A stretch of DNA of 64,000 nucleotides from Haloarchaeobius amylolyticus (GTDB taxonomy: Archaea > Halobacteriota > Halobacteria > Halobacteriales > Natrialbaceae), in contig NZ_JANHDH010000002.1 in assembly GCF_026616195.1 (NCBI RefSeq), positions 434,001-498,000 on the forward strand, in the 5' to 3' direction. How positions within the stretch are numbered: the first letter of the stretch is position 1; each line of letters begins with the position of its first letter. The position numbers were made by a program, and so were the translations under genes. The notes below the pieces were generated by a model. The model had not been told where the DNA came from, searched no databases, and was given only the letters and a program-made list of their open reading frames with translations. Below are positions 1-64,000 of the stretch, in pieces.

Positions 1-121
1 CTACCGCGAGGACGGCGACGGCTCGAAGACCGACCTGAACGAGTGCGAGGAGTGCGGGTCGACGACGACCCGCGACGTCTGTCGCAAGTGCTCGCTGCTG
101 GACGCGCTGGGCGCGGTCTGA
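1..121 (+). CDS. ncsA: tRNA 2-thiolation ATPase NcsA/TtuA-type, C-terminal end only
   Basis: Only the last 39 codons are inside the window (reading frame begins at base 2, TGA at 119-121). They encode a treble-clef/zinc-ribbon tail: two CXXC pairs, C-E-E-C-G and C-R-K-C, followed by S-L-L-D-A-L. This is the usual ending of the NcsA/TtuA/Ctu1 family, PP-loop ATPases that act with a ubiquitin-like SAMP protein to thiolate tRNA wobble uridine. The call rests on this tail plus neighbourhood: in Haloferax volcanii ncsA lies beside ftsZ2, and an ftsZ2 is found 1.4 kb downstream here. The catalytic PP-loop lies outside the window, so the assignment stays tentative. Confidence 0.6.
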   Translation, partial: YREDGDGSKTDLNECEECGSTTTRDVCRKCSLLDALGAV

Positions 122-172
122 CCGGCGACGAGAACCCGAACTGCTTCTACCCCGGCGTGAGAACGCCCGCGT

Positions 173-694
173 ATGACCTACCCCGAGGACCTGCTCGACC
201 GCGGGAGCGTGGACTACGTCGAGCAGACGCACGTCCTGCCCGCCGAGGAGTTCGAGGCCGCCCGCGACCGCGCCGAGACCATCGACGGGGGCGTGGTCGT
301 CGGCGTCACCGACGACGAGGACCGAGTGCTGCTGGTCCAGAACGACTGGAGCGACGGCTGGATACTGCCGGGCGGCGGCGTCGAACCGGGCGAAGACTGG
401 GAGGCGGCGGCCCGCCGCGAGGCCGAGGAGGAGACCGGGGTCGCGGTCACCCTCGACGGCCCCGAACTCGTCTACCAGGGCCGACTCGAACACGTCGACA
501 CCGGCGAGGTGCTCGAGGACGGCTACGCGGTCTTCTTCGCCGCCTCGCCCCGCGACGACGGGACGGTCGCCGACGACCCGGGCGTGGCCGACGAGGACAT
601 CCAGGCGGTCGAGTGGTTCGCGGCGGTCCCGGCGGACGTGGACCCGGACCACGAGGCCGAGGTCCGACGCTTCGTCGACGGAGCCGGACCGTAA
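173..694 (+). CDS. NUDIX hydrolase
   Basis: 173 aa. A full NUDIX box runs from about residue 66: G-G-G-V-E-P-G-E, then A-A-R-R-E-A-E-E-E-T-G-V, matching GX5EX7REUXEEXGU, so the Mg2+-binding glutamates are intact. Family members hydrolyse nucleoside diphosphates linked to another moiety (nucleotide sugars, oxidised nucleotides, NADH, capped ends); the substrate cannot be told from sequence. The N-terminal ~40 residues (DLLDRGSVDYVEQTHVLP) are typical of haloarchaeal NUDIX proteins. It starts 51 bp after the ncsA-like gene on the same strand and may be co-transcribed. No signal peptide, so cytoplasmic. Confidence 0.9.
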   Translation: MTYPEDLLDRGSVDYVEQTHVLPAEEFEAARDRAETIDGGVVVGVTDDEDRVLLVQNDWSDGWILPGGGVEPGEDWEAAARREAEEETGVAVTLDGPELVYQGRLEHVDTGEVLEDGYAVFFAASPRDDGTVADDPGVADEDIQAVEWFAAVPADVDPDHEAEVRRFVDGAGP

Positions 695-745
695 GACGGG
701 GTCCGGCCCCGAAACCGCTTTCCGATATCGCCCGTACCTCCGCCC

Positions 746-1336
746 ATGGGACTCCTCGATAGCCTGCGCGAGCTGTTCCGGTCGCCGCCGTCGGACCCGG
801 AGCCCGAGCCGGCGGAACGGGCGACCCCGGCGTCCGACCCGGACCGGATGTACGGCACACCACCCGACGATGACGACGACGGGTTCGGGCTGCCCGACGA
901 ACCTGGGGACGAGCCCGAGGAACGCCCGACCGAGCCGCCCGAGGCGTTCGCCTACGAGGCCCAGGAGTTCGTCGACTTCTGGCACGAGTACCCCCTCGAC
1001 TTCACGCTCTCGTCGCTCGCCCACCTCGACAGCCTCGTCACGGAGAACTGGGAGCCGGAGGCGTTCGCGGGCGTCCAGCCGACCCCCGACGGCGGGTCCG
1101 ATGCCCGGACCTTCTACGGCATCGTCCAGTCCATCGGGAGCTACGTCGGTGAGACGCTCGTCCGCGACTGCGACGGCGAGTGGACGGAGGCGGGGAGTGG
1201 CAACTGGGCGGTCGTCGTGGAAGGTCCAGAGGGACAGGCGACCGTCGCCGTGTTCAGTATCGCCGCGGAGGCGTTCACCGACGCGCCGCACTTCCGGTCG
1301 TTCGTCGAGAAGCTCGAACGCGAGACGGGCGTCTGA
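746..1336 (+). CDS. acidic hypothetical protein
   Basis: 196 aa, no family recognised. The first 70 residues are a low-complexity acidic and proline-rich stretch (DPEPEPAERATP, DDDDDGFGLPDEPGDEPEE). The remainder (about 70-196) looks globular, with alternating hydrophobics (FVDFWHEYPLDFTLSSLAHLDSLV, GSGNWAVVVEGPEGQATVAVFSIA), and could be an alpha/beta domain. No transmembrane segment or signal peptide. Third codon positions are strongly GC-rich, as in neighbouring genes, which supports it being real. It follows the NUDIX gene by 51 bp on the same strand and converges on ftsZ2. Confidence 0.7.
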   Translation: MGLLDSLRELFRSPPSDPEPEPAERATPASDPDRMYGTPPDDDDDGFGLPDEPGDEPEERPTEPPEAFAYEAQEFVDFWHEYPLDFTLSSLAHLDSLVTENWEPEAFAGVQPTPDGGSDARTFYGIVQSIGSYVGETLVRDCDGEWTEAGSGNWAVVVEGPEGQATVAVFSIAAEAFTDAPHFRSFVEKLERETGV

Positions 1337-1480
1337 CCGGTCGACCGGTCCTCGACGACCCGACCGCGATACCGGTGGGTACGCGGTGTGAGAACGGAGA
1401 GAACGACCCCCGCTGGGGTCGGTTCTGGGAGTGGGTTCGTGTCCCCCGCCAGAGGGACGACTGGTACGACTGTGTCCGGC

Positions 1481-2686
1481 TCAGCGGATGACGTCGAGGC
1501 CGTTGTTCTGCTCGACCTCGTCGCGGCCGCCGTCGCCGCGCGTGCTCCCGAAGCTCTGGGCGCTCGAACTCGAGGAGCTCGATGCCGGGCTACCGAAGTC
1601 CGCCTCGCTGGCGTCGAAGCTACCTTCGTCGATAGCTTCCCGGGACCGGTCGGCCTGCTTCTGGGTGCTCGGACCGAGCACCTGGGCACTCTGGACGCCC
1701 GTCATGATGGCCATGACGCGCACCTTGCCCTTGTAGTTCTCCTGGATGCGCGCGCCCCAGATGACGTTCGCACTCGCCTCGAGGCGCTCGGTGATGTTGT
1801 TCGCGATGCCCTCGGCCTCCTTCAGCGTGAGGTCGGGGCCGCCCGTGATGTGGACGAGACCACCGGATGCACCACGGTAGTCCACGTCCAGCAGCGGGTG
1901 GTTCATCGCGTCGTTCACCACCTCGCGCGTCTTGTTCTTGTCCTGTGTCTCGCCGACCAGCATCACCGCGACGCCACCCTGGTTCATGATGGCGCACATG
2001 TCGGCGTAGTCGAGGTTGATGAGACTCGGCTGTGTGATGGTCTCGGAGATACCCTTGACCGTCTCGGCGATGATCTGGTCCATCACCGAGAACGCCTTGC
2101 CGATGGGCAGGTTGGGCACGTAGTCGAGCAGTCGGTTGTTGTCCAGCACGATGATGGAGTCGGCCTCCTCGCGGAGCTTCTCCAGGCCTTCCTCGGCCTT
2201 GACCGTGCGGGCACGCTCGACGTTGAACGGCGTCGACACCATGCCGACGACGATGGCGCCCTGTTCCTTGGCGATCTTCGAGACGACCGGCGCCGCGCCG
2301 GTCCCCGTCCCGCCGCCCATGCCCGCCGTGACGAACACGAGGTCGGCGTCGCCGAGGACCTCCTTGATCGTACCCTGTGCCATCTCGGTCGCGCGCTCGC
2401 CCATCGAGGGGTCGCCACCCGCGCCGAGCCCGTTGGTCAGGGACTTGCCGACGAGTATCTTCGTGTCGGCCTCGATCATCTTCAGGTGCTGCTTGTCGGT
2501 GTTGATGGCGACCGTGTCGGCCCCGTCGACACCGATGTTGTACAGCCGGTTGACGGTGTTGTTACCCGCGCCACCGCAGCCGACGATGACGATCCGGGGG
2601 TCCCCGAACTCGTCGCTGTCGAAGTCCTGCTTCTGTTGCTTCTCGCGTTCTTCGTGCTCGAGGGCGTCCTGAACGATATCCTGCAT
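1481..2686 (-). CDS. ftsZ2: cell division GTPase FtsZ2
   Basis: 401 aa tubulin/FtsZ-family GTPase. Visible motifs: [17 protein letters not shown] (nucleotide binding), the tubulin signature [14 protein letters not shown] near residue 120, and the T7-type loop NLDYADM near residue 230. The tail is Ser-rich and ends in LDVIR, a likely partner-binding peptide. Haloarchaea encode FtsZ1 and FtsZ2; the MQDIVQDAL start, the short RHH gene immediately upstream and the nearby ncsA-like gene all match the Haloferax FtsZ2 locus, where FtsZ2 drives ring constriction. The start codon lies 2 nt after the stop of the RHH gene, so the two form an operon and are probably translationally coupled. Confidence 0.9.
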
Positions 2687-2688
2687 CG

Positions 2689-2871
2689 TTACACCCTGGC
2701 GTAGGTGCGCTTGTTATCGCTGGCACCGGAACGCTCGGTCTGTTGCTCGTTGAGCATCTCGCGGACGGCCGACCGAATGGCCTCACTTCGATTCGGGAAC
2801 TCTCCCGTCTCGACCATCTGTTCTACCTCTTCGATCTGCTGTTTCGGAATTCGCAGTGTCACACGCTCCAT
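2689..2871 (-). CDS. ribbon-helix-helix (CopG/Arc type) regulator upstream of ftsZ2
   Basis: 60 aa. The core [40 protein letters not shown] is a textbook RHH fold: an N-terminal beta strand that inserts in the major groove, then two helices separated by F-P-N-R-S-E-A. Such proteins bind palindromic operators as dimers. It is the first gene of an operon with ftsZ2 (2 nt gap) and its promoter region carries two palindromes (2981-2998, 3005-3022), so autoregulation coupled to FtsZ2 supply is a reasonable inference. The C-terminal tail ([18 protein letters not shown]) is basic and probably unstructured. Confidence 0.85.
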
Positions 2872-2886
2872 GGTTGTATTCCCCTG

Positions 2887-2931
2887 GTAAGACCTCGCGC
2901 ATGTGCGTCGTTCGCACGCGCATCGTCTTAC
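2887..2931. repeat. imperfect long inverted repeat in the RHH-ftsZ2 leader
   Basis: GTAAGAC (2887-2893) is mirrored by GTCTTAC (2925-2931). Between them GTGCG (2903-2907) pairs with CGCAC (2913-2917), flanked by GCGC on both sides. A transcript starting near 3000 would carry this as a hairpin just ahead of the RHH start codon at 2871; on DNA the outer arms repeat the TAAGAC half-site seen at 2981-2998. Operator or leader hairpin cannot be separated from sequence. Confidence 0.45.
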
Positions 2932-2980
2932 ACGGTGATTACGGGCACGGGAGCCCCGTAAACTCCCGATTCCGCCCTGT

Positions 2981-3022
2981 GTAAGACAACTGTCTTACGC
3001 GACTGTATGCACTGTGTCATAC
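2981..3022. promoter_or_regulatory. palindromic operator candidates at the RHH-ftsZ2 promoter
   Basis: GTAAGACA-AC-TGTCTTAC at 2981-2998 is a perfect 8-bp dyad, and GTATG (3005-3009) pairs with CATAC (3018-3022). Reading toward the RHH-ftsZ2 operon, a TATA-like TTTATTA lies at about 3024-3030, so transcription would begin near 3000, inside these dyads. That position suits repression by an RHH dimer, either the operon's own protein or the RHH/zinc-ribbon protein encoded just upstream. A terminator role for the upstream gene is the alternative; there is no T-run. Confidence 0.5.
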
Positions 3023-3060
3023 GTAATAAAGGTACCGCCGATAACAGGTCTCGATCTGTC

Positions 3061-3654
3061 CTACGTCGAGTCGAGCACGTCGGCAGCCGGGGTCCGACGC
3101 CCGCAGCTCGGGCAGAACGCCCAGTCCGAGCGCACCTCGTCGCCGCACTCGCAGAACGCCCGATGCGAGGCCTTCTCGCCGCAGTTCGGGCAGTACACGT
3201 GGTCCGAATCGACCGTCTCACCGCACTGCCCGCAGGTCGTCTCGTGGGTGTCTCCCGCGGTGTCCGACACACCTGCCACCGGCGACCCGGGAGAGGTGTC
3301 CGACACCTGGTCGGACGCCTCGGCGTCGACCTCTCCGGTCGCTTGCACGCCGTCGAGCGCGATGGTGAGGTTCAGGTCCTGGCCGCGACCGGCCATCGCC
3401 GCGTCGAGCCGCCGGTCGAGGATCTCGTCGACCCGCGCCTCGACCAGCTCGTCGATCCGGGCCGCCACGAGGTCGTCCAGACTGGCGTGGCTCTCGACGG
3501 TAGCCTGCCGGTCGCCCTCGTCGGGGGTGTCGTCGCCGACGTCCCCGTCGAGGTACGCCCGGAGCGCGTCGCGGACGAGCTGGCTCTTGGACTCGTCTCT
3601 GGCCTCGAGTCGCTCGACCAGGTCGTCGTCCGCACGCACGGTAATCTTACTCAT
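3061..3654 (-). CDS. RHH DNA-binding protein with C-terminal zinc ribbons
   Basis: 197 aa. Residues 1-40 (MSKITVRADDDLVERLEARDESKSQLVRDALRAYL) form a ribbon-helix-helix domain. A middle region (about 45-140) is acidic and helical (LDDLVAARIDELVEARVDEILDRRLDAAM), possibly a coiled coil. The C-terminus carries two paired-cysteine modules: C-G-Q-C-G then C-P-N-C-G, and C-E-C-G then C-P-S-C-G. It is therefore a probable transcription regulator with a zinc-ribbon interaction domain. It is encoded upstream of, and on the same strand as, the RHH-ftsZ2 operon, separated by 189 bp of palindromic DNA. Its own promoter has a TATA-like element near 3673-3680. Confidence 0.8.
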   Translation of the reverse strand: MSKITVRADDDLVERLEARDESKSQLVRDALRAYLDGDVGDDTPDEGDRQATVESHASLDDLVAARIDELVEARVDEILDRRLDAAMAGRGQDLNLTIALDGVQATGEVDAEASDQVSDTSPGSPVAGVSDTAGDTHETTCGQCGETVDSDHVYCPNCGEKASHRAFCECGDEVRSDWAFCPSCGRRTPAADVLDST

Positions 3655-3819
3655 ACCTCTCGTTCGGCTAACGTATTATACGGCAGGTACTTGAATGTAT
3701 CCCCAAGCGTCTGACGAACGTCTGACGCTGGTTTCAGCTCGTGTGACCTGCTACGATGTACCGGAGCCGGTCGAGATAATAACCCTTATGTCGCCGCCGG
3801 CGTCTATCTGAAAGTACGC

Positions 3820-3893
3820 CCGCCCTTAGCTCAGACTGGTAGAGCAGTCGACTGTAGATCGACTTGTCCCCCGTTCAAATCGGGGAGGGCGGA
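3820..3893 (+). tRNA. tRNA-Tyr (GTA)
   Basis: Cloverleaf fits fully: acceptor arm CCGCCCT (3820-3826) pairs with AGGGCGG (3886-3892), discriminator A at 3893; the D arm contains AGCTC...GAGC; the anticodon stem GTCGA/TCGAC encloses loop CTGTAGA with anticodon GTA at 3854-3856; the T arm is CCCCG-TTCAAAT-CGGGG. No intron is apparent. CCA is not encoded. A short AT-rich stretch at about 3775-3788 may hold its promoter. Confidence 0.95.
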
Positions 3894-4004
3894 CTGCTTT
3901 TCCGCGAACCGTCGAACGTAGTGAGACCGTGAGCGGAATGCACGTTCTGCCGAGCCGATTTGCGCTCGTGAGTCACGCGCAGCGAAGCGAGCATGTCTCA
4001 CGGT

Positions 4005-4028
4005 GTTCAACATCGGGAAGGGCGGACT
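4005..4028 (+). repeat. degenerate copy of the tRNA-Tyr 3' end (possible att remnant)
   Basis: These 24 bases repeat the tRNA-Tyr 3' part (3873-3895) with one inserted C and one G-to-A change, in the same orientation and 110 bp further on. Integrases that target tRNA genes leave this kind of duplication. The enclosed 110 bp hold no gene, so the copy could be the scar of a lost element or the near edge of a decayed one; the DNA beyond it (to about 4450) is unusually AT-rich. The remaining sequence between 3894 and 4112 shows nothing coding. Confidence 0.45.
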
Positions 4029-4112
4029 TCTTCTGAAGTCGAGCTGTAGTCGAGGCTGGTACGAGTACCGTACCGAGATAGTGGAGAGAGATTCGGAGAG
4101 ACACTGGGGCAG

Positions 4113-4289
4113 TCAGTCGAATTCCTTGATCTCCCTCGTTTCCAGGTCGATGATCGCTTTACAGTCCTCGCACTGTACCTCGCCACCTCCCATCTTGGCG
4201 TGTCCCACGTCCTCGGTCACCATGTTGGTCCATTTCGACTCGGCCCAGTTGTTACCGCAGTTTGGGCACATACTTGGTAACCCCGCCAT
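4113..4289 (-). CDS. small zinc-ribbon protein
   Basis: Encodes MAGLPSMCPNCGNNW...VQCEDCKAIIDLETREIKEFD: two cysteine pairs (C-P-N-C and C-E-D-C) about 30 residues apart, the pattern of haloarchaeal small zinc-finger proteins. Start is uncertain: a GTG at 4304 would lengthen it, but a TATA-like ACTATAAAA at 4306-4314 would place transcription start near 4283-4288, favouring the ATG at 4289 (58 aa) or the ATG at 4271 (52 aa, leaderless). Function unknown. It sits alone in the low-GC segment after tRNA-Tyr, which hints at acquisition. Confidence 0.6.
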   Translation of the reverse strand: MAGLPSMCPNCGNNWAESKWTNMVTEDVGHAKMGGGEVQCEDCKAIIDLETREIKEFD

Positions 4290-4410
4290 ATGACATGATT
4301 GCACGTTTTATAGTAAAAATTTTGGCTATTTCTCGCTTCTCCTGTGTAGTTGATGTTATTGGAATGTTCGTTCTAGGGCAAATAACTAGTGGTGGTGGCA
4401 AATGAGTCTC

Positions 4411-4454
4411 GAATATCAACGCAAGCTTTGAATATCAAAATTAATATATTTGAT
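4411..4454. repeat. AT-rich direct and inverted repeats
   Basis: GAATATCAA occurs at 4411-4419 and again at 4430-4438, and ATCAAA (4434-4439) is mirrored by TTTGAT (4449-4454) around ATTAATATA. The surrounding 4305-4547 gap is far more AT-rich than the rest of the window. It may be a regulator site or residual mobile DNA; no gene was seen in it. Confidence 0.4.
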
Positions 4455-4547
4455 GCTGAGCTGTCAGCGTGTGGCCCGGTGTGGCCGGTCGCGAACCCTC
4501 CACCCACGACCGCGATGTTCAAGTGAAGTTGCGCTAGTCCTACGGTA

Positions 4548-5171
4548 GTGGCAGTTTCGTTCGACCTCTTCGGGACGCTCGTGGACGTGGACCGGCCGGC
4601 AGACCCAGCGGCGGCGGTCGCAGCGGCCCTCCGGGACCGGGACGTCGCGGTCCCCGATGACTGGGGCGAGGCCTACCGGGAGGTCCACATCGACGCGCCC
4701 GCGGGCGCGGAAGTACCCCTGCCGGCGCACGTCTCGGCGGCCCTGCAGAGCCGGGGAGTCGACGCGCCGGGGAACGCGCCGCGGCGGGCGGTCGTCTCGG
4801 CGTTCGACCCCGCGGTCGAGACCAGAGAGGGCGCGGTCGAGGCCGTCGCGGCGGCCCGCGAGAGGGGGCCGGTCGCGATCTGCTCGAACTGTGCGGTGCC
4901 GGAGCTCGTCGGCCGGACGCTGGTCCGGTCCGACCTCGGGCGTGGGGACTTCGATACCATCGTCACGAGCGTCGCCTGTGGCTGGCGCAAGCCCGACGCG
5001 CACATCTTCGAGACGGTGGCGCGCCAGCTCGAGTGCGACGTGGCCGACCTCGTCCACGTCGGCGACGACCCGCGGACCGACGGGGGCATCGAGGACGCGG
5101 GCGGCCGGTTCGTCGACGTGGGCGAGGTACCCCTGTCGGCGCTCCCGGCCGAACTGGGGTGGTCGGGGTGA
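4548..5171 (+). CDS. HAD-family hydrolase in the cobalamin operon
   Basis: 207 aa. Motif I is V-S-F-D-L-F-G-T-L-V, with the nucleophile Asp near residue 6; motif II is the I-C-S-N-C stretch near 107; motif III/IV are W-R-K-P-D near 141 and H-V-G-D-D-P near 170. The start is the GTG at 4548. Its stop overlaps the GTG start of cbiB by 4 nt, so it is translated as part of the cobalamin operon. Haloarchaea lack an obvious alpha-ribazole/adenosylcobalamin-5'-phosphate phosphatase of the CobC or CobZ type; this HAD protein is a candidate for that step, but only context supports it. Confidence 0.8.
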   Translation: MAVSFDLFGTLVDVDRPADPAAAVAAALRDRDVAVPDDWGEAYREVHIDAPAGAEVPLPAHVSAALQSRGVDAPGNAPRRAVVSAFDPAVETREGAVEAVAAARERGPVAICSNCAVPELVGRTLVRSDLGRGDFDTIVTSVACGWRKPDAHIFETVARQLECDVADLVHVGDDPRTDGGIEDAGGRFVDVGEVPLSALPAELGWSG

Positions 5172-6070
5172 CGGTCGCGGCGTCGGTCGCGGTGGGCGTC
5201 GGCTTCCTGCTCGACGTGCTGACCGGCGAACCGCCGACCCAGGCCCACCCGGTGGCGTGGTTCGGGAAACTGGTCGCGCCGGTCGACCGGGCGTGGTCAC
5301 ACCCCCGGCTGGTCGGCGTGCTGGCGGCGCTGGTGCTTCCGGCGGTCGCGGCCGCGGTCGTGGGCGGCCTCGTCCTCCTCGTCGACCGGTACGACACCTG
5401 GTACGGGGCCGGCGCGGCCGCGGTCGCGCTCTACCTGACGACGAGCCTGCGGATGCTGCTGAGCGAGGCGCTCGGGGTCATCCGGCTCTCGGAGGTGGAC
5501 GAGGAGGGCGCTCGCGAGGCACTGCTGTCGCTGGCGGGCCGGGATGCCAGCGAACTCTCGGCGGGGGAACTCCGGAGCGCCGCGGTGGAATCGATCGCGG
5601 AGAATCTGGCAGACGGCTTCGTGGCGCCGCTGTTGGCGTTTACGCTGTTTACGACCGTCTCGCTCCCGGCTGCGGCCGCGGCGGCGGCGTGGGTGAAGGC
5701 GGTGAACACCCTGGATTCGATGCTGGGCTACCACTCGAAGCCGGTCGGGTGGGCGCCGGCGCGCCTCGACGACGTGGTGATGTGGCTCCCGGCGCGGCTC
5801 TCGGCGCTGCTCATCGCGCAGGCGGCCCGCCAGCCCCGGGCGGTGCTCCGGGCTCGCTACTGGCTCTCGGAGGTCCCGTCGCCGAACTCCGGCTGGCCCA
5901 TGGGCGCCATCGCGGCGGTGCTGGACGTACGCCTGGAGAAGCCGGGCGTGTACGTCCTCAACGCGGGCGCCGACTTGCCCTCGCCCCAGAAGGCCCGCCG
6001 CGGGGTGCAGGTGGTCGGGTCGGCCGCGCTCGTCGGCGTGCTCTACGCGGGGGTGGTCGCGTGGTTCTGA
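5168..6070 (+). CDS. cbiB: adenosylcobinamide-phosphate synthase CbiB
   Basis: 300 aa integral membrane protein, start GTG 5168 inside the stop of the HAD gene (GTGA). Characteristic motifs: LDVLTGEPPTQAHPVAWFGKLV at the N-terminus, VESIAENLADGFVAPLL, WVKAVNTLDSMLGYHSK, and SPNSGWPMGAIAAVL. CbiB condenses adenosylcobyric acid with (R)-1-aminopropan-2-ol or its phosphate to give adenosylcobinamide (phosphate). Four to five hydrophobic segments are visible. It precedes cobS with a 10-nt overlap, and the aminopropanol-phosphate donor enzyme CobD is encoded four genes downstream. Confidence 0.93.
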   Translation: MTVAASVAVGVGFLLDVLTGEPPTQAHPVAWFGKLVAPVDRAWSHPRLVGVLAALVLPAVAAAVVGGLVLLVDRYDTWYGAGAAAVALYLTTSLRMLLSEALGVIRLSEVDEEGAREALLSLAGRDASELSAGELRSAAVESIAENLADGFVAPLLAFTLFTTVSLPAAAAAAAWVKAVNTLDSMLGYHSKPVGWAPARLDDVVMWLPARLSALLIAQAARQPRAVLRARYWLSEVPSPNSGWPMGAIAAVLDVRLEKPGVYVLNAGADLPSPQKARRGVQVVGSAALVGVLYAGVVAWF

Positions 6071-6846
6071 CCGTCGCCGCGGTGCGCGGCGCGCTCGGGT
6101 TCCTGACGCGCCTGCCCGCGGGCCACGACGAGGCCGCCTGGGACGCCTACACCCGGTACCCGGTCGCCATGGTGCCCGTGGGCTACCTCGTCGGCGTGCT
6201 CTGTGCGCTCCCGGTCGTCCTCGGGGGCCTGTTCTCCCTGCCCGCTCCGGTGGTCGGCTTCGGCTACCTGCTCGCGGTGTACGGCGCGACGGGCATCAAC
6301 CACCTCGACGGGGTTGCCGACTGCGGGGACGCCGCGGTCGTCCACGGCTCCCCTGCGGACCGCCGCGAGGTCCTGAAGGACACGACGACCGGCGTCGGCG
6401 CGCTCGCCGCGGTCGGGCTGGTCATCGCTGGCCTCGCTCTCGGCGGGGTCGCCCTCGCCGGTCTCCCACTGGGGGCCGCGGTCGCCGTCGTCGTCGTCAG
6501 CGAGGTCGGCGCGAAGGCGGGGATGGTCCTGCTGGCCGGCGTCGGAAAGCCTGCCCACGAGGGTTTCGGGAGCGCCCTGACGGGCGAGTCGGGCCGCGGA
6601 ACCGCACTCGCCGGCCTCGCCCTGGCGACCCCGGCCGTCCTCTTCGGACTCCCGGCGCCCGACTGGCCGGTAGTCGCCGGGGTCGCCATCGCCTCCATGG
6701 GGGCGGGCGTCCTCGTCGCCCTCGCGGCCCTCGGCTGGGCCGACGACCGCCTCGGCGGGGTCACCGGCGACGTCTTCGGTGCGACCAACGAACTCGCCCG
6801 CGTCGCGGGCATCCACGTGGGGGTGATCGCGTGGACGCTCTCGTGA
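6061..6846 (+). CDS. cobS: adenosylcobinamide-GDP ribazoletransferase CobS
   Basis: 261 aa, highly hydrophobic with about six to seven membrane segments. The family signature HLDGVADCGDA (Asp-rich, metal binding) lies near residue 80, with KDTTTGVGALA after it. CobS joins adenosylcobinamide-GDP to alpha-ribazole(-phosphate) to form cobalamin(-phosphate). The GTG at 6061 is the only sensible start and overlaps cbiB by 10 nt; a longer upstream in-frame reading is just open sequence in a GC-rich background. It overlaps cobY downstream by 16 nt. Confidence 0.93.
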   Translation: MVLTVAAVRGALGFLTRLPAGHDEAAWDAYTRYPVAMVPVGYLVGVLCALPVVLGGLFSLPAPVVGFGYLLAVYGATGINHLDGVADCGDAAVVHGSPADRREVLKDTTTGVGALAAVGLVIAGLALGGVALAGLPLGAAVAVVVVSEVGAKAGMVLLAGVGKPAHEGFGSALTGESGRGTALAGLALATPAVLFGLPAPDWPVVAGVAIASMGAGVLVALAALGWADDRLGGVTGDVFGATNELARVAGIHVGVIAWTLS

Positions 6847-7406
6847 TGTGTGGCGGTCGCGGCACACGCCTCGATGCCGACATCGAGAAGCCGCTGTACC
6901 CCATCGCCGGCACGCCGATGGTCGACCGGGTGCTCTCGGCACTCGCCGGGAGCCGTGTCGAGACCGCGTACGCGGCCGTCTCCCCGCACGCGCCCGCGAC
7001 GCGCGAACACCTTTCGAAAACCACGTTCGACGACCTCGCCCTCTCCCTCGTCGAGACACCAGGCGAGGGCTACGTCACCGACCTGCAGGCCGCCCTCGAC
7101 ACCGTCGAACCTCCCGTCCTCACGGTCGCGGCCGACCTGCCCCTGCTCGCCCCGGTCGTGGTCGACCGGGTACTCGACCGGTTCGCGGCAGGGGAACGGG
7201 ACTCCCTGACCGTCGTCGTCCCGACGGACCTCAAGCGCGCCCTCGGCGCGAGCTGTGACACCGAATTCGACGGGCTCGCCCCGACGGGCGTGAACGTCGT
7301 CGCCGATGCCGATTCAGACACCATGTACACCAGTTACGACGCCAGACTCGCCGTGAACGTGAACCGCCAGTCAGACGCCGACCTCGCGGAGGCACTATGC
7401 GACTGA
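6831..7406 (+). CDS. cobY: adenosylcobinamide-phosphate guanylyltransferase CobY
   Basis: 191 aa nucleotidyltransferase. The N-terminus [35 protein letters not shown] is the archaeal CobY form of the G-G-(X)-G-T-R...K-P signature. CobY is the archaeal replacement for bacterial CobU: it transfers GMP to adenosylcobinamide phosphate but has no kinase activity. The adenosylcobinamide must therefore enter as phosphate, consistent with CbiB using aminopropanol phosphate made by CobD. Overlaps cobS (16 nt) and the following CobT-like gene (10 nt). Confidence 0.92.
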
Positions 7407-8398
7407 TCCTGTTCGCGGGCTCGACCGAGACCGCCAGCATCGAGGGCATCAGCGCCGCGGGCGCGGACCCAGCCCTGATGCGCCACACGCCGAGCGCCGA
7501 CGCCGAGATTCTGGCCTACGGCCAGCCGGTCCGCGCGCCGGTCGTCCCCGTCAGCCCGTCGGGCTGTCCGACGCCGGCCATCCTCACCCGGGCGGCCCGC
7601 GAGGTGCTCGGGTTCACGGTGACCGTGGTCGACGCGGGGCTCGCCGAGAAGACCGGCGCGCCGACCGTCTCCGTCGGGGCCCGGCCGGGTGCCGACATCC
7701 GCGAGGCCGACCCCGTCGCGACCGCACCGGGGGCCTTCGCCGCGGCGCGCGAGTTCGGCCGCGAACTCCCCGACGAGCACGTCGTGGTCGGCGAGACGGT
7801 CCCCGGCGGGACGACGACCGCGATGGGCGTGCTCCGGGCACTGGGCGAGGACGCGACCGTCTCCTCGTCGTTCCCGGAGAACCCCCTCGAACAGAAGCGC
7901 GAGGTCGTCCGCGAGGGACTGGCCGCCTCGGGGCTCGACCCCGGCGACTGTGCCGGCGACCCGCGCGAGGCGGTCCGACGGATGGGCGACCCCGTCCTCG
8001 CCGCCGTCGCTGGGTTCACCCTCGGCGCGCTGGAGTCGGGGGCCAGCGTCACCCTGGGTGGCGGCACCCAGTTGTTGACCGCGGGGGCGCTCGTCCGTCA
8101 CGCCGGCTGCGAGGCGCCCCTCGAACTCGCCACGACCAGTTTCGTCGCCGACGACGTGGACGACCTGGCCGACGCGGCCGGCCGGCTCGACCTCGACCTG
8201 ACGGTCACCGACCCCGGCTTCGGGTCCGCCGACCACGTCGCCATGGCCCGGTACGTCGCCGGCGAGGCGAAGGAGGGCGTCGGCCTCGGTGGGGCGCTCG
8301 CGCTGGCCGACCGGGCCGGCGCCCTCGCCGCGGTCCGTGAGGCCATCCCCCGGGTGTACGACGCCGTCGTCGGCGAGGAGGGCGACCATGCACCCTGA
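7397..8398 (+). CDS. cobT: archaeal CobT-like nicotinate-nucleotide:DMB phosphoribosyltransferase family protein
   Basis: 333 aa, member of the archaeal family related to bacterial CobT. Recognisable segments: [52 protein letters not shown] and [22 protein letters not shown]. CobT-type enzymes activate the lower ligand base to its alpha-riboside phosphate, and the archaeal homologues are assigned this role by sequence and by genetic evidence in related archaea. Position between cobY and cobD in an overlapping operon fits. Overlaps cobD by 11 nt. Confidence 0.85.
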
Positions 8399-9401
8399 CG
8401 CGGTCCGCGAGGCCGAGCGCGTCCCCCACGGCGGGAGCACCGACCGGGCCGTGCTCGACCTGAGTGCGAACACGAACCCCGAGTCGCCGCCGGGAACCGA
8501 GGCCGCCTACGAGGCCGCGCTCGCCGAGGCCGACCGCTACCCCGACGATTCCTACCGGGAGTTCCGGGCCGCCGCGGCCGGTTTCCTCGGCTGTCGCCCC
8601 GAGCAGGTCGTGCCCACGCCGGGTGGCCTCGCGGCCATCCGGCTCGCCATCCAGACGACGGTCCGACCCGGCGAGACGGTCGCGATTCCGTCCCCGAGTT
8701 TCGGCGAGTACGCCCGCGAGGTCGACCTGCAGGGGGGCGACCCCGTGCGCGTGCCACACGACGATATCGTGGCCACGGACCCTGCCGACCACGCCATGGT
8801 CGTCGTCTGCACCCCGAACAACCCGACAGGTGAGTGCCCGGCCCGGGAGGCCCTGCTCGCGCTCGCGGACCGGTGTGCCGACGCCGGCACCACCCTGCTC
8901 GCCGACGAGGCGTTCCTCGGCTACACCGGGCAGGACTCGCTGGCCGGCCACGAGGCCGTCGTCGCGGCGCGCTCGCTCACGAAACTGTTCGGCCTCCCCG
9001 GCCTCAGAGCCGGCTACGCCGTCGCCACCGGCGAGGACCGCGAGGCACTGGAGACGGCCCGGCGAGCCTGGAACCTCGGGACGCCCGCGGCCGCGGTCGG
9101 GGCGCACTGCCTCCGCCAGACCCAGTTCGTGGAATCCACCCGCGAAACGGTCGCGAGGGAGCGCGCCCGGCTGCGGGAGGCGCTGGAACCCGACTTCGAC
9201 GTGTCCCCCTCGGACGCGCCCTTCGTCCTGGTCGACTGCGGCGACCGCGACGTGGACGCGCTGCTCGACCGGGCCCGGGAGGCCGGCGTGGTCCTCCGCG
9301 ACGCCCGGACGTTCCGGGGCCTCGACTCGCACGTGCGAATCGCCGTGAAGGACAGCGAGGCGACCGACCGGGTGCTGGCCGCCCTCGGCGTCACGGGGTG
9401 A
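8388..9401 (+). CDS. cobD: L-threonine-O-3-phosphate decarboxylase CobD (fold-type I PLP)
   Basis: 337 aa. The start ATG 8388 lies inside the end of the CobT-like gene and gives [17 protein letters not shown], followed by [13 protein letters not shown], the standard CobD/HisC-like opening. [25 protein letters not shown] and the PLP-lysine segment [15 protein letters not shown] are all present. CobD makes (R)-1-aminopropan-2-ol O-phosphate, the linker attached by CbiB. Histidinol-phosphate aminotransferase is the main look-alike; placement between cobT-like and cbiZ decides for CobD. A longer upstream reading in the same frame is rejected because it would run through the CobT-like gene. Confidence 0.88.
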
Positions 9402-9405
9402 GCCG

Positions 9406-10113
9406 ATGCTGTTCGAGCCGACCACCCGGGCCGACGTGTGCCGCCTCGCCCGCCCCGACACCGACTGGCTCTCGACGGGCTGGCGCGGCGGGCGCTCGCG
9501 GGCCGACGCGGCCTACTCGATCTCCGTCCCCGAGGGCTGGCACTGCGACGACCTCGCGTCGTACGTGACGACCCGCCTGTCTGACGCGGGGTTCGACCCG
9601 GCCGGGCTCCCGGACGCACCGGTCCTGCTCACCGGCGTCGACCTCCGGCACCTCCGGGGCGCGCGCTGTGGCCCGGTCGAAGCATACGTGACCGCGGGCG
9701 TCTCGAACCCGGCCGCCCTCCCGATGGACCCCGGTGGAGGGGAACTACCCACGGGCGAGCTCGTCGCCGGGACCGTCAACGTCGTCGTCGGCACGACCCG
9801 GGACCTCGCCCCCGGGGCGCTGGCGAACCTCGTGGCGATTGCCGCCGAGGCGAAGGCCGCGACCCTGCTGGACCGGGTCGGCGCCCCGGGGACGACCTCT
9901 GACGCGGTCGTGGCCGCCAGCGACCCCGACGGCGAACCGGCCGAGTTCTCGGGGAGTGCGACCCCGGTCGGGGCGGCCGCCCGGGCCTGCGTCCGCGAGG
10001 CGGTCTCGGCGTCGCTGGCCGCCCGGTACGACGAGGTCGACCCGCCCGCGGGTGTCGAAGACGCCACCTACGGCGTCTCGACCGACGTGCGCGCCGAGGT
10101 GTTCCGGCCGTGA
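9406..10113 (+). CDS. cbiZ: adenosylcobinamide amidohydrolase CbiZ
   Basis: 235 aa. Key family features: [20 protein letters not shown], then [48 protein letters not shown] and the closing [11 protein letters not shown]. CbiZ cleaves the aminopropanol tail of salvaged adenosylcobinamide to adenosylcobyric acid, which CbiB can then rebuild with the cell's own linker. This is the archaeal route for cobinamide scavenging and explains why cbiB, cobY and cobS travel with it. Begins 5 nt after cobD and overlaps cbiP by 4 nt. Confidence 0.92.
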
Positions 10114-11657
10114 CGCGACCCCCGCCCGACGCGCAGACCGTCCTCGTCGCCGGGACCGCCAGCCACGTCGGGAAGTCGACCGTGGTCGCCGGCCTCTGCC
10201 GGTGGCTCGCGGACCGGGGTGTCGCGGTCGCGCCCTTCAAGGCACAGAACATGAGCAACAACGCCCACGTCGCGCCCACCCCCGACGGCGAGTGGGGCGA
10301 AATCGGCGTCTCCCAGTACGTCCAGGCGCGGGCGGCGCGGAGACAGCCGACGACCGACGTGAACCCGGTGCTGCTCAAACCGCGGGGCGAGGGCGAGTCC
10401 CAGCTCGTCATCGACGGGCAGGCGGTCGGCCACTTCGAAGCCGGGTCGTACTACGACGAGCACTGGGAGCGAGCCCGGGACGCAGCCGAGGCCGCACACC
10501 GGCGACTGGCCGACGAGTACGACGTGGTCGTCGCCGAGGGTGCGGGCAGCATCGCCGAGATAAACCTCCACGACCGCGACCTCGCCAACATCGAGACGGC
10601 CCGGTTCGCCGACGCCGACGTCGTGCTCGTCGCCGACATCGAGCGCGGCGGCGTCTTCGCCTCGCTGGTCGGGACGCTCGAACTGCTGCCCGAAGACGTC
10701 CGCGAGCGCGTCGTCGGCGTGGTCGTCAACAAGTTCCGCGGGGACGTGGACATCCTCCGGCCGGGTCTCGACGCCTTCGAGGAGCGGACCGGCGTCCCGG
10801 TCCTCGGCGTGCTCCCGTACGACGACCCGGGCCTCCCCGCGGAGGACAGCGTCTCGCTCCCGCCCGTCGGCGAGCGTCGGGTCGAGGGCGCGGACGACCA
10901 CCCCGACCCGGTCCGCATCGGGGTCCCCCGGCTCCCGCGGCTCTCGAACGCGACCGACGTGGGGCCCCTCGCCCGCGAACACGGCGTCCGGGTGGTGTAC
11001 CTCCCACTCGACGGGTCGCTCGCGGACGTGGACGCCGTGGTCGTCCCGGGCACGAAGAACACGGTCGACGACCTGCTCGCCCTCCGGGAGGCCGGTTTCG
11101 ACGAGTCGCTCCGGGCCTTCGAGGGCCCAATCGTCGGCCTCTGCGGCGGTTACCAGCTGCTCGGCGAGCGCATCGAGAACGCGCAGGTCGAGGGGACCGG
11201 CGACGAGACCACGGTCCCCGGCGTCGGCCTGCTGCCCGTCGTGACCCGGTTCGACCACGAGAAACGGGTCCGCCCCGCCACCTACCATCTCGACGGCGTC
11301 GGCCCGCTGGCGGGCGCTTCGGGCCGGGTCTCGGGCTACGAGATCCACGCCGGCGAGACGGTCGCGGCGGGCGACGTGGCCACGCCCTTCACGCTCGACG
11401 GGACGGCCAGCGCGGCGCTCGGGGCGGCCGCGGGTCGCGTCTGTGGGACCTACCTCCACGGGCTGTTCGAGAACCGGCTCGCCCGCGCAGCGTTCCTCGA
11501 TGGCCTCGGCGCGCCGACCCGCTCGCCCGCCGACGACCAGTCCCCGGACCCGGCCGACCGTGCCGCGACCCTCGTCGCCGAGGCGGTCGACCTCGGCCCC
11601 CTTATTCCGATAGCTGATTCCAGTGGTAACAGGTCACCTGACGGCCGAAAATTATAG
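10110..11657 (+). CDS. cbiP: cobyric acid synthase CbiP/CobQ
   Basis: 515 aa, GTG start overlapping the cbiZ stop (GTGA). N-terminal dethiobiotin-synthetase-like ATPase domain with P-loop [17 protein letters not shown] and [13 protein letters not shown]-terminal class I glutamine amidotransferase-like domain with nucleophile motif [11 protein letters not shown] near residue 350 and a His of the C-terminal triad near [10 protein letters not shown]. CbiP amidates four side chains of adenosylcobyrinic diamide. It is the last gene of the operon; a short perfect hairpin (GGGCAC-CT-GTGCCC, 11689-11702) and a pyrimidine-rich tract near 11730-11745 follow and may mark transcript end. Confidence 0.94.
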
Positions 11658-11877
11658 GAGGCACTCAGTCCCTTCTTCGCCTGGTTACGGGCACCTGTGC
11701 CCTGACCAGTCGACGCCAGTCACACGCTGTCTCTTTCCCCCCTTTCAGTGGTGAAGATACAGAGACGATGGGTCGGGAGTCCCTGGGGTGGTTGGGCGTC
11801 GAACGCGTTGTCCGTTTCTGTACACCGATGGACCTGATTGGCTATCGATAGTTCCGGTACCGTGATGAAACAGTGGT

Positions 11878-11892
11878 TTACCGGGTGCGTAG
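11878..11892 (+). promoter_or_regulatory. TTA-N9-TAG promoter element of the first PQQ gene
   Basis: TTA (11878-11880), nine bases, then TAG (11890-11892) beginning a TATA-like TAGCTAAC; the ATG is 32 nt on. Same geometry as the island promoters described at 42745. One of the two members outside the island, both in front of TAT-exported propeller proteins. The rest of the 11658-11923 gap shows no gene. Confidence 0.4.
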
Positions 11893-11923
11893 CTAACCAG
11901 CTGTCGTGTGACGTACCTGTCGC

Positions 11924-13891
11924 ATGGCTGATTCCAGCCCTCCAACCAGCAGTCGACGAACAGTGCTGAAATCGACCGCACTCCTCGGCGCGGGCGGTCT
12001 GGCGTTCGACGGCATCTCGCGCGTCGGCCGGGCGGACGACAGCGACACGCACGCAGCACCCGCGGGCTGGCCACAGTTCGGCCGCGACCCGATGAACACG
12101 ACGGTCGGCGCGGCCGGCCCCGCGGGCTCGTTCCTCGACCGCGCGTGGCGGGTCGACGCGGAGACCGCCGACGGGTCCTCGCCCGATGGCTTCGCCAGCC
12201 AGCCGGTCGTGGTCGACGGGACGGCCTACGCCGTCACCGCGAACGGGTGGCTCGGTGCGTGGGACCTCGCCGACGGCGAGCCGGTCTGGACGACCGACCG
12301 GTACTCGCGGTCGTACGCCTCCCCCGCAGTCGTCGACGGGACGCTCTACCTCGTCACGACCAGCCGGACCGTGGCGGTCGACGCCGGGACCGGCGAGCAG
12401 CAGTGGGCCGTCGACCGCGGCGGGTTCGCCGCCCCGACGGTCGTCGGCGACACGCTGTTCGTCGCGGCCGCGCCCGGCGGGTTCGACGCGGGGTCGGACT
12501 ACATCTCGCCGAGCGAACTCGCCGCGCTCTCGACCGCTGACGGGCGCGAGCGCTGGACCGTCGAGACCGACGGCCAGCTCGACACCACGCCGGCGGTCGC
12601 CGACGGCCTCGTGGTCGTCGCGGGCGAGGGCACGGTCCACGCCGTCGACGCCGAGACCGGCGAGGCGCAGTGGACCACCGAGCACGGTTCCGAGCGAGCC
12701 TCGAGCGTCTCGCTCGTCAACGGGGACGTCTACGGCCAGACCGACGCGGGCGTGTTCGCGCTCGACGTCGAGACCGGCGAGGAGACGTGGACCCGCGACC
12801 TCGGCGGGCTCCCGAACTGGCGCGTCGGCTCCGGCGCCTCGCCCCCGCCGTGGCAGTCCGACGGTCTGTTCACCGCGGCGGCCACCCGCGACACCGTCTT
12901 CGCGACCGTCCGGGTCCAGGACGACCCCGACGTCGCGCACCTGTTCGCGCTCGACGCCGAGACCGGCGAGACGCGCTGGAGCTTCGACGGGAGCCGGTGG
13001 GACGACGTCGCGGGCGCCGAGGCCTCGGTCCAGAACGCCCCGGCGGTCGCCGAGGACACCGTCTACGTGGTCGGCGAGAGCGACAGCGTCCGCACCGGCG
13101 ACGACCCGGCCAACGCCCACCAGCCCATCACCCTCTACGCCCTCGACGCCGAGACCGGCGAGGTCACCCGCGAGTTCCACGCGGTCGGCGGGACCGCCCC
13201 GGACACCGGCAACGCCGACGTGGAGGCCCCGGTGACGGTCGTCGACGGGTACGCCCTGCTGTCGAGTCACGTCGGGAACGGGACCTCGGGCCGGTTCCTG
13301 TCCGCCTTCGACGGCGTCGACGAGCCGCCGGAGATCGGGCCCGAGGGCGTCTCCATCAGCTACACGGACGACCCTGACTCCTGCACCGCGACCGACTTCG
13401 CCGCCAGCCTCGACCAGCGCGACCTCGGGGTCGACCCGGATGTCTACCTGCGCTGGTCCGTCGACGGCGAGTACCTCGCGACGACGCGTGCGACCGTCAT
13501 GGACAGCGGTCCGTCCATCCAGTTCGATGCGGGCAGTCACACCGTCAGCGTCACCGCTTACGACCAGTGGGGCCGCACCGTCTCCGACAGCGTCGCGGTC
13601 ACCGTCTCCGCGGACTGCGGCGACGAGGAGGAGACCGACGTGGGTATCGAGGTCCGGACCACGGACCCGACCGCTGGCGAGAACGTCCGGGTGACGGCGA
13701 CCGTCGATGGCGAGGCCGACGGCCTCGACTACGACTGGTCGGCCGAGTGCACCGACGACATCTGCGGCGACGGCAGGACCGTCGGCGTCCGCTGGGACGA
13801 CGCCGGCGAGTACGGGGTTTCGGTCACCGTGACCGACGAGGCGGCCGACGAGGAGTACACGGCGAGCACGACGGTCGACGTGGACGAGTAG
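11924..13891 (+). CDS. TAT-exported PQQ-type beta-propeller protein
   Basis: 655 aa. Twin-arginine signal TSSRRTVLKSTALLGAGGLAFDGISRVGRADD at the N-terminus. Residues ~45-480 contain at least six PQQ/PQQ-enzyme-like blades, each closing with variants of ALDAETGE-x-x-W, so it folds as a propeller on the outside of the membrane. The last ~170 residues hold two Ig/PKD-like beta domains (VYLRWSVDGEYLATTRATV; PTAGENVRVTATVDGEADGLDYDW). No lipobox and no C-terminal anchor were seen. No catalytic dehydrogenase residues are evident, so a binding or scaffold role is likelier than PQQ oxidation. It has a close tandem paralogue immediately downstream. Confidence 0.85.
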   Translation: MADSSPPTSSRRTVLKSTALLGAGGLAFDGISRVGRADDSDTHAAPAGWPQFGRDPMNTTVGAAGPAGSFLDRAWRVDAETADGSSPDGFASQPVVVDGTAYAVTANGWLGAWDLADGEPVWTTDRYSRSYASPAVVDGTLYLVTTSRTVAVDAGTGEQQWAVDRGGFAAPTVVGDTLFVAAAPGGFDAGSDYISPSELAALSTADGRERWTVETDGQLDTTPAVADGLVVVAGEGTVHAVDAETGEAQWTTEHGSERASSVSLVNGDVYGQTDAGVFALDVETGEETWTRDLGGLPNWRVGSGASPPPWQSDGLFTAAATRDTVFATVRVQDDPDVAHLFALDAETGETRWSFDGSRWDDVAGAEASVQNAPAVAEDTVYVVGESDSVRTGDDPANAHQPITLYALDAETGEVTREFHAVGGTAPDTGNADVEAPVTVVDGYALLSSHVGNGTSGRFLSAFDGVDEPPEIGPEGVSISYTDDPDSCTATDFAASLDQRDLGVDPDVYLRWSVDGEYLATTRATVMDSGPSIQFDAGSHTVSVTAYDQWGRTVSDSVAVTVSADCGDEEETDVGIEVRTTDPTAGENVRVTATVDGEADGLDYDWSAECTDDICGDGRTVGVRWDDAGEYGVSVTVTDEAADEEYTASTTVDVDE

Positions 13892-13993
13892 GGGCAGCGA
13901 GGCGCCACGTTCGTTCGTGGTTCCGGTACTGTTTTGCGGTCTGTACCGACCGTAATCCGGTCAAAACGTCACTTGAGCTTCGAACGTTCCCGA

Positions 13994-14008
13994 TTACCTA
14001 GAGCATAT
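13994..14008 (+). promoter_or_regulatory. TTA-N9-TAT promoter element of the second PQQ gene
   Basis: TTA (13994-13996), nine bases, TAT (14006-14008); the ATG at 14039 is 31 nt on, which supports a leaderless transcript and choosing that ATG over the GTG at 14030. The same spacing is found upstream of several glycan-island genes. Confidence 0.45.
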
Positions 14009-14038
14009 CATTAGTGCCAGTCCGGGTGGGTGGGGCGT

Positions 14039-16003
14039 ATGGGTGACTCTGGTCCCCGGACGAGCAGTCGACGCACAGTGCTGAAATCGGCGGCACTCCT
14101 CGGCGCAGGTGGGCTCGCGTTCGACGGGGTCTCCCGCGTCGGGCAGGCCGACGATTCCGCGGCCCTGCCCGATTCCGGCTGGCCGGTGTTCGGCAGCGAC
14201 CTCGGGAACTCCGGCGTCGGCCCCGCCGGTATCTCGGCGACGTACATGGACCGCTCGTGGTTGAAGCGCGTCGACGGCGGCGGCTTCCTCGCCTCGCCCG
14301 TCGTCGCAAATGGCGTCGCGTACGCGACCCGGGGCGGCGGCTCGCTCCTGGCGATCGAGGTCGAGACCGGCGACGTGCTCTGGGAGAACGACCGCTACTC
14401 GCTGTGCTACGCCTCGCCGGCGGTCGCCGACGGGACCGTCTACCTGACCACGGTCGAGCAGACCGTCGCCCTCGACGCGGCGACCGGCGAGCCGAAGTGG
14501 AGCGCCGACATCGGCGGCCTCGGCTCCCCGACGGTCGTCGAGGACACCCTGTACGTGACCGGCGAACCCGGCGGCTGGGCGGGCGAGAACGACTACGCGG
14601 ACAACTGGGGTCCCCAGACCGTCGCCGCGCTCTCCATCGCCGACGGGAGCGAGCAGTGGACCGCCACGGCCGACGGCATGGTCGACACCTCGCCCGCGGT
14701 CGCCGACGGTAGCCTCGTCGTCGGTGGCGAGGGGCTGGTCACGGCCTTCGACGCCGAGACCGGCGAGAAGCAGTGGACCGCCGACCGGCGCGGAGAGGGT
14801 GTAGAGCCCGAGGACGGGATCACCACGACGGTCTCGGTCGTCGACGGGACGGTGTACGGCCAGACCGCGGCCGGCGTGTTCGCACTCGACGCGGCGACGG
14901 GCGAGACGGTCTGGACCCGCGAAGACACGAGAGAGCCGGGGACTGCTGGCACGACCATCTCGGCCGGCCTCGGCTGGGATGGCGCCGGGCTGGAGCGCGT
15001 CGCCGTCACCGAGGACAGCGTCTTCGCGACGGTCGAGGACGCCGAGGACGACCGCTCGGCGAGCCTGTACGCGCTCGACCGCGAGACGGGAGAGACCAAC
15101 TGGACCTTCAGCGGGAGCCGGCTCGGGGACCAGTACTCCTCGGTCAAGAACTGCCCGACGGTCGCCGACGGGCTGGTCTACGTCGTCGGCAAGAGTGGCT
15201 CCGGCGAGGACGCCATGCCGAACCCGGAGACCGTCTACGCGCTCGACGCCGCCGACGGGAGCATCGCGAAGGCCTACCACGGGCTCAACGGCGTCGGCGA
15301 CGGAAGCGAAGGCAACGCCGAGGTCGAGGCCCCGGTGACGGTGGTCGACGGGACGGTCCTCGTCGCCAGCTACATCGCCAACGGCCTCGCGAGCTTCTTC
15401 CTCAGCTGCCTGGAGGGCACCGACGACCTCGAGCTTTCGGCGCCCGACGTGAGCGTCGTCAGCCCGGACGACACGTACACCACGTGTTCGAAGATCGAGT
15501 TCCAGGCGAAGCTGGCCGAGCGGGAGCTGTCCGAGCGAGATAAGACGCTCGTGCGCTGGTTCGTCGACGGCGACTACGCCGTGACGACGTTCGCGGAGTT
15601 CGACGCCGTCGGCAGTGGCAGTATCGCGGTGGGACTTGAGCCCGGTCAACACACCGTGAAGGCCATCGCATACGACTGGTGGGACCGCCGCGACACCGAC
15701 TCGATGACCATCACCGTCTCCGCCGACTGCGAGGAGGACGAGACGGCCGGCGTCGGCATCGAGGTCGAGACCGAGGACCCGACCGTCGGCGAGACCGTCC
15801 GGTTCGAGGCGACCGTCGACGGCGACGACGCCGACCTCCAGTACGACTGGGAGTCCGCGTGTGCCGACCAGGTCGGGGCCGACGGCGAGGTCGTCCGCTT
15901 CGTGTGGAACGACCCCGGCGAGTACGCCGTCTCCCTGACCGCGACCGACACGGAGACCGACGACGAGTACACGGCGAGCACGACGGTCCAGGTCGACGAG
16001 TAA
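14039..16003 (+). CDS. TAT-exported PQQ-type beta-propeller protein (paralogue)
   Basis: 654 aa. Start ATG 14039 is preferred over an in-frame GTG at 14030 because of promoter spacing. Signal TSSRRTVLKSAALLGAGGLAFDGVSRVGQADD is nearly identical to that of the preceding gene, and the architecture is the same: repeated ALDAATGE/AFDAETGE-x-x-W blades, then two Ig/PKD-like domains ending EYTASTTVQVDE, against EYTASTTVDVDE in the neighbour. The pair clearly arose by tandem duplication followed by divergence of the blades. Each has its own promoter element. Substrate unknown. Confidence 0.85.
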   Translation: MGDSGPRTSSRRTVLKSAALLGAGGLAFDGVSRVGQADDSAALPDSGWPVFGSDLGNSGVGPAGISATYMDRSWLKRVDGGGFLASPVVANGVAYATRGGGSLLAIEVETGDVLWENDRYSLCYASPAVADGTVYLTTVEQTVALDAATGEPKWSADIGGLGSPTVVEDTLYVTGEPGGWAGENDYADNWGPQTVAALSIADGSEQWTATADGMVDTSPAVADGSLVVGGEGLVTAFDAETGEKQWTADRRGEGVEPEDGITTTVSVVDGTVYGQTAAGVFALDAATGETVWTREDTREPGTAGTTISAGLGWDGAGLERVAVTEDSVFATVEDAEDDRSASLYALDRETGETNWTFSGSRLGDQYSSVKNCPTVADGLVYVVGKSGSGEDAMPNPETVYALDAADGSIAKAYHGLNGVGDGSEGNAEVEAPVTVVDGTVLVASYIANGLASFFLSCLEGTDDLELSAPDVSVVSPDDTYTTCSKIEFQAKLAERELSERDKTLVRWFVDGDYAVTTFAEFDAVGSGSIAVGLEPGQHTVKAIAYDWWDRRDTDSMTITVSADCEEDETAGVGIEVETEDPTVGETVRFEATVDGDDADLQYDWESACADQVGADGEVVRFVWNDPGEYAVSLTATDTETDDEYTASTTVQVDE

Positions 16004-16090
16004 ACTGTCGAACCCGCTGGCCGTCAACCCGTTTATTTCTTCGATGCCGATGCGAATACTTATGTCCGTTGTCGAAGCTACATCCAGCAC

Positions 16091-16864
16091 ATGGTCGAAG
16101 CCATCGCCGTCGCCAGCGGGAAGGGTGGGACCGGCAAGACGACGGCGACCCTCGCGCTGGGGATGGCCCTCGCCGCCGACCACGACGTGACCGTCGTGGA
16201 CACCGACACCGGTCTCGCGAACCTGCTCTTTCACACTGGGCTGGAGGATGCCGACGTGACCCTGCACGACCTCCTGCTCGGCGACGCGGACGTGTCGGTC
16301 GCCGACGCGACCTACGACCGGTTCGGGATGCGGGTCGTCCCCTGTGGCACCTCGCTCGGCGACTTCCGGGAGGCCGACCCCACCCGGCTCCGGGACGTCG
16401 TCGCCGACCTCGCCGCCGACACCGACGTCCTCCTGCTCGACTCACCGGCGGCCATCGGCAGCGTCGGCGCGGTCCTCCCGGTGGTGCTCGCCGACCGGAT
16501 GGTCGTCGTCCTCCAGCCCACCATCCCGGCGCTCTCTGACGGCCTGAAGGTCCAGGAGTACGCCAGGTCGTACGGGACCGGCGGCGCGGGCGTGCTGTTC
16601 AACCGGGTCCACGACGCCGACGCGGTCGCGACGATCACCGACCAGACCGAGCGCTACTTCGACGGCCCGGTCGTCGGGACCGTCCCCGACTCGGACGCGG
16701 TCCGGGCCGCCAGAGCTGCCGGCGAACCGCTGCTCGCACACGCCCCCGACTCCGCCGCCGCCGGGGCCTTCCGTGAGGCCGCCGCCGCCATCGAGGTGCG
16801 CGACGAGGAACCCGGGGCGGTCGCCGACCGCTTCCGCAGCGCCGTCATCCCGAAGCAACCGTGA
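16091..16864 (+). CDS. MinD/ParA-family ATPase
   Basis: 257 aa. Deviant Walker A GKGGTGKTTATLALG at residues 10-24, switch I region VVDTDTGLANL, Walker B VLLLDSPAAIG near 115. MinD-type rather than plasmid ParA by the signature-lysine pattern and length. No C-terminal amphipathic membrane-targeting helix is obvious (ends FRSAVIPKQP). Haloarchaea have several MinD homologues whose known roles include positioning of polar structures rather than division-site selection. The stop overlaps the start of the next gene by 4 nt, so the next protein may be its functional partner. Confidence 0.88.
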   Translation: MVEAIAVASGKGGTGKTTATLALGMALAADHDVTVVDTDTGLANLLFHTGLEDADVTLHDLLLGDADVSVADATYDRFGMRVVPCGTSLGDFREADPTRLRDVVADLAADTDVLLLDSPAAIGSVGAVLPVVLADRMVVVLQPTIPALSDGLKVQEYARSYGTGGAGVLFNRVHDADAVATITDQTERYFDGPVVGTVPDSDAVRAARAAGEPLLAHAPDSAAAGAFREAAAAIEVRDEEPGAVADRFRSAVIPKQP

Positions 16865-17406
16865 GACTGCCGCGTGGCGACCTCGTCCGGTCGCGCGTCG
16901 TCGGGTCCCCGGCGACCGCGCTCGCGGCCGCCCTCGACGACCGGGTGACGGGCTACCTCGTCCTCGAACCGCAGGACGCCCTGCTGCTCGGCGACGACGG
17001 CAGCGGCGTGGTCACGCTCGATGCCGGCGTCCCGGTGCTGGCGTACCACGTCGGCACCGACCGCGGCGGCCCCGAGGCCATCGCGGACCTGACCGCGCCG
17101 GGCCCCTACAGCGTCGAGCTGTACGCGGTCCCGGCGGGGTCGCTCGACGTGGCACACGAGTCCGTCGACCTGCGGGTGCCGCCCCAGCTCCCGGCGGAGC
17201 GACTCGCGGCCGACCCCGCCCTCGCCGACCGGACCCGCGAGGCCGCGCCTGCCCACCGGCGCGAGGAGACGGTTCCGGACGACGAGGACCCGCTGGCGGC
17301 GTTCCTGGCCGACGAGGAGCGCATCGCCGCGATACAGGCGGAGGCCGAGCAGGAGGCCGCCCGGCGGGCCGAGGAGTGGGGACTGACGGACGCGCTCGAA
17401 GAATAG
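16861..17406 (+). CDS. hypothetical protein coupled to the MinD-like ATPase
   Basis: 181 aa, GTG start inside the stop of the ATPase gene (GTGA). No recognised family. Residues 1-120 form a probable compact alpha/beta domain (VTGYLVLEPQDALLLGDDGSGVVTLDAGVPVLAYH); the C-terminal third is a charged helical tail (ERIAAIQAEAEQEAARRAEEWGLTDALEE) that could be a coiled coil. Translational coupling suggests it works with the ATPase, for instance as regulator or cargo adaptor; nothing in the sequence proves this. Confidence 0.75.
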   Translation: MRLPRGDLVRSRVVGSPATALAAALDDRVTGYLVLEPQDALLLGDDGSGVVTLDAGVPVLAYHVGTDRGGPEAIADLTAPGPYSVELYAVPAGSLDVAHESVDLRVPPQLPAERLAADPALADRTREAAPAHRREETVPDDEDPLAAFLADEERIAAIQAEAEQEAARRAEEWGLTDALEE

Positions 17407-17429
17407 AACCGGCCGACCGACGCGGGTTC

Positions 17430-18818
17430 CTACGGCCGGATGTCGGCGAGGTCGTCGACGGTCGGCCCGTTGACGATGGTGACCGTGGTGCCGGTCTGGT
17501 GGACGTGGAAGGCGTCCGCGAAGCCGCCCTCGGGGATGACCCAGACGCCGGGCGACTGCTCGCTGCCGCCCTGGCCCGCGAGGATGGCCTCGTAGGCCTG
17601 CCGGAACTCGGTCGCGTCGGCGGGCGTCGCCCACTCCGTCACGAAGACGTGGCCGTACTCGCCGTCGTTCTGGTAGGGCAGGACCGCGTCACCGACCCAG
17701 CCGTCCGAGGGCGGGCTCCGGTAGTCGAACCGGTCGTAGAGGCCCGAGGGCGTCCCGAACGTCGAGGTGTTGATGGTCGAGACGTTGTACTGGCGGGACT
17801 GGTACCAGAACATCGAGTACAGCGACGCCTCGCCGACGGTGTCGCTGCCGTGTTCGAAGGTCTGCCAGCCGTTTCGCGCCCGGTCGTCGATGGTCACCGC
17901 GACGGGGTCGACCGCGCGGTCCGGGTGGATGATGGCGCTCGAGGACTGCGGCGGGTTCGCCCACAGGGCGTTCACGGCCTCCCAGCCGCCGTCCTGGACG
18001 AGCTGGTGGACGAACCACGGGCCGTCGGAGTACGGCTGGAAGATGGTGACGAGGATGCCGAGGTTCACGTCGCTGCTGCCACCACCGGCCTCGGTCTTGG
18101 GCGTCTTCACGCAGTCCCACTCGCCGCTGGTGCAGCGCTCGACGTACTGCGCCTCGATGTACTCGGCCTCACCCTCGATGAGCCCGTTGGCGGCGAGTTG
18201 CTGGTCCTGGGTCTTCGCCTGGTCCTGTACGCGCTTGATGTCGAAGTGCTGGTCCTGGAGCGCGTGGACCAGCTCGTGGACGAACGTCGCGTTGTTGACG
18301 ACGAGCCGGTCGGGGTCGTCGCTCACCATGACGACCTTGTTCGTCCCGGCGGCGTAGTAGCCGAGGACGGCCGAGCCGGCGACCGAGCCGAACTCGTCCT
18401 CGATGCGCTGTTGCTCGTCGGAGATGAACAGCGCCTCCCACACCTGGTCGTTCCAGCGGTTCTTGTTCTCGCTGTCGGTGCTGCCGTTGGCGGACTTCGC
18501 GCGCTGTTCGTCCCGCGAGATGACCGAGACCTCCACGGGCTCTTCGAACTCGAGCCCCCGGAGTACCTCGACGCGGGCCATCGACCGCGCGAGGAACGCC
18601 GCCTGTTCCGCTTCGGTCAGTCCGTCGCTCTGGTCGACGGCTATCGTCTCGTTGTACCAGTACCCGTTCTCCCAGCCGATCGTGTCGACTGCGGGGTCGG
18701 CGAACGGCCCGGTGTCGTCACCGACACCCGGTCCGCCGTCGGAGCCCCCGAACCCGAAACAGCCGGCGAGGAGGACGAGCGCGACGACCGTGACTGTCTG
18801 TATCGCCTTCGCCTTCAC
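17430..18818 (-). CDS. secreted lipoprotein resembling the Hvo_1808-type surface protein family, with HExxH
   Basis: 462 aa from GTG 18818. Signal peptide with lipobox (VKAKAIQTVTVVALVLLAGC), so lipid-anchored on the outside. A zinc-metalloprotease-like motif H-E-L-V-H-A-L-Q-D-Q-H-F occurs near residue 165, followed by G-L-I-E-G-E-A-E-Y about 20 residues on, where a third zinc ligand Glu could sit. C-terminal half has WVGDAVLPYQNDGEYGHVFVTEW repeats typical of this surface family. Proteolytic activity is inferred only from the motif. The frame stays open far upstream (to 20618) but this is background; only the part from the signal peptide is protein-like. Confidence 0.82.
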   Translation of the reverse strand: MKAKAIQTVTVVALVLLAGCFGFGGSDGGPGVGDDTGPFADPAVDTIGWENGYWYNETIAVDQSDGLTEAEQAAFLARSMARVEVLRGLEFEEPVEVSVISRDEQRAKSANGSTDSENKNRWNDQVWEALFISDEQQRIEDEFGSVAGSAVLGYYAAGTNKVVMVSDDPDRLVVNNATFVHELVHALQDQHFDIKRVQDQAKTQDQQLAANGLIEGEAEYIEAQYVERCTSGEWDCVKTPKTEAGGGSSDVNLGILVTIFQPYSDGPWFVHQLVQDGGWEAVNALWANPPQSSSAIIHPDRAVDPVAVTIDDRARNGWQTFEHGSDTVGEASLYSMFWYQSRQYNVSTINTSTFGTPSGLYDRFDYRSPPSDGWVGDAVLPYQNDGEYGHVFVTEWATPADATEFRQAYEAILAGQGGSEQSPGVWVIPEGGFADAFHVHQTGTTVTIVNGPTVDDLADIRP

Positions 18819-19031
18819 GCGGATGATAGGCTGTCGAGGATAAAAACGGTTATCTGGCCGGACGGTAACCGCGGTCGTCTCCGGAGGGCTATGGAGCGCT
18901 CCGGAGCGAACCGGCCTCGTCGGGGGCGATGTCCGGTGTTTTGGGAGTAGACTTATAGGTCTCTCATCGTTAAATTGGATGACTGTCGATAGCACGCGTT
19001 CGCGGTTGCCGTGCCTGAACCCTACTGACCA

Positions 19032-20672
19032 ATGAGTGACACCAACATCGACGACGGGACCGCCACGATGGCGCCGACGCTGGGGAGAGACGACCGAGAC
19101 GGAACGTTCGGGGGCTCGACGCTCGACGCGATTCCGACCCAGTTCGCGGTGCTCGACACCGACGGGACCATCGTGTACACGAACGACGCGTGGCGAGACT
19201 TCGCTCGTGACAACGACTACAAGGAGGACCCGGGGATGGTCGGGGCGAACTACCTCGACGTCTGCGACCAGAGCGCGACCGACGACGCGACCGACGCGGC
19301 CACCGGCATCAGGGGGGTCCTCGACGACGACCGCGACACCTACTCGCTGGAGTACCCCTGCCACAGCCCGGCGGCGAAGCGCTGGTTCGTCATGCGGGCG
19401 AGCCGGTTCTCCCACGGGGACGACGACTTCGTCCTCGTGCTCCACCTCGACATCACCGGCCGGAAGGAGTCCGAGGCCGCGGTCGAACACCGGAACCGCC
19501 AGCTCGAACAGGTCAACCGCGTCGGCCGGCTCGTCCGGGAGGTCATCGGGTCGCTGCTCGACGTCTCCCGCCGCGAGGACATCGAGTCCATCGTCTGCCG
19601 GGAGCTCTCGACCGCCCGGTTCTGCCGGCTCGCGTGGGTCGTCGACCGGAGCGTCACCGGGCACATCCGCCCCCGGGACGGCGCCGGCGAGGACGACCTC
19701 CTCGAGGAACTCGCCGCGCTCACCCCGGAGACGGTCGAGGGGACCACGGTCGGCGAGGCGCTCGACGGCCAGGGGCCGCTCGTCCAGCGCGACCGGGACG
19801 ACGCGGTCCAGCGTCTCGCGGCCGCGACGGGCTGTACCGCCTACCTCGCGGTCCCGCTGACCTACCGGGGCGCCCGGTACGGGACGCTCGTCGTCCACAC
19901 CGCCCAGCCCGACGCGTTCGGCGAACTCGAACGCGACGCCTTCGCGGTCCTGGGGAACACGCTGGGGTACGCGATCAACGCCGTCGAGTCGCGGGAACTG
20001 CTCCACGGCGACTACGCGACCGAGTTGCGGCTGGCCGTCGACGACCCCCACGCGCCGCTCGCGACCGTCGCCCGGACCGTCGACGCCACGCTCGAGGTGA
20101 CGAGCAGCGGGGTCGCCGACGACGGCCTCCGGGTGTTCGTCGAGGCCGCGGGCGTCGACCCCGAGACGGTCGTCGAGTCGCTGACGGCCCACGACGACGT
20201 CGCACACGCGTCGGTCCTCGGGGAGCGCGGCGGGCGCTGCCGGTTCTCGTGCGTCCTCACGGCGGGGTCGCCGCTGCTCTCGGTGGCCCAGCGGGGCGCG
20301 AGCAACCGGAACGCGACGATCGCGGCCGGCGAGTACGAACTCACCGTCGAGGCGGCCTCGACCGCCGACGTGGGGGACCTCGTCGGGCAGCTCCAGGCCG
20401 AGTTCGACCGGGTCGACCTCCGGGCGAAGAAACGGGTCGAGCGCGAGTCGGACAGCGCCCTCGCGTACTGGGAGCGCCTCGAGGCGCGGCTCACCGACCG
20501 CCAGCTGGCCATCCTCGAGGCCTCCTTCGACGCGGGCTACTTCGAGTGGCCGCGGGCGGCCGACGGCGGCGACCTCGCGGACTCCTTCGACATCTCCGCG
20601 CCGACCTTCCACGAGCACCTGCGCGCGGGGCTCGGGAAGGTGATGAGCGAGCTGTTCGAGGGCGAGCGCTGA
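19032..20672 (+). CDS. Bat-like regulator: PAS, GAF-like and HTH_10 domains
   Basis: 546 aa. An N-terminal PAS domain (about 30-140: AVLDTDGTIVYTNDAWRDFA...LHLDITGRKESE), a short coiled helix, a GAF-like sensor with the bacterio-opsin-activator linker region (about 165-320), and at the C-terminus an HTH_10 domain (LTDRQLAILEASFDAGYFEWPR...DSFDISAPTFHEHLRAGLGKVM). This is the layout of the haloarchaeal bacterio-opsin activator family, which sense light, oxygen or redox state through PAS/GAF and activate nearby promoters by binding just upstream of BRE-TATA. Its target is unknown. A TATA-like CTTATAGG lies near 18952. Confidence 0.88.
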   Translation: MSDTNIDDGTATMAPTLGRDDRDGTFGGSTLDAIPTQFAVLDTDGTIVYTNDAWRDFARDNDYKEDPGMVGANYLDVCDQSATDDATDAATGIRGVLDDDRDTYSLEYPCHSPAAKRWFVMRASRFSHGDDDFVLVLHLDITGRKESEAAVEHRNRQLEQVNRVGRLVREVIGSLLDVSRREDIESIVCRELSTARFCRLAWVVDRSVTGHIRPRDGAGEDDLLEELAALTPETVEGTTVGEALDGQGPLVQRDRDDAVQRLAAATGCTAYLAVPLTYRGARYGTLVVHTAQPDAFGELERDAFAVLGNTLGYAINAVESRELLHGDYATELRLAVDDPHAPLATVARTVDATLEVTSSGVADDGLRVFVEAAGVDPETVVESLTAHDDVAHASVLGERGGRCRFSCVLTAGSPLLSVAQRGASNRNATIAAGEYELTVEAASTADVGDLVGQLQAEFDRVDLRAKKRVERESDSALAYWERLEARLTDRQLAILEASFDAGYFEWPRAADGGDLADSFDISAPTFHEHLRAGLGKVMSELFEGER

Positions 20673-20684
20673 ACCGGAGCCGTC

Positions 20685-20867
20685 TCAGTCGGCCGTCGCC
20701 CCGGCGGCCTCGGTCACGTGTTCTCGCCGCCCGCGTCTCGCGAGACTGAGCAGCCGGAGGCTCGCGCGCTCGACGCCGTCGTAGTCGGCCTCGTCGATGG
20801 CGCGCTCGGCGGCCGCGAGTGCGTTCCGGATCTCCTCCTCGGTCGGCGTCTCGTGCGTCCGTGACAT
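20685..20867 (-). CDS. small helical protein
   Basis: 60 aa: MSRTHETPTEEEIRNALAAAERAIDEADYDGVERASLRLLSLARRGRREHVTEAAGATAD. It is predicted to be almost wholly alpha-helical, with an acidic first half and a basic stretch (ARRGRREH). ATG 20867 chosen because upstream residues in the same frame are not protein-like. Function unknown. Convergent with the Bat-like gene (12 bp between the stops) and downstream of the cupin/zinc-ribbon gene on the same strand. Confidence 0.6.
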   Translation of the reverse strand: MSRTHETPTEEEIRNALAAAERAIDEADYDGVERASLRLLSLARRGRREHVTEAAGATAD

Positions 20868-20938
20868 ACCCGGGTGGTCACACCCGCCGGTAAAAGGGGT
20901 GAGCCAAGGGCGGAGTGAAAGTGAAAGTGAAGGACAGG

Positions 20939-21517
20939 TCACCCGAGCGGTGCCCCGGCGAAGGTGCTTGCGCAGTCCTCGCAGACGACCTGTGTCCCGC
21001 CCTCGTCGTCGAGTCGGACGAGCAGTTCGCCGTCGCCGCAGTCGGGACACGGCTCCGGGACGTGCGCGGCCCCGCAGTCGGGGCAGTCGAGCGTCGGGTC
21101 CGCACCGTCGAGGGCGAGGCGCAGGTCGCCGTGGCCACAGTCCGGGCAGGGTATCGGTACCCGGGTATCCTCGCTCTCGCGGGGCGCACCGAGGGCGAGG
21201 ACGACGCAGTCCGCGTCGCCGCGGTTCCAGCCCGACTGGAACTCGCCGGGCGCGAACCGGACGGCCTCGCCGGCCGAGACGGTCACCCTGTCTCCGGGTG
21301 CCTCGGGGGTCTCGAACGTCGCGGTGCCGGCGAGGACGACGAACACCTCCTCCTGGTCGGCGTGGGCGTGCAGCCCACCGGGCAGGCCGTCGCCCGGCGC
21401 GAGTCGGTAGCGGTGCAGCGCGAGGTCGGTCGTGGCGAGTTCTCTCGAAAGCCGGTGGCGCTCGCTCGCCGCGCCGAGGTCGTCCGCCGCCACGTCCCTG
21501 GGGTCGGCCCGGTTCAT
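20939..21517 (-). CDS. cupin-domain protein with zinc ribbons
   Basis: 192 aa. The first ~115 residues make a single cupin barrel: LPGGLHAHADQEEVFVVLAGTATFE carries the His/Glu metal ligands, and the second motif is PGEFQSGWNRGDADCVVLALG. The C-terminus has zinc-ribbon pairs C-P-D-C-G, C-P-D-C-G, C-P-D-C-G and C-E-D-C. A metal-binding small-molecule or sugar-binding role is likely, but no reaction can be named. Its start overlaps the stop of the upstream membrane-protein gene by 4 nt (both minus strand), so the two are co-translated. Confidence 0.8.
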   Translation of the reverse strand: MNRADPRDVAADDLGAASERHRLSRELATTDLALHRYRLAPGDGLPGGLHAHADQEEVFVVLAGTATFETPEAPGDRVTVSAGEAVRFAPGEFQSGWNRGDADCVVLALGAPRESEDTRVPIPCPDCGHGDLRLALDGADPTLDCPDCGAAHVPEPCPDCGDGELLVRLDDEGGTQVVCEDCASTFAGAPLG

Positions 21518-22122
21518 AGTGTGACCATCACGTAGACGATGGCGAACATGACGACCAGTTCGAACAGCCCGACCGCCACGTTCAGTCTCTCGACGCGCGC
21601 CAGTGTCTCCCCGTCCGGGTCCGGCGACTGGTGCTCGTAGTACGAGCGCAGGTGCAGCCGGTTCGGGACGGCCAGCCCGAAGACGAACAGCCCCCAGCCG
21701 GCGCCGAGCGCGACGGTCGGCCAGAGGGCGCCACCGCCGAGCTGGCCGTAGGCGTCGAGCAGGGCCGTCCCCGAGAGGACCGTCGTCGCGCTGATGCCGA
21801 ACAGGAAGAAGACGGTCTTCGGCGTCAGCAACCCGACGACCTGGGCCGCGGCGTCCTCGTCGACGCCTCCGAGTACCGGGCCGATGATGACCGGGAAGAT
21901 GACCGCGAACGAGAACCAGAGCGCGCCCGCGGCCACGTGGACGTAGAACAGCGCCGTCACGCCGCCGACCAGCCAGGCGAGGCCGAACGCCGACAGCGGG
22001 ACGGCCAGCGAGCCGACCGCGAAGGCGGGGTTCGCCCGTTCTGCGAGGTGCCGGAGCCGGGCCGACAGCCCCGCCTCGCGGACGTCCGCCGGCGTCTCCG
22101 TGACCGTCGCCGACGCCCCCAT
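21514..22122 (-). CDS. integral membrane protein, probable CopD/DUF2269-like
   Basis: 202 aa with about five to six hydrophobic helices (FAVGSLAVPLSAFGLAWLVGGVTALFYVHVAAGALWF, VVGLLTPKTVFFLFGISATTVLSGTALL, LFELVVMFAIVYVMVTL). The V-H-V-A-A-G-A-L-W-F pattern, with a His in the second helix, resembles CopD/DUF2269 membrane proteins that may bind haem or copper; this is a weak resemblance. First gene of an operon with the cupin protein. A TATA-like GATTATACG (minus strand) near 22258-22266 would give a leader of roughly 110 nt that contains the 22193-22212 hairpin. Confidence 0.7.
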   Translation of the reverse strand: MGASATVTETPADVREAGLSARLRHLAERANPAFAVGSLAVPLSAFGLAWLVGGVTALFYVHVAAGALWFSFAVIFPVIIGPVLGGVDEDAAAQVVGLLTPKTVFFLFGISATTVLSGTALLDAYGQLGGGALWPTVALGAGWGLFVFGLAVPNRLHLRSYYEHQSPDPDGETLARVERLNVAVGLFELVVMFAIVYVMVTL

Positions 22123-22192
22123 GTCAGGCCACCCCCCTGGTCCGGGCCGACCCGGGTTCGGTCGCGTCCCCTGTTTCTGTCCCCCTCGTGTG

Positions 22193-22212
22193 CCGTGGTC
22201 CCCCGACCACGG
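22193..22212 (-). promoter_or_regulatory. perfect hairpin in the leader of the membrane-protein/cupin operon
   Basis: CCGTGGTC-CCCC-GACCACGG, 8-bp perfect arms. It lies within the 318-bp gap 22123-22440, between a minus-strand TATA-like site (about 22258-22266) and the start at 22122, so it would be transcribed in the leader. It could be an operator or an RNA hairpin. Elsewhere the gap holds only an AT-rich stretch at about 22367-22425, the probable promoter of the plus-strand HTH gene. Confidence 0.4.
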
Positions 22213-22440
22213 TCGTGCGTTTCGGTCGCATCGCGAACACGTTCAGTGCTCGTCGGCTCGTATAATCAACGTTCGGGATAGACCACCGCCCGGGTCCGGC
22301 CGGGTAGCGGGCGACGAACGGCTGTTTCGTTCCTCGTCGTGGCTCCCGTGCGACCGTGATAACTGGTGCTTGAAAATAAAAGGATATCGAGGCTAGATGT
22401 TGGGAAGATTTTACAATTCTACGGATACTGAGGTTTGGTA

Positions 22441-23145
22441 ATGAGTGTCTTCGTCGACTTCGTCATCGAATCCCCGATCCTGCAGACAGCGCGAAAACGG
22501 GCGCCGGGGATGACGTACAAGGTGCACGACCTCCGCCTTCGCGAGGACGGCATCGTCGTCCTGGTGTTCGAGGCGTCGGGTGGTGACTACGGGGCGCTGG
22601 AGGCGGGGATGGAGGACGACGAGACGCTCGCGGACTACCGGGTCCTCTCCGAGTCGGACGGCCGTCGGATGTACCGGGTGACGCTGTCCGAGGCGAGTCG
22701 GGAGCAGACGCTCTACCCCTTCGTCGTGGACCACGACATCTACTTCCAGACCCACACCGCCACGGCGACCGAGTCGCGCATCCAGGCCACGTTCGCCAGC
22801 GAGGAGACGTTCCAGGAGTTCACCGCGTACTGCGAGCGCCGGGACATCCCCGTGACCGTCAGGCGCATCCTCCGGGAACACCCCACCGACGCCGACACCA
22901 GCGACGGGGCCGAGGTCTCGGACCTCACACCCGCCCAGCGGGAGGCACTCGAGGCCAGCGTCGAGGCCGGCTACTACGAGGTGCCCCGGCAGGCCACCCT
23001 GGAGGACGTGGCCGACGAACTCGGCGTGTCGAGCCAGGCGACCTCCGAACGCCTCCGGCGCGGGATGCGGACCGTGCTCAACGAGACCATCGTCTCGGAC
23101 GACGGGGAGCGCCGCCGCGAGGAGCCCAAAGCAGAGATCCGGTGA
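22441..23145 (+). CDS. Bat-type HTH_10 DNA-binding regulator
   Basis: 234 aa from ATG 22441. N-terminal ~150 residues form the bacterio-opsin-activator-like sensor/linker region (VFVDFVIESPILQTARKRAPGMTYKVHDLRL). C-terminal HTH_10: LTPAQREALEASVEAGYYEVPRQATLEDVADELGVSSQATSERLRRGMRTVL. It is a one-component activator or repressor of the type common in haloarchaea, with no PAS domain. Target unknown; no partner gene adjoins it. Confidence 0.88.
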   Translation: MSVFVDFVIESPILQTARKRAPGMTYKVHDLRLREDGIVVLVFEASGGDYGALEAGMEDDETLADYRVLSESDGRRMYRVTLSEASREQTLYPFVVDHDIYFQTHTATATESRIQATFASEETFQEFTAYCERRDIPVTVRRILREHPTDADTSDGAEVSDLTPAQREALEASVEAGYYEVPRQATLEDVADELGVSSQATSERLRRGMRTVLNETIVSDDGERRREEPKAEIR

Positions 23146-23256
23146 CCGGTCCGGCTGTCTTCCCCGGCTACCGGCACCGCCGGCGACTCAACGTTCTTAT
23201 ACTTCTCGGGAGTACTCTCTGCCGAGTCGCGCCGTGCGCGCCTCGGAGTACACACG

Positions 23257-23919
23257 ATGGACCTCGACCAATTCACGCGAGAGAACGCACCGAAAGCGGG
23301 AGGCGAAGGCTTCCAGCTGGAGAACTCGAAACTGCTCGACGTGGCGCTCGACGGGAGCGTCATGGCGAAGGCCGGGTCGATGGTCGCCTACGAGGGCGAC
23401 ATCTCCTTCGAACGCAAGTCCGCTGGCGGCCTGACAGGGATGCTCAAGAAGGCTGCGACCGGTGAGGGCTCGGTCATGATGCAGGCCACCGGGTCGGGCA
23501 ACCTCTACCTCGCCGACCAGGGCAAGAAGGTACAGATCCTGAGCCTCGACGCCGGCGAGGAGATCAGCGTCAACGGGAACGACGTGCTGGCGTTCGAGAG
23601 CACGATCGACTGGGACATCCGGACCATCGACAGCATCGCCGGCGCGACCACCGGCGGGCTGTTCAACGTCTACCTCGAGGGCCCCGGGAACGTCGCCATC
23701 ACGACCCACGGCGAGCCGCTGGTGCTGGAGACGCCGGTCACGACCGACCCGGACGCGACGGTCGCCTGGAGCAGCTCCGTCTCGCCGGGCGTCAAGACCG
23801 ACCGCACCATCAAGGGCTTCCTCGGGAAGTCCTCGGGCGAGACCTACCAGCTCGACTTCGCGGAGCCGGGTGGGTTCGTCATCGTCCAGCCCTACGAGGA
23901 GGTCGGCCCGGGCCAGTAA
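23257..23919 (+). CDS. AIM24-family protein
   Basis: 220 aa, all-beta. Segments FQLENSKLLDVALDGSVMAKAGSMVAYEGDISFERK, GSGNLYLADQGKKVQILSLDAGEEISVNGNDVLAFE and GPGNVAITTHGEPLVL match the AIM24/TRAP-like (AF0060-type) family, which form trimers of beta prisms. Biochemical role undefined in prokaryotes. No signal peptide or membrane helix, so cytoplasmic. Single-gene unit; a TATA-like CTTATAC near 23197 implies a leader of roughly 30-35 nt. Confidence 0.88.
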   Translation: MDLDQFTRENAPKAGGEGFQLENSKLLDVALDGSVMAKAGSMVAYEGDISFERKSAGGLTGMLKKAATGEGSVMMQATGSGNLYLADQGKKVQILSLDAGEEISVNGNDVLAFESTIDWDIRTIDSIAGATTGGLFNVYLEGPGNVAITTHGEPLVLETPVTTDPDATVAWSSSVSPGVKTDRTIKGFLGKSSGETYQLDFAEPGGFVIVQPYEEVGPGQ

Positions 23920-23948
23920 TCGTCGCCCGCGACGGCCGGTACCGCCAC

Positions 23949-24818
23949 CTACGACTCTTTCCTGACCGTGATGACGGGGACGGGCACCGACCGGACGGTC
24001 TTCTCGGCGACGCTGCCGAGCAGGATGCGGTCGACCCCGCGGCGGCCGGTGGTCCCCATCACGACGGCGTCGACGCCGTCGTCCTCGACGAACTCGAGGA
24101 TGACCTCGTCGGGGTCCCCGTGTTCGAGGTGGCCCGTCACGTCGTCGATGCCGCGCTCGGCGGCGGCCTCGCGGACCGCGTCGATGGCCTCGGCCGCGGC
24201 CGTATCGGCCCTGTCGCTGGCGGCCGAGGAGCGGACGTCGGCTCCCAGCATGTCGTCTTCGACCACCGAGATGACGTGCACCTCGGCGTCGAGGGTGGCG
24301 GCGAGGTCGAGACCGTACTCGACCGCGGCCTGGGCCGACTCGCTCCCGTCGGTCGCGAGCAGGAGCGACTCGTACGGGAACCGCAGGGCCTCGTCCTCGA
24401 CCATCCGGGCGGTGAGCACCGGGACCGTCGAGAGGCGGACCACCTTCTCGGTGACGCTCCCGAGGAGGTACCGCGAGAGGTTCTTGCGGCCGTGTGTCGG
24501 CATCACGATGAGGTCGTACTCGTAGTGCTCGGCGTACTCGACGATGGTCGAGGCCGGGTCACCCTGGACCACGTCGGTCGTGTAGTCGGCGCCGAGGGTG
24601 TCGAGCGTCGCCGCCACCTCGTCGACCACGTCCTGGCCCTCCCGGACCAGCGCGTCGACCACGTCGTTCTCGACCACGGTGACGCTGTCGCGGGCGGTGT
24701 CGGCGACGTTCAGGACCCGGAGGGTTGCGTCGGCCCAGTGTGCGAGTTCGGCGGCGTGGTGGATGACGGCCGTCGACTCGGTGCTCTCGTCGACGGGCAG
24801 GAGGATGTCGTCGTACAT
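23949..24818 (-). CDS. tandem universal stress protein (UspA)
   Basis: 289 aa with two Usp domains. The first (1-145) ends with the ATP-binding signature MPTHGRKNLSRYLLGSVTEKVV; the second (about 150-289) has the matching GTTGRRGVDRILLGSVAEKTV. Both keep G-2X-G-9X-G-(S/T), so ATP binding in both halves is likely. Haloarchaea carry many such proteins with general stress roles; no specific partner is apparent here. Convergent with the AIM24 gene. Confidence 0.92.
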   Translation of the reverse strand: MYDDILLPVDESTESTAVIHHAAELAHWADATLRVLNVADTARDSVTVVENDVVDALVREGQDVVDEVAATLDTLGADYTTDVVQGDPASTIVEYAEHYEYDLIVMPTHGRKNLSRYLLGSVTEKVVRLSTVPVLTARMVEDEALRFPYESLLLATDGSESAQAAVEYGLDLAATLDAEVHVISVVEDDMLGADVRSSAASDRADTAAAEAIDAVREAAAERGIDDVTGHLEHGDPDEVILEFVEDDGVDAVVMGTTGRRGVDRILLGSVAEKTVRSVPVPVITVRKES

Positions 24819-24955
24819 GTGTCGCTGCGGTGACTACGTGGGGTGGCTACCTAAGGGCTTTCCAGCGTCCCGGCCGACGCGGACCGACAGGTCCCCGGAC
24901 CCGCCCGACCATGGGCAGGGGTATCTATTAGCAGCCGTCCGGCCGCAGTTGTGGT

Positions 24956-25075
24956 ATGTCCAACACGACACTCGAGGACCTGCCCTGTCCGGTCTGTCAC
25001 GAACCGACGACGACGGTCAACGGCATCGAACACTGCGCCGACTGCGACTGGTGGCCGCCGCAGGGTAGCGATTAG
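24956..25075 (+). CDS. 39-aa CPxC zinc-finger microprotein
   Basis: Encodes MSNTTLEDLPCPVCHEPTTTVNGIEHCADCDWWPPQGSD: C-P-V-C and C-A-D-C pairs 15 residues apart, the layout of haloarchaeal zinc-finger micro-proteins, some of which affect swarming or biofilm in Haloferax. A TATA-like TATCTATTA at 24922-24930 sits about 26-30 nt before the ATG, fitting leaderless transcription. Good codon use and the intact cysteines support it being expressed. Confidence 0.75.
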   Translation: MSNTTLEDLPCPVCHEPTTTVNGIEHCADCDWWPPQGSD

Positions 25076-25197
25076 CACGGTCTCGGGCGCTGTCCGGGCC
25101 GAGTCGGTGGCGGTGGCCAGCCGGAGCGTCCGGGTTCATCACAGTCTGCAGTAATTTGGGACGCGGTTTTTCTTGGTGGCTGATGAGTGGACTAGTA

Positions 25198-25779
25198 ATG
25201 ACTTCCGCCAGGCCAACCCTGCTCGGCGGGCAGACCGGCGAGGGGGGCGTCACGGACCTCGACTCGGACGAGGTGTTCCAGTTACTGACCAACAGACGGC
25301 GTCGCGACACCATCCGCGCACTCGCCGGCGAGGACGAGGACGACGGCGGGACCGACCTCGGGACGCTGGCCGACGAGGTGGCAGCGGCCGAGACGGGCGC
25401 GCCGATAGACGAGGTGTCGTCGGACGAGCGACAGCGCGTGTACATCTCGCTGTACCAGTCGCACCTGCCGGCGCTCGACGACGCGGACGTGGTCCGGTAC
25501 GACGAGGAGACCAGTCGCGTCGAGCCCGGCCCGAACCTCGACCCGCTGGTCGCGTACCTCGACCCGGAGGCACAGTCCGGCGATTCCTCGAGCTGGCTGG
25601 GCTATCACCTCCTGGCGGGGTGTGTCGGGCTGGCGTTCTGGACGGTCCACTTCCTGAACGTGCTCCGCATCTCGCCGTTGCTCTTGCACACCGGGTCCAT
25701 CCTGTCGAGTCTGACCGTCGCGCTGGGCCACCTCAGGAGTCGCGCCCAGGAACTGCTCACTCCCTCGTCCTCTGGTTAG
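25198..25779 (+). CDS. DUF7344-type winged-helix protein with C-terminal membrane helices
   Basis: 193 aa from ATG 25198. The N-terminal half (DSDEVFQLLTNRRRRDTIRALAG...TLADEVAAAETG...SDERQRVYISLYQSHLPALDDADVVRYDEE) is the haloarchaeal DUF7344 winged-helix-like domain. The C-terminus has two hydrophobic segments (YHLLAGCVGLAFWTVHFLNVL; ISPLLLHTGSILSSLTVALGHL), so it is membrane-bound with the DNA-binding-like domain inside. It is followed 65 bp later by a winged-helix gene, and the same two-gene order recurs at 54985-52857. Confidence 0.82.
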   Translation: MTSARPTLLGGQTGEGGVTDLDSDEVFQLLTNRRRRDTIRALAGEDEDDGGTDLGTLADEVAAAETGAPIDEVSSDERQRVYISLYQSHLPALDDADVVRYDEETSRVEPGPNLDPLVAYLDPEAQSGDSSSWLGYHLLAGCVGLAFWTVHFLNVLRISPLLLHTGSILSSLTVALGHLRSRAQELLTPSSSG

Positions 25780-25844
25780 CCAACTGATAAACCTAAGCCA
25801 CTTGGGTCTACGTACTTTATACTCGGCCAGTAGAGTTATTACAG

Positions 25845-26342
25845 ATGAGTTCCCCCTCCCCCACCAACGGCGAAACGACAGTCGACCACGTCATCCTGTG
25901 GCTGCACGCAGCCCTCGTCGGTGCCCGGGACCGCGCGACGAGTGCGGTCGCCCGGCTCCGCGACGAGACCCGGCGACGGTTCCAGCGGATGCGACCGTCG
26001 GCCGTCGACGACGAACCAGCGACCGAACCGGTAGCCGAGCAGCCGGACGCCCCACCCAGCGCCGACGTGGTCGAAGCCGAGGCGACGATCCCGGCGTGTC
26101 CGAGCGACCAGATACTCGCCGCGGTCGAGCGCGAAGGGGGACGGATGTGGCAGAACGACATCGTCGAGAGCGTGAACTGTTCCTCCTCGACGGTGAGCCG
26201 TCACCTCTGCGCGCTCGAATCCGAGGGCGCGATCCAGCGGGTCACGGTCGGACGCGAGAAGATCGTCGCCCTCCCGGACTACGAGTTCGACGCGACGATG
26301 ACCATGCACGACGACAAGGACCCGCACCAGCAGGCGGCGTAG
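25845..26342 (+). CDS. winged-helix transcription regulator
   Basis: 165 aa. The first ~80 residues are charged and partly disordered, with an N-terminal helical region (HVILWLHAALVGARDRATSAVARL). The winged helix is at about 86-150: CPSDQILAAVEREGGRMWQNDIVESVNCSSSTVSRHLCALESEGAIQRVTVGREKIVALPDYE. The same domain, residue by residue recognisable, forms the C-terminus of the protein at 52857-54320. A TATA-like TTTATACT near 25815-25822 gives it its own leaderless promoter. Confidence 0.82.
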   Translation: MSSPSPTNGETTVDHVILWLHAALVGARDRATSAVARLRDETRRRFQRMRPSAVDDEPATEPVAEQPDAPPSADVVEAEATIPACPSDQILAAVEREGGRMWQNDIVESVNCSSSTVSRHLCALESEGAIQRVTVGREKIVALPDYEFDATMTMHDDKDPHQQAA

Positions 26343-26577
26343 TTCCGGTAGTGGCCAGGATACCCTGGCTTCGCTTCGAGGTCGTTCTCCGTTTCACCCT
26401 GTTCTGTTCCGATACCTGGCCAGCGGCGTCACCGGGTTCTGCGGTGATCGCTGGCGGCGCGGGCACGCTTGTCGGCTCGTGACACCTGTCGCGTTCCCCG
26501 GTCGCGTCCTTCACCGTCATCGCGTCTGCGCCGCGTGCGGGAGTCTACCTCTCCCTCCATGTGAATGTCTCGCAACC

Positions 26578-26587
26578 GTTAATAAAT
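26578..26587 (+). promoter_or_regulatory. probable promoter of the first beta-helix gene
   Basis: GTTAATAAAT is the only good TATA-like sequence in the 305-bp gap 26343-26647. Its distance to the ATG at 26609 (about 26 nt from the centre) suits leaderless transcription from that ATG, which competes with the GTG at 26648 as translation start. It lacks the TTA-N9 upstream element seen at other island promoters. Otherwise the gap shows nothing coding. Confidence 0.4.
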
Positions 26588-26647
26588 GCTGGATGGTTGA
26601 AGGCGTTGATGAATCAGGGTGTTCTCCGTATCGAAGCCCGAACAAAC

Positions 26648-28645
26648 GTGACCGAACACTCCCCCTCTCCAGACAAGAAGCGCAGTCTCACTCGCCGTGA
26701 CTATCTTCGTGCGGCATCTGTCGCCGGAATCAGTGCAGCCGCGTTCTCTGGTGCCACGACCGCCAGTGGACAGACGGCCGCCGGAACGGCCGAACCGACC
26801 GTATACAACGTCGTGGAGGAGGGCGCGGACCCGACGGGACAGGAACCCATCGACCCCGTGCTCGGCCGCCTCGAACACGACAACGCGGTCCTGGAGTTCC
26901 CGAACGGCCGGTACAAGATCCAGGACTTCAACATGTACGGCCGGGAGAACTTCACCCTCCGCGGCATCGGCGACGACGTGGTGCTGGTCCCCAGCGAGGA
27001 CTACAACCGCGATTACTGGCTCCAGGGCTGGCACATGCGGAACTTCACCTTCGAGAACTTCACCATCGACAACTCCGCGACCGACTGCGGGCCGTGCATC
27101 TCCTTCGGTGCCCACGACAACCTGCTCGTCCGGAACGTCACGAAGGTCGGCTACCACGATACCGACAGCACGGCCTTCGGGTTCTACGTCCTCGACGAGG
27201 ACGGCCAGGGCCTGGTGGAGAACCTCGTCATGCGCGACGGCTCCATCCCGGTCGCACCCGTCGGCGTCTACACCGCCTCGACCGGCAAGCTCGTCTTCCG
27301 CGACTGCGAGATCGAGGGCTTCGGGAACAACGGCCTCTACGCCTCGACCGGGACCGGCCCCATCGGCGTCGAGGGCGGCGTCTACAAGAACAACCTCCGC
27401 AGCCAGGTCCGCCTCGGCGCACCCGGCAGCTACGTCCGTGACGCCGAGGTCGTCGTCGACGCCAGCCCGGACAAGGTCCGCGAGGACTGGGTCCCGAACT
27501 ACCGCGGTATCCGCATCTCGGACAACCCCGGTCCGGTGACCGTCGAGAACTGCGAGGTCAAGATGCTCCGCGGGCGCGGCTTCGGTGGCATCGTCAACGC
27601 CTTCGACGGCGGCTCGGTCACCGTCCGCGACACCAACATCCACGTCGGCGCGGACTACCTGATGTACTGGAACGACGACACCGCGCCGGCGGTCTACGTC
27701 GACCAGCCCAGCGACTGGGAGCAGTCCGGGCAGGGCGGCGAGCGCCTGTTCGAGAACGTCTCCATCACCGGCAGCGGCGACGCCTTCGGGCGCAACCCGG
27801 TCGTCCTGCTGTTCCGCGGGAACAACACCTTCCGGAACTGCTGTATCCAGCAGACCGGGACCGACCGCGACGGCATCGAGACGTGGAACATCGACCACGA
27901 GGTGACCTTCTTCGACGAGCCGACGGTCGTCGAGGACTCGACGGTGAACGTCCCCGGCGACATGGCCAACGGCAGCGTCGACCTGCAGAACTGCACGGCC
28001 TCGGGCACCTGTCCGGTCCCGAGCGGCGTCGACCCCATGCCGGACGGCCACCGCGCGCAGGTCTCGCTCGCCGACGTTCCCATCCCCGGCAACTCCAGCC
28101 GGAAGACCTACCCCGTGATGGGGACCGACGACAGCAACCCCACGATGCGGTTCTACGGGAACTTCGTCTACCCCAACACGAAGGAGTTCGTCTTCGGGAA
28201 CCTCCAGCACATCATCGACGAGTACGTCGTCACCGGCCGACTCAACGTCGAGTTCCGGTCGGTCGCCTACCCCACCGACCACTACCTCAACAGCGTCCCC
28301 GGGGAGGCACGCCTCGCGAAGCTCGCGGTCGGCGTCTGGGACAAGAACAACTGGGAGAACTACTGGGGCGTCTTCGAGTACCTCTTCGCGAACCAGGGCG
28401 AGTTCGAGTGGGGCACCTGGGAGCAGGACCGCGACCTGCTCGCGGCCGCCGGCGTCGAGCGCGTCGAGGGCTGGATCCCCGCGCTCGTCAACGAGGGCGA
28501 GTACGACGACGAGGTCCTGGCCTCGCGCGAGCAGGCGGCGGCTGACGGCCTCATGTACGTCCCGCAGCTCCACCTCAACGGGGACCTCGCCGGGGCGAAC
28601 TGGGACACGGAGAAGCTCATGGGCTGGATAGACGACCGGCTCTGA
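26648..28645 (+). CDS. TAT-exported parallel beta-helix protein fused to a CXXC-less DsbA-like domain
   Basis: 665 aa from GTG 26648 (ATG 26609 would add 13 residues). TAT signal LTRRDYLRAASVAGISAAAFSGATTASG. Residues ~45-470 are a right-handed parallel beta-helix (pectate-lyase/epimerase fold) with repeated strands such as FTFENFTIDNSA, VFRDCEIEGFGNNGLYAS and VTVENCEVKM. After a short linker, ~490-665 match the thioredoxin_4/DsbA fold: PTMRFYGNFVYPNTKEF where DsbA has F-x-C-P-x-C, ENYWGVFEYLFANQGE, and the cis-proline loop YVPQLHLNG at Pro639. The CXXC is replaced by Y508-P-N-T511, so it cannot be a thiol oxidoreductase. Probably modifies or binds surface polysaccharide. A paralogue lies at 34003. 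Confidence 0.82.
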   Translation: MTEHSPSPDKKRSLTRRDYLRAASVAGISAAAFSGATTASGQTAAGTAEPTVYNVVEEGADPTGQEPIDPVLGRLEHDNAVLEFPNGRYKIQDFNMYGRENFTLRGIGDDVVLVPSEDYNRDYWLQGWHMRNFTFENFTIDNSATDCGPCISFGAHDNLLVRNVTKVGYHDTDSTAFGFYVLDEDGQGLVENLVMRDGSIPVAPVGVYTASTGKLVFRDCEIEGFGNNGLYASTGTGPIGVEGGVYKNNLRSQVRLGAPGSYVRDAEVVVDASPDKVREDWVPNYRGIRISDNPGPVTVENCEVKMLRGRGFGGIVNAFDGGSVTVRDTNIHVGADYLMYWNDDTAPAVYVDQPSDWEQSGQGGERLFENVSITGSGDAFGRNPVVLLFRGNNTFRNCCIQQTGTDRDGIETWNIDHEVTFFDEPTVVEDSTVNVPGDMANGSVDLQNCTASGTCPVPSGVDPMPDGHRAQVSLADVPIPGNSSRKTYPVMGTDDSNPTMRFYGNFVYPNTKEFVFGNLQHIIDEYVVTGRLNVEFRSVAYPTDHYLNSVPGEARLAKLAVGVWDKNNWENYWGVFEYLFANQGEFEWGTWEQDRDLLAAAGVERVEGWIPALVNEGEYDDEVLASREQAAADGLMYVPQLHLNGDLAGANWDTEKLMGWIDDRL

Positions 28646-28666
28646 ACCGGCCGTACGCGGTCGGTT

Positions 28667-29866
28667 TCAGTCCTCGCCGCCCCGGCGACGGGCGAGTTCG
28701 GCGCCGCCGAGCAGCCCCGCCGCGCCGGCGAGGAGCCCCATCCCGGGCAGCTGTGACGCTCCGGGTTGCTCGCCGCCGTCTCCACCGCTCCCGTTCGTCG
28801 TGCCGGTGGTGGCGGCCGACCCGGCCGTGGTCGACCCGGTCGTGGTCGGCGGCTGGGTGGTCGTCTTCGTCGCCGTCTCCTGGAACTTCGGCTTGATCTC
28901 GGCGGCCTCCAGCGCCTCGGTCATCGTGACGATGTCGATGCCCTGGTACTTCGCCTCGCGGATGACCTTCCGGATGCGCTCCGGGCCGAGGTCGTCGTAC
29001 TGGGTGTGCGCCCCGAAGACGGCGAGGCGGTTCTCGTCGGAGATGGTCGCCATCATGTGAGCGAGTTCACTCTCGTTCAGGGCGCGACCCTCCATCTGCT
29101 GACGGTTGAGTCTGTGCGGGTTGAGCCCCGTCATCGGGTTCAGTCCCTCGACCTCGTAGTTGGTGATGGACGTGTAGTACTCCGTGGCCAGCTCCTGTGC
29201 GAGGGGCGACCGGGCCCCGTAGGGGTAGACGAAGTGCTGCGGTTTGTCGATGCCGTGGCTGGCGATGACCTCCTGTGATTTCTCCATCGAGCGACGGATC
29301 TCCGACTCGACGAACCGCTCGGTGACGCCGTCGGCCGGGTCGAAGGACTTTCCGACCGGCTTGCCGAGGATGAGGTAGTCGCCGTTCTCGCCAGTGTTCG
29401 CGCCGACGACCGGCGCCGTCGCCGTCTTCTCGCCGTCCGTGATGCGGATCTCGTACTCCCTGTCCGGGAACGCGCCGTGGATGTTGTCGCGCACCCATAT
29501 CTTCTCGTCCTCGGGCGCGACCGGCTGTGTGACCGGCTGCTCGCCGAGGTTGCGGTGGTACAGCCCGTGCGAGATGATCTCCCAGCCCTCGTCCTCGAGG
29601 GTCCTGATCTCGTCGCCGACGAGCCGGTAGTCGTGGTCCTTCCGGGTCCACGGCGTGTAGCCCGCCACGATGGCGGCACACGCGGGGACGCCCTCCTCCT
29701 TGTGGACCGGGAGCGCTTCGCTCATCGCGCCGTCGTGCCCGTCGTCGTAGATGATGACGAGCTTACCGTTCTGTGACTGACCGCTGACGACTCCGACGCT
29801 CCCGGCGGCGCCGACGGCCGCGGTGGCCTGGAGGAACCGGCGACGGGAGACCTGTGGGGAACTCAT
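28667..29866 (-). CDS. TAT-exported polysaccharide deacetylase-like protein with C-terminal anchor
   Basis: 399 aa. TAT signal VSRRRFLQATAAVGAAGSVGVVSGQ. A NodB-like domain follows: KLVIIYDDGHDGAMSEALP (catalytic/metal Asp pair), EIISHGLYHRNLG (metal His) and FVYPYGARSPLAQEL. This family removes N- or O-acetyl groups from polysaccharides. About 115 residues are inserted between the H and Y-P-Y-G motifs. The tail is a Thr/Gly-rich spacer, then LPGMGLLAGAAGLLGGAELARRRGGED: hydrophobic helix plus Arg cluster, like a PGF-CTERM archaeosortase signal but with P-G-M. It ends 21 bp from the end of the convergent beta-helix gene. Confidence 0.85.
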   Translation of the reverse strand: MSSPQVSRRRFLQATAAVGAAGSVGVVSGQSQNGKLVIIYDDGHDGAMSEALPVHKEEGVPACAAIVAGYTPWTRKDHDYRLVGDEIRTLEDEGWEIISHGLYHRNLGEQPVTQPVAPEDEKIWVRDNIHGAFPDREYEIRITDGEKTATAPVVGANTGENGDYLILGKPVGKSFDPADGVTERFVESEIRRSMEKSQEVIASHGIDKPQHFVYPYGARSPLAQELATEYYTSITNYEVEGLNPMTGLNPHRLNRQQMEGRALNESELAHMMATISDENRLAVFGAHTQYDDLGPERIRKVIREAKYQGIDIVTMTEALEAAEIKPKFQETATKTTTQPPTTTGSTTAGSAATTGTTNGSGGDGGEQPGASQLPGMGLLAGAAGLLGGAELARRRGGED

Positions 29867-29896
29867 ACGCGAACCGTACTGGTGACGGACGTAACA

Positions 29897-29911
29897 CTAT
29901 AGGCCACCTAA
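29897..29911 (-). promoter_or_regulatory. TTA-N9-TAG promoter element of the deacetylase
   Basis: On the minus strand TTA (29911-29909) is followed after nine bases by TAG (29899-29897) within CTATAGTG; the ATG at 29866 is 31 nt on. Same geometry as the other island promoters. A partial site, TAA-N9-TAA, lies a little further up (29930-29944). Confidence 0.45.
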
Positions 29912-30055
29912 CGGGACCGACCCTGCTGCTAAAGGAGTGGGTAAGCCGTTCCATCCCATCGCGAACCAGTGACCCCTATATGAATAGCGGGGTTCGTCCC
30001 ACCGCCCATGTGATGGCGTAACAAGGCTCCTGGGGCCCGGAATCGGCGGTTCGCG

Positions 30056-30097
30056 GCTGGCCCGTCTCCTCCGGAGACGGGCCAGCAGGTATATAAA
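30056..30097 (+). promoter_or_regulatory. perfect 14-bp inverted repeat abutting a TATA box
   Basis: GCTGGCCCGTCTCC (30056-30069), loop TCC, GGAGACGGGCCAGC (30073-30086): every base pairs. TATATAAA follows at 30090-30097 and would start transcription near 30120, before the ATG at 30152. The repeat occupies the place where haloarchaeal activators bind directly upstream of BRE. It could also be a terminator or attenuator, though no gene on either strand ends here. Confidence 0.6.
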
Positions 30098-30151
30098 CCC
30101 TGTCTCGCTGAAGTACCGGAGCGATGGACACTGCCGGAGTACCAGTTGTTG

Positions 30152-31762
30152 ATGACAGAACCCCACTCCTCCGACGACACTCGCGGCACGTTCAGCCGAC
30201 GCGGTTTCCTTCGCGGTGCAGCCGCCTTCGGTCTCGGCGCAGCAGCCCTCTCCGGTGCATCGTCCCCCGCCAGCGCGGCGTCCGGGCCCAGCCGGACGAG
30301 CTACAAGATCAAGGAAGGCACGTACCAGGAGACCACGGTCTACGTGTACGATTCGGGCGTCGCTGGGCCGACGACGATGGTCGTCGGCGGCATCCACGGC
30401 GACGAGAAGTCCGGCTATCTCGCGGCCGACCAGATTGCCCAGTGGTCGGTCACCTCCGGCAAGCTCGTCGTCATGCCGCGGGCGAACGTCGACGCCATCG
30501 CGCTCGACCACCGCCCGTACGACCACGACCTCAACCGGCTGTTCCCGCCGACCGGCGGCACCTGCCAGTCCTCGCTGGCCCGCCACATCTGGAACGCGGT
30601 CGTCGAGCACGACCCCGACTGGATGTTCGACCTCCACAGCTCGCGGGGCATCTACAAGTCCGGCGACGGCGGCGTCGGGCAGGCGCTGTTCCCGACCTGG
30701 ACCTCGCCGGCTCGCGACTACGGCGAGAACGCGGTCGCCGACCTGAACCAGCAGTTCGGCCTCTCCGGCGACGTGGCCTACCGGATGGGCAACACCCTCG
30801 ACGCCGACAACCCGATGCTCATGCACCGGGTCGCGGGCCTGCTCGACCGGCCCGGGTTCATCTGCGAGACGACCGAGAAGCAGCCCCTCGACGAGCAGAT
30901 CCAGTGGCACCTCTACACCGTCGAGCACGTCATGAACCAGTACGGCCAGCAGCGCGGCACGCCGCGGACCACCACGGGTGGGGACGTCGACTTCCACGCG
31001 TCGACGCTCTCGCTGGACGACTACTGGCAGTCGTTCCAGTTCGACCAGTCGCTCTCGTACCCCGCCATCGTCGCGCCCTCGATGTCCTACAACGGCTCGG
31101 ACCCCGCCCACCCGCGCATCGACGACGACAGCAACTCGGGCGGCACGGCCCGCGTCGAGGAGTGGAACTACCTCAACGACAAGCACTACACCGAGAGCGC
31201 CGGCATGCTGGCGTTCCCGGCCAACACCGTCACGCGCTCGGACGACGGCAAGCTCGTCCAGTCGAGCCGCAAGAACGTCGGCGACCAGTGGGAGTACGTC
31301 GAGTTCGACGAGCCCTTCGACGCCACCCCGGTCGTGCTCACCTCGCCGATGAGCGACTGGCACGACACCCCCGTCATCTCGCGGGTCCGGAACGTCACCC
31401 GGTACGGGTTCGACATGCGCCTCCACACCGAGGACGGCGGCCGTGACCTCGCCTGGGACGAACAGGAGCGTACGGCCTGGGTCGCCTTCGAGGAGGGCCC
31501 CGGCACCCTGAACGGGCGCAACTACGAGACCGGCACCCGCAAGATCGACGAGAACTGGGAGTGGATCGACTTCGGGCGCTCGTACGATAACCCGGTGTTC
31601 CTCGCGGCCCCGATGACCTACGAGGGCTGGAACACCGTGACGGTCCGCCACGACGACCTCCGGGCCGACGGCGTCAACGCCTTCCTGCAGGAGGAACAGT
31701 CCGAGGACACCGAGACCGGTCACGTGACCGAGAAGGTCGCCTACTTCGTCATCGACGGGTAG
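30152..31762 (+). CDS. TAT-exported aspartoacylase/M14-like zinc hydrolase with H-type lectin-like tail
   Basis: 536 aa from ATG 30152. TAT signal FSRRGFLRGAAAFGLGAAALSGASSPASA. Residues ~45-270 are a succinylglutamate desuccinylase/aspartoacylase (M14-like) domain: GGIHGDEKSG supplies the H-x-x-E zinc ligands and MFDLHSSRG the later His. Residues ~340-536 hold two beta modules (WEYVEFDEPFDATPVVLTSPMSDWHDTPVISRVRN; WEWIDFGRSYDNPVFLAAPMTYEGWNTVTVRHDDL) resembling the H-type lectin fold. This suggests an enzyme that trims acyl or amino-acid substituents from surface glycans while bound to carbohydrate. Its 3' end overlaps that of the convergent membrane protein by 14 bp. Confidence 0.82.
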   Translation: MTEPHSSDDTRGTFSRRGFLRGAAAFGLGAAALSGASSPASAASGPSRTSYKIKEGTYQETTVYVYDSGVAGPTTMVVGGIHGDEKSGYLAADQIAQWSVTSGKLVVMPRANVDAIALDHRPYDHDLNRLFPPTGGTCQSSLARHIWNAVVEHDPDWMFDLHSSRGIYKSGDGGVGQALFPTWTSPARDYGENAVADLNQQFGLSGDVAYRMGNTLDADNPMLMHRVAGLLDRPGFICETTEKQPLDEQIQWHLYTVEHVMNQYGQQRGTPRTTTGGDVDFHASTLSLDDYWQSFQFDQSLSYPAIVAPSMSYNGSDPAHPRIDDDSNSGGTARVEEWNYLNDKHYTESAGMLAFPANTVTRSDDGKLVQSSRKNVGDQWEYVEFDEPFDATPVVLTSPMSDWHDTPVISRVRNVTRYGFDMRLHTEDGGRDLAWDEQERTAWVAFEEGPGTLNGRNYETGTRKIDENWEWIDFGRSYDNPVFLAAPMTYEGWNTVTVRHDDLRADGVNAFLQEEQSEDTETGHVTEKVAYFVIDG

Positions 31763-33827
31763 GGCCGGCGGCCGTCTCGACGGCGCGAACCATCTCTTCT
31801 CCGCCTCCGCTGCCGTCATCACCGCCACCGTCGTTCCCGTCGTCCGGCACCGCGTCCTGGTCCTCGCCGACACACATCGTCACCTCCCCGTTCGCGTAGA
31901 GGATGCTCCGCTCGGGCCCACACACCTCGTGTCGCTCCACCGGGATGATGCCGGAGCGGTCACCCACCCGGAAGATGGGTGCCCCCGAGGAGTGGTAGCC
32001 GCGATACACCACCACGTCGTTGACCGTGTTGCCCGTCTCCGGGTTCACGAACAGCATCGTCGCCCGCGGGTTCGTCTCCGTCCGGCGGTACACCTCCGTG
32101 TACGGCGAGTCGGTGTACACCGGCTGGTCGTCCGCGACCATGCTCCCGGTCGTGTGCATCCCCGTCAGCTCGGCCTGGTTGTAGCCGAACCGGGGCTGGT
32201 CCTGGTCGAACACGGGGGCGTCGAGGGTCGCGTCGGTCGAGACGAACATGGCGCCCGGGTAGCCCACCGCGAGCAACAGGAACACCATGGTCGCCACCTT
32301 CGCGTTCAGGTTCGTCGCGACGTAGCCCAGGCCGAGCGCGCCGAGGATGGCCATCGGGAGGTACATGAACGCGAACCAGCGCCCCGGCAGGAACAGCCCG
32401 ACGCCCATGATGGGCAGGAACAGGGCGAACAGGATCATCACCGTCACGACGAAGATGAGCAACAGCCGGGCCAGCGAGGTCCGGTCGCTCTTCAGCGCGT
32501 ACAGGCAGCCGAGGACGGTGACCCCGAGCAGGAGCATGAACCCGGCCACGTCGAGGTACGGGATGACCTTGTCGACGATCGAGGGCGTCTGCTCGGCGAC
32601 CGCACCGCCGCCGGAGGTGGCGGTCGACTGGAGGTTGAACAGGCCGGCGGACTCCACCAGCGTCTCCTGGAGCTTCGCGATCATCGCCTCGGTGAACGTC
32701 TCGCCGCGGTACGGCGTCACGCTCCAGACCAGGGTGAGCAACCCGGTCTGGAACACGAGCAGCCCGGAGAGGTCGCGGGTGCTCACGTCCGGGTAGAGCA
32801 CGTCGGTCGTGACGAAGTACTGGACGACGGCCGCGGTCCCGATGGTCACCAGCATGATGAACGCCGACACCTGGTGCGAGAGGGTCAGCGCCACGATGAA
32901 GAAGACGAGCAGGGCGATGTCCCGCGGGTCGCGGTCGTTCAGCACCCGGACGAAGTAGTGGAAGCCCGCGACGAACAGCAACACGCCGAGGCTGGTCGGG
33001 ACGAGGTGGATGCTCCACTTGATGACGTGGTCGCTGAACGCGAACAGGGCCGTCCCGGCCAGCGCCCAGCGGATGGGGACGAACGACCGGCCGGCCGCGT
33101 ACGCCAGCGGGAGCGTCAGCACCATCGCCGCCCCGAGCGACAGGTAGAGCGCGGCTTCGAGGGTCGCGTCGGCCATGATGGCGGTCGCGACCACCAGCAG
33201 GTGGTACAGCGGCGACGCGTAGTACTTCGCGCCGCGCGAGGCGTGCTCGCGCATGACCGCGATGCCACCGGTCTCGCGCACGTCGACCGCGAGCTTGGTG
33301 ATGTGGGTCCAGATGTCGATGCCGACGAAGCCCGCGCTCGTGTGCAGGGCGGTGAACCGCACCGTCGCCGCGAGCGCGACGATCTGGAGCAGGACCAGCC
33401 CCGGGACGAGGTCCTCGTCGGGCGCGAAGAACACCTGACAGAACACCGAGAGCGCGCCGACGGCGGTGACGGCGTGGAACAACGGCGTGCGCTCCCCGGA
33501 CAGGGTGGCGGCGACGATCGCCACCGCGATTGTGACGAAGGTCACCGCGGGCGCGAGTCTGGCGGCCGGGGTCGCCAGTGTCGGGAGGCTGTGCCCGAGG
33601 CCCGTCTCGCGCCGCCGGCTGCTCCTGGCCGACCGCCACGCAATCAGGTAGAGGATGCAGGCGGTGGCCAGCACCAGCGGCAGCGTCTCCGCGAACAGGT
33701 GCGTCAGGACGAACCGGAGGGGGAACAGCGCGAGTGCGAGCAACAACCCGACGATGGCGACGTCCCGGTCGAAGGGGCGGTCGTGTATCCAGGCGACGAC
33801 GCGACTGCCACCGGACGGCGTACTCAT
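31749..33827 (-). CDS. polytopic membrane protein, probable GT-C type glycosyltransferase
   Basis: 692 aa from ATG 33827 (a TTG 12 nt upstream is less likely). About 12-14 transmembrane helices, then an extracellular C-terminal domain with an acidic Gly-rich linker (DDGNDGGGDDGSGGGEE) and a final amphipathic end. A loop after the early helices carries GFVGIDIWTHITKLAVDVRETG and a later SPLYHLL, reminiscent of the acidic catalytic loops of GT-C enzymes using lipid-linked sugars. The family was not recognised with certainty. Location among glycan genes and an island-type promoter support a role in lipid-linked glycan assembly or transfer. Confidence 0.7.
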   Translation of the reverse strand: MSTPSGGSRVVAWIHDRPFDRDVAIVGLLLALALFPLRFVLTHLFAETLPLVLATACILYLIAWRSARSSRRRETGLGHSLPTLATPAARLAPAVTFVTIAVAIVAATLSGERTPLFHAVTAVGALSVFCQVFFAPDEDLVPGLVLLQIVALAATVRFTALHTSAGFVGIDIWTHITKLAVDVRETGGIAVMREHASRGAKYYASPLYHLLVVATAIMADATLEAALYLSLGAAMVLTLPLAYAAGRSFVPIRWALAGTALFAFSDHVIKWSIHLVPTSLGVLLFVAGFHYFVRVLNDRDPRDIALLVFFIVALTLSHQVSAFIMLVTIGTAAVVQYFVTTDVLYPDVSTRDLSGLLVFQTGLLTLVWSVTPYRGETFTEAMIAKLQETLVESAGLFNLQSTATSGGGAVAEQTPSIVDKVIPYLDVAGFMLLLGVTVLGCLYALKSDRTSLARLLLIFVVTVMILFALFLPIMGVGLFLPGRWFAFMYLPMAILGALGLGYVATNLNAKVATMVFLLLAVGYPGAMFVSTDATLDAPVFDQDQPRFGYNQAELTGMHTTGSMVADDQPVYTDSPYTEVYRRTETNPRATMLFVNPETGNTVNDVVVYRGYHSSGAPIFRVGDRSGIIPVERHEVCGPERSILYANGEVTMCVGEDQDAVPDDGNDGGGDDGSGGGEEMVRAVETAAGPTRR

Positions 33828-33857
33828 TGGTTCGCCCAACTGCTCGTACCCTCATTG

Positions 33858-33872
33858 TTATCGGCTGGGTAA
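33858..33872 (-). promoter_or_regulatory. TTA-N9-TAA promoter element of the GT-C-like gene
   Basis: Minus strand CGCTTACCCAGCCGATAACA: TTA, nine bases, TAA ending at 33858, 31 nt before the ATG at 33827. It closely resembles the glmU element (CGCTTA at the same place, CGATAACAA at the TATA position). Confidence 0.55.
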
Positions 33873-34002
33873 GCGGATGCGGGCCCGATACCGGCGGTTT
33901 ACGCCCTCCGAAACATTGCAGAACGGTCGTGAAAACGTGCAAAATCCGCAACGAACGGCAACGACTGTCCGGTACTAAGTGGGTAACCCGAGGTGCGTTG
34001 GG

Positions 34003-35931
34003 ATGATGTCTAATAGGTTGACGGACCTAGGAAGGGCGGATCGACGAGAGATACTGACACTTCTTGGCGGACTCGCCGGCTCTGCTGCGGTCTCGGGGGC
34101 GGCTGCTGCCGACGACGGGGGCTACGACACGGTGGTCGACATCGTCGACGCGGGTGCGGACCCGACGGGCGAGGAGCCAATCGACGGCGTCCTCGCCGAG
34201 GTAGCCGACGACGACACCCTGGTCGAGTTCCCGGACGGCCGCTACAAGATCAACCGGGTGGACCTCTACGACACCTCGAACCTCGGGCTCCGCGGCGTGG
34301 GCGACGACGTGACGCTCGTGGCGGACGAGGACCACGCCGAGGACTTCTGGATCGCCGGTGCGAGCACGCGCGACCTCCTCTTCGAGAACTTCACGCTGGA
34401 CCACACCGGCGACGGCGTCGACCCCTCGGTCGAGTTCGGGAGCCACGACGGCCTCGTCGTCCGGAACATCGTGAAGAAGGGCTCGCAGGACGGTGACAAC
34501 ACCGCCTTCGGGTTCCGGACGTACCACGACTGGAGCGAGACGCTGGTCGAGAACCTCCAGCTGCCGGACGGGAGCAAGGCGGTCGGCCCCGTCGGCATCT
34601 GGGTCGACGGCGACGGGACGACCACGTTCCGGGACTGCCACGTCGAGGGGTACGGCAACAACGGCCTGTACGCCTCCTGGTCGAACGGGCCGGTCCACGT
34701 CGAGGGCGGCGTCTTCAAGGACAACGACCGGGCGCAGGTCCGCCTCGGCAGCGCGGGCAGCTACGTCGACGGGGCCGAGGTCGTCGTCGACGACCCCTCG
34801 GGCGACGACCCCTGTACCGGGGTCCGCATCTCCGACGGGCTCGGGCCGGTCACCATCTCGGACTGCGACATCTCCATGACGGGCGGCCGCGGGACCGGTG
34901 CCGTGTTCGTCGCGGAGGACGGCGGTCACATGGTGCTCGAGGACTCGCGCATCCACGTCGGGCCGGACTACACGGCGAACCTCTCGGGCGGGACCCGGAC
35001 CTCGCCCGGCGTCTACGTCGACGAGGCACCGGACGCCCCGGAGCTGGACCACGACATCGTCCGGACCTCGATCACCGGCGGCGGGGACTACTACCCCGCC
35101 ATCGTCGGCAGGCGCGACGACGTGAACGTCCTCGACTCCTGTATCCAGTGGGACGGCCCGGTCGGCATCCGGTTCCACGGGACGACCGCGAACGACGTGA
35201 AGAACACCAACATCACGGTCGACGGCCCGGCCATCGAGGGCGACGCAGAGGTCGTCGACGTGACCTCCGGCGACTCGTGTCCGATGCCGAACCTCGGCGG
35301 CGGTGGCGACGACGGGAGCTCGTCGGACGACGGCGGCGATTCGTCGGGCTCGCTCGCCGACGTCCCGCTGCCCATCAACGCCAGCCGGATGACCTACCCG
35401 ACGATGGGGACGAGCAACGAGAACCCGACGCTGACCGTCTACGGGAACTTCGTCTACCCCAACACGAAGCGGTTCGTCGAGGAGAACCTCCCGGCCATCG
35501 TCTCCGAGTTCGTCGAACCGGGCCACATCAACGTCCAGTTCCGGTCCATCGCGTACCCGACCGGCCACTACCTCAACAGCGTCGAGGGCGAGGAACGTCT
35601 CGCCCAGCTCGCACTCGGCGTCTGGGACAAGAACAACTGGGAGAACTACTGGGGCGTCTTCGAGTACCTCTTCGCGAACCAGGGCGACATCGAGTGGCAG
35701 ACCTGGGGCGACGCGAAGAACATGCTCCAGGACGCGGGCGTCGAGCGCGTCGCGGGCTGGCTCCCCGGCCTCGCCTCCGACGACTACTACGGCGACGAGG
35801 TCTACCAGTCCCGGCTCGACGCGGCCGACGCCGGCCTCGACTACGTCCCGCAGGTCGAGTTCCAGGGCGACCTCGCGGACGCGAACATGGCGACCGGCGA
35901 CCTGCTGGAGTGGATCGGCGACCGGCTCTGA
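34003..35931 (+). CDS. TAT-exported beta-helix/DsbA-like fusion (paralogue)
   Basis: 642 aa from ATG 34003 (ATG 34006 equally possible; a GTG at 33979 would add 8 residues). Signal ADRREILTLLGGLAGSAAVSGAAAADD. Beta-helix at ~45-430 with the same strand pattern as the protein at 26648 (GNNGLYASWSNGPVHVEGGVFKDN). A Gly/Ser/Asp linker (GGGGDDGSSSDDGGDSSGS) leads to the DsbA-like domain: LTVYGNFVYPNTKRF with Y485-P-N-T488 in place of CXXC, WENYWGVFEYLFANQGD, and YVPQVEFQG with cis-Pro616. Loss of both cysteines in both copies, with the rest of the fold preserved, implies a selected non-redox use. Shorter than its paralogue by about 23 residues. Confidence 0.82.
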   Translation: MMSNRLTDLGRADRREILTLLGGLAGSAAVSGAAAADDGGYDTVVDIVDAGADPTGEEPIDGVLAEVADDDTLVEFPDGRYKINRVDLYDTSNLGLRGVGDDVTLVADEDHAEDFWIAGASTRDLLFENFTLDHTGDGVDPSVEFGSHDGLVVRNIVKKGSQDGDNTAFGFRTYHDWSETLVENLQLPDGSKAVGPVGIWVDGDGTTTFRDCHVEGYGNNGLYASWSNGPVHVEGGVFKDNDRAQVRLGSAGSYVDGAEVVVDDPSGDDPCTGVRISDGLGPVTISDCDISMTGGRGTGAVFVAEDGGHMVLEDSRIHVGPDYTANLSGGTRTSPGVYVDEAPDAPELDHDIVRTSITGGGDYYPAIVGRRDDVNVLDSCIQWDGPVGIRFHGTTANDVKNTNITVDGPAIEGDAEVVDVTSGDSCPMPNLGGGGDDGSSSDDGGDSSGSLADVPLPINASRMTYPTMGTSNENPTLTVYGNFVYPNTKRFVEENLPAIVSEFVEPGHINVQFRSIAYPTGHYLNSVEGEERLAQLALGVWDKNNWENYWGVFEYLFANQGDIEWQTWGDAKNMLQDAGVERVAGWLPGLASDDYYGDEVYQSRLDAADAGLDYVPQVEFQGDLADANMATGDLLEWIGDRL

Positions 35932-35956
35932 GCCGAGACGGGCGACCGTCCCGCGT

Positions 35957-35971
35957 TTAACACTGGTGTAA
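35957..35971. promoter_or_regulatory. TTA-N9-TAA dyad with extended palindrome
   Basis: The core TTAACACTGGTGTAA is flanked by CGCG on both sides, so the dyad extends over about 27 bp with CAC/GTG inner arms. It lies between the second beta-helix gene and the lipoprotein deacetylase, too far (about 200 nt) from the latter's start to be its core promoter. Operator candidate. Confidence 0.4.
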
Positions 35972-36130
35972 TCGCGGTCTCCGGCGGGTGAGCGACGGTT
36001 CTCGCGAGCGGCCCGCCCCGGCGGATTTGACGGGTTTCGAGACGGTTTCCACGCGACTCTCGACAGCGGGGTCGTCCGGGACGGTCGCGTCCGTGACGCC
36101 CGCTCGTCCTCGCAGCGCACGGACAGGTGC

Positions 36131-36145
36131 TTATCCTGATTATAA
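36131..36145 (+). promoter_or_regulatory. TTA-N9-TAA promoter element of the lipoprotein deacetylase
   Basis: CTTATCCTGATTATAATA: TTA, nine bases, TAA ending at 36145, exactly 31 nt before the ATG at 36176. The same 18-base string, with two differences, recurs upstream of the gene at 56833. Confidence 0.55.
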
Positions 36146-36175
36146 TATTACGGGTGTCGAGAGAAAACCGACTCG

Positions 36176-37480
36176 ATGGTCGAAGACAGAACGAGACGCC
36201 GAACCCTGAAGACCCTCGGGCTGGGCGCACTCGCCGGCCTCGCCGGCTGTATGAACCAGGGCGAACAGAACACCTCCCCCACGAACACCACCCGGACGAC
36301 GGCGCGCGCCGGGACCGGAACCGACACGACGACCCAACAGGAGGGCACCGACACGACGACAGACGGCGACAAGCAGAAGCAAGAGGCGGCCGTCGTCGAC
36401 GACTTCGAGCAGCTCTCCGCGTGGAAGGTGAAGAACGGCGACCTGTCCGCGATGACGGAGAACGCCTACGCCGGCAGCCAGTCGGCGGTCATCACCCGCA
36501 AGAACGGCGAACCCGTCATCGAACGGTCGCTCGACGCGGACTTCGAGGGGTCGAACCTCTCGATGGCGGTGAACCTCGACGCCGAGAAGCACGCCGTCCT
36601 CCAGATCACGCTGCTCAACGAGAACAACCAGAACTCGGTGCAGCTGGCCGAGTCCATCCGGCACTCCGCGAGCGGGTTCTGGCACCGCCTCGACCTCGGG
36701 ACGACCGAGGTCAGCGGCCTGCCGAACCTCGGCGACGTGACGAAGATCCGCATCCGCCTGAAGGGTGCCGGCAGTGGCGGCAAGATCCGCGTCGACGACC
36801 TGCGGAAGGTCGGCTCGCCCGACCAGGGCTACGTCGCGCTCGTGTTCGACGACGGGCAGGCCTCGGACTACACGAAGGCCTTCCAGACGCTCAAGCAGTA
36901 CGACATCCCGGCCACCTCCGCGGTCGTCACCGAACACGTCGGGAACGACGGCTTCCTGACGATGAAGCAGATGGAGGAGATGAAGAGTGCGGGCTGGGAG
37001 TTCGCGTCCCAGACCGCCACCCACAAGAACCTGCTCTACGCCTCCCGGCTGGAGGCCCAGGAGGAGGTCGTCGGGTCGAAGGAGTGGCTGGTCGACCACG
37101 GCTTCAAGAAGGGCGCGAAGAGCTTCATGTACCCCTACGGCCTGTACGACTCGCAGGTCACGAACTTCGTCTCCAAGCACTACGACATGGGCTTCGGACT
37201 GTTCAGCGCCCGGAACGCGGCCAGCGGGAACATCACGGACCAGATGACCATCTCGCGCGGCAACGGCCGCCACGTCGACCAGGCCGCCTCCCAGGTCGAC
37301 TTCGCGAGCCTCTACAACGACCTCGAGGTCATCACCTTCCACGGCATCGACCGGGAGGGGAAGATGGACATCTCCTCGGGCGAGTTCGAGGAGTTCGCAC
37401 AGTACCTCTCCAACGCCGACGTGAAGCCGATTACCCTCTCGAAGATCCCCGACGTCGCCCAGCCGAAGGACGGCTGGTGA
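36176..37480 (+). CDS. TAT lipoprotein polysaccharide deacetylase with N-terminal carbohydrate-binding-like domain
   Basis: 434 aa. Signal RTRRRTLKTLGLGALAGLAGC: twin arginine plus lipobox Cys. A Thr-rich linker (residues 25-65) precedes a beta-sandwich resembling a CBM (VVDDFEQLSAWKVKNGDLSA...HRLDLGTTEVSGLPNLGDVTKIRIRLKGAG). The NodB-like domain follows: VALVFDDGQASDYTKAF (Asp pair), WEFASQTATHKNL (metal His), SFMYPYGLYDSQVTNFV and VITFHGID. All expected metal ligands seem present. It would deacetylate surface polysaccharide at the membrane face. Together with the protein at 28667 it gives two secreted deacetylases of different anchoring in this island. Confidence 0.87.
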   Translation: MVEDRTRRRTLKTLGLGALAGLAGCMNQGEQNTSPTNTTRTTARAGTGTDTTTQQEGTDTTTDGDKQKQEAAVVDDFEQLSAWKVKNGDLSAMTENAYAGSQSAVITRKNGEPVIERSLDADFEGSNLSMAVNLDAEKHAVLQITLLNENNQNSVQLAESIRHSASGFWHRLDLGTTEVSGLPNLGDVTKIRIRLKGAGSGGKIRVDDLRKVGSPDQGYVALVFDDGQASDYTKAFQTLKQYDIPATSAVVTEHVGNDGFLTMKQMEEMKSAGWEFASQTATHKNLLYASRLEAQEEVVGSKEWLVDHGFKKGAKSFMYPYGLYDSQVTNFVSKHYDMGFGLFSARNAASGNITDQMTISRGNGRHVDQAASQVDFASLYNDLEVITFHGIDREGKMDISSGEFEEFAQYLSNADVKPITLSKIPDVAQPKDGW

Positions 37481-37597
37481 CGAGGCCGGCCCGTTCGTCT
37501 CGGCCCGGTCCCCGCTTCGCAGTCGCGTAACGACGACCTGTTCTTCGTACGCTAGTGGCGACGTGACGCCCACAGTGGCGTCGCCGCCGCGTGCACC

Positions 37598-38176
37598 TCA
37601 CTCGCGTCCTCGCCCGGTCACGGCGCGGTAGAGCCCGGCCGCGACCGGGAAGCCGTCGACCGCCCAGAGGACGGTCACGGCGGTCACCAGCGCCAGCTCG
37701 AACAGCAGGAACCCGGAGAGCCCGCCGGTCAGGAGGTCGTGCAGGAAGCGCAGGAAGTACCGCGAGGCGTTGGTCAGGACGCCGTCGACGGGCGCGCCCT
37801 CGCGCTCCATGACCGGCCACAGCACGGCGTGGACCCAGAGCCCGTCGCCCCGCATCGCCGGGTAGATGACGTCGCCGAGCAGGTGCGAGAGGTAGCCGAC
37901 CGCGAAGGCCGCGAACAGGTGCGGGCGGTCGAGCCGCCGGGTCAGCGCCGCGACACCGGCGAGGAGGAACGGGGCGACGAACAGCGAGTGGACGACGGAG
38001 TAGCCGGTCGCGGTCACGCCGAGCGTCCACGAGAGCGGTTTGTCGACGAGGTCCGGGAGGAGCGTCGCCAGGGCGACCACGGCGACCGCGACGCCGCGCG
38101 GTCGCTCACCCGCCGTGACGCGGACGGCCAGCGAGTAGCAGACGTAGCCGAACGCGAGGTGTTCCCACGGCCACAT
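37598..38176 (-). CDS. YdjM-type membrane-bound metal-dependent hydrolase
   Basis: 192 aa with about four to five helices. Motifs of the YdjM/LexA-regulated membrane hydrolase family: MWPWEHLAFGYVCYSL at the start (W-x-H-x-x-x-G), LLPDLVDKPLSW, GYSVVHSLFVAPF and VGYLSHLLGDVIYPA, which supply conserved His/Asp metal ligands. In archaea the function is unknown; phospholipid or lipid-linked substrates have been suggested for the family. Located downstream of the DUF1616 gene on the same strand (105 bp gap), possibly co-transcribed. Confidence 0.85.
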   Translation of the reverse strand: MWPWEHLAFGYVCYSLAVRVTAGERPRGVAVAVVALATLLPDLVDKPLSWTLGVTATGYSVVHSLFVAPFLLAGVAALTRRLDRPHLFAAFAVGYLSHLLGDVIYPAMRGDGLWVHAVLWPVMEREGAPVDGVLTNASRYFLRFLHDLLTGGLSGFLLFELALVTAVTVLWAVDGFPVAAGLYRAVTGRGRE

Positions 38177-38281
38177 CGGTCTCCTATCGAACGTGCCGCC
38201 AGGGGCTCATGAACGCCCCGGTCGGCGTCGAGTCGGTCGTGCCCGTGGCTGTCCGGCCGGCAGGCAGGCGGTGTCCCGGTG

Positions 38282-39205
38282 TCATGCGGTGCGGAAGGTG
38301 AGCACCCGGTACGCGGACTCGCGCGACGGGTCCGCGGGCGCCTCGCCCCTGTACAGCAGCATGACGACCCGGACGCTGTCGTCGCCCGGTGCGGAGACCT
38401 GCACCGTCTTCCGGGCGCGTTCGCCGGCCTCGGTCGAGACGGTGGTCCGGGAGAGTTCGCGCTGTGCCTGCACCTGGACCTCGCCGTCGTCGCCCTCGGA
38501 GACGCGCTGGACGGTCGTGACGATGGTGTACTCCTGGTCTTGCCCCTCGTGATTGTCGACGACGAGGGTCGGGTTCTCGTTGCCCTGGAGCACCGCGGCC
38601 TCCTGGATGCTCTGGTCGCCCGTCTCGACGGTGAACTCGGTGAACCCGCTCGTCGCGGGGCCGTAGGCGACCGCGAAGCCGACGCTCCCGAGCGCGAGCA
38701 GGATGCTCACCACCAGTGCGACGTTGTAGACGGTCGTCGGCGAGCTCCCACCCCGGAAGGCGTCGCGCTGCTGGGTGAACAGCACGGCCCGGAGCGGGAC
38801 CGAGAAGCCGTGTCGGTCGCTCGCCGGGACCCGGAACCGCCGGAACAGGCCGACGACGGTGAAGAGGGTCGTCAGCCCCGCGACCCCGGCGAGGATGGGG
38901 AGCAGGGTGATGCCCAGTGGCGTGAAGTTCGCCACGAGGGCGACGAGGGCGACGAGGGCGATGCTCATGGCGACGGTGAGGCCGAACCGTTCGCTCCAGG
39001 CGATGCCGGTGTCTCGCTCCGAGGCGTCGGACCGGCCGCGGGGGAACAGCACGACGGAGACGGCGTACCCCGGCAGGAAGAGGACGAACAGGCCGGTCGC
39101 GACGGTCCGTGCGACCGGCACGTGCAGGTATATCGAGGCGGCCCCGACCGCGGTCAGTGCGAGGACGACGAGGGCGTCGAGGAACCACAACTTCGTGCGA
39201 CTCAT
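38282..39205 (-). CDS. DUF1616 membrane protein
   Basis: 307 aa. Four to five N-terminal transmembrane helices (FLDALVVLALTAVGAASIYLHVP; FVLFLPGYAVSVVLFPRG is the DUF1616 hallmark), another helix near 180, and a C-terminal extracellular domain rich in beta strands (TLVVDNHEGQDQEYTIVTTVQRV). DUF1616 proteins occur in archaeal glycosylation and surface gene clusters; their reaction is unknown. Promoter element at 39236-39250 sits 31 nt before the ATG. Confidence 0.85.
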   Translation of the reverse strand: MSRTKLWFLDALVVLALTAVGAASIYLHVPVARTVATGLFVLFLPGYAVSVVLFPRGRSDASERDTGIAWSERFGLTVAMSIALVALVALVANFTPLGITLLPILAGVAGLTTLFTVVGLFRRFRVPASDRHGFSVPLRAVLFTQQRDAFRGGSSPTTVYNVALVVSILLALGSVGFAVAYGPATSGFTEFTVETGDQSIQEAAVLQGNENPTLVVDNHEGQDQEYTIVTTVQRVSEGDDGEVQVQAQRELSRTTVSTEAGERARKTVQVSAPGDDSVRVVMLLYRGEAPADPSRESAYRVLTFRTA

Positions 39206-39235
39206 CGCGTGTGCCTACCCGCCCGGACGTGTTTA

Positions 39236-39250
39236 TTACCGGCAGAGTAA
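39236..39250 (-). promoter_or_regulatory. TTA-N9-TAA promoter element of the DUF1616 gene
   Basis: Minus strand GCCTTACTCTGCCGGTAATA: TTA, nine bases, TAA ending at 39236, 31 nt before the ATG at 39205. Confidence 0.5.
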
Positions 39251-39298
39251 GGCGGTGGTCGGCCGCTGCTCCGGCCGGGAGGTCACGGGGAGCGGGAC

Positions 39299-39313
39299 TT
39301 AACAGCGGAGTAA
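39299..39313 (+). promoter_or_regulatory. TTA-N9-TAA dyad upstream of a small gene
   Basis: GACTTAACAGCGGAGTAAAC; the next plus-strand start (39383) is 70 nt downstream, implying a ~40-nt leader if this is the promoter. With 39236-39250 it makes a back-to-back pair in the divergent region, 48 bp apart. Confidence 0.4.
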
Positions 39314-39382
39314 ACAGTTGCGGTCGGACAACGATTGGGAGGGACTCACACACTTACAAGGCAGGAGTCGAGACGGGTGGAC

Positions 39383-39592
39383 ATGCCAGAACACGACATC
39401 GTCTCGGTGGCACTCGCCGAGACCACGACCCGTGACGACCTCCGCGTCTCGCTGGTCACCATCCTCGACGCCGCGGCCAGCGAGGGTGTCGACCTCGGTG
39501 AGACCCTCGACGTCGGGGAGGAGGGCAGTCTCGGGTCGGCACTCCCCCTGGAACACGTCGCTGGCGTACGCCCGGCTGAGGCCGGCGACTGA
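39383..39592 (+). CDS. small acidic hypothetical protein
   Basis: 69 aa: begins MPEHDIVSVALAETTTRDDLRVSLVTILDAAASEGVDLGETLDVGEEG. Strongly acidic with haloarchaeal composition and GC-rich third positions. No family recognised. ATG 39383 is preferred over open upstream codons because a dyad promoter element lies at 39299-39313. Confidence 0.5.
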   Translation: MPEHDIVSVALAETTTRDDLRVSLVTILDAAASEGVDLGETLDVGEEGSLGSALPLEHVAGVRPAEAGD

Positions 39593-39719
39593 GCACGCGC
39601 GTCGCGGTCCGCGAGAAGGAGTCTCTCCTGCTGGCGCTCGTCGATCGAGTACCGATGGTCGTCCCTGTTGCACCCACCGAGCTGTACAGCCACTGCGCCG
39701 TCTCGGAACGGGACCGGCC

Positions 39720-40010
39720 TCACGAGGTGAGCTCGGGCGCGATGTGTTCTCGCTCCCACTGGTAGCGCTCCCTGATGGCCTCCTTCCCGTCCTCGGATAT
39801 CTCGTAGAAGTTCGTTCGACCGTCGATGCAGCCCTTCTCGACCAGGCCTTTCTCGACGAGTGTATCGAGATTCCGGTAGAGACGGCCGTGTGGGAGGGTA
39901 CAGTCGAGCGACTCCTCGATCTCTTTCTTCAGTTCTCGACCGCTGGGCTCGTCCATCTTCGTGAGCACGACGAGCAGGTTGTGCTGGAATCCGGTCAGAT
40001 CTGTCCTCAT
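39720..40010 (-). CDS. PadR-family transcription regulator
   Basis: 96 aa. Winged helix with FQHNLLVVLTKMDEPSGRELKKEIEESLDCTLPHGRLYRNLDTLVEKGLVEKGCIDGRTNFYEISEDGKEAI: the L-P-H-G-x-L-Y-x-x-L-x-x-L signature of PadR-like regulators. Such proteins dimerise through a C-terminal helix and usually repress. It is a single gene divergent from glmM, 218 bp away, so glmM is a possible target; no dyad specific to it was identified. Confidence 0.9.
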   Translation of the reverse strand: MRTDLTGFQHNLLVVLTKMDEPSGRELKKEIEESLDCTLPHGRLYRNLDTLVEKGLVEKGCIDGRTNFYEISEDGKEAIRERYQWEREHIAPELTS

Positions 40011-40184
40011 GCTTCACTCTATTGTTCCACGTACCCACACAAATACCCGCGCGGCCGTTGCTAAACCTACACCATCTATAATCCGCGCAACAGACGACTG
40101 CGGCGGGTTTTGGCACTGGATAAGACCGGGGGGACCCCCCACGAAGACGGTGTCAGAAATAAAACATACCCGGCTATGCGGTCG

Positions 40185-40199
40185 TTACCACTCGTATAC
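40185..40199 (+). promoter_or_regulatory. TTA-N9-TAC promoter element of glmM
   Basis: TTA (40185-40187), nine bases, TAC (40197-40199) in GTATACTTATACC; the ATG at 40229 is 30 nt on. A near match to the island promoter class. Confidence 0.4.
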
Positions 40200-40228
40200 T
40201 TATACCCGGGCCTCCCGTGGCATCCGGC

Positions 40229-41563
40229 ATGTTCGGTACCAGCGGGATCCGCGGCGAGTTCGGTACGACTGTCACCTGCGACCTCGGGCTCTCGGTCGGG
40301 CGCGCCGTCGCCTCGGCGGGCTACGACCGGGTGGTCGTCGGGCGCGACGCCCGCGAGAGTGGCGAACCGCTCCAGCAGGCGGTCGTCGCGGGCCTGCGCG
40401 AGGCCGGGGCGAGCGTGGTCGACGTGGGGCTGGCGGCGACACCGACGGTCGCGCGCGCCATCGCGCGCAACGACGCGGCCGCGGGCGCGGTCGTCACCGC
40501 GTCGCACAACCCGCCGCAGGACAACGGTATCAAGCTCTGGAACCCGTCCGGGCAGGCGTTCGACGCGGCCCAGCGCGAGGAGATCGCCCGGCGCGTCCGC
40601 GAGGAGGACGTGGACCTGACCGGCTGGGACGGCGTCGGCGGCCAGGAACAGGACGACGGCGCCACCGCGGCCCACGAGGCGGCGCTGCGCGCGGCGGTCG
40701 ACCTCGACGACACCGACCTCTCGGTCGTCGTGGACGTGGGCAACGGGGTCGGCGGGCTCACCGCCTCGGTCCTCCACGACCTCGGCTGCGACGTCCAGAC
40801 GCTCAACGGTCAGCCCGACGGGCGCTTCCCCGGCCGGCCGAGCGAACCGACCGCCGAGCACTGCGAGAGCCTGCAACGACTCGTCGCGGAGACGGCCGAC
40901 CTGGGCATCGCCCACGACGGCGACGCCGACCGGATGATGGCGGTCACCGAGGACGGCGAGTTCGTCGCCGGCGACGTGCTCATGGCACTGTTCGCGCGCG
41001 AGGCCGCGGGCGAGGGCGACCGGGTCGCGGCCCCGCTCAACACCAGCCTCGCGGTCGACGACGTGCTGGAGCGCCAGGGCGCGTCGGTCGAGCACACGAA
41101 GGTCGGCGACGTGTTCGTGGCCGAGGCGGCGACCGACCCGGACGTGGTCTTCGGCGGCGAGCCCAGCGGCGCGTGGATCTGGCCCGCGGAGACCCTCTGT
41201 CCCGACGGCCCCCTCGCGGCGTGCAAACTCGTCGAACTCGTCGCGGGGGCGGACTCGCTCGGTGCGCTGGCCGACTCCGTCGAGACCTACCCCATCCGCC
41301 GGGACAGCGTCGAGACGAAGGCCAAGGGCGCGGTCATGCGCGAGGTCGAGACCGCCCTCCGCGAGGAGTACGAGTCGGTGAACGACCTCGACGGCATCCG
41401 CGTCGACACCGAGGCTGGCTGGTTCCTGGTGCGTCCCAGCGGGACCCAGCCGCTCGTCCGTATCACGGCCGAGGCCCGCGGCGACGCGCGCGCAGACGAA
41501 CTCTTCGAGCACGCCCACCGGCTGGTCACCAGTGCGACGAGCGCGAAGTCCCGCAGCGACTGA
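40229..41563 (+). CDS. glmM: phosphoglucosamine mutase GlmM (phosphohexomutase family)
   Basis: 444 aa from ATG 40229. Four phosphohexomutase signatures are seen: FGTSGIRGEFG at the start, phosphoserine loop VVTASHNPPQDNG near residue 92, metal loop AHDGDADRMMAV near 230, sugar-binding GGEPSGAWIW near 312, and phosphate-binding RPSGTQPLVRI near 410. Converts GlcN-6-P to GlcN-1-P in UDP-GlcNAc synthesis. Archaeal phosphohexomutases can be GlmM, PMM or PGM; the presence of glmU and glmS within 10 kb argues for GlmM. Confidence 0.85.
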   Translation: MFGTSGIRGEFGTTVTCDLGLSVGRAVASAGYDRVVVGRDARESGEPLQQAVVAGLREAGASVVDVGLAATPTVARAIARNDAAAGAVVTASHNPPQDNGIKLWNPSGQAFDAAQREEIARRVREEDVDLTGWDGVGGQEQDDGATAAHEAALRAAVDLDDTDLSVVVDVGNGVGGLTASVLHDLGCDVQTLNGQPDGRFPGRPSEPTAEHCESLQRLVAETADLGIAHDGDADRMMAVTEDGEFVAGDVLMALFAREAAGEGDRVAAPLNTSLAVDDVLERQGASVEHTKVGDVFVAEAATDPDVVFGGEPSGAWIWPAETLCPDGPLAACKLVELVAGADSLGALADSVETYPIRRDSVETKAKGAVMREVETALREEYESVNDLDGIRVDTEAGWFLVRPSGTQPLVRITAEARGDARADELFEHAHRLVTSATSAKSRSD

Positions 41564-41585
41564 CCAGCCGGCTAGCACGTTCCCT

Positions 41586-41600
41586 TTAGCTCATCGCTAG
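41586..41600 (+). promoter_or_regulatory. TTA-N9-TAG promoter element of the alpha/beta-hydrolase lipoprotein
   Basis: TTA (41586-41588), nine bases, TAG (41598-41600) leading into TAGTAAAC; the ATG at 41630 is 30 nt on. Confidence 0.45.
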
Positions 41601-41629
41601 TAAACCCGGTTCCCGACGTACCGGGACGT

Positions 41630-42430
41630 ATGACCGCGGACCAGCGCAGACGACGGTTCCTCGCCTCCCTGAGTGCTGTCGCCGCGACCGGCGTCGCGGG
41701 CTGCCTCGGCGGCGGTGCGGGCGACGGACGGCCGACCGAGGACCCCACGAGCACCGACGCCGCGACCGGCACCGACCGGAGCGCCGAGGACACGCCCGGG
41801 ACCGGTGAGAAACACAAAGACGAGGGCGACTCCTCGACCGCGACCACGCGGACCGACCCCCACACCGTCGAGTTCGAGTCGCCCGCGGGGACCACCGTGA
41901 CCGGCACCATCGCCGGCGCGGGGAACTGCGGCGTCATCTTCGTCCCGCAGATCGACCGCGACAGGGAGAGCTGGCGACCCCAGGTCGAGCAGTACGCGGC
42001 CGCCGGCCACCGCGTCCTCGCCATCGACGAGGGCGAGCACAAGACCGCGGCGGTGCTGGGGGCCGTCTCGTACCTTCAGGACGAGGGTATCCAGCAGCTC
42101 GTCGTCGTCGGGGCGAGTTCCGGGGCCGAGGCCGCCGTGGAGGCGGCGGGCCGCGAGCTGGCCATCGACGCGGTCGCCGCGCTCTCACCCGGCGGCGGGG
42201 TCGAGGCCGCAGGGAGCCTCGACGCGCGGCTGTTCGTCGCCGTCAGCATGGGCGACGACGACCGGTTCGTCGACACCGCGGAACGGCTGCACGAGGCCGC
42301 ACGCGGCCCGAAACGTCTCGTTCGACTGGAGGGCGACGCCCACGGACAGGGCATCTTCGAGACCGAACAGGGCGACAGACTCCGACGACTCCTCGGCCGG
42401 TTCGTGACGACCGCCTGTGGTGAGCAGTGA
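41630..42430 (+). CDS. TAT lipoprotein, alpha/beta-hydrolase fold
   Basis: 266 aa. Signal RRRRFLASLSAVAATGVAGC gives a twin-arginine lipoprotein. A Thr/Asp-rich linker to ~residue 80, then an alpha/beta-hydrolase domain of the dienelactone-hydrolase type: GNCGVIFVPQIDRDRESW, HRVLAIDEGEH, the nucleophile elbow VVGASSGAEAAVEAA (Ser in G-A-S-S-G), FVAVSMGDDDRF (acid) and EGDAHGQGIFE (His). An esterase acting on glycan substituents or lipids at the cell surface is plausible; substrate unknown. Confidence 0.8.
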   Translation: MTADQRRRRFLASLSAVAATGVAGCLGGGAGDGRPTEDPTSTDAATGTDRSAEDTPGTGEKHKDEGDSSTATTRTDPHTVEFESPAGTTVTGTIAGAGNCGVIFVPQIDRDRESWRPQVEQYAAAGHRVLAIDEGEHKTAAVLGAVSYLQDEGIQQLVVVGASSGAEAAVEAAGRELAIDAVAALSPGGGVEAAGSLDARLFVAVSMGDDDRFVDTAERLHEAARGPKRLVRLEGDAHGQGIFETEQGDRLRRLLGRFVTTACGEQ

Positions 42431-42444
42431 CGGATAACGGTCGC

Positions 42445-42459
42445 TTACGAGCGCATTAA
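42445..42459 (+). promoter_or_regulatory. TTA-N9-TAA dyad in the gap before glmU
   Basis: CGCTTACGAGCGCATTAA matches the island promoter consensus. Transcription from it would begin near 42485-42490. No protein-like gene follows before glmU; see the RNA candidate at 42490. Confidence 0.4.
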
Positions 42460-42489
42460 ACCGGCTCGCACGTCGGGACAGTCGCGTTA

Positions 42490-42712
42490 TGTGGCTCGTA
42501 GTAATGGGGAACCGGGTTCAAGGCACGAGTGCCGGTGGTCACACTGGCGAGGTGAAAGCCCTCAGCAGTCGTCGCCCAGCGCAACATCACAGTCATCGCC
42601 CGGGAGTTGCCCACCTCCCGGTCGATCTTCGTCCATCCCCCACCGGACGACCGATCCCCTCAGATGTTGGCAGGGCACCCCCAACCATCCCATCTTCTCG
42701 TTGCCATTTTTT
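42490..42712 (+). ncRNA. candidate non-coding RNA or long leader
   Basis: The 359-bp gap 42431-42789 has an island-type promoter at its left end, a perfect 7-bp hairpin (CCGGGAG 42600-42606 with CTCCCGG 42615-42621), a nested CGGTCG/CGACCG pair (42619-42624 and further on) and a T6 run at 42707-42712, a typical archaeal terminator. Its base composition is unlike coding DNA. A 413-codon open frame through it and into glmU has implausible amino-acid content. Low confidence; only the order promoter-hairpin-T-run supports it. Confidence 0.22.
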
Positions 42713-42744
42713 AGCACACTCCCATCCCGCAGTGGCCTGCTCGC

Positions 42745-42759
42745 TTAACGCGTCGATAA
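42745..42759 (+). promoter_or_regulatory. TTA-N9-TAA promoter element of glmU
   Basis: CGCTTAACGCGTCGATAACA: TTA (42745-42747), nine bases, TAA (42757-42759), with ATAACAA in the TATA position; the ATG at 42790 is 31 nt on. This is the reference example of the class: CGCTTA upstream, CGATAACAA at TATA, leaderless start. Confidence 0.55.
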
Positions 42760-42789
42760 CAAAAGGGTACTGTCGTGAATGCGAGAACG

Positions 42790-43971
42790 ATGCAAGCAGT
42801 CATCCTCGCAGCTGGCGAAGGAACGCGGATTCGCCCCCTCTCCGACAACGTCCCCAAACCGATGGTGCCGACCGCCGACGGCCCGCTCGTCGAGCGGACC
42901 GTCGCGGCGGCGGTCACGGCTGGCGCCGACGAACTCCTCATGGTCGTGGGGTACGAGGGCGAGGCGGTCCGCGAGTACTTCGGCGACGAGTACGAGGGGA
43001 CCCCGATCCGCTACGCGGTACAGGAGGAACAGCGCGGCACGGCCCACGCGGTGGCGGCCGCCGCAGAGTACATCGACGGCCCGTTCGCGGTGCTGAACGG
43101 CGACAACTGCTTCGACACGGAGAGCGTCGTCGAGCTGTTCGAGCGCCGCCCCAGCGTGCTCGCGTACCGGGCCGAGGAGCCGTCGAACTACGGCGTACTC
43201 CACACCGAGGACGGCATCGTGACGGGCGTGACCGAGAAACCCGACGACCCACCGGGCAACCTGGTCAACGCGGGTGCGTACGTCTTCCCGGAGGCGGCCC
43301 GCGACTGGCTCGAGGTCGAGGAGAGCGAGCGCGGCGAACACGAGATCACCGACGTGCTCGACCGCGTCGTCGCCGAGTTCTCGGTCACGCCGGTCGAGGT
43401 CGACCGCTGGCTCGACGTGGGCCGCCCGTGGGAACTCCTCGCCGCCAACGAGACCTACCTCGCCGAACTCGACGCCCGCGTCGAGGGCGAGGTCAGCGAC
43501 GACGCCCACCTCGAGGGGACCGTCGTCGTCGAGGAGGGCGCGACGGTCAAGCCCGGCGTCGTCATCGAGGGCCCGGTCCTCGTCCGGTCCGGCGCGACCG
43601 TCGGGCCGAACGCGTACGTGCGGGGGGCGACCCTCATCGACGAGGACGCGAAGGTCGGCAACGCCGTCGAGGTGAAGAACAGCGTCGTCGGCAAGCGCTC
43701 CAGCGTCGCCCACCTCGCCTACGTCGGTGACTCCATCCTCGGCCGTGACGTGAACTTCGGCGCGGGCACGACCGTCGCCAACCTGCGCCACGACGGCGAG
43801 CCGGTGCGCCACACCGTCAAGGGCGAGCGCGTCTCGACCGGCCGCCGGAAGTTCGGGGTCGTCGTCGGTGACGGCGCGAAGACCGCCATCGACACGAGCC
43901 TGAACGCCGGCGTGACCCTCTCGACCGGGGCGACGACCAGCCCCGGCGAGACCGTGACGCGTGACCGGTAA
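42790..43971 (+). CDS. glmU: bifunctional GlmU-type sugar-1-phosphate nucleotidyl/acetyltransferase
   Basis: 393 aa from ATG 42790 (GTG 42775 possible; promoter spacing favours the ATG). N-terminal nucleotidyltransferase: VILAAGEGTRIRPLSDNVPKPMVP, AVLNGDNCF, NYGVLHTEDG, VNAGAYVF. C-terminal left-handed beta-helix of hexapeptide repeats (about 235-393: VEGEVSDDAHLEGTVVVEEGATVKPGVVIEGPVLVRSGATVGPNAYV). It would acetylate GlcN-1-P and form UDP-GlcNAc, the last steps after GlmS and GlmM. A dTDP- or UDP-glucose pyrophosphorylase with hexapeptide tail is the alternative; context favours GlmU. Confidence 0.85.
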   Translation: MQAVILAAGEGTRIRPLSDNVPKPMVPTADGPLVERTVAAAVTAGADELLMVVGYEGEAVREYFGDEYEGTPIRYAVQEEQRGTAHAVAAAAEYIDGPFAVLNGDNCFDTESVVELFERRPSVLAYRAEEPSNYGVLHTEDGIVTGVTEKPDDPPGNLVNAGAYVFPEAARDWLEVEESERGEHEITDVLDRVVAEFSVTPVEVDRWLDVGRPWELLAANETYLAELDARVEGEVSDDAHLEGTVVVEEGATVKPGVVIEGPVLVRSGATVGPNAYVRGATLIDEDAKVGNAVEVKNSVVGKRSSVAHLAYVGDSILGRDVNFGAGTTVANLRHDGEPVRHTVKGERVSTGRRKFGVVVGDGAKTAIDTSLNAGVTLSTGATTSPGETVTRDR

Positions 43972-43974
43972 CTG

Positions 43975-44100
43975 ATGCGGCGCCAGTACCACGCATCGGC
44001 CTCCCCCTACGCACCACCCTCCCCGGACGCATCGCCCGCACAGCAGGCCACACGACGCAGCCCCGCCTCGCGGGGACGACACGCCGAGACCACCACATGA
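43975..44100 (+). CDS. possible short upstream ORF coupled to the flippase
   Basis: 41 codons between glmU and the flippase (MRRQYHASASPYAPPSPDASPAQQ...), with its TGA overlapping the flippase ATG (ATGA). Composition (Pro, Arg, Ser, Ala) is not that of a folded haloarchaeal protein, so translation, if any, would serve coupling. It may simply be open by chance. Confidence 0.15.
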   Translation: MRRQYHASASPYAPPSPDASPAQQATRRSPASRGRHAETTT

Positions 44101-45731
44101 ACCGTAACATCGTCACCGCGTTCCTGTCCACCGTCGGGAGTCGCCTCGTCGGGCTCATCGTGACGGCCGCAGTGACACCGCTGCTCATCCACTTCCTCGG
44201 CGTCACCATCTACGGGCGGTACGCGACCATCATGTCGGTGTTCGCCCTGCTCACCATCTTCATGAGCTCGGGGACGAACACGGGCGTGAAGAAGTACATC
44301 GCCGAGGAGCGCTCGATGAACTGCTGGAAGGACCACGTCTTCGGCTACTACTTCCGGCTCGCGACGCTGCTGGCGGTGCTCGCGGCCATCGGCTTCGCGG
44401 TCGCCGCCTACACCGGCGTCGTCGCCATGGTGTGGGGGGCGGAGTTCGAGCCGTACTTCTACCTGCTCGGGGCGATGGCGCTCGCGGTCCAGTACCGCGA
44501 GTACATCCGCCGGACACTGATGGGGCTCAAACTGGAGCACGTCTCCGAGCCCCTGAACGTCCTCTACCGCATCGTCTTCGGCGTCGTCGGCGTCAGCCTC
44601 GCCGCACTGGAGTTCGGGGTCCCCGGGCTCATCGTCGCCCAGATCGTCGCGAGCCTGGTCGCCGTCGGCGTCGGGCTGGCGGTCGTCCGCGGCCGGCTCT
44701 CGTTCGACGCCATCGTGACGACGACGCCCGACCGGTTCCCCAGCTCGGACCTGTTCAACTTCAACCACCTCACCATCGCGTACGTCTTCCTGCTCACCTC
44801 GCTGTACCACATCGACGTGCTGATGCTGGAGGCGTTCAAGACCAGCGAACTGGTCGGCTACTACAAGGCCGCCCTCGTCATCGTGCAGTTCCTCTGGATC
44901 CTCCCGCGGTCGGTCCAGGGCGTGATGGTCCAGTCCACCTCCGACCTCTGGGAGCAGAACAAGGTAGAGCGCATCACCGACCTCGCCTCGCGGACCACCC
45001 GGTACGTCCTGCTGTTGACGCTGCTGCTCGCCATCGGGATGGCCGCGCTGGCCTCGACGTTCGTCCCGCTGTACCTCGGCAGCGAGATGCGCCCGGCGGT
45101 CACGCCGCTGTTGCTCTTGCTGCCCGGGACGGTGGCGTTCGCGGTCGCCCGCCCGCTGCTGGCCATCAGCCACGCGAAGGGCGACGTGAAGGCACTCATC
45201 GCGGCGACGTGGGCCTCCGCGACCCTGAACTTCGCGCTGAACCTCAACCTCATCCCGGCGTACGGCATGGTCGGGGCGGCGGTCGCGACGACCATCGGCT
45301 ACGGGTCGCTCCCGCTGTTCAACATGCTCATCGCGCGGGACCTCGGCTACGACCCGCTGGAGGACGTTCGCATCGTGCGCATCGTCGTCACCGGCGCGGT
45401 CGCGGCGGTCCCCATCTACTTCCTGCCGGCGGCCATCGAGAACGACCTGCTCGCGCTCGTCGTCGTACCCGTCGTCGGGTTCGTCGTCTACGCGCTGGCG
45501 GCGGTGCTGACCGGCGCGGTCGACGTGGGCGAGGTCCTCGACTTCTGCTCGTCGCTCCCGGGGCCGCTCGGCGAGAAGGCGAGCGAACTCGCCGACGCCG
45601 CCGACGGCGGCTCGCCGATCAAGGACCAATCACCGGAGGTCAGCGACCGGGTGCAACAGATACTCGCGCTCACGGGCATCGTGCTCGTGGTGTCGGCGGT
45701 CGCGTTGCTCACCGGCGGCGCTGGGCTCTGA
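44097..45731 (+). CDS. polysaccharide/lipid-linked oligosaccharide flippase (MATE/MOP superfamily)
   Basis: 544 aa with about 14 transmembrane helices. N-terminal MNRNIVTAFLSTVGSRLVGLIVTAAVTPLLIHFLGVTIYGRYA is the classic polysaccharide_synt start, and YYKAALVIVQFLWILPRSVQGVM the mid-protein segment. After the core a ~60-residue cytoplasmic insert (LGEKASELADAADGGSPIKDQSPEVSDRVQQ) precedes one extra C-terminal helix. It would flip a lipid-linked glycan across the membrane, a role proposed for AglR in Haloferax N-glycosylation. Probably co-transcribed with glmU (125 nt gap, no promoter seen). Confidence 0.88.
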   Translation: MNRNIVTAFLSTVGSRLVGLIVTAAVTPLLIHFLGVTIYGRYATIMSVFALLTIFMSSGTNTGVKKYIAEERSMNCWKDHVFGYYFRLATLLAVLAAIGFAVAAYTGVVAMVWGAEFEPYFYLLGAMALAVQYREYIRRTLMGLKLEHVSEPLNVLYRIVFGVVGVSLAALEFGVPGLIVAQIVASLVAVGVGLAVVRGRLSFDAIVTTTPDRFPSSDLFNFNHLTIAYVFLLTSLYHIDVLMLEAFKTSELVGYYKAALVIVQFLWILPRSVQGVMVQSTSDLWEQNKVERITDLASRTTRYVLLLTLLLAIGMAALASTFVPLYLGSEMRPAVTPLLLLLPGTVAFAVARPLLAISHAKGDVKALIAATWASATLNFALNLNLIPAYGMVGAAVATTIGYGSLPLFNMLIARDLGYDPLEDVRIVRIVVTGAVAAVPIYFLPAAIENDLLALVVVPVVGFVVYALAAVLTGAVDVGEVLDFCSSLPGPLGEKASELADAADGGSPIKDQSPEVSDRVQQILALTGIVLVVSAVALLTGGAGL

Positions 45732-45794
45732 GTGGACTGTCGCGGAGAGAACGGTCGGCGGTCGTGTTCTCGGGCGCGGTCGAGTCGCGCCTGC

Positions 45795-47144
45795 TCAACT
45801 CGTGACGCGGTCGATGAGTGCAGAGAGCGTCTTCCTCGCGGGGGACTGCCGGTCGTACACCGGGCGGTCCTCCGTCTCGGCGACGAGTTCGCGGACGTGC
45901 TCGCGGACCGACTCGGTGCGGTGGTCCTCGCGCTTGCCGGTCTCGACCTCGAGTGCGGTCTCCATCAGCGACCGGTGCGAGCGGTTCCGGACGAGGTTCA
46001 ACAGCGCGAGCATCTGTGACTCCTGGTCGTCCGACGCCCAGGCGGTGTCGGGGCTGAAGTGCTGTTCGGGGTGGCGGACCTGCGAGACGAGGTCGCCCGC
46101 GAGCGCGGTCCGCAGCCAGCGCGTGTAGCGCTGGTGGAAGATGGCCACGGCGACCTCCTGCCAGTGGGCCCGGAGCTGGTCCCGGTCCGCGGTCAGCGAG
46201 GCGACGTGGTGCAGGTACGCGAGGCGGTTCCCGGGGTCGACCCGGTCGCCCGCCTCGTCGACCGTCTCGTCGACCGTCTCGGTCGGGACGAGGTCGACCG
46301 CCACCGGCTCGTCGCCGTCGAAGGCGACCTCGATGGCGAGGCTCCACTGGGTCTTCGGGCGCTCTGGCATCGGGAACAGGAAGTTGCCGAGGCTGTAGAA
46401 GATGGGCGTGTCGTCGTACACCTCCCAGCCCTGCGGGACGTGCGGGTGGTGCCCGACGACGAGGTCCGCGCCAGCGTCGACGAACTCGCGCAGTCGCGTC
46501 TGTCGGTGGAGTGGTGGGAAGGGGACGTACTCGACGCCGCCGTGGGCCGCGACGATGGTCACGTCGGCATTCGAGGCGGCGACGCGCTCCAGCGCCCCCG
46601 GCGACCCGAGGTGGGCGGTACCGGGCTCGTCGCCGTCCGCGATGCCGAACTCGCGCTCGCAGAAACTGAAGACGGCGACCGAGGTCCCGTCGACCTCGAA
46701 CCGGGCGGGCGCCATGGCGGCGGACTCGCTCTCGCCGGCGCCACAGCTCGCCAGCCCGACGTTCTCGCAGGCCGCCGTCGTGGCCCGGAGCCCCTCGGCC
46801 CCGTAGTCCATCAGGTGGTTGTTCGCGAGCGTCGCCACGTCGAACCCGGCCGCCCGGAGGACGTCGGGGACGTCACGGTCCACGTTCAACGTCGGCCCGG
46901 ACTTCCCGAGTGGCTCGCCGGCACCGGCGACCGGCGCCTCGAGGTTGACCATCGAGAGGTCGGCGTCGCGGATCCGAGAGCTGAGCGGCTGTGCGACGGG
47001 GGCGTCTCTTGCCTCCCTGTCGCGGTACTTCACGTCGCCGGCGGCGAAGAGCGACCAGGTCGCGTCCGACGAGTCGGCCGCGAGGTCGAGTCGACCCAGC
47101 GGCGTCGGCTCGTCGGTCGCCTCTCGCCAGTCCCGTGTCTGCAT
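45795..47144 (-). CDS. CapA-like (PGA_cap) metallophosphoesterase-fold protein
   Basis: 449 aa from ATG 47144 (GTG 47156 also possible). CapA/PGA_cap domain: WSLFAAGDVKYRDR, DLSMVNLEAPV, DVATLANNHLMDYGAEGL, VTIVAAHGGVEY and DLVVGHHPHVPQGWEVYDDTPIFYSLGNFLF. These are the metal-binding loops of the calcineurin-like fold. In bacteria the family works in poly-gamma-glutamate capsule synthesis; here it may serve another surface polymer. No signal peptide is evident. The C-terminal ~130 residues are helical and charged and are absent from short CapA proteins. Convergent with the flippase. Confidence 0.87.
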   Translation of the reverse strand: MQTRDWREATDEPTPLGRLDLAADSSDATWSLFAAGDVKYRDREARDAPVAQPLSSRIRDADLSMVNLEAPVAGAGEPLGKSGPTLNVDRDVPDVLRAAGFDVATLANNHLMDYGAEGLRATTAACENVGLASCGAGESESAAMAPARFEVDGTSVAVFSFCEREFGIADGDEPGTAHLGSPGALERVAASNADVTIVAAHGGVEYVPFPPLHRQTRLREFVDAGADLVVGHHPHVPQGWEVYDDTPIFYSLGNFLFPMPERPKTQWSLAIEVAFDGDEPVAVDLVPTETVDETVDEAGDRVDPGNRLAYLHHVASLTADRDQLRAHWQEVAVAIFHQRYTRWLRTALAGDLVSQVRHPEQHFSPDTAWASDDQESQMLALLNLVRNRSHRSLMETALEVETGKREDHRTESVREHVRELVAETEDRPVYDRQSPARKTLSALIDRVTS

Positions 47145-47195
47145 GGCCGTCACCACGGTCTGGGGGCGAAAAAGCCCCGACGACCGTCCCGACGC

Positions 47196-47210
47196 TTAGC
47201 GAGTCGATAA
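47196..47210 (+). promoter_or_regulatory. TTA-N9-TAA dyad between capA-like gene and repeat-protein gene
   Basis: CGCTTAGCGAGTCGATAACA, nearly identical to the glmU promoter element in the same orientation. If it drives the plus-strand gene at 47344 the leader would be about 108 nt; it also lies 52 nt before the minus-strand capA-like start and, being a dyad, could serve that gene. Confidence 0.45.
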
Positions 47211-47343
47211 CAATGTTCCGGGCGAGTCGACTCCGAAGCGAGCAACCCGTGTACCGATATCGCACCCTCTCCCCCTGCGAAGCGACAGCGTCGCCCCGTC
47301 GAACAGCCCGGTCGTGTCCGCGCCACAGGCGAGGTGGGCCCGG

Positions 47344-47982
47344 ATGACGTCGTCACAGCGCGCCCTCGCCCTCCTCGGCATCCTGTTCCTGTTCGTCGGC
47401 ATCGCCGTCGCGGCCGTCCCGGGAGGCGAGGTCGGCCTCCCGATGCCTGCCGACGACGGGTCGGGCACCGAGCAGCCGACGGTGACGACACCGGCGTCGA
47501 CCAGTGACACCCAGTCGTCCACGTCCGACTCGACCACGACGTCCGCGACCGAGACGGCGACGGACACGACGACGGAGACGGGAACGACCACGGGGTCGAC
47601 CACGACGGACACGACCACCGGAACGTCGACCGAGACGACGACGGCCACGTCGACGCAGACCGAGACGGAGACGGAGACGGACACCCCGACGCAGACCGAC
47701 ACTGAGACGCGGACCCCGACCGATACGTCGACCTCGACCGATACGTCGACCTCGACCGATACGTCGACCTCGACCGATACGTCGACCTCGACCGATACGT
47801 CGACCTCGACCGATACGTCGACCTCGACCGATACGTCGACCTCGACCGATACGTCGACCTCGACCGATACGTCGACCTCGACCGATACGTCGACCTCGAC
47901 CGATACGTCGACCTCGACCGATACGACGACGGACGACGACTCGTCCATCCTCTCGACGGTCTTCGGCGGCTGGCTCTTCTGA
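47344..47982 (+). CDS. membrane-anchored Thr/Ser-rich repeat protein
   Basis: 212 aa from ATG 47344. One N-terminal membrane helix (LALLGILFLFVGIAVAAVPGG), then about 165 residues of Thr/Ser/Asp-rich low complexity, of which the central part is eleven identical copies of the hexapeptide DTSTST plus degenerate flanking copies, ending SSILSTVFGGWLF with a short hydrophobic tail. It resembles a heavily O-glycosylated mucin-like stalk. No catalytic domain. The 18-bp DNA repeat makes copy-number change by slippage likely, so its length may vary between strains. Confidence 0.65.
   Translation: MTSSQRALALLGILFLFVGIAVAAVPGGEVGLPMPADDGSGTEQPTVTTPASTSDTQSSTSDSTTTSATETATDTTTETGTTTGSTTTDTTTGTSTETTTATSTQTETETETDTPTQTDTETRTPTDTSTSTDTSTSTDTSTSTDTSTSTDTSTSTDTSTSTDTSTSTDTSTSTDTSTSTDTSTSTDTSTSTDTTTDDDSSILSTVFGGWLF
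47722..47919 (+). repeat. eleven perfect tandem copies of an 18-bp unit
   Basis: Unit GATACGTCGACCTCGACC; copies begin at 47722 and every 18 bp to 47902, with a partial variant copy (GATACGACG) at 47920. There is no base difference among the eleven, although synonymous changes would be tolerated, so the array is young or homogenised. Encodes (DTSTST)11. Confidence 0.95.
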
Positions 47983-48240
47983 CGGCGCGCCGGCGGTGAT
48001 CAGGCCGGGACCGGGGCCTTCCCGGGGCCCGCCACGCTGTTCTCGATTCCCGCTCTTCGCGACGCACGCGGCTCTCGACACACACTGTTCTCGGGGTACT
48101 GCGCCTTCGACCAGCGTCGCCACTGGCGGTGTGAGGTAACACGGTGCCGTCCGTCTCAGCAGCAGGCAGGCACAGTCGCGGTCGCGTGCCCGGGCCGAAT
48201 CACGTCGCAGCGAGAAGGAGTCCGCGGTCGGTGTGGCGGG

Positions 48241-49869
48241 TCATTCGAGGTACCCGAGGTCGCTCAGGCGGTTCTCGACGGCAGCCTCGGGCGAGTCCCG
48301 GTCCGCGCCCGTCTCGGCGGACCGGTAGGCGCGCCCGCCCGCCCCCTCGACGGCCGGCAGCACCTCGCCGTCCATGCGCTCGTTGTAGGGGATGCCGAGC
48401 GCGGCGAGGATCGTCGGCGCCACGTCGAACAGGTGGGCGTCCGAGAGGTCGGCGTCGCCGTCGACGCCCTCGCCCCAGGCGGTGACGATGCCGTCGAGCT
48501 TGTGGTTCCACGTCTCCGTCGGGTCCGCGAAGTACTCGTCGCGGACCTGGTCCGAGAGGAAGTACTGGAAGTTCCGCGGGATGGTGACGATGTCGACCGC
48601 GTCCTCGACGTGCTCGCCCTCGAAGTACTGCTCGCGGGGGACGACCTCGTCGAAGACCGGGTTCCCGTCGGGGTCGGTCACCGACCGCAGCGACTCGATG
48701 ACCTCGGCGCGGACGTCGTCGTACTCCGACACCGGGACGACCCCGTCGGGCTCGCGGCCCTCCACGTTGAGGCGGACGCCGAGCTCGGTCCGCGAGCGCA
48801 GGTAGGCGACGGACTCGGGGAAGTCGACCTGCTTGTTCCCGGTCCGGGCCACGTCCTCGGGGGCGTAGCGCATCGCGATGTCGTCGAGGTTGACCGCCTC
48901 CAGTGCCTGCCGGATGCGGCTCGCGGTGAGGCCGACCTTGGCCGCGCCGGAGGCCATCTTCTCGACGAGGCCGGGCTCCCAGGAGTCGACGTCCTTCCCC
49001 TCGCGGAGTTCGTTCCGGATGGGGTTCCACGACGGCATGCCCTTGCCGCCGTTGGTGACCTCGACGACGCCCTCGTCGTGGAGGTAGTCGTTGACGCGGA
49101 ACTCGTATCCCTCGTACTTCCCCATGCCGTGGTCGCTCGCCACGAACACGGTGTCGGGGTCGTGCTCGTCGATGATGCGGCTGATCTGGTCGTCGGTCTC
49201 CTCGTAGACCGAGCGGATCTTCTCCCAGTCGCCGCCGAACTCGTGGAAGACGGTGTCGGTCTTCTGGAACTGGACGAAGCCGAAGTCGGCGTCGTGCTTC
49301 TCGGTGAGGTAGCTGAACGCCTCGCCGCGCATGCGGACGAGGGTCCGGTACTCGTCCATCTTCTCGGCCTCGCTGTAGGAGTCGTCGCCCCGGGAGTAGG
49401 CGGGGTAGACGCGGTACTCGCCGAGCTCGTCGCGGACCTCGTCGAGGGTGCCCTCGGGGTGACAGGTCGGGTCCTCGGGGCCGATGAAGCCCGGCAGGAT
49501 GGCGCCGTCGATCTCGGCGGGTGGGTGCGTGACCGGCGCGTTCACGACGACGCTGGTCAGCCCGTGCTCGTCGAGTATCTCCCAGAGCGTGAGTTCGTCG
49601 ACGTGGTCGGCGCTGCTGACGTGCCAGTCGTAGCCGTCGTAGGAGACGAAGCCGAACACGCCGTGTTTACCGGGGTTGACGCCGGTGTACATCGAGGGCC
49701 AGGCGCTCGGGGTCCACGGGGGAATCTGGGACTCCAGCGGCCCGACCGCGCCCTCGTCGTTCAGTCGTTCGAGCGTCGGTATCGTGTCGGTCTCTGCGAG
49801 CCGGTCGAAGACGGGCAGACAGCCCGCGTCGATACCGACGAGGAGGACGTCGAGTCCGTCGTCACTCAT
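48241..49869 (-). CDS. alkaline-phosphatase-superfamily phosphodiesterase/nucleotide pyrophosphatase
   Basis: 542 aa. Type I phosphodiesterase fold: LDVLLVGIDAGCLPVFDRL (first metal Asp), the nucleophile region PPWTPSAWPSMYTGVNPGKHGVFGF, FVQFQKTDTVFHEFG and VFVASDHGMGKYEG (metal Asp-His). No signal peptide, so cytoplasmic. Archaeal members occur repeatedly in polysaccharide and sulfated-glycan clusters and may cleave or transfer phospho- or sulfo-sugars; the reaction is unknown. A 29-codon ORF overlaps its start by 8 nt and may be its real leader. Confidence 0.87.
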   Translation of the reverse strand: MSDDGLDVLLVGIDAGCLPVFDRLAETDTIPTLERLNDEGAVGPLESQIPPWTPSAWPSMYTGVNPGKHGVFGFVSYDGYDWHVSSADHVDELTLWEILDEHGLTSVVVNAPVTHPPAEIDGAILPGFIGPEDPTCHPEGTLDEVRDELGEYRVYPAYSRGDDSYSEAEKMDEYRTLVRMRGEAFSYLTEKHDADFGFVQFQKTDTVFHEFGGDWEKIRSVYEETDDQISRIIDEHDPDTVFVASDHGMGKYEGYEFRVNDYLHDEGVVEVTNGGKGMPSWNPIRNELREGKDVDSWEPGLVEKMASGAAKVGLTASRIRQALEAVNLDDIAMRYAPEDVARTGNKQVDFPESVAYLRSRTELGVRLNVEGREPDGVVPVSEYDDVRAEVIESLRSVTDPDGNPVFDEVVPREQYFEGEHVEDAVDIVTIPRNFQYFLSDQVRDEYFADPTETWNHKLDGIVTAWGEGVDGDADLSDAHLFDVAPTILAALGIPYNERMDGEVLPAVEGAGGRAYRSAETGADRDSPEAAVENRLSDLGYLE

Positions 49870-49951
49870 CGATATCCCTCGACAGCGTCGTCGGTTCGGC
49901 GACCGTGCCCGCGTGGCTACGCAGGTGTGTCGGTACTCGTCGTCGGTGCAT
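49862..49951 (-). CDS. possible leader peptide upstream of the phosphodiesterase gene
   Basis: 29 codons (MHRRRVPTHLRSHAGTVAEP...), TGA overlapping the phosphodiesterase ATG by 8 nt. Its ATG at 49951 stands 30 nt after the island promoter element 49981-49995, the leaderless spacing seen for bona fide genes, which is the best argument that ribosomes start here. Not protein-like in composition; a coupling or regulatory role is inferred. Confidence 0.3.
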   Translation of the reverse strand: MHRRRVPTHLRSHAGTVAEPTTLSRDIDE

Positions 49952-49980
49952 GTGGGTGCCTTGTAGAGAGGTATACGTTA

Positions 49981-49995
49981 TTATCCGAGTCGTAA
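49981..49995 (-). promoter_or_regulatory. TTA-N9-TAA promoter element of the phosphodiesterase unit
   Basis: Minus strand CGCTTACGACTCGGATAATA: TTA, nine bases, TAA ending at 49981; the next minus-strand ATG (49951) is 30 nt on, the phosphodiesterase ATG 112 nt on. A second GCTTA half-site (CGCTTAGG, minus strand) lies near 50034. Confidence 0.5.
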
Positions 49996-50124
49996 GCGAC
50001 CGTTCCGGTATCGATACAGTCCGCCTAAGCGGTCCCCAGTCGCTGGGATGGCCCGTCACCGTGGCGTCGCGGCGGGTGGCCCGCCGCGTGGGGCGGGAAC
50101 CGAACGCATGGCCGAACCGTGGCG

Positions 50125-51945
50125 TCACTCGACGGTGACGCTCTTGGCCAGGTTCCGCGGCTTGTCGATGGGACGACTCAGGGTCTCGGCCGCGTAGTAC
50201 GAGAGCAGCTGCAGCTGGACGTTGGCCAGCAGGCCGACCCACTCCGGCGACGACGACGGCACCTGGAGGTGCTCGTCGGCGAACTCGAGCGACGGGTGGT
50301 CGGCGGGTGCGACCGAGACGATGGGTGCGCCGCGGGTCTGGGCCTCCTTGGCGTTGTTGAGCGTCTTCCGGTCGTGGTCCTCGTCGCCGGTGAAGACGGC
50401 GAAGACGGGCGTCCGGTCGGTGACGAGCGCCAGCGGGCCGTGTTTCAGCTCGCCCGCCGCGAAGCCCTCGGCGTGCTCGTAGGTGATCTCCTTGAACTTC
50501 AGCGCGCCCTCCATGGCGACCGCGTTCGCGACGCCGCGGCCGATGAAGAAGTACGCGTTGTGGTTGCTGTAGTGCTGCGCCAGTCGCTTGGCGGCGGAGA
50601 AGTCGAGCACCTGCTCGATGTGCTCGGGGAGCTGTTGCAGCGACGCGAGGAAGTCCGCGAGGTCGTCGCGCTGTTCGCCCGTGGTCGCGTCCCCGAGGAC
50701 GCGCTGGCTCAGCAGCGCCAGCGAGACGACCTGCGAGGAGAACGTCTTGGTCGCGGCGACCCCGATCTCGGGGCCGGCGCGGATGAACAGCGACTCGTCG
50801 GCCTCGCGGGCCGCGGTCGAGCCGACGACGTTCGTCACGGTCACGACCGACGCACCCTTGTCCGCCGCCTGTCGCATGGCGCTGAGGGTGTCGGCTGTCT
50901 CGCCGCTCTGGGTCACCGCGACGACGAGCGTCTCGTCGTCGATGGTGTCCGTCTGGAGCCCGTACTCGCTGGCGCGGTAGGCGTTCGCGCTGATGCCGCC
51001 GTCCCGGAGCATCTTCGCCCCGAACATCGCGGCGTGGTACGAGGTACCGCAGGCGACGAAGTGGACGTCGCGCACGTCCTCGAACGTCTCCGGCGGGAAG
51101 TCCTCCAGCTGGACCGTCTCCGACTCGGGGTCGGCCCGGCCCTGGATGGTGTTCGACAGGGCCGTCGGCTGGTGGTTGATCTCCTTGAGCATGTAGTGGT
51201 CGTAGACGCCCTTGCCGGTCTCGCTGGGGTCCCAGTCGACCGTCTGGACCTCCCGGGCGACGGGGGTGCCCGAGAGGTCCGTCAGCGACAGGTCGTCCTC
51301 CTCGATGACGACGACGTCGCCGTCTTCGAGGTACATCACGTCGTCGGTGTAGTCGAGGAACGCCGGCACGTCGCTCGCGAGGTAGTGGGCGTCGTCGTCG
51401 AGCCCGACCACCAGCGGGGAGCCCTGCCGGGCCGCGAACAGCCCGTCGTGGCCGTCCATGATGGCGGCGATGGCGTAGCTCCCCTCCAGCTCGCGGACGG
51501 TCTCGCGGAACGCGACCTCGGGGTCGCCGGTCTCCTCGAGCCGTTCGTCGACGAGGTGCGGGATGACCTCGGTGTCGGTGTCGCTGGTGAACTCGTGGCC
51601 CTTCGCCTCGAGCTCGTCGCGGAGTTCGCTGTAGTTCTCGATGATGCCGTTGTGGACGACGGCGACGTTCTCGTCCGACGGCGTATGCGGGTGTGCGTTC
51701 TCGTCGGTCGGCGGTCCATGCGTACTCCAGCGGGTATGGCCGATGCCGACGTCGGCCTGTTTCCCGAGGGGGACCTCCTCTTTCAGCTCACCGACGCGCC
51801 CGGAGCGCTTGTGGACCTCGACGCCGGAGCCGTTCTGGATGGCGACGCCGGCGGAGTCGTAGCCGCGGTACTCGAGGTTCTCGAGGCCGGTGACGAGCCG
51901 GTCGACGGTCCGCCGCGGCCCGACGCACGCGATGATGCCACACAT
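50125..51945 (-). CDS. glmS: glutamine-fructose-6-phosphate aminotransferase GlmS
   Basis: 606 aa, full length. N-terminal class II glutamine amidotransferase starting MCGIIACVG with catalytic Cys2, LENLEYRGYDSAGVAI and GHTRWSTHGPPTDENAHPH; two SIS isomerase domains with FVACGTSYHAAM, VTQSGETADTLSAM and YFFIGRGVANAVAMEGALKFKEITYEHAEGFAAGELKHGPLAL; C-terminal PRNLAKSVTVE. Makes GlcN-6-P, the entry to UDP-GlcNAc. No glmS ribozyme-like structure was noticed in its leader. The stop of a 44-codon ORF overlaps its start (TGATG), so it is probably the second cistron. Confidence 0.95.
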   Translation of the reverse strand: MCGIIACVGPRRTVDRLVTGLENLEYRGYDSAGVAIQNGSGVEVHKRSGRVGELKEEVPLGKQADVGIGHTRWSTHGPPTDENAHPHTPSDENVAVVHNGIIENYSELRDELEAKGHEFTSDTDTEVIPHLVDERLEETGDPEVAFRETVRELEGSYAIAAIMDGHDGLFAARQGSPLVVGLDDDAHYLASDVPAFLDYTDDVMYLEDGDVVVIEEDDLSLTDLSGTPVAREVQTVDWDPSETGKGVYDHYMLKEINHQPTALSNTIQGRADPESETVQLEDFPPETFEDVRDVHFVACGTSYHAAMFGAKMLRDGGISANAYRASEYGLQTDTIDDETLVVAVTQSGETADTLSAMRQAADKGASVVTVTNVVGSTAAREADESLFIRAGPEIGVAATKTFSSQVVSLALLSQRVLGDATTGEQRDDLADFLASLQQLPEHIEQVLDFSAAKRLAQHYSNHNAYFFIGRGVANAVAMEGALKFKEITYEHAEGFAAGELKHGPLALVTDRTPVFAVFTGDEDHDRKTLNNAKEAQTRGAPIVSVAPADHPSLEFADEHLQVPSSSPEWVGLLANVQLQLLSYYAAETLSRPIDKPRNLAKSVTVE

Positions 51946-52079
51946 CAGGGTCTCACCCCCGTCGGGTCGTCGACGAGTACGGGCTGGTACACCCGACGGC
52001 TCCAGAGCGGTTCAGATCGGTTCGTCTCGGACTCGCCAGCGGTGCGAGTGCTCGTTTCGGTGTCTGTTTGTTCGGTCAT
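51945..52079 (-). CDS. 44-aa small ORF immediately upstream of glmS
   Basis: Encodes MTEQTDTETSTRTAGESET, then a Trp-Arg-Arg-Val-Tyr segment and LVDDPTGVRP. Its TGA overlaps the glmS ATG (TGATG), the common arrangement for coupled genes. The acidic, Thr-rich start is typical of genuine haloarchaeal proteins, more so than the other short upstream ORFs of this island. No family recognised. It could be a small regulator of GlmS or a leader peptide. Confidence 0.45.
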   Translation of the reverse strand: MTEQTDTETSTRTAGESETNRSEPLWSRRVYQPVLVDDPTGVRP

Positions 52080-52176
52080 GGTTCGGTGTATCTCCCGCCA
52101 GAGCCACGACGGGTCGCGGGGACGATTCAGGCGTACACGACCTCGGGGGTTTACTATAGACCGGTTAAGGGAGTTG

Positions 52177-52191
52177 TTAGTGCGGCTGTAA
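52177..52191 (-). promoter_or_regulatory. TTA-N9-TAA dyad upstream of the glmS unit
   Basis: TTA (52177-52179), nine bases, TAA (52189-52191). A third half-site TTA at 52165-52167 lies exactly another 12 bp away, giving three phased half-sites. A TATA-like TCTATAGTAAAC (minus strand) at about 52152-52160 follows and would start the smORF-glmS transcript near 52130. Confidence 0.45.
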
Positions 52192-52203
52192 GCTGAAACC
52201 GGT

Positions 52204-52856
52204 AATCACCGCGTCAGACACTGGTCAAACCGCCGAACTGTCCACGGTCGTTCATTCGGTTCAGGTCCGAAGCCCGCCGTCGGTTCCCCGGTCGACCGGC
52301 CCACCCCGACGCCGTCGGTGTTCGCCTGCTCACATGTCACATGGCTCTGCGGCGGGACAGCCGCGGCCGCCGACCGGCTCGCGGGCGCTCCACAACTGTC
52401 TGGGAGAACGAATCTGGCCCGAGAACAGGGGACGGAGGCGTGGTCGAGGGTGCGAGGTCGGGCACGACGGGTGGCGGCCGAATGGCGGGGCCGCGGCGGG
52501 AGTGACGGTGCAGGCAGGGGACGGCGGTGCGGGGGGTGGTACGGAGCCCGCGGGGGGTGTGCCGGGAGAAGGAACGACGCCGTACCGAGCCTGCAGAGCC
52601 GCACCGGGAGAAGGAGCGGTGCGGCCCCTCGACAAGAGCTGCTGTCGAAGGACGGCCAGTCGATGCTGTGGCGCAGAACGGGGCGATGCTGTCTGGCGGC
52701 TGGGCGCGCCAGCCGGTGGACGATCGGGATGCTGCGGCTGGTGGACGGCTGGAATCGACGCTGGAAGAACGGGCGCTATCGAAGGGAGGAATCGCGAGAC
52801 GCGTCTCGAGGGCAGCGAAGCGAAGACGACGCCAGGTCGCTGGTCGCGCCGGGGCG
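52204..52856. other. 653-bp gap with strong strand asymmetry, no convincing gene
   Basis: The plus strand is markedly G-rich over C and purine-rich from about 52390 to 52850, unlike either coding or ordinary intergenic DNA here. It contains several perfect short hairpins: GCCGCACCG/CGGTGCGGC (52598-52606 with 52617-52625), GGCTGG/CCAGCC (near 52700) and a 14-bp palindrome CGAGACGCGTCTCG (52795-52808). CCGGGAGAAGGA occurs twice (52562-52573, 52604-52615). Open frames across it give Arg/Gly-rich, non-protein-like translations. It may be a structured RNA, a 3' untranslated region of the minus-strand gene at 52857, or eroded sequence. Confidence 0.4.
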
Positions 52857-54320
52857 TCAGAAGAACGGCTTCGAGTTCTCGGGCTCCTCGTCCGGGAGGG
52901 TGATGAGGTTCTCGCGGCCGACGCTGATCTTCCGGACCTCGCCCTCGCTCTCCATCTTCGAGAGGAGGCGACTCACCTTCGACTTCGACCAGTCCGTCTG
53001 CTCGATGATCTCCTTCTGCTGGAGCCGCCCGCCGTTCTCGCGGAGGATCTGGCGGACGCGCTCCTCGTCGGTCAACACGGGGGTACTGGGCGGTTCCGGG
53101 CCGACCTGCTCGGACTCCTGCGGGGGTGCCATGCGGTCCTCGACCTGTCCGGTCTCCACGCCCGTCTCGGGCTGGTCGTCCTCGTCGCCGAGGTACTGGG
53201 ACGCGACCGCGCGGGCCGACGCGGAGTCGACCCGGCCGGTGTAGACCAGCCGGCCGGCGACGAGGATCGCCACGAGGAGCACGACGTAGAGCAGCGGCGA
53301 GACGACGCTGGTCGGGTCCGTCCCGAGATTCGCCTCCGTCTCGTCGCTCAGGAGGTCGCCGTCGGTATCGGCGACGGTCGGGTCGGTGCCGAGGGCCTTC
53401 TCGCGCGCGTCGTCGAGCCCGTCACCGTCGGTGTCGGCGACGGTCGGATCGCTCTTCCACTTGAACTCCTGGAGGTCGGTGAGGCCGTCCCCGTCGGTAT
53501 CTGCCTTCTTGGGGTTCGTCCCGAGGTCGAGTTCCGCGGGGTCCGTGAGACCGTCGCCGTCGGTGTCGGCGTCGGTCGCGTTCAGGCCGTTCTCGAGCTC
53601 GAACCCGTCGGTGAGGTTGTCACCGTCGGTATCGGGGTTGGTGGGGTCGGTGCCGACCGATATCTCCCGGGCGTCGCGGGCCTTGTCGCCGTCGGTGTCG
53701 GGGTCGGTCGGGTCGGTCCCGTACTCGTTCACCTCCGGGCCGTCCTCGAGGGTGTCGCCGTCGGTGTCCACGGCGGTGAGGTTCGTGCCGTGTTTCAACT
53801 CGGCGGTGTTGGAGAGGCTGTCGCCGTCGACGTCACCGTCTTTCGTGATGACGAACACCTGGACCGAGGTGTCGTCGAAGACCGTGGAGCCGTTGCCGAC
53901 CGTGACCGTCACCTCCTGCTTGCCCGTCCCGTTGAACGGCCACGACTTGGACGAGAGGGTCACGGTCGAGGTGTTCCCGGAGATCGTCGTCTGGGCACAC
54001 GGGCCGGTGGTGGTACTCCCTCCGGTGCTCGAGGTGTTCGACTGCGACCCGGTCTTCCGGAGGCAGACGGACAGCGGCTCGTCGGAGACGTTCCCGCCCG
54101 GGGACGTGAGCTGGACCGTGACCGTCTGGTTGGCCTGCTGCCAGAGGAACACCCGGTCACCGCTCCCGTTGTAGTCGACGACCGCGGGACCGGAGATGCC
54201 GACGTTCTCGATGCTCGTCTGGTTCGCACGCGAGGGTGCGGCCTGCGCGGGCGAGACGGCGGCGGTCCCGACCAGCACGAGGCTGACCAGCAGCCAACAG
54301 CGTATCGTTCGTCCGTTCAT
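52857..54320 (-). CDS. membrane-spanning regulator: extracellular calcium-repeat domain, one TM helix, cytoplasmic winged helix
   Basis: 487 aa. Signal peptide (CWLLVSLVLVGTAAVSPAQA), a beta-sandwich-like region (30-150), then eight thrombospondin-type-3/EF-hand-like repeats of the form D-x-D-G-D-x-L-x-D spaced about 20-24 residues (about 155-335), expected to bind Ca2+. A single transmembrane helix (SPLLYVVLLVAILVAGRLVY, about 338-360) is followed by an acidic linker and a C-terminal winged helix (about 415-478: RVRQILRENGGRLQQKEIIEQTDWSKSKVSRLLSKMESEGEVRKISVGRENLITLP). This looks like a one-protein surface sensor and transcription regulator. The winged helix is closely related to that encoded at 25845. 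Likely operon with the DUF7344 gene 62 bp upstream. Confidence 0.82.
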   Translation of the reverse strand: MNGRTIRCWLLVSLVLVGTAAVSPAQAAPSRANQTSIENVGISGPAVVDYNGSGDRVFLWQQANQTVTVQLTSPGGNVSDEPLSVCLRKTGSQSNTSSTGGSTTTGPCAQTTISGNTSTVTLSSKSWPFNGTGKQEVTVTVGNGSTVFDDTSVQVFVITKDGDVDGDSLSNTAELKHGTNLTAVDTDGDTLEDGPEVNEYGTDPTDPDTDGDKARDAREISVGTDPTNPDTDGDNLTDGFELENGLNATDADTDGDGLTDPAELDLGTNPKKADTDGDGLTDLQEFKWKSDPTVADTDGDGLDDAREKALGTDPTVADTDGDLLSDETEANLGTDPTSVVSPLLYVVLLVAILVAGRLVYTGRVDSASARAVASQYLGDEDDQPETGVETGQVEDRMAPPQESEQVGPEPPSTPVLTDEERVRQILRENGGRLQQKEIIEQTDWSKSKVSRLLSKMESEGEVRKISVGRENLITLPDEEPENSKPFF

Positions 54321-54382
54321 CTATCGAATCGTCGCGTAGTGTATCCGGCCATTGTCGTATCCGTCTCGCCGCGGTCGACCAG

Positions 54383-54985
54383 TCAGTCGCTCCCCGAGGT
54401 CTGTTCGCGCGAGGAGAGTGCGTCCGCGCCGGAGAGGGAGCCAAAGAGCGTCAGCATCCCGATGGCGAGCAACTCGGCCGACAGCCCGACGACGCCGAGT
54501 GCGGTTCCGACGAACAGCATCGAGGCCACGCCGGTCGCGGCCAGGTAGTAGAACGTCCAGTCGTGATCGCGGCCGGTCGTCGACTCGTCGGTCGCCTCGT
54601 CGCCGGCCGGCTCGTCGAGGTACGGCATGAGTTCCTCGGCGAGGGGCTGGCGCTCGACGATGCCACGGTCCTGGTTGTAGTCGATGACGCCCTCCTCGTC
54701 CAGTGCGGGCAGGTGCGACTGGTAGAGCGCGATGTAGACGCGCTGGCGCTCCTTGGAGGTGAGTCGCTGGACCGTGGTGTCGTGCTCCCAGGCGGCGACC
54801 TGCTCTGCGATGTCGCGCATGCGGACGGGGTCGTCGGTATCCTGCAGGTAACGCAGGACGTCGCGGCGACGACGGTTCTGGAGGAGGTGGAACATGTCGT
54901 CCTTGGTGAACTCGTCCGTGCCGTCGGGGAGGAGCTCGGGCGGAACCTCGCTTTCGGACTCGGTGTCTTCTACTGCGGCGCTCAT
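54383..54985 (-). CDS. DUF7344-type winged-helix protein with membrane helices
   Basis: 200 aa. N-terminal DUF7344 domain: DDMFHLLQNRRRRDVLRYLQD...MRDIAEQVAAWEHDTTVQRLTSKERQRVYIALYQSHLPALDEEGVIDYNQDRGIVERQPL, aligning along its length with the protein at 25198. Two C-terminal hydrophobic segments (WTFYYLAATGVASMLFVGTALGVVGLSAELLAIGMLTLFG). TATA-like TTTATTATC (minus strand, about 55012-55021) and the ATG at 54985 suggest leaderless transcription. The region above the TATA carries a phased repeat array (55057-55086). First gene of the unit with the membrane winged-helix protein. Confidence 0.82.
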   Translation of the reverse strand: MSAAVEDTESESEVPPELLPDGTDEFTKDDMFHLLQNRRRRDVLRYLQDTDDPVRMRDIAEQVAAWEHDTTVQRLTSKERQRVYIALYQSHLPALDEEGVIDYNQDRGIVERQPLAEELMPYLDEPAGDEATDESTTGRDHDWTFYYLAATGVASMLFVGTALGVVGLSAELLAIGMLTLFGSLSGADALSSREQTSGSD

Positions 54986-55056
54986 TGTCTCATCCGATAC
55001 ATTCGATACAGCGATAATAAACCCGGCAACTCGTCCCGACAGTTGGATTATGTATA

Positions 55057-55114
55057 GACTGTTTCGGACTGTTGCGGACTGTCGAAACAGAGCGGGAAAG
55101 TCTGTTTCAGACGG
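55057..55114. promoter_or_regulatory. phased GACTGT repeats and palindromes above the DUF7344 promoter
   Basis: GACTGTTTCG, GACTGTTGCG, GACTGTCGAA stand head to tail at 55057, 55067 and 55077, one helical turn apart. GAAACAG (55084-55090) is mirrored by CTGTTTC (55102-55108), and GTCTG-TTT-CAGAC lies at 55100-55112. Further CTGTTT-like copies occur to about 55128. Position just upstream of TATA (about 55012-55021) suggests cooperative binding of a regulator, perhaps the operon's own winged-helix proteins. Confidence 0.6.
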
Positions 55115-55171
55115 TTTAACGGCTGTTTGTGGGTGGTGTCACGAGTTGCCAAACTTGTTTAATCAGGTGGA

Positions 55172-55200
55172 CTTAATCGGGGGTGCAGTTCCAGATTAAG
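55172..55200 (-). terminator. inverted repeat after the UDP-sugar dehydrogenase gene
   Basis: CTTAATC (55172-55178) pairs with GATTAAG (55194-55200) around a 15-nt loop, starting 21 bp beyond the dehydrogenase stop. Another TTTAATC copy lies at 55159-55165. It may end the dehydrogenase transcript; an operator is also possible. Confidence 0.3.
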
Positions 55201-55221
55201 ACCGGGACAAAGCGAGTTAGT

Positions 55222-56538
55222 CTACAATTTCCGATACGTAACGTCGACCCCGTCTTCTTTGGCACGTGCTAACGCGCCGGGGACGTCGACGACGAACCCG
55301 TCGTCCGCCAGTCGCTCGGCCATCGTCGTCACGTCGATCTCGGCGAACTCGTCGTGGCCGGTGCCGACGAGCACCCCGTCGTAGTCCTCGAAGGAGAGGG
55401 AGTCGGTGACCGGGACGTCGAAGTTCTCGCGGACCGCGTCGGCGTCGGCGTGCGGGTCGTAGACGACCATCTCGACGCCGTACTCCTCGAGGTCGTCGAG
55501 GATGGCGTCGACCTCCGAGGTCCGGATGTCGCCGACGTTCGGCTTGTAGGCGACCCCGAGCACGAGGACGCGGCTCTCGCGGGGGACGTTGCCCGTATCG
55601 TTCATCGCCCGGCGGACGAGTTCGGCCACGTGCGAGGGGACGTACTCGTTGATCTCGCGTGCCTTCATGATGAGCTCCGGCGCGAAGCCCTCCTGTTTCG
55701 ACTGGTAGGAGAACAGGTGTGGGTCCACCGGGATGCAGTGCCCGCCGACGAGGCCGGGGCGGTACTCGTCGTGGAAGTTCCACTTCGTCCCCGCGGCCTC
55801 CAGCACCGCCTCGGTGTCGAGGTCGAGGTGGTCGCAGGCGATGGCGAGTTCGTTCACCAGCGCGATGTTGATGTCGCGCTGGACGTTCTCGATGGCCTTC
55901 GCGGCCTCGGCGGTCTGGATGTCGGGCGCACGGTAGACGCCGGCGTCGACGATGGACTCGTAGACGGCGGCGACCTGGTCGCAGACGTCCTCGGTCCGGC
56001 CACTGACGATCTTCGTCACGTCCCGCAGGCCGCGCTTGCTGTCGCCCGGCGAGACGCGCTCGGGGGAGTAGCCGACCTCGAACTCCTCGCCGACGGTGAA
56101 CCCGGACGTGGACTCGAGCGCGGGGACGAGCACCTCCTCGGTCGCGCCGGGGTAGACCGTGGACTCGAGGACGACCGTCGTCCCCGCGCTCATGTGTTCG
56201 CCGACCGTCTCGCCGGCGCTCTCGATGTACGAGAGGTCCGGGGTCCCGACCTCGTCGACCGGTGTCGGGACGGTGAGGACGACCACGTCCGCCCGCGCGA
56301 TGGCGTCGGGGTCGTCGGTGAACGTCGCGTCGCTGTCGGCGACGCGGCCGTCGCCGAGTTCGCCCGTCGGGTCGGTCCCGTTCGAGAGGGTGGCGACCTT
56401 CTCTGACTGGACGTCGTAGCCGACGACGGGGTGGCCCTCCTCGGCGAATGCCAGGGTGAGCGGGAGGCCGACGTAGCCCAGGCCGACGATGCAGACCGAC
56501 TCCGTCTCGGCGTCTGGCGGCGCGAGCGTCTGGCTCAT
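55222..56538 (-). CDS. nucleotide-sugar dehydrogenase (UDP-ManNAc/UDP-glucose 6-dehydrogenase family)
   Basis: 438 aa from ATG 56538. NAD-binding VCIVGLGYVGLPLTLAFAEEGHPVVGYDV, TVPTPVDEVGTPDLSYI, ESTVYPGATEEVLVPALE and GYSPERVSPGDSKRGLRDVTKIVSG; the catalytic Cys is in PGLVGGHCIPVDPHLF near residue 265; the C-terminal UDP-binding domain begins at VLVLGVAYKPNVGDIRTSE. The S-P-E-R-V-x-P-G pattern is that of the UDP-ManNAc dehydrogenase (WecC-like) branch. It makes a uronic-acid nucleotide sugar for the glycan. The start is chosen at ATG because upstream in-frame residues are not conserved-looking. Confidence 0.9.
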   Translation of the reverse strand: MSQTLAPPDAETESVCIVGLGYVGLPLTLAFAEEGHPVVGYDVQSEKVATLSNGTDPTGELGDGRVADSDATFTDDPDAIARADVVVLTVPTPVDEVGTPDLSYIESAGETVGEHMSAGTTVVLESTVYPGATEEVLVPALESTSGFTVGEEFEVGYSPERVSPGDSKRGLRDVTKIVSGRTEDVCDQVAAVYESIVDAGVYRAPDIQTAEAAKAIENVQRDINIALVNELAIACDHLDLDTEAVLEAAGTKWNFHDEYRPGLVGGHCIPVDPHLFSYQSKQEGFAPELIMKAREINEYVPSHVAELVRRAMNDTGNVPRESRVLVLGVAYKPNVGDIRTSEVDAILDDLEEYGVEMVVYDPHADADAVRENFDVPVTDSLSFEDYDGVLVGTGHDEFAEIDVTTMAERLADDGFVVDVPGALARAKEDGVDVTYRKL

Positions 56539-56609
56539 GGACAGACACCTCCGTGCCTGTGCGTCGCGTTCGTCGCTGCGGGTGGCGTTCGATTGGCTGA
56601 GACTCGCAT
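56535..56609 (-). CDS. possible leader ORF upstream of the dehydrogenase
   Basis: 24 codons (MRVSANRTPPAATNATHRHG...), TGA overlapping the dehydrogenase ATG (ATGA). A TATA-like TCTATAACG (minus strand, about 56641-56649) would start transcription near 56617, only a few bases ahead of this ATG. Composition is poor for a protein; mention rests on position and on similar cases at glmS and 49862. Confidence 0.18.
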   Translation of the reverse strand: MRVSANRTPPAATNATHRHGGVCP

Positions 56610-56664
56610 CTGTACGACACCCACGGGACCCGTCGGCCTTCGTTATAGACCGCAATAGCCCGAC

Positions 56665-56679
56665 TTAGCGGCGCGGTAA
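56665..56679. promoter_or_regulatory. TTA-N9-TAA dyad in the divergent dehydrogenase region
   Basis: TTAGCGGCGCGGTAA, lying about 20 bp upstream of the minus-strand TATA-like site at 56641-56649 and 58 bp from a second dyad at 56737. Well placed as an upstream activating or repressing site for the dehydrogenase. Confidence 0.4.
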
Positions 56680-56736
56680 TCTCGGCCGAAACTGTCCCAG
56701 CGGGTGTCGTTCGTCGTGAAACGCCCGACCGTCGTC

Positions 56737-56751
56737 TTATCCAGACTATAA
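56737..56751 (+). promoter_or_regulatory. TTA-N9-TAA promoter element of the 56833 gene
   Basis: CTTATCCAGACTATAATA, almost the same as the element upstream of the lipoprotein deacetylase (36130). TAA ends at 56751; the gene starts at 56833, so a leader of about 55 nt is implied. Confidence 0.45.
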
Positions 56752-56832
56752 TAATGCCCCTCACAGCCGGGTGTTGGAACGAGCCCAGTCTCACGCTGGC
56801 GACCACGAGACTCCCTCGACGAGGCATACACC

Positions 56833-57321
56833 ATGACCACAACCACAGACGACGAAACCGCGGCGGGCGTACCGAGCGTCACGACGCGGATCGACGAATC
56901 GGCGAGCGAGCACATCGTGACGATGCTGCACGACGCCCTCGAGAACCACGACCGCGTGGACGACGACCCGCACGTCCTGGCCGTCGGCATCGGCCACGAG
57001 GCCGACGACGAGGCCAGCGGCGAGTCGCTGAACGACCTCGCACAGGAGACGCTGTTCGAGCTGAAGTCGAACGGCATCGAGGTGATGGGACTCTCGAGCG
57101 GGGCGGCCGTCGACACGCTCGGCGAGCAGGCCGACACCCCGACCGACTGCTACGACGCCATCGTCCTGTTCCGGCCGTTGCACGAGGTCGACGACCTCGG
57201 GGTGGACGACCTCCTGTCCGAGGAGGCGCCGTTCCAGCTGTTCGTCGACGTCACCGGGACGGTCGAGCCCGCGTCGGTCGTCGAACACGGGGCGGTCAGC
57301 GTCACCTACCGGGGTCTCTGA
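56833..57321 (+). CDS. stand-alone protein resembling the UDP-binding C-terminal domain of UDP-sugar dehydrogenases
   Basis: 162 aa. No catalytic or NAD domain. From residue ~50 it runs parallel to the C-terminal domain of the neighbouring dehydrogenase: HVLAVGIGHEADDEASGESLNDLAQETLFELKSNGIEVMGLS against VLVLGVAYKPNVGDIRTSEVDAILDDLEEYGVEMVVYD, then DCYDAIVLFRPLHEVDDLGVDDL against EDYDGVLVGTGHDEFAEIDVTTM, then FVDVTGTVEPASVVEHGAVSVTYRGL against VVDVPGALARAKEDGVDVTYRKL. The K-P and R-T-S residues are lost. It may be a UDP-sugar binding or regulatory subunit. Coupled to the glycosyltransferase gene that follows (TGATG). Confidence 0.6.
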   Translation: MTTTTDDETAAGVPSVTTRIDESASEHIVTMLHDALENHDRVDDDPHVLAVGIGHEADDEASGESLNDLAQETLFELKSNGIEVMGLSSGAAVDTLGEQADTPTDCYDAIVLFRPLHEVDDLGVDDLLSEEAPFQLFVDVTGTVEPASVVEHGAVSVTYRGL

Positions 57322-58367
57322 TGTACCGGGACGCGACCGTCGCCGTGGTCGTTCCGGCGTACAACGAGGCCGAACACGTCGGCGACGTCCTCACGTCGAT
57401 CCCGCGGTTCGTCGACCGCGTGTACGCCATCGACGACCAGTCGACCGACGGCACCTGGGACGAGATCTGTCGCGTCGTCTCCGAGACCGCCGACATCGAC
57501 GCGTCGGACGACTCGGCGCCGCCGGCCGGCCACAGGGACCCGGACCCGCCGGAGGAGGACGCGACCGACTCGCGGGTCGAGGATGCGGTTCCGCCGGCGA
57601 CCGACGGCGGGACGGTCCCGCCCGACATCGTCCCCATCCGCCACGAGGAGAACAGGGGGGCTGGCGGCGCGCTCAAGACCGGCTTCGAGCGCGCACGCGA
57701 GGAGCAGATGGACGTGACGGTGACCCTGGACGCCGACGGCCAGATGGACCCCGACCAGATGGACGACCTCGTCGAACCGGTCGCCACCGGCGAGGCGGCC
57801 TACGCGAAGGGGAACCGCCTCGCCGACCAGGAGTACCGCGCGGAGATGCCGACGTTCCGACTGGTCGGCAACTGGCTGCTCTCGACCCTGACGAAGGTCG
57901 CGAGTGGCTACTGGAACGTGATGGACTCCCAGAACGGCTACACCGCCATCTCGCACCGGGCGCTGCGCGCGCTGGACCTGGAGTCACTCGGGGACGACCA
58001 CGAGTACACCAACGACATCCTCGTCCAGCTCAACGTCGAGGGCTTCGACGTCGTCGACGTTCCCATGGCGGCCGAGTACGGCGAGGAGGACAGCACCATC
58101 TCGCTCACCGGGTTCGTCCCGCAGACCTCGCTGGCGCTCTTGCAGGGGTTCCTGTGGCGCCTGAAGGAGCGCTACGTCGCCCGCGACTTCCACCCGCTCT
58201 CGCTGTTCTACGGCATCGGGGCGGTGGCGGTCCTGGCGGGCATCCTGCGCCAGCTGTTCCGCCGCGAGGACGACGGGTCCGTCCTCCTGACGCTGCAGGG
58301 TACCTTCCTCGTCCTGATGGGGATGGTGCTCGACCGGCGCGAGAACCAGCGGGAGGGAGGTGAGTGA
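57321..58367 (+). CDS. family 2 glycosyltransferase with inserted acidic loop
   Basis: 348 aa from ATG 57321, overlapping the upstream stop by 1 nt. GT-A fold: VAVVVPAYNEAEHVGDVLTSIPRFVDRVYAIDDQSTDGTWDEI, HEENRGAGGALKTGFERA, DVTVTLDADGQMDPDQM (metal-binding D-x-D) and MDSQNGYTAISHRAL. Residues ~50-95 are an insertion of Pro/Asp/Glu-rich low complexity between the second strand and the nucleotide loop, unusual for this family. Two C-terminal membrane helices anchor it. The dolichyl-phosphate sugar synthase type is likely (compact GT2 with C-terminal helices). Confidence 0.87.
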   Translation: MYRDATVAVVVPAYNEAEHVGDVLTSIPRFVDRVYAIDDQSTDGTWDEICRVVSETADIDASDDSAPPAGHRDPDPPEEDATDSRVEDAVPPATDGGTVPPDIVPIRHEENRGAGGALKTGFERAREEQMDVTVTLDADGQMDPDQMDDLVEPVATGEAAYAKGNRLADQEYRAEMPTFRLVGNWLLSTLTKVASGYWNVMDSQNGYTAISHRALRALDLESLGDDHEYTNDILVQLNVEGFDVVDVPMAAEYGEEDSTISLTGFVPQTSLALLQGFLWRLKERYVARDFHPLSLFYGIGAVAVLAGILRQLFRREDDGSVLLTLQGTFLVLMGMVLDRRENQREGGE

Positions 58368-58369
58368 CG

Positions 58370-59413
58370 ATGCGCGTCATCGTCACCATCCAGCACCCCG
58401 GCCACGTCCACTTCTTCAAGCACGCCATCTGCGAGCTGGAGGCACGCGGCCACGAGGTCCACGTCTTCGCCCGGCGCATGGGCGTGAACCTCGAACTGCT
58501 CGACGCCTACGGCATCGACTACGAGGTGCTCGCCGACGAGTCCGAGGGGCTGTCCTCGCTGGCCGTCGTGCAGGCGACCTACGAGGCGAAGCTACTCGCC
58601 CGCGCCCGGCAGATCGACCCGGACGTCATCACCGCCATCGGCGGGGTCGCGGCCTCCCACGTCGCGAAACTCGTCGGCGCGGAGAGCATCGTGTTCTACG
58701 ACACCGAGCACGCGACGCTCATCAAGTCGCTCGCGTACCCCTTCGCGGACCGACTCTGCCTGCCGGACTGCTACGACGGCGACCCCAGCGGGCAGCAGAC
58801 GCGCTACCCCGCCTACCACGAACTCGCCTACCTCCACCCGGACCGCTTCGAACCGGACCCGACGGTGCTGGAGGAGGTGGGGCTCTCGCCCGAGGACTCG
58901 TTCGTCGTCGGGCGGTTCAACGGCTGGGGCGCGTCCCACGACCTCGGCGAGGGCGGCTTCGACAACGTCACCGAGGTGTTCGACCGGCTCGAATCGACCG
59001 GCGCAGAGGTGCTGTTCACGTCCGAGAAGCCGCTCCCGGACCACCTCGAGGACCGCCGGATGACAGTCCCACCCGAGCGCATGCACCACCTGCTGTACTA
59101 CGCCGACCTGTTCGTCGGCGAGGGCGCGACGACCGCGGCCGAGAGCGCGGTCCTCGGGACCCCCGCGGTGTACGTCAACACGCTCACGATGGGCTACACC
59201 CGGGAACTCGAACGCGAGTACGGCCTGCTGTACAACTTCGACAGCAAGAACCGCCACCAGGAGGCACTGCGCAAGGCCGAACACATCCTCGAGGACTACC
59301 AGCCGGCGCGCTGGGAGCGCCGGCGCCAGAACCTGCTCGCCGACAAGGTCGACGCGACCGACGTCATCGTCGACCAGGTGACCGAGCCCCGGTCGAAACT
59401 GGCCGTCGCATGA
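58370..59413 (+). CDS. DUF354 protein (GT-B/UDP-GlcNAc 2-epimerase-like fold)
   Basis: 347 aa from ATG 58370 (GTG 58364 would add two residues and overlap the GT2 stop). Opening MRVIVTIQHPGHVHFFKHAICELEARGHEVHVFAR, then DVITAIGGVAASHVAKLVGAESIVFYDTEHA, and ADLFVGEGATTAAESAVLGTPAVYVNT are typical of archaeal DUF354. The fold is that of UDP-GlcNAc 2-epimerase and GT-B enzymes. Since a UDP-ManNAc-type dehydrogenase is encoded nearby and no wecB was found, an epimerase role is conceivable, but glycosyl transfer is equally so. Overlaps the next gene by 4 nt. Confidence 0.87.
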   Translation: MRVIVTIQHPGHVHFFKHAICELEARGHEVHVFARRMGVNLELLDAYGIDYEVLADESEGLSSLAVVQATYEAKLLARARQIDPDVITAIGGVAASHVAKLVGAESIVFYDTEHATLIKSLAYPFADRLCLPDCYDGDPSGQQTRYPAYHELAYLHPDRFEPDPTVLEEVGLSPEDSFVVGRFNGWGASHDLGEGGFDNVTEVFDRLESTGAEVLFTSEKPLPDHLEDRRMTVPPERMHHLLYYADLFVGEGATTAAESAVLGTPAVYVNTLTMGYTRELEREYGLLYNFDSKNRHQEALRKAEHILEDYQPARWERRRQNLLADKVDATDVIVDQVTEPRSKLAVA

Positions 59414-60324
59414 AGGTCCTCCAGCTCATCACCTCGACGCGGACGTTCTTCGAGACGCAGGTCGAGACGTTGGAGGACCGCGGCGTCGAGTGTACCACTC
59501 TCGCCGTCCCGGGGACGTACGCCCCCGACGAGCCCCGGTCGGTCTCGGACTACTTGAAGTACGCGCCGAAGGTGCTCCGGGAGTCCATCGACGACTACGA
59601 CGTGGTCCACGCGAACTACGGCCTCGTGGGTCCCTTCGCACTCGCCCAGCCGCGGCGGCCGGTCGTCGTCACCTTCTGGGGGACCGACCTGATGAGCGAC
59701 ATGACGTGGCTACGGAGTCTGAGCCGCCAGAGCGCCCGCCTCGCCGACGAGGTGGTCCTGCCGAGCAAGGCGATGGCGCCCGAGGTGCCGACGGACTACG
59801 CCCACGTCCCCTTCGGGGTCGACACCGAGCAGTTCCGGCCGATCCCCCGCGAGGAGGCGAAAGAACGCGTCGGCTGGCCGCAGGACGAGACGGTCGCGCT
59901 GTTCCCCTACGAGACGACCCGGCCCGAGAAAGACTTCGACCGGGCCCGGCGGCTCGTCGAGCAGGCCGACGCCGACGTGACCCTGCGGCCGGTCTCCGGC
60001 GTGGACTACGCCGAGATGCCGTACTACATGAACGCCAGCGACCTGCTGTTGCTCACCTCGACCCGCGAGAGCGGTCCCATGACGGTCAAGGAGGCCGCAG
60101 CCTGCAACCTGCCCGTGGTCTCGACCGACGTGGGGTTCGTCCGCGACGTGGTCGGCGACGTGGCGCACTGTCACGTCTCCGACGCCGACCCCGACCTCGT
60201 CCGGGGCATCGAGCAGGTGGCCGCCCCGGACGTGCGCTCGGACGGCCGGTGGTCGGACGAACTCGTCAGTCACGACGAGATGGCCGACCGCCTGCTCTCG
60301 GTGTACGACGCCGCACTCGCCTGA
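59410..60324 (+). CDS. GT4-like glycosyltransferase
   Basis: 304 aa, ATG 59410 overlapping the DUF354 stop (ATGA). GT-B fold: MKVLQLITSTRTFFETQVETLEDRGVECTTLAVPG, DDYDVVHANYGLVGPFALAQPRRPVVVTFWGTDLM, VPFGVDTEQFRPIPREEAKERVGWP, and the C-terminal MPYYMNASDLLLLTSTRESGPMTVKEAAACNLPVVSTDVG, where E-S-G-P-M-T-V-K-E-A matches the GT4 E-x7-E donor motif. Somewhat short for GT4 (usual 350-400 aa). Third gene of the overlapping 56833-57321-58370-59410 unit. Confidence 0.9.
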   Translation: MKVLQLITSTRTFFETQVETLEDRGVECTTLAVPGTYAPDEPRSVSDYLKYAPKVLRESIDDYDVVHANYGLVGPFALAQPRRPVVVTFWGTDLMSDMTWLRSLSRQSARLADEVVLPSKAMAPEVPTDYAHVPFGVDTEQFRPIPREEAKERVGWPQDETVALFPYETTRPEKDFDRARRLVEQADADVTLRPVSGVDYAEMPYYMNASDLLLLTSTRESGPMTVKEAAACNLPVVSTDVGFVRDVVGDVAHCHVSDADPDLVRGIEQVAAPDVRSDGRWSDELVSHDEMADRLLSVYDAALA

Positions 60325-60359
60325 GTTCTCTCGCCGCCCGTCGAGTCGTTGCACCTCCG

Positions 60360-60374
60360 TTAGCGGACAGTTAA
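60360..60374. promoter_or_regulatory. TTA-N9-TAA dyad before the ATP-grasp gene
   Basis: TTAGCGGACAGTTAA; in the minus orientation it reads CGCTTAACTGTCCGCTAAC, close to the island consensus, but the gene it precedes (60552) is on the plus strand, about 180 nt on. Operator rather than core promoter if functional. Confidence 0.35.
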
Positions 60375-60456
60375 GCGGCGGAACGACGCACAACCGGCGG
60401 ACAACGACCGGGAGTAACTGCTCGTTTCATCTGTCAGCCGCCAGTAGGACGCGACC

Positions 60457-60555
60457 ATGTCACCCGCGCTGCAGCCGCCGCGTTCGCTCCCGACAGCGTC
60501 GTCCGCGACCCACCGTCCACCGACACGACCCCACCCCGGAGGTGACCGTCGGTGA
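60457..60555 (+). CDS. possible short upstream ORF coupled to the ATP-grasp gene
   Basis: 32 codons (MSPALQPPRSLPTASSATHR...), TGA overlapping the GTG start at 60552 (GTGA). Pro/Arg/Thr-rich and not protein-like. Listed because four other island genes show the same overlap; chance is a fair explanation. Confidence 0.12.
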   Translation: MSPALQPPRSLPTASSATHRPPTRPHPGGDRR

Positions 60556-61730
60556 ACGTCAGAGACGCGTACATCACCACGAACCAGGTGCAGTCGCTGG
60601 CGATGGACGAACTCCGCGACGACGGCGACCACGACCTCTCGCTGGGCGACCGGTTCGACCTCTGGCGCGACGGCTTCCAGAGCCAGGCGGCCACCCTCTA
60701 CGACTTCGAGGAGCACGGCCGCGACGCCTACCTCGACGACTACCGCCGGTACGTCCGGACGAAGCGCATCAACGGGCGCTGGAGCCTCGCGCTCGACAAC
60801 AAGCTCCTGTTCCACCGGCTGCTGGAACCCTTCGACGAGCATCGACCCGAGCTGTACGGCGTCGTCCGCGACGGCCGGTTCCACCACGTCTCCGACGGGC
60901 GGACGGGAGACGGCGTCCCGGCCGACACCGTGCCCGCGCCGGACGCGGAGGTCTCTCCGACCCGCTTCGGGCGGCGTGACGACGGGCACCCCGGCGACGC
61001 CGAACTCACCGGCGTCGACGACCGGAACGCGGGCGCGGTCGTCTACGACCACCTCCGGCGCGAGGGAAACCTCGTCCTGAAGTGGACGAACGGCGGGGGC
61101 GGCAACAACGTGCTCCTCTGTCAGCGCATGGACGACGGCGTCCGGATCGACGGCGAGACCGTCACCCGGGAGGCGTTCGAGCGCCGGGTCGACGCCCTGT
61201 CGGACTACCTCGTGACCGAACTCGTCGGGATGGACACCTACGCCTACCACCTCTACCCCGACTCGCCGAACACCATCCGGGCGCTGTCGATGTACGACGC
61301 CCAGGCCGGCGAGCCGTTCCTCGCGACCGCGGTCCACCGCATCGGGACCGACGCCTCCGCGCCCGTCGACAACTGGTCGGCCGGCGGGCTCTCGGCCAGC
61401 ATCGACCTCGACACGGGGGAGTTGAGCCCCGCGGCGCGCGCCCCGAAGTTCGGCTGGGAGGGCCGCCGCGAGGTCCACCCCGACACCGAGGAGCAGATCG
61501 CCGGCGTCACCGTCCCCGGCTGGGACGACATCCGCGAGGAGCTGCTGGCGATGGCCGACGAACTCTCGTACGTCCCCTACATCGCCTGGGACATCGTCGT
61601 CGACGCGCCGGGCGAGTTCGCGGTCATCGAGGCGAACAACTACACCGACGTCGACCTGTTGCAGGTCCACGAGCCGCTGCTGACGGACGAACGGGTCAGG
61701 CGCTTCTACGAGACACACGACGTACTCTAG
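60552..61730 (+). CDS. sugar-transfer-associated ATP-grasp protein
   Basis: 392 aa, GTG start. ATP-grasp (ATPgrasp_ST-like) features: NLVLKWTNGGGGNNVLLCQ (phosphate/adenine-binding strand and Gly loop), DYLVTELVGMDTYAYHLYPDSPNTIRALSM, and YIAWDIVVDAPGEFAVIEANNYTDVDLLQVHEPLLTDERVRRFY with the terminal metal ligands E-A-N-N. The family is found beside glycosyltransferases and is thought to ligate amino or carboxylate groups during sugar decoration. Convergent with the asparagine-synthase-like gene. Confidence 0.85.
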   Translation: MNVRDAYITTNQVQSLAMDELRDDGDHDLSLGDRFDLWRDGFQSQAATLYDFEEHGRDAYLDDYRRYVRTKRINGRWSLALDNKLLFHRLLEPFDEHRPELYGVVRDGRFHHVSDGRTGDGVPADTVPAPDAEVSPTRFGRRDDGHPGDAELTGVDDRNAGAVVYDHLRREGNLVLKWTNGGGGNNVLLCQRMDDGVRIDGETVTREAFERRVDALSDYLVTELVGMDTYAYHLYPDSPNTIRALSMYDAQAGEPFLATAVHRIGTDASAPVDNWSAGGLSASIDLDTGELSPAARAPKFGWEGRREVHPDTEEQIAGVTVPGWDDIREELLAMADELSYVPYIAWDIVVDAPGEFAVIEANNYTDVDLLQVHEPLLTDERVRRFYETHDVL

Positions 61731-61763
61731 GGCGCGACGACGGCAGAGGGGGTCGACGAGGAA

Positions 61764-63539
61764 TCAGACGGTGCCCGGGGGGACGAGCCAGTAGGGGGTG
61801 CGACGCTCCGTCCCGGCCGCCATCGCGGTCCAGTCGACCACGTCGTTCACCCGGAGCTTGTGCCGGACGGGCAGGTCGTGGAGCCGTTGCGTGTTGGGGA
61901 AGAGGTGCTCGTCCATGTCGTTGCGCTCGTAGATGTCGCGGCGGTCCGGCCACGCCGACTCGAAGGGGTCGAGCAGGGGGAGGGTGCGGCGGGCGAACAG
62001 CTCGATCTGGTTGAGCGTGTGCGAGTCGTGGGGGCGGTCCGGCGGCCGGTTCTCGAGGATGTCCGGGTCGAGCTGGCGGCAGGCGTCGAGGAACGTCTTC
62101 GTGTTCCGGTGTTCCGGCGGCGCCGAGAGGTGCCAGTCGATGAGGGCGGTGTCGAGGACGAAGAACGACTCCAGGTAGTTGTCGAAGAGGTGGCGGCGGA
62201 ACGGGATGGAGGGCTGGTTGCTGATGCCGGCCACGTCGATGACGTTCTGGATGTCGTCGGCGCGGGCCCTGGCCTTCTCGACCTCGCGGCCGACCGCCTC
62301 GCGGACGAACCCGTGGGGGTCGTCGGCCGCGATTCCGACCTGCTCGGCCAGTGCGGTCGACCCGCCCTCGACGTAGCCGAACTTGTCGAGCAGCGCCTCG
62401 ACCGGGTCGGGGTCCGGGTCGAGCCGGGGGAGTGGCAGGCGCTTGCCGAACCCGTGGACGTAGTCCTGCTTGAGGAAGTGGCCGGTGAGGAAGGTGTCAC
62501 ACAGCAGGCCGTGGTACATCGTGTCGACGCCGACCTCGTCGTCGTAGCCGGCGTGGTGGATGTGCAGCGACTCCTTGATGCCCTGCGAGTACTGGACCTT
62601 CTCGTCGGTCGGTTCGATGTACCGGCGCGAGGGCTCGAAGGCGACGTGGCGGGTGTCGTACTGGTGGGCCAGGTCGCGTGCGCCCTGTGTCTCCTGTGCC
62701 TGCGGATGGCCGACGGTGAACGCCACGTCGATGTCGGGTATCTGTGAGAGCAGCAGGCGCGAGTCGTAGCCGGCCGAGAGCATCATGCCCTTCGTCCCGG
62801 GGTAGTGCGACCGGCGGGTCATCGCCCGCTCCAGGCGGTCGGCCAGCTCGTCCACGTAGTCGAACTCGCGGGGCTCGTGGACGAACCGGTCGAGCGTCGT
62901 CACGTCGCTCGCGGTGAGGTAGGCGTCGACGGGGGCGCGGTGCAGGTCCTCGAAGGCGGTCTTCTCCCCGAGGACGACGCCGAGGTGGAGGAACTCGCCG
63001 ATGGCCTGACGGTCCCGCACCGGGTCGACCATGGTCCGGGCGACCGCGGTCGCGTCGGTCCCGAACACGCGCACGCCGGGCTCGTCGGTGTAGTAGCAGG
63101 CCCACGACCGGACCGGGTCGGTGGCGACGATGGCCTCGCCGTCGTGTTCGACCACGGCGAGGTACGAGCCGTTGAGGTCGGCCAGGGCGTCGGTGCCGCG
63201 CTCGGCGAAGGCGTCGAGGAGCCACGCCGCGGGCGTCTGCGAGCGACCGGCGGGGACGAACGCCTCGCCCCAGACGGCACAGACGCCGGTCTCGTCGTCG
63301 GCGACGGAGGTCCGGTTCGGGATGCCGAGGCCGGGGCTGCGGACCCCGACGGTCACGCACTCGCCGTCGAGCACCTCGTCGAAGCGCCGGTCGCCGACGT
63401 TCGCGTCGAACCGGTCGCGGTCGCCGAAGACGCCGAACAGCTCCTTGTCGTTCGAGCAGGTGACCGCGGGCGGGCCTGCATCGTTGTCCGGCCGGGTCGG
63501 GCCGTCGTAACCGCGCCGAGCCGCGTCTGGGTCACGCAC
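61764..63539 (-). CDS. asparagine-synthase-like amidotransferase lacking the catalytic Cys2
   Basis: 591 aa from GTG 63539, which overlaps the stop of the upstream gene by 8 nt. The N-terminal ~210 residues have the fold signature of a class II glutaminase (LADLNGSYLAVVEHDGEAIVATDPVRSWACYYT) but do not start with M-C, so glutamine hydrolysis is unlikely. The C-terminal synthetase domain has the PP-loop MLSAGYDSRLLLSQ near residue 265 and AFTVGHPQAQETQGARDLA. Enzymes of this type in surface-polysaccharide clusters (for example WbpS) amidate uronic acids; here the uronic acid could come from the nearby dehydrogenase product. Ammonia source would have to be free or supplied by a partner. Confidence 0.82.
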   Translation of the reverse strand: MRDPDAARRGYDGPTRPDNDAGPPAVTCSNDKELFGVFGDRDRFDANVGDRRFDEVLDGECVTVGVRSPGLGIPNRTSVADDETGVCAVWGEAFVPAGRSQTPAAWLLDAFAERGTDALADLNGSYLAVVEHDGEAIVATDPVRSWACYYTDEPGVRVFGTDATAVARTMVDPVRDRQAIGEFLHLGVVLGEKTAFEDLHRAPVDAYLTASDVTTLDRFVHEPREFDYVDELADRLERAMTRRSHYPGTKGMMLSAGYDSRLLLSQIPDIDVAFTVGHPQAQETQGARDLAHQYDTRHVAFEPSRRYIEPTDEKVQYSQGIKESLHIHHAGYDDEVGVDTMYHGLLCDTFLTGHFLKQDYVHGFGKRLPLPRLDPDPDPVEALLDKFGYVEGGSTALAEQVGIAADDPHGFVREAVGREVEKARARADDIQNVIDVAGISNQPSIPFRRHLFDNYLESFFVLDTALIDWHLSAPPEHRNTKTFLDACRQLDPDILENRPPDRPHDSHTLNQIELFARRTLPLLDPFESAWPDRRDIYERNDMDEHLFPNTQRLHDLPVRHKLRVNDVVDWTAMAAGTERRTPYWLVPPGTV

Positions 63540-64000
63540 TGTCGCTCGCCCTCGCATGGGTGTACGCACGCGTCAGCCCGACGACCAGGGTCAGTGCTGT
63601 CACCATCGACATCGCGACGACGGCCGCCCGTTTCCGCTGGGTCGCGCCACGGGCCACCGCCGCGAGCACGCCGGGGACCTCGTGGCTGGAGACGGCCGCC
63701 TGTCGGAGGTAGCGGGTCCCGGCGACCGGGCGGCCCTCGGCGAGGAAGTGCTTGGCGACGAAGAGGTTCCGCTGGCTGCGCACGTCGTGGCCCTCGGCCT
63801 CGAGTTCGTCGATGGTGTCCTCGTACTTCGCCAGCAGCGCCTCGTTGGCGTCGCGGTAGGTCTCCGCGGAGGGGCTGGCGGTGTCGTGCCGGATCATCAG
63901 CGGCTCGGCGACGTGGGCGAGCTTGCCGGCCTGGACGACCCGCAGGGCGAACTCGGTGTCCTGGAACCGGTCGAGGTCCTCGTCGAAGCCGCCGACCTCG
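63532..64000 (-). CDS. family 2 glycosyltransferase, C-terminal part (runs off the window)
   Basis: The reading frame is open from the window edge; codons from 63999 read EVGGFDEDLDRFQDTEFALRVVQAGKLAHVAEPLMIRHDTASPS, the conserved G-G-F-D-E...E-D/E-x-E-F-x-x-R acceptor-side motif of GT2 enzymes. A helical region and one C-terminal transmembrane helix (AAVVAMSMVTALTLVVGLT) follow. The N-terminal nucleotide-binding half lies outside. The start is not in the window; an internal ATG at 63897 is not the real one. Its stop overlaps the asparagine-synthase-like start by 8 nt, so they form one unit. Confidence 0.85.
   Translation of the reverse strand, partial: EVGGFDEDLDRFQDTEFALRVVQAGKLAHVAEPLMIRHDTASPSAETYRDANEALLAKYEDTIDELEAEGHDVRSQRNLFVAKHFLAEGRPVAGTRYLRQAAVSSHEVPGVLAAVARGATQRKRAAVVAMSMVTALTLVVGLTRAYTHARASDSA

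Follow-up and report, generated by a model that had tools for sequence, protein, structure and literature searches.

The window, that is, the whole analysed stretch of 64 kb (G000:C2:434001-498000 of a 4.6 Mb genome), carries polysaccharide synthesis and export genes from about 25 kb onward. The enzymes encoded are phosphomannomutase, a nucleotidyltransferase, a GlmS-type aminotransferase, a UDP-glucose dehydrogenase-type enzyme and glycosyltransferases; export and surface genes comprise a flippase, a PGA_cap capsule protein, exported deacetylases and beta-helix proteins. The regulators among the scanned locus proteins are represented by DUF7344, DUF7343 and PadR, not by TrmB, and no TFB gene was found among these proteins. 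The PadR gene (39720-40010) was rejected as the regulator sought, since its homolog is present in one or two loci only.

A core protein of 591 aa (61764-63539), whose similarity to asparagine synthase is weak (Pfam E 0.0044), occurs in most loci of this type in Natrialbaceae. It was rejected as a marker of the promoter motif described below because of loci with few or no dyads (L112, L114, L115 and L128, no DUF7344 gene nearby).

Two DUF7344-DUF7343 gene pairs (25198/25845 and 54383/52857) bracket the locus, which suggests that the two families work together; a joint DUF7344-DUF7343 system is possible. The genes are as follows.

25198..25779, strand +: the second of the two DUF7344 genes here, on the opposite edge of the locus
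25845..26342, strand +: second DUF7343 winged helix-turn-helix (wHTH) gene, paired with 25198-25779
52857..54320, strand -: rival or partner regulator; signal peptide, TSP3 repeats, transmembrane segment, C-terminal DUF7343 wHTH
54383..54985, strand -: candidate regulator; winged-helix protein of the DUF7344 family, with two hydrophobic helices at the C-terminus

Genes of the BAT and HTH_10 type are found on both sides. Two adjacent BAT + HTH_10 genes (64628-67499; L010:628-3499) follow a conserved glycosyltransferase gene just beyond the window. A third BAT/HTH_10 gene (22441-23145) stands just before the locus and is followed by an AIM24-family gene.

Inverted repeat at the promoters of the locus

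The element shared by these promoters is a 15-bp inverted repeat with the consensus TTATCG-N3-CGATAA, not a lone TTA plus a TATA box. The right half of the palindrome merges with BRE/TATA, and the TTA noticed in the preliminary description is its left half-site. Dyads away from TATA positions are symmetric (G-n-TTA-n-C-N5-G-n-TAA-n-C). In target promoters, the dyad occupies positions about -45 to -31 relative to the start codon, with the right half on the TATA start and the last base about 31 nt before the start codon; TA steps of control promoters are concentrated at about -27 to -31. The TATA is near the position usual for leaderless genes, leaderless status being predicted. The sites at promoters and upstream of genes, with their strands, are listed below.

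29897..29911, -: promoter dyad TTA-N9-TAG of an exported polysaccharide deacetylase gene, 31 nt to ATG 29866
33858..33872, -: promoter dyad TTACCCAGCCGATAA, 31 nt before ATG 33827, 692-aa protein with no Pfam match
36131..36145, +: promoter dyad of a polysaccharide deacetylase gene, 31 nt to ATG 36176
39236..39250, -: promoter dyad of the DUF1616 gene, 31 nt to ATG 39205; found in this position in 20 loci
40185..40199, +: promoter site TTA-N9-TAC of the phosphomannomutase gene, 30 nt to ATG 40229
41586..41600, +: promoter site TTA-N9-TAG of a gene for a lipoprotein-like product without Pfam match, 30 nt to ATG 41630
42745..42759, +: promoter dyad of the nucleotidyltransferase gene, 31 nt to ATG 42790; kept in 6 loci
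47196..47210, -: dyad upstream of the PGA_cap capsule gene 45795-47144, at 52 nt from its ATG and 40 nt from an alternative GTG
49981..49995, -: promoter dyad of the phosphodiesterase/nucleotide pyrophosphatase gene, before 49951/49869
56737..56751, +: dyad whose TATA reads TAATAAT; the 56833 glycosyltransferase operon follows
11878..11892, +: possible site outside the main group, with a TAG half, 32 nt to ATG 11924 of the PQQ-propeller protein gene
13994..14008, +: possible site outside the main group, with a TAT half, 31 nt to ATG 14039

Sites recorded without a strand:

25776..25790: dyad lying above the TATA box of the DUF7343 gene 25845
35957..35971: additional dyad in the intergenic region upstream of 36176
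39299..39313: additional dyad, located 63 bp upstream from the promoter dyad at 39250
42445..42459: extra intergenic dyad, with a partial site 42 bp onward, at 42487
52177..52191: additional dyad upstream of the glmS-type gene 50125-51945, accompanied by a partial site at 52168 (-)
56665..56679: dyad upstream of the UDP-glucose dehydrogenase-type gene 55222-56655
60360..60374: dyad upstream of the ATP-grasp gene 60552

The sites before 11924 and 14039 lie outside the dense region and have imperfect right halves (TAG and TAT); these individual weak sites (11878, 13994) may be due to chance. A 29-codon ORF (49862-49951, -) starts at the distance expected from the dyad at 49981..49995 and overlaps the start of the next gene. 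This ORF could possibly encode a leader peptide; the transcript from the dyad may simply have an 82-nt leader rather than be leaderless.

In all ten promoters cited earlier, the step from TTA to TAN is exactly 12 bp and the start codon follows after 30-32 nt, and the eight exact TTA-N9-TAA dyads cited are present and intergenic by the gene calls made here. Further exact dyads are found at 25776 and in several promoter copies. The earlier consensus CGCTTA-N8 has to be corrected: it has no copies in the window as written, the best copies being CGCTTA-N6-CGATAACA.

Scanning of the window for TTA-Nk-TAA (k from 0 to 30) gave 14 exact dyads at N9 and 0-2 at each other spacing, except for seven at N12. 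N12 was rejected as a second element, its peak being an echo of TAATAA or of TATA boxes of the TANTAA form. TTA-N9-TA occurs 43 times in the window vs. about 7 for other spacings, both strands counted. The whole genome has 55 exact dyads, 18 of which fall into the 48-kb polysaccharide locus C2:459776-508140, vs. 0.39 expected from the outside rate (P ~5e-24). In the sampled genome stretches, the N9 peak extends past the window only into the adjoining 20 kb (L010, with 4 exact sites), and 140 kb of C1 show no such peak (4 vs. about 12). At the TATA position of promoters of other regions, TTA-N9-TA was found in 2 of 179 vs. 0.7 for other spacings, and the claim of a shared cluster-specific element survived this comparison with housekeeping promoters. 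The results for the own genome are based on sampled stretches and pattern searches. The pattern TTA-N9-TAATAA is too loose for presence or absence to be judged by counts, since reversed controls are equally frequent, and only its clustering is informative.

The motif had been spotted by eye, and chance or an AT-rich intergenic composition could be proposed as its source. Selection bias is excluded by the spacing scan, the untouched genome stretches, the whole-genome counts and the independent genomes considered below; the controls of spacing, position and conservation refute this explanation for the cluster as a whole and leave it scarcely credible. The element announced in the preliminary description is thus borne out by its spacing, its regional confinement and its near-absence from control promoters.

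Conservation of the element and its association with DUF7344

Close homologs of the DUF7344 gene 54383-54985 exist in many genera. Their surroundings, taken as 20 loci of 20 kb, contain 79 exact TTA-N9-TAA vs. about 6 at each other spacing. A set of 34 named loci (Haloferax, Halobellus, Natronorubrum, Halostella, Haladaptatus, Halocatena, Halobacterium and others) contains 153 vs. about 14; the two sets have a few genomes in common. The distance to the start codon peaks at 31 nt, with 72 sites at 30-34 nt, where each of five other tested spacings has from none to ten. The 112 promoter sites across genera give TTA[TC]C-N4-CGATAATAAA, and the dyad at 33858..33872 matches this cross-genus consensus perfectly. 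Conservation in orthologous promoters is confirmed by the same N9 spacing upstream of orthologous glycan genes in other genera: the site precedes orthologs of two genes of the locus, glycosyltransferase 63532-64536 (22 loci) and DUF1616 (20 loci). Plasmid pHME505 of Haloferax mediterranei carries similar kinds of genes with 11 dyads. Most of the comparative loci were fetched with DUF7344, so that the DUF7344 linkage there is partly by construction.

A search starting from the pattern is independent of fetching, though correlational. It was made in 243 genomes with the strict pattern TTA-N7-GATAATAAA and a homolog threshold of E 1e-38 or better; the figures that follow hold among the matches listed. 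The pattern is present in 74 of the 243 genomes and a DUF7344 homolog in 91; the pattern occurs in 61 of the 91 genomes with DUF7344 vs. 13 of the 152 without it (Fisher P ~6e-22). At a stricter cut near E 5e-45, these values are 54 of 64 and 20 of 179. A DUF7344 gene lies within 20 kb of 83 of the 106 strict-pattern sites. Discordant genomes comprise 13 with the strict pattern and no close DUF7344 homolog, and 30 with the reverse. The strict order-wide pattern misses looser sites, including every site in G000, and the co-occurrence therefore understates the sites.

Clusters recognised by the pattern only (G000, G002, G004, G022, G029, G032, G049 and G057) contain a close DUF7344 homolog, the exception being a smaller second cluster in G057, about 60 kb from the homolog. 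The dyad is absent from the loci of other DUF7344 paralogs in G000 (L119-L127). Where a genome has an extra DUF7344 copy in a locus free of the motif, a motif cluster is found at another place (G265 C7, G266 C17, G267 C41, G268 C14). In the DUF7344 tree, all 49 motif-linked rows are inside one group of 58 rows with a support of 85/99, which is below the star threshold. This group excludes nearly all paralogs of the same genome and includes several motif-free extra copies; the long-branched 25198-25779 protein is also inside it. Rows from a fetched stretch with a stop codon were left out of the protein alignments. Comparison of the recognition helices of motif-linked and motif-free copies showed no obvious differences.

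The product of 54383-54985 matches DUF7344 (PF24035) with 107.3 bits vs. a gathering cut-off of 27.8. The predicted winged helix (residues 28-122) has pLDDT values of mostly about 90 or more; two hydrophobic helices, predicted to be membrane helices, come after it. Foldseek matches, all above E 0.04, support the winged helix and not a specific relative. No NCBIfam model match was found for DUF7344, proteins of this family are mostly annotated as hypothetical, and the open-licence literature yielded no description of DUF7344 or of the motif.

Candidate binding protein and proposed sign of regulation

The dyad is probably bound by the cluster-encoded DUF7344 protein (54383-54985), judging from the co-occurrence of gene and site. 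Another candidate is the transmembrane DUF7343 wHTH protein (52857-54320 and its relatives), alone or with DUF7344. From its sequence this protein looks like a sensor, and it could serve as a one-component sensor with an extracellular TSP3 region. The DUF7343 gene adjoins the DUF7344 gene both here and on pHME505 of H. mediterranei ATCC 33500 (RS17105 for DUF7343, E6P09_RS17100 for DUF7344); a DUF7343 gene is present within 20 kb in roughly three quarters of the motif loci and in none of the sampled motif-free loci of G000. However, DUF7343 is found in 60 of 61 genomes, whether the motif is present or not, and is missing within 20-40 kb of several motif-rich loci (Natrononativus plasmid L132, Halostella L085, G034 L065), so binding by DUF7343 is considered unlikely. 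A Bat-type HTH_10 activator, encoded by the two genes at 64628-67499 or by the one at 22441-23145, would be suggested by the BAT/HTH_10 genes flanking the locus. Homologs of the two genes beyond the window occur in only 8 and 3 of 47 motif loci, too few to count as conserved, and the dyad does not lie wholly upstream of BRE and TATA as a Bat/GvpE-type site does; such binding is very improbable. The preliminary description had proposed a dedicated activator of a surface-glycan regulon: the dedicated regulator is supported, the Bat/GvpE-like placement of the TTA upstream of BRE-TATA is not.

Repression by occlusion is regarded as the likelier sign of regulation, because the dyad covers the BRE/TATA start and because of the precedent of TrmB. 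In the malE promoter of Pyrococcus furiosus, a palindrome at BRE/TATA mediates repression by TrmB, and activating sites lie upstream of it (PMC4158304); the dyad likewise overlaps BRE/TATA, as a TrmB-type operator does. Alternatively, the dyad could be an activator site, at which the bound dimer recruits TFB/TBP to a weak TATA box in a GvpE-like manner. The register fixed within a few bases is in favour of this, as is the placement of extra sites in helical phase (neighbouring sites are spaced about 11, 22, 33, 42 and 63 bp, near multiples of the helical turn) and mostly upstream of the promoter site (34 vs. 5 downstream, weak evidence, since the downstream stretch open to sites is short). GvpE requires a UAS upstream of TATA and BRE (PMC8241225), but BRE and the TATA start, which should stay free with an upstream activator, lie under the right half of the dyad. 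A 15-bp repeat straddling BRE with a half on TATA fits occlusion at least as well as activation, and activation is a serious, though less probable, possibility. The fixed distance to TATA and start codon would also agree with a basal promoter class, recognised by a specialised TFB/TBP pair in the absence of a separate regulator, in which the TTA extends the promoter upstream. Against it, the symmetric dyad also occurs away from TATA positions and in helically phased tandems, the element is confined to one functional cluster, and the scanned locus proteins include no TFB; this explanation is very improbable.

With DUF7344 as the binder, the element could well be the operator of a haloarchaeal surface-polysaccharide regulon, more probably acting in repression than in activation. 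The dyad would be bound by a symmetric wHTH dimer, and the right half-site CGATAA would double as BRE and TATA start, locking the position about 31 nt before the start codon. Extra upstream copies, often on the same helix face, could allow cooperative binding. DUF7344, predicted to be tethered to the membrane by its two helices, would block TFB/TBP and keep glycan synthesis off until an envelope signal releases the repression.

Known systems resemble this one in part. TrmB at malE (TACT-N3-AGTA) is a winged-helix protein with a short palindrome on the BRE/TATA of sugar-related genes; it differs in sequence and spacing and is a sugar-responsive repressor of transport genes, whereas the candidate here belongs to a different family (PMC4158304). 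CsmR of Haloferax volcanii (TATCA-N4-TGATA) is a haloarchaeal wHTH protein with a palindrome placed relative to TATA, and its half-sites resemble the TATCG/CGATA of the dyad (PMC13286277). However, it is a 13-kDa Lrp/AsnC-like protein of motility and shape with another spacing, and its sites are described as adjacent to the TATA box, which the dyad shares (PMC13286277). The upstream activating sequences of GvpE and Bat are likewise promoter-proximal regulator sites of haloarchaea; the 20-nt UAS of GvpE lies upstream of TATA and BRE, whereas the dyad includes BRE and the TATA start (PMC8241225). ArnR/ArnR1 of Sulfolobus, likened to DUF7344 by description, are membrane proteins with an N-terminal HTH region regulating archaeal surface genes; they differ in the archaellum as target and in the involvement of phosphorylation (PMC13286277).

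The palindrome most likely marks a dedicated, previously undescribed surface-polysaccharide switch. More tentatively, DUF7344 could be a new membrane-tethered archaeal regulator family, whose motif clade, perhaps with a DUF7343 sensor partner, switches exopolysaccharide clusters across Halobacteria via a palindrome sharing BRE/TATA. No description of how haloarchaea control the timing of surface polysaccharides was found in the open-licence literature, and DUF7344 carries no functional assignment; a conserved operator and a candidate binder make both questions testable at the bench in growable, engineerable strains, and with the motif, members of the regulon can be recognised in the sequences of many genera.

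Some copies are remote from the clusters. An isolated perfect copy of the cross-genus consensus, TTATCCGGTCGATAA, is located far from the cluster at G000:C2:963197-963211 (L111:10198-10212) and is possibly a distant member of the regulon; C1:145593 is another candidate outside the cluster. Identical copies of TTACTGTATGGATAATAAA are found in several related genomes, at G127:C1:463960, G064:C1:869685, G181:C2:1865513 and G195:C1:488736, on contigs other than those with clusters; they are probably a conserved promoter of some other gene.

What the first reader, a model, noticed from the sequence alone, without database searches (positions are those of the whole stretch)
55057..55130. Helically phased GACTGT repeats upstream of the membrane-regulator operon
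Three GACTGT repeats with exactly 10-bp period, then two overlapping inverted repeats of CTGTTT/AAACAG, lie directly above the TATA element of the DUF7344/winged-helix operon. Phasing at one turn implies several protein units on one face of the DNA, fitting autoregulation.
Basis: partly seen in the sequence, partly recalled or inferred. Interest (0 to 1): 0.5.

Follow-up and report, generated by a model that had tools for sequence, protein, structure and literature searches.

The report
Helix-phased promoter repeats of surface genes
The repeats are real and belong to a promoter signal of salt-loving archaea, kept on one face of the DNA relative to the TATA box in many species, that most likely lets a membrane-anchored regulator switch on its own operon and other cell-surface genes.

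Summary
The three GACTGT repeats at 55057, 55067 and 55077 are present, exactly 10 bp apart, and beyond chance. On the strand of the operon below them they are units of GNAACRGTC; the window holds seven. In 42 non-redundant DUF7344 promoters the unit recurs in one orientation, at 10-bp spacing and in fixed helical phase to the TATA box: 39 strong units (shuffle mean 4.9), 35 in phase. A consensus from the window alone gives 21 of 23 in phase in the other 40 promoters. A pattern search of 199 genomes found 26 sites, 4 in the reversed control; 25 of 26 in phase. They head genes for lipoproteins, acidic surface proteins, a UbiA prenyltransferase and DUF7344/DUF7343 operons; a model search added HtrA-type proteases. 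Twelve of 63 sites have a DUF7343 winged-helix gene 1-2 kb downstream, 0.1 expected. My reading: an upstream activator array read by the membrane-anchored DUF7343 protein, controlling an envelope regulon. Binding and activation are inferred, not shown.

The parts
55057..55065 (-). unit GAAACAGTC (coding strand), 44 bp above TATA; kept in G002
55067..55075 (-). unit GCAACAGTC, 54 bp above TATA; kept in G002 as ACAACAGTC
55077..55085 (-). unit TCGACAGTC, 64 bp above TATA; not kept in G002
55038..55046 (-). weaker unit CCAACTGTC, 25 bp above TATA; AACTGT kept in G002
55100..55108 (-). unit GAAACAGAC, 87 bp above TATA
55110..55118 (-). weaker unit TAAACCGTC, 97 bp above TATA
55121..55129 (-). weaker unit CAAACAGCC, 108 bp above TATA (edge of the phase window, 8 modulo 10)
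55015..55021 (-). TATA-like box TTTATTA, 36 bp above the ATG; the short distance suggests a leaderless transcript (inference)
54383..54985 (-). DUF7344 gene: winged helix (28-122) and two predicted membrane helices
52857..54320 (-). TSP3/DUF7343 gene: signal helix, outer beta-sandwich and TSP3 repeats, one membrane helix (342-360), inner winged helix (418-474); candidate reader of the array

Best explanation
The repeats are part of a haloarchaeal upstream activating array. Each unit, GNAACRGTC on the coding strand, binds one winged-helix domain; units stand one helical turn apart and in a fixed rotational phase to the TATA box, so that two or more protein units line up on the face of the DNA from which they can touch and recruit TFB/TBP. 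Shown by sequence: unit, orientation, period, phase to TATA, conservation, and presence above several classes of surface genes. DUF7344, a second membrane-bound winged-helix protein, would be a partner or modulator where present.
For: Unit and period: 39 strong units in 42 non-redundant promoters, shuffle mean 4.9, largest 11; lag-10 pairs 8 against 0.007; 56 control TATA-like boxes in the same DNA have 1 strong unit. One orientation: reverse strand 5 strong matches. Phase: 35 of 39 at 4-7 modulo 10; window-only consensus on the other 40 promoters 21 of 23; free-gap pattern in 199 genomes 25 of 26, or 10 of 11 gene groups. C, G and T positions recur one turn away. Reader: 12 of 63 sites have a DUF7343 domain 975-1979 bp downstream on the same strand, 0.10 expected, including lipoprotein-DUF7343 operons without DUF7344; 30 other DUF7343 loci hold sites in only one locus; recognition-helix residue R in 31 of 31 linked and 0 of 29 unlinked domains; 26 unlinked domains form one clade. 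Activation: sites lie upstream of TATA, where GvpE, ArnR and CsmR sites lie (passages).
Against: No binding or expression data. The 12 linked sites are about four independent groups. Six of the 31 'linked' loci have no clear array (L048, L074, L075, L077, L078, L298). Rows left out of the residue count have R without an array: L002 and three second domains (L054, L058, L066). f17 arrays stand above surface genes far from any DUF7343 gene. Most f1 (own family) genomes lack clear sites. Shared descent could explain the residue match. The phase window was read off the first promoter set.
Confidence: 0.5

Rival explanations
1. The array is read by DUF7344, the first gene of the operon, in simple autoregulation.
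For: DUF7344 is a well-predicted winged helix with membrane helices, is the first gene under the window array, and its most conserved stretch is the winged helix. The array was followed through DUF7344 promoters.
Against: Arrays head lipoprotein-DUF7343 operons that have no DUF7344 gene, while most DUF7344 paralogs have no array: 16 of 111 loci without downstream DUF7343 reach p<=0.05, 15 of 20 with it.
Confidence: 0.15
2. A third, unlinked regulator reads the arrays; the DUF7343 operons are only some of its targets.
For: Several targets, such as the acidic surface proteins of f17 and the DUF4382 lipoprotein of the own genome, are far from DUF7343 genes.
Against: Does not explain the excess of DUF7343 genes below arrays or the recognition-helix match. 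A regulon is expected to have distant targets under the favoured reading too.
Confidence: 0.22
3. Same reader, opposite sign: the array is a repressor operator (negative autoregulation).
For: Autorepression is common in one-component regulators (established knowledge); the unit nearest TATA in some promoters (16 bp) comes close to the TFB site.
Against: Units lie upstream of TATA and keep phase out to 97 bp, which steric block would not need; GvpE, ArnR and CsmR sites in the same place are read as activating (passages).
Confidence: 0.1
4. Phased short A-runs bend the promoter DNA; no specific protein.
For: AA recurs every 10 bp.
Against: Runs are two or three A only; C, G and T positions recur as well; orientation is fixed.
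Confidence: 0.02
5. Chance repeats.
For: One-mismatch pairs of GACTGT are about as common as in the reversed control.
Against: Triple at period 10: 0.06 expected; kept in an ortholog and in distant relatives.
Confidence: 0.01

Closest known systems
GvpE-responsive UAS of haloarchaeal gas-vesicle promoters (PMC4390858, passages)
   Same: Haloarchaeal; paired short elements just upstream of BRE/TATA; distance to BRE matters; activator contacts TFB/TBP. The half-site TGAAACGG that I recall for it (paper not held) looks like one unit.
   Different: Two 8-nt elements separated by 4 nt (12-bp period) against 10 bp here; reader is a bZIP-like soluble protein; gas-vesicle genes.
ArnR boxes and ArnR/ArnR1 of Sulfolobus acidocaldarius (PMC6396743, passages)
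   Same: Membrane-bound one-component regulators of surface structures; two sites upstream of BRE/TATA, both needed for binding.
   Different: Inverted repeats TCGAC-N5-GTCGA; HTH is N-terminal, here C-terminal; archaellum and pili genes. PF24034 rings in S. acidocaldarius but I did not identify the protein.
CsmR site TATCA(N4)TGATA of Haloferax volcanii (PMC13286277, passages)
   Same: Haloarchaeal promoter element upstream of BRE and TATA, surface and shape genes.
   Different: Palindrome, Lrp/AsnC-type reader, no phased array.
Bacterial Cpx, PhoB and ToxR/CadC type systems (recalled; CadC only as an abstract start in the listing)
   Same: Works alike: winged-helix units head to tail on direct repeats about one turn apart; envelope targets such as HtrA; membrane-anchored activators.
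   Different: Bacterial promoters and polymerase; kinase and response regulator in Cpx and Pho; no kinship claimed or tested.

Membership tests
DUF7343 (PF24034) | Pfam profile match over cut-off | tested here: met
   Window protein 52860-54320: E 7.9e-28, 96.5 bits, cut-off 27.6
DUF7344 (PF24035) | Pfam profile match over cut-off | tested here: met
   Window protein 54386-54985: E 5e-31, 107.3 bits, cut-off 27.8
GvpE-type UAS | Two 8-nt elements separated by 4 nt | tested here: not met
   Units at 10-bp period; lag 10 has 18 pairs, lag 12 has 1
GvpE-type UAS | Adjacent to BRE | tested here: inconclusive
   Nearest units 16-97 bp above TATA; adjacent in some promoters only
ArnR box | Inverted repeat TCGAC-N5-GTCGA | tested here: not met
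   Direct repeats of GNAACRGTC; reverse strand not enriched
Membrane-bound one-component regulator | DNA-binding domain and membrane helix in one chain | tested here: met
   By prediction only: winged helix 418-474 and helix 342-360
Membrane-bound one-component regulator | Binds DNA and changes transcription | not testable with these tools
   Needs gel shift, ChIP-seq and deletion
OmpR/PhoB/CpxR-type box | Response-regulator reader with partner kinase | not tested
   The candidate readers show no receiver domain in Pfam; kinases were not sought

The most novel reading that the evidence does not exclude
Haloarchaea have an envelope-sensing gene system that works like bacterial Cpx or sigma-E: membrane-anchored DUF7343 regulators with outer sensor domains read TATA-phased GNAACRGTC arrays and switch on their own operon, surface lipoproteins, HtrA-type proteases, a UbiA prenyltransferase and acidic surface proteins, with specificity set by one arginine of the recognition helix.
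Probability: 0.33. Interest if true: 0.82.

Novelty: new variant of a known kind. Interest (0 to 1): 0.62.

Why it matters
Few archaeal activator sites are defined, and how archaea sense the state of their surface is largely open. This gives a sequence element with a strict geometry (10-bp period, phase to TATA), a candidate reader with a candidate specificity residue (R451 of the window protein), and a list of targets, in a group with good genetics. The words DUF7343 and DUF7344 occur in no paper of the library searched, so the families seem untested there under those names.

Tried and rejected
Chance: rejected. RNA element: the only Rfam match in the window is a tRNA at 3820. Inverted-repeat operator: no enrichment on the reverse strand. 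Hexamer pairs with one mismatch: near the reversed control, so hexamer counting was dropped for the unit model. Most single hits of AACRGTNNGNAACRGT in the own genome lie in coding or unclear places. A second own-genome pattern found nothing because its gap range was too short even for the window site. PDB sequence search with the DUF7343 domain: nothing. Fold search: DUF7344 gives weak generic winged-helix matches; the TSP3/DUF7343 model matches beta-sandwich domains in its outer part, which names no ligand. Literature: PMC13286277, PMC4390858, PMC6085418 and PMC6396743 read as passages only; all others seen in search listings only; PMC2241852 not held. Searches for membrane-bound regulators with HtrA and for envelope stress in haloarchaea listed nothing on this element by title; I did not read those papers. 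Model R1 fixes the TATA distance and was built from some of the sites, so its hits were not used as evidence of phase; its E-values are rough by the tool's own statement. In one search the locus L227 was cut short and its row is not valid.

Full report
Where it is. The window lies on C2 of a 4.6-Mb haloarchaeal genome (haloarchaeal by its relatives). The array lies between a UDP-sugar dehydrogenase gene (translated as 55225-56547, minus; start uncertain) and a two-gene operon on the minus strand: a DUF7344 gene (54383-54985) and a 487-residue protein with a signal helix, TSP3 repeats, a membrane helix and a C-terminal DUF7343 winged helix (52857-54320). Dehydrogenase, DUF7344, TSP3/DUF7343 and GlmS genes recur together in several haloarchaea, so this is a conserved surface-sugar neighbourhood.

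The observation. GACTGT at 55057, 55067 and 55077 is exact, and is the only hexamer in the window present three times at period 10 or 11; shuffles give 0.06 on average. Read on the operon's strand, however, the region is a row of units GNAACRGTC at 44, 54, 64, 87, 97 and 108 bp above the TATA-like box TTTATTA, with a weaker one at 25. One half-site points the other way.

Conservation. The ortholog in a congener (G002, protein 80% identical) keeps units at 44 and 54 and an AACTGT unit nearer TATA at the same distances; the third GACTGT and the farther units are not kept. A 19-mer taken from the window alone was scored on 131 DUF7344 upstream regions against shuffles. Of loci with DUF7343 downstream on the same strand, 15 of 20 reach p<=0.05 on the coding strand and 1 of 20 on the reverse strand; of the other 111 loci, 16 do. 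Without the window and G002 it is 13 of 18 against 16 of 111, Fisher 1e-6 (several Haloferax loci are near copies, so this is inflated). The operon loci that fail are L002, L074, L075, L077 and L078.

Period and phase. 51 of 131 loci have a TTTATTA-like box at a fitting distance from a start codon; they form 42 clusters at 70% identity; the other 80 were not used here. In the 42 the unit occurs with 7 or 8 of 8 matches 39 times (shuffle mean 4.9, largest 11). At the looser threshold the pair distance 10 has 18 pairs, the next highest (33) has 8. Distances to TATA cluster near 16, 25, 35, 45, 55, 66, 75, 86 and 97; 35 of 39 are 4 to 7 modulo 10. The consensus was chosen with these promoters in view and the phase window was read off them, and units of one promoter are not independent, so two further tests count more. 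First, a consensus from the window alone on the 40 other promoters: 23 strong units, 21 in phase. Second, a pattern of two units plus TTTAT with a free gap of 7 to 37 bases in 199 genomes: 26 hits in 24 genomes, 4 in the reversed control, 25 of 26 in the phase window; 10 of 11 when collapsed to gene groups (p 0.001), 8 of 9 without the DUF7344 groups (p 0.005). The hit out of phase is L191 (G071). Positions one turn up or down from a strong unit match the unit at 0.50-0.51, other offsets tested at 0.21-0.37, with C, G and T taking part; two turns away there is little, so pairs are the rule. Of 56 other TATA-like boxes in the same DNA one strong unit was found.

Targets. Genes below the 26 pattern hits: DUF7344 (4), a Thr/Glu-rich acidic secreted protein in f17 (4), small acidic lipoproteins in f6 (6), a UbiA prenyltransferase in f6 (3), a DUF7289/DUF7305 protein (2), a DUF4013 membrane protein (1), an unnamed 127-128-residue protein in f7 (3), a GNAT-like protein (1) and two unclear. 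A sequence-only model of 21 promoters found matches at E<=0.05 in 77 of 159 genomes, where about 8 chance matches are expected if the rough E-values hold. I looked at 37 of these matches: HtrA-type trypsin/PDZ proteases (G163, G042), more lipoproteins, UbiA and DUF7344 genes, DUF1328 small membrane proteins, a DUF4382 lipoprotein of the window's own genome (C1:2309587) with an ortholog site in G002, an AMP-binding enzyme in two congeners, and several hits without a TATA-like box or with unclear or cytoplasmic-looking genes. Surface proteins are frequent, but not all targets are of that kind, and I have no background rate for surface genes.

Which protein reads it. In f6 and f7 genomes the array heads a lipoprotein-DUF7343 operon without DUF7344. 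Of 63 sites in 24 genomes, 12 have a DUF7343 domain 975-1979 bp downstream on the same strand; 0.10 expected. They are about four independent groups. Thirty other DUF7343 loci contain sites in one locus only (L278, G060), where they head the divergent neighbour. Linked domains read WSK[AS]KVSRLLS or close to it in the recognition helix (446-458 in the window model): 31 of 31 have R where 29 unlinked have Q (25), M (3) or K (1). 'Linked' here means next to an array or in a DUF7344 operon; six of the 31 have no clear array (L048, L074, L075, L077, L078, L298). Left out of this count: L002 and three second domains, which have R but no array, and two duplicates; L042 gave no domain. In the tree 26 unlinked domains form one supported clade; the linked label needs three changes and few forks are resolved. 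Residue and array may thus share history without cause, but the simplest reading is that one DUF7343 subfamily reads the array. All 29 genomes searched have both DUF7343 and DUF7344 genes, so presence and absence cannot tell the two apart.

Mechanism. Direct units one turn apart suit head-to-tail winged-helix domains on one face of the DNA. Their place above TATA, and a phase kept from 16 to 97 bp, suit contact with TFB/TBP, that is, activation. Known archaeal sites lie in the same place: GvpE sites, ArnR boxes, CsmR sites (passages), but none of those described there has this unit, period and candidate reader. The outer beta-sandwich and TSP3 repeats and the surface targets suggest a surface signal. 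Binding, activation and signal remain to be shown.

Noticed in passing
window 25246-26300 (L002): A second DUF7344 gene followed by a 181-residue DUF7343-like winged-helix protein (recognition helix TVSRHLC), with no array above it.
   Followed up: partly
window 55025-55034 and 55141-55150: A perfect 10-bp inverted repeat, GGCAACTCGT / ACGAGTTGCC, flanks the whole array at 106 bp distance; the copy near TATA is not seen in G002.
   Followed up: partly
window 50125-56547: GlmS, TSP3/DUF7343, DUF7344 and UDP-sugar dehydrogenase genes keep company in several haloarchaeal families.
   Followed up: partly
G000 C1:2309587-2309619 (L223), G002 C1:698691-698722 (L246): A two-unit array with TATA heads a DUF4382 lipoprotein in both congeners: a second candidate target in the window's own genome.
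   Followed up: partly
L222, L113 (G100, G014): Two- to three-unit arrays of the same consensus, without a TATA-like box at the usual place, stand above genes of the MTD-P-x-VERELESHDAF type (DUF5813 by Pfam for L222).
   Followed up: no
L214, L226 (G114, G123): Three-unit arrays without a TATA-like box above related 99-residue membrane-like proteins.
   Followed up: no
L228, L229, L230, L245: Two-unit sites above related Gln-rich proteins that share the stretch FEDHLTNE, in several f1 genera.
   Followed up: no
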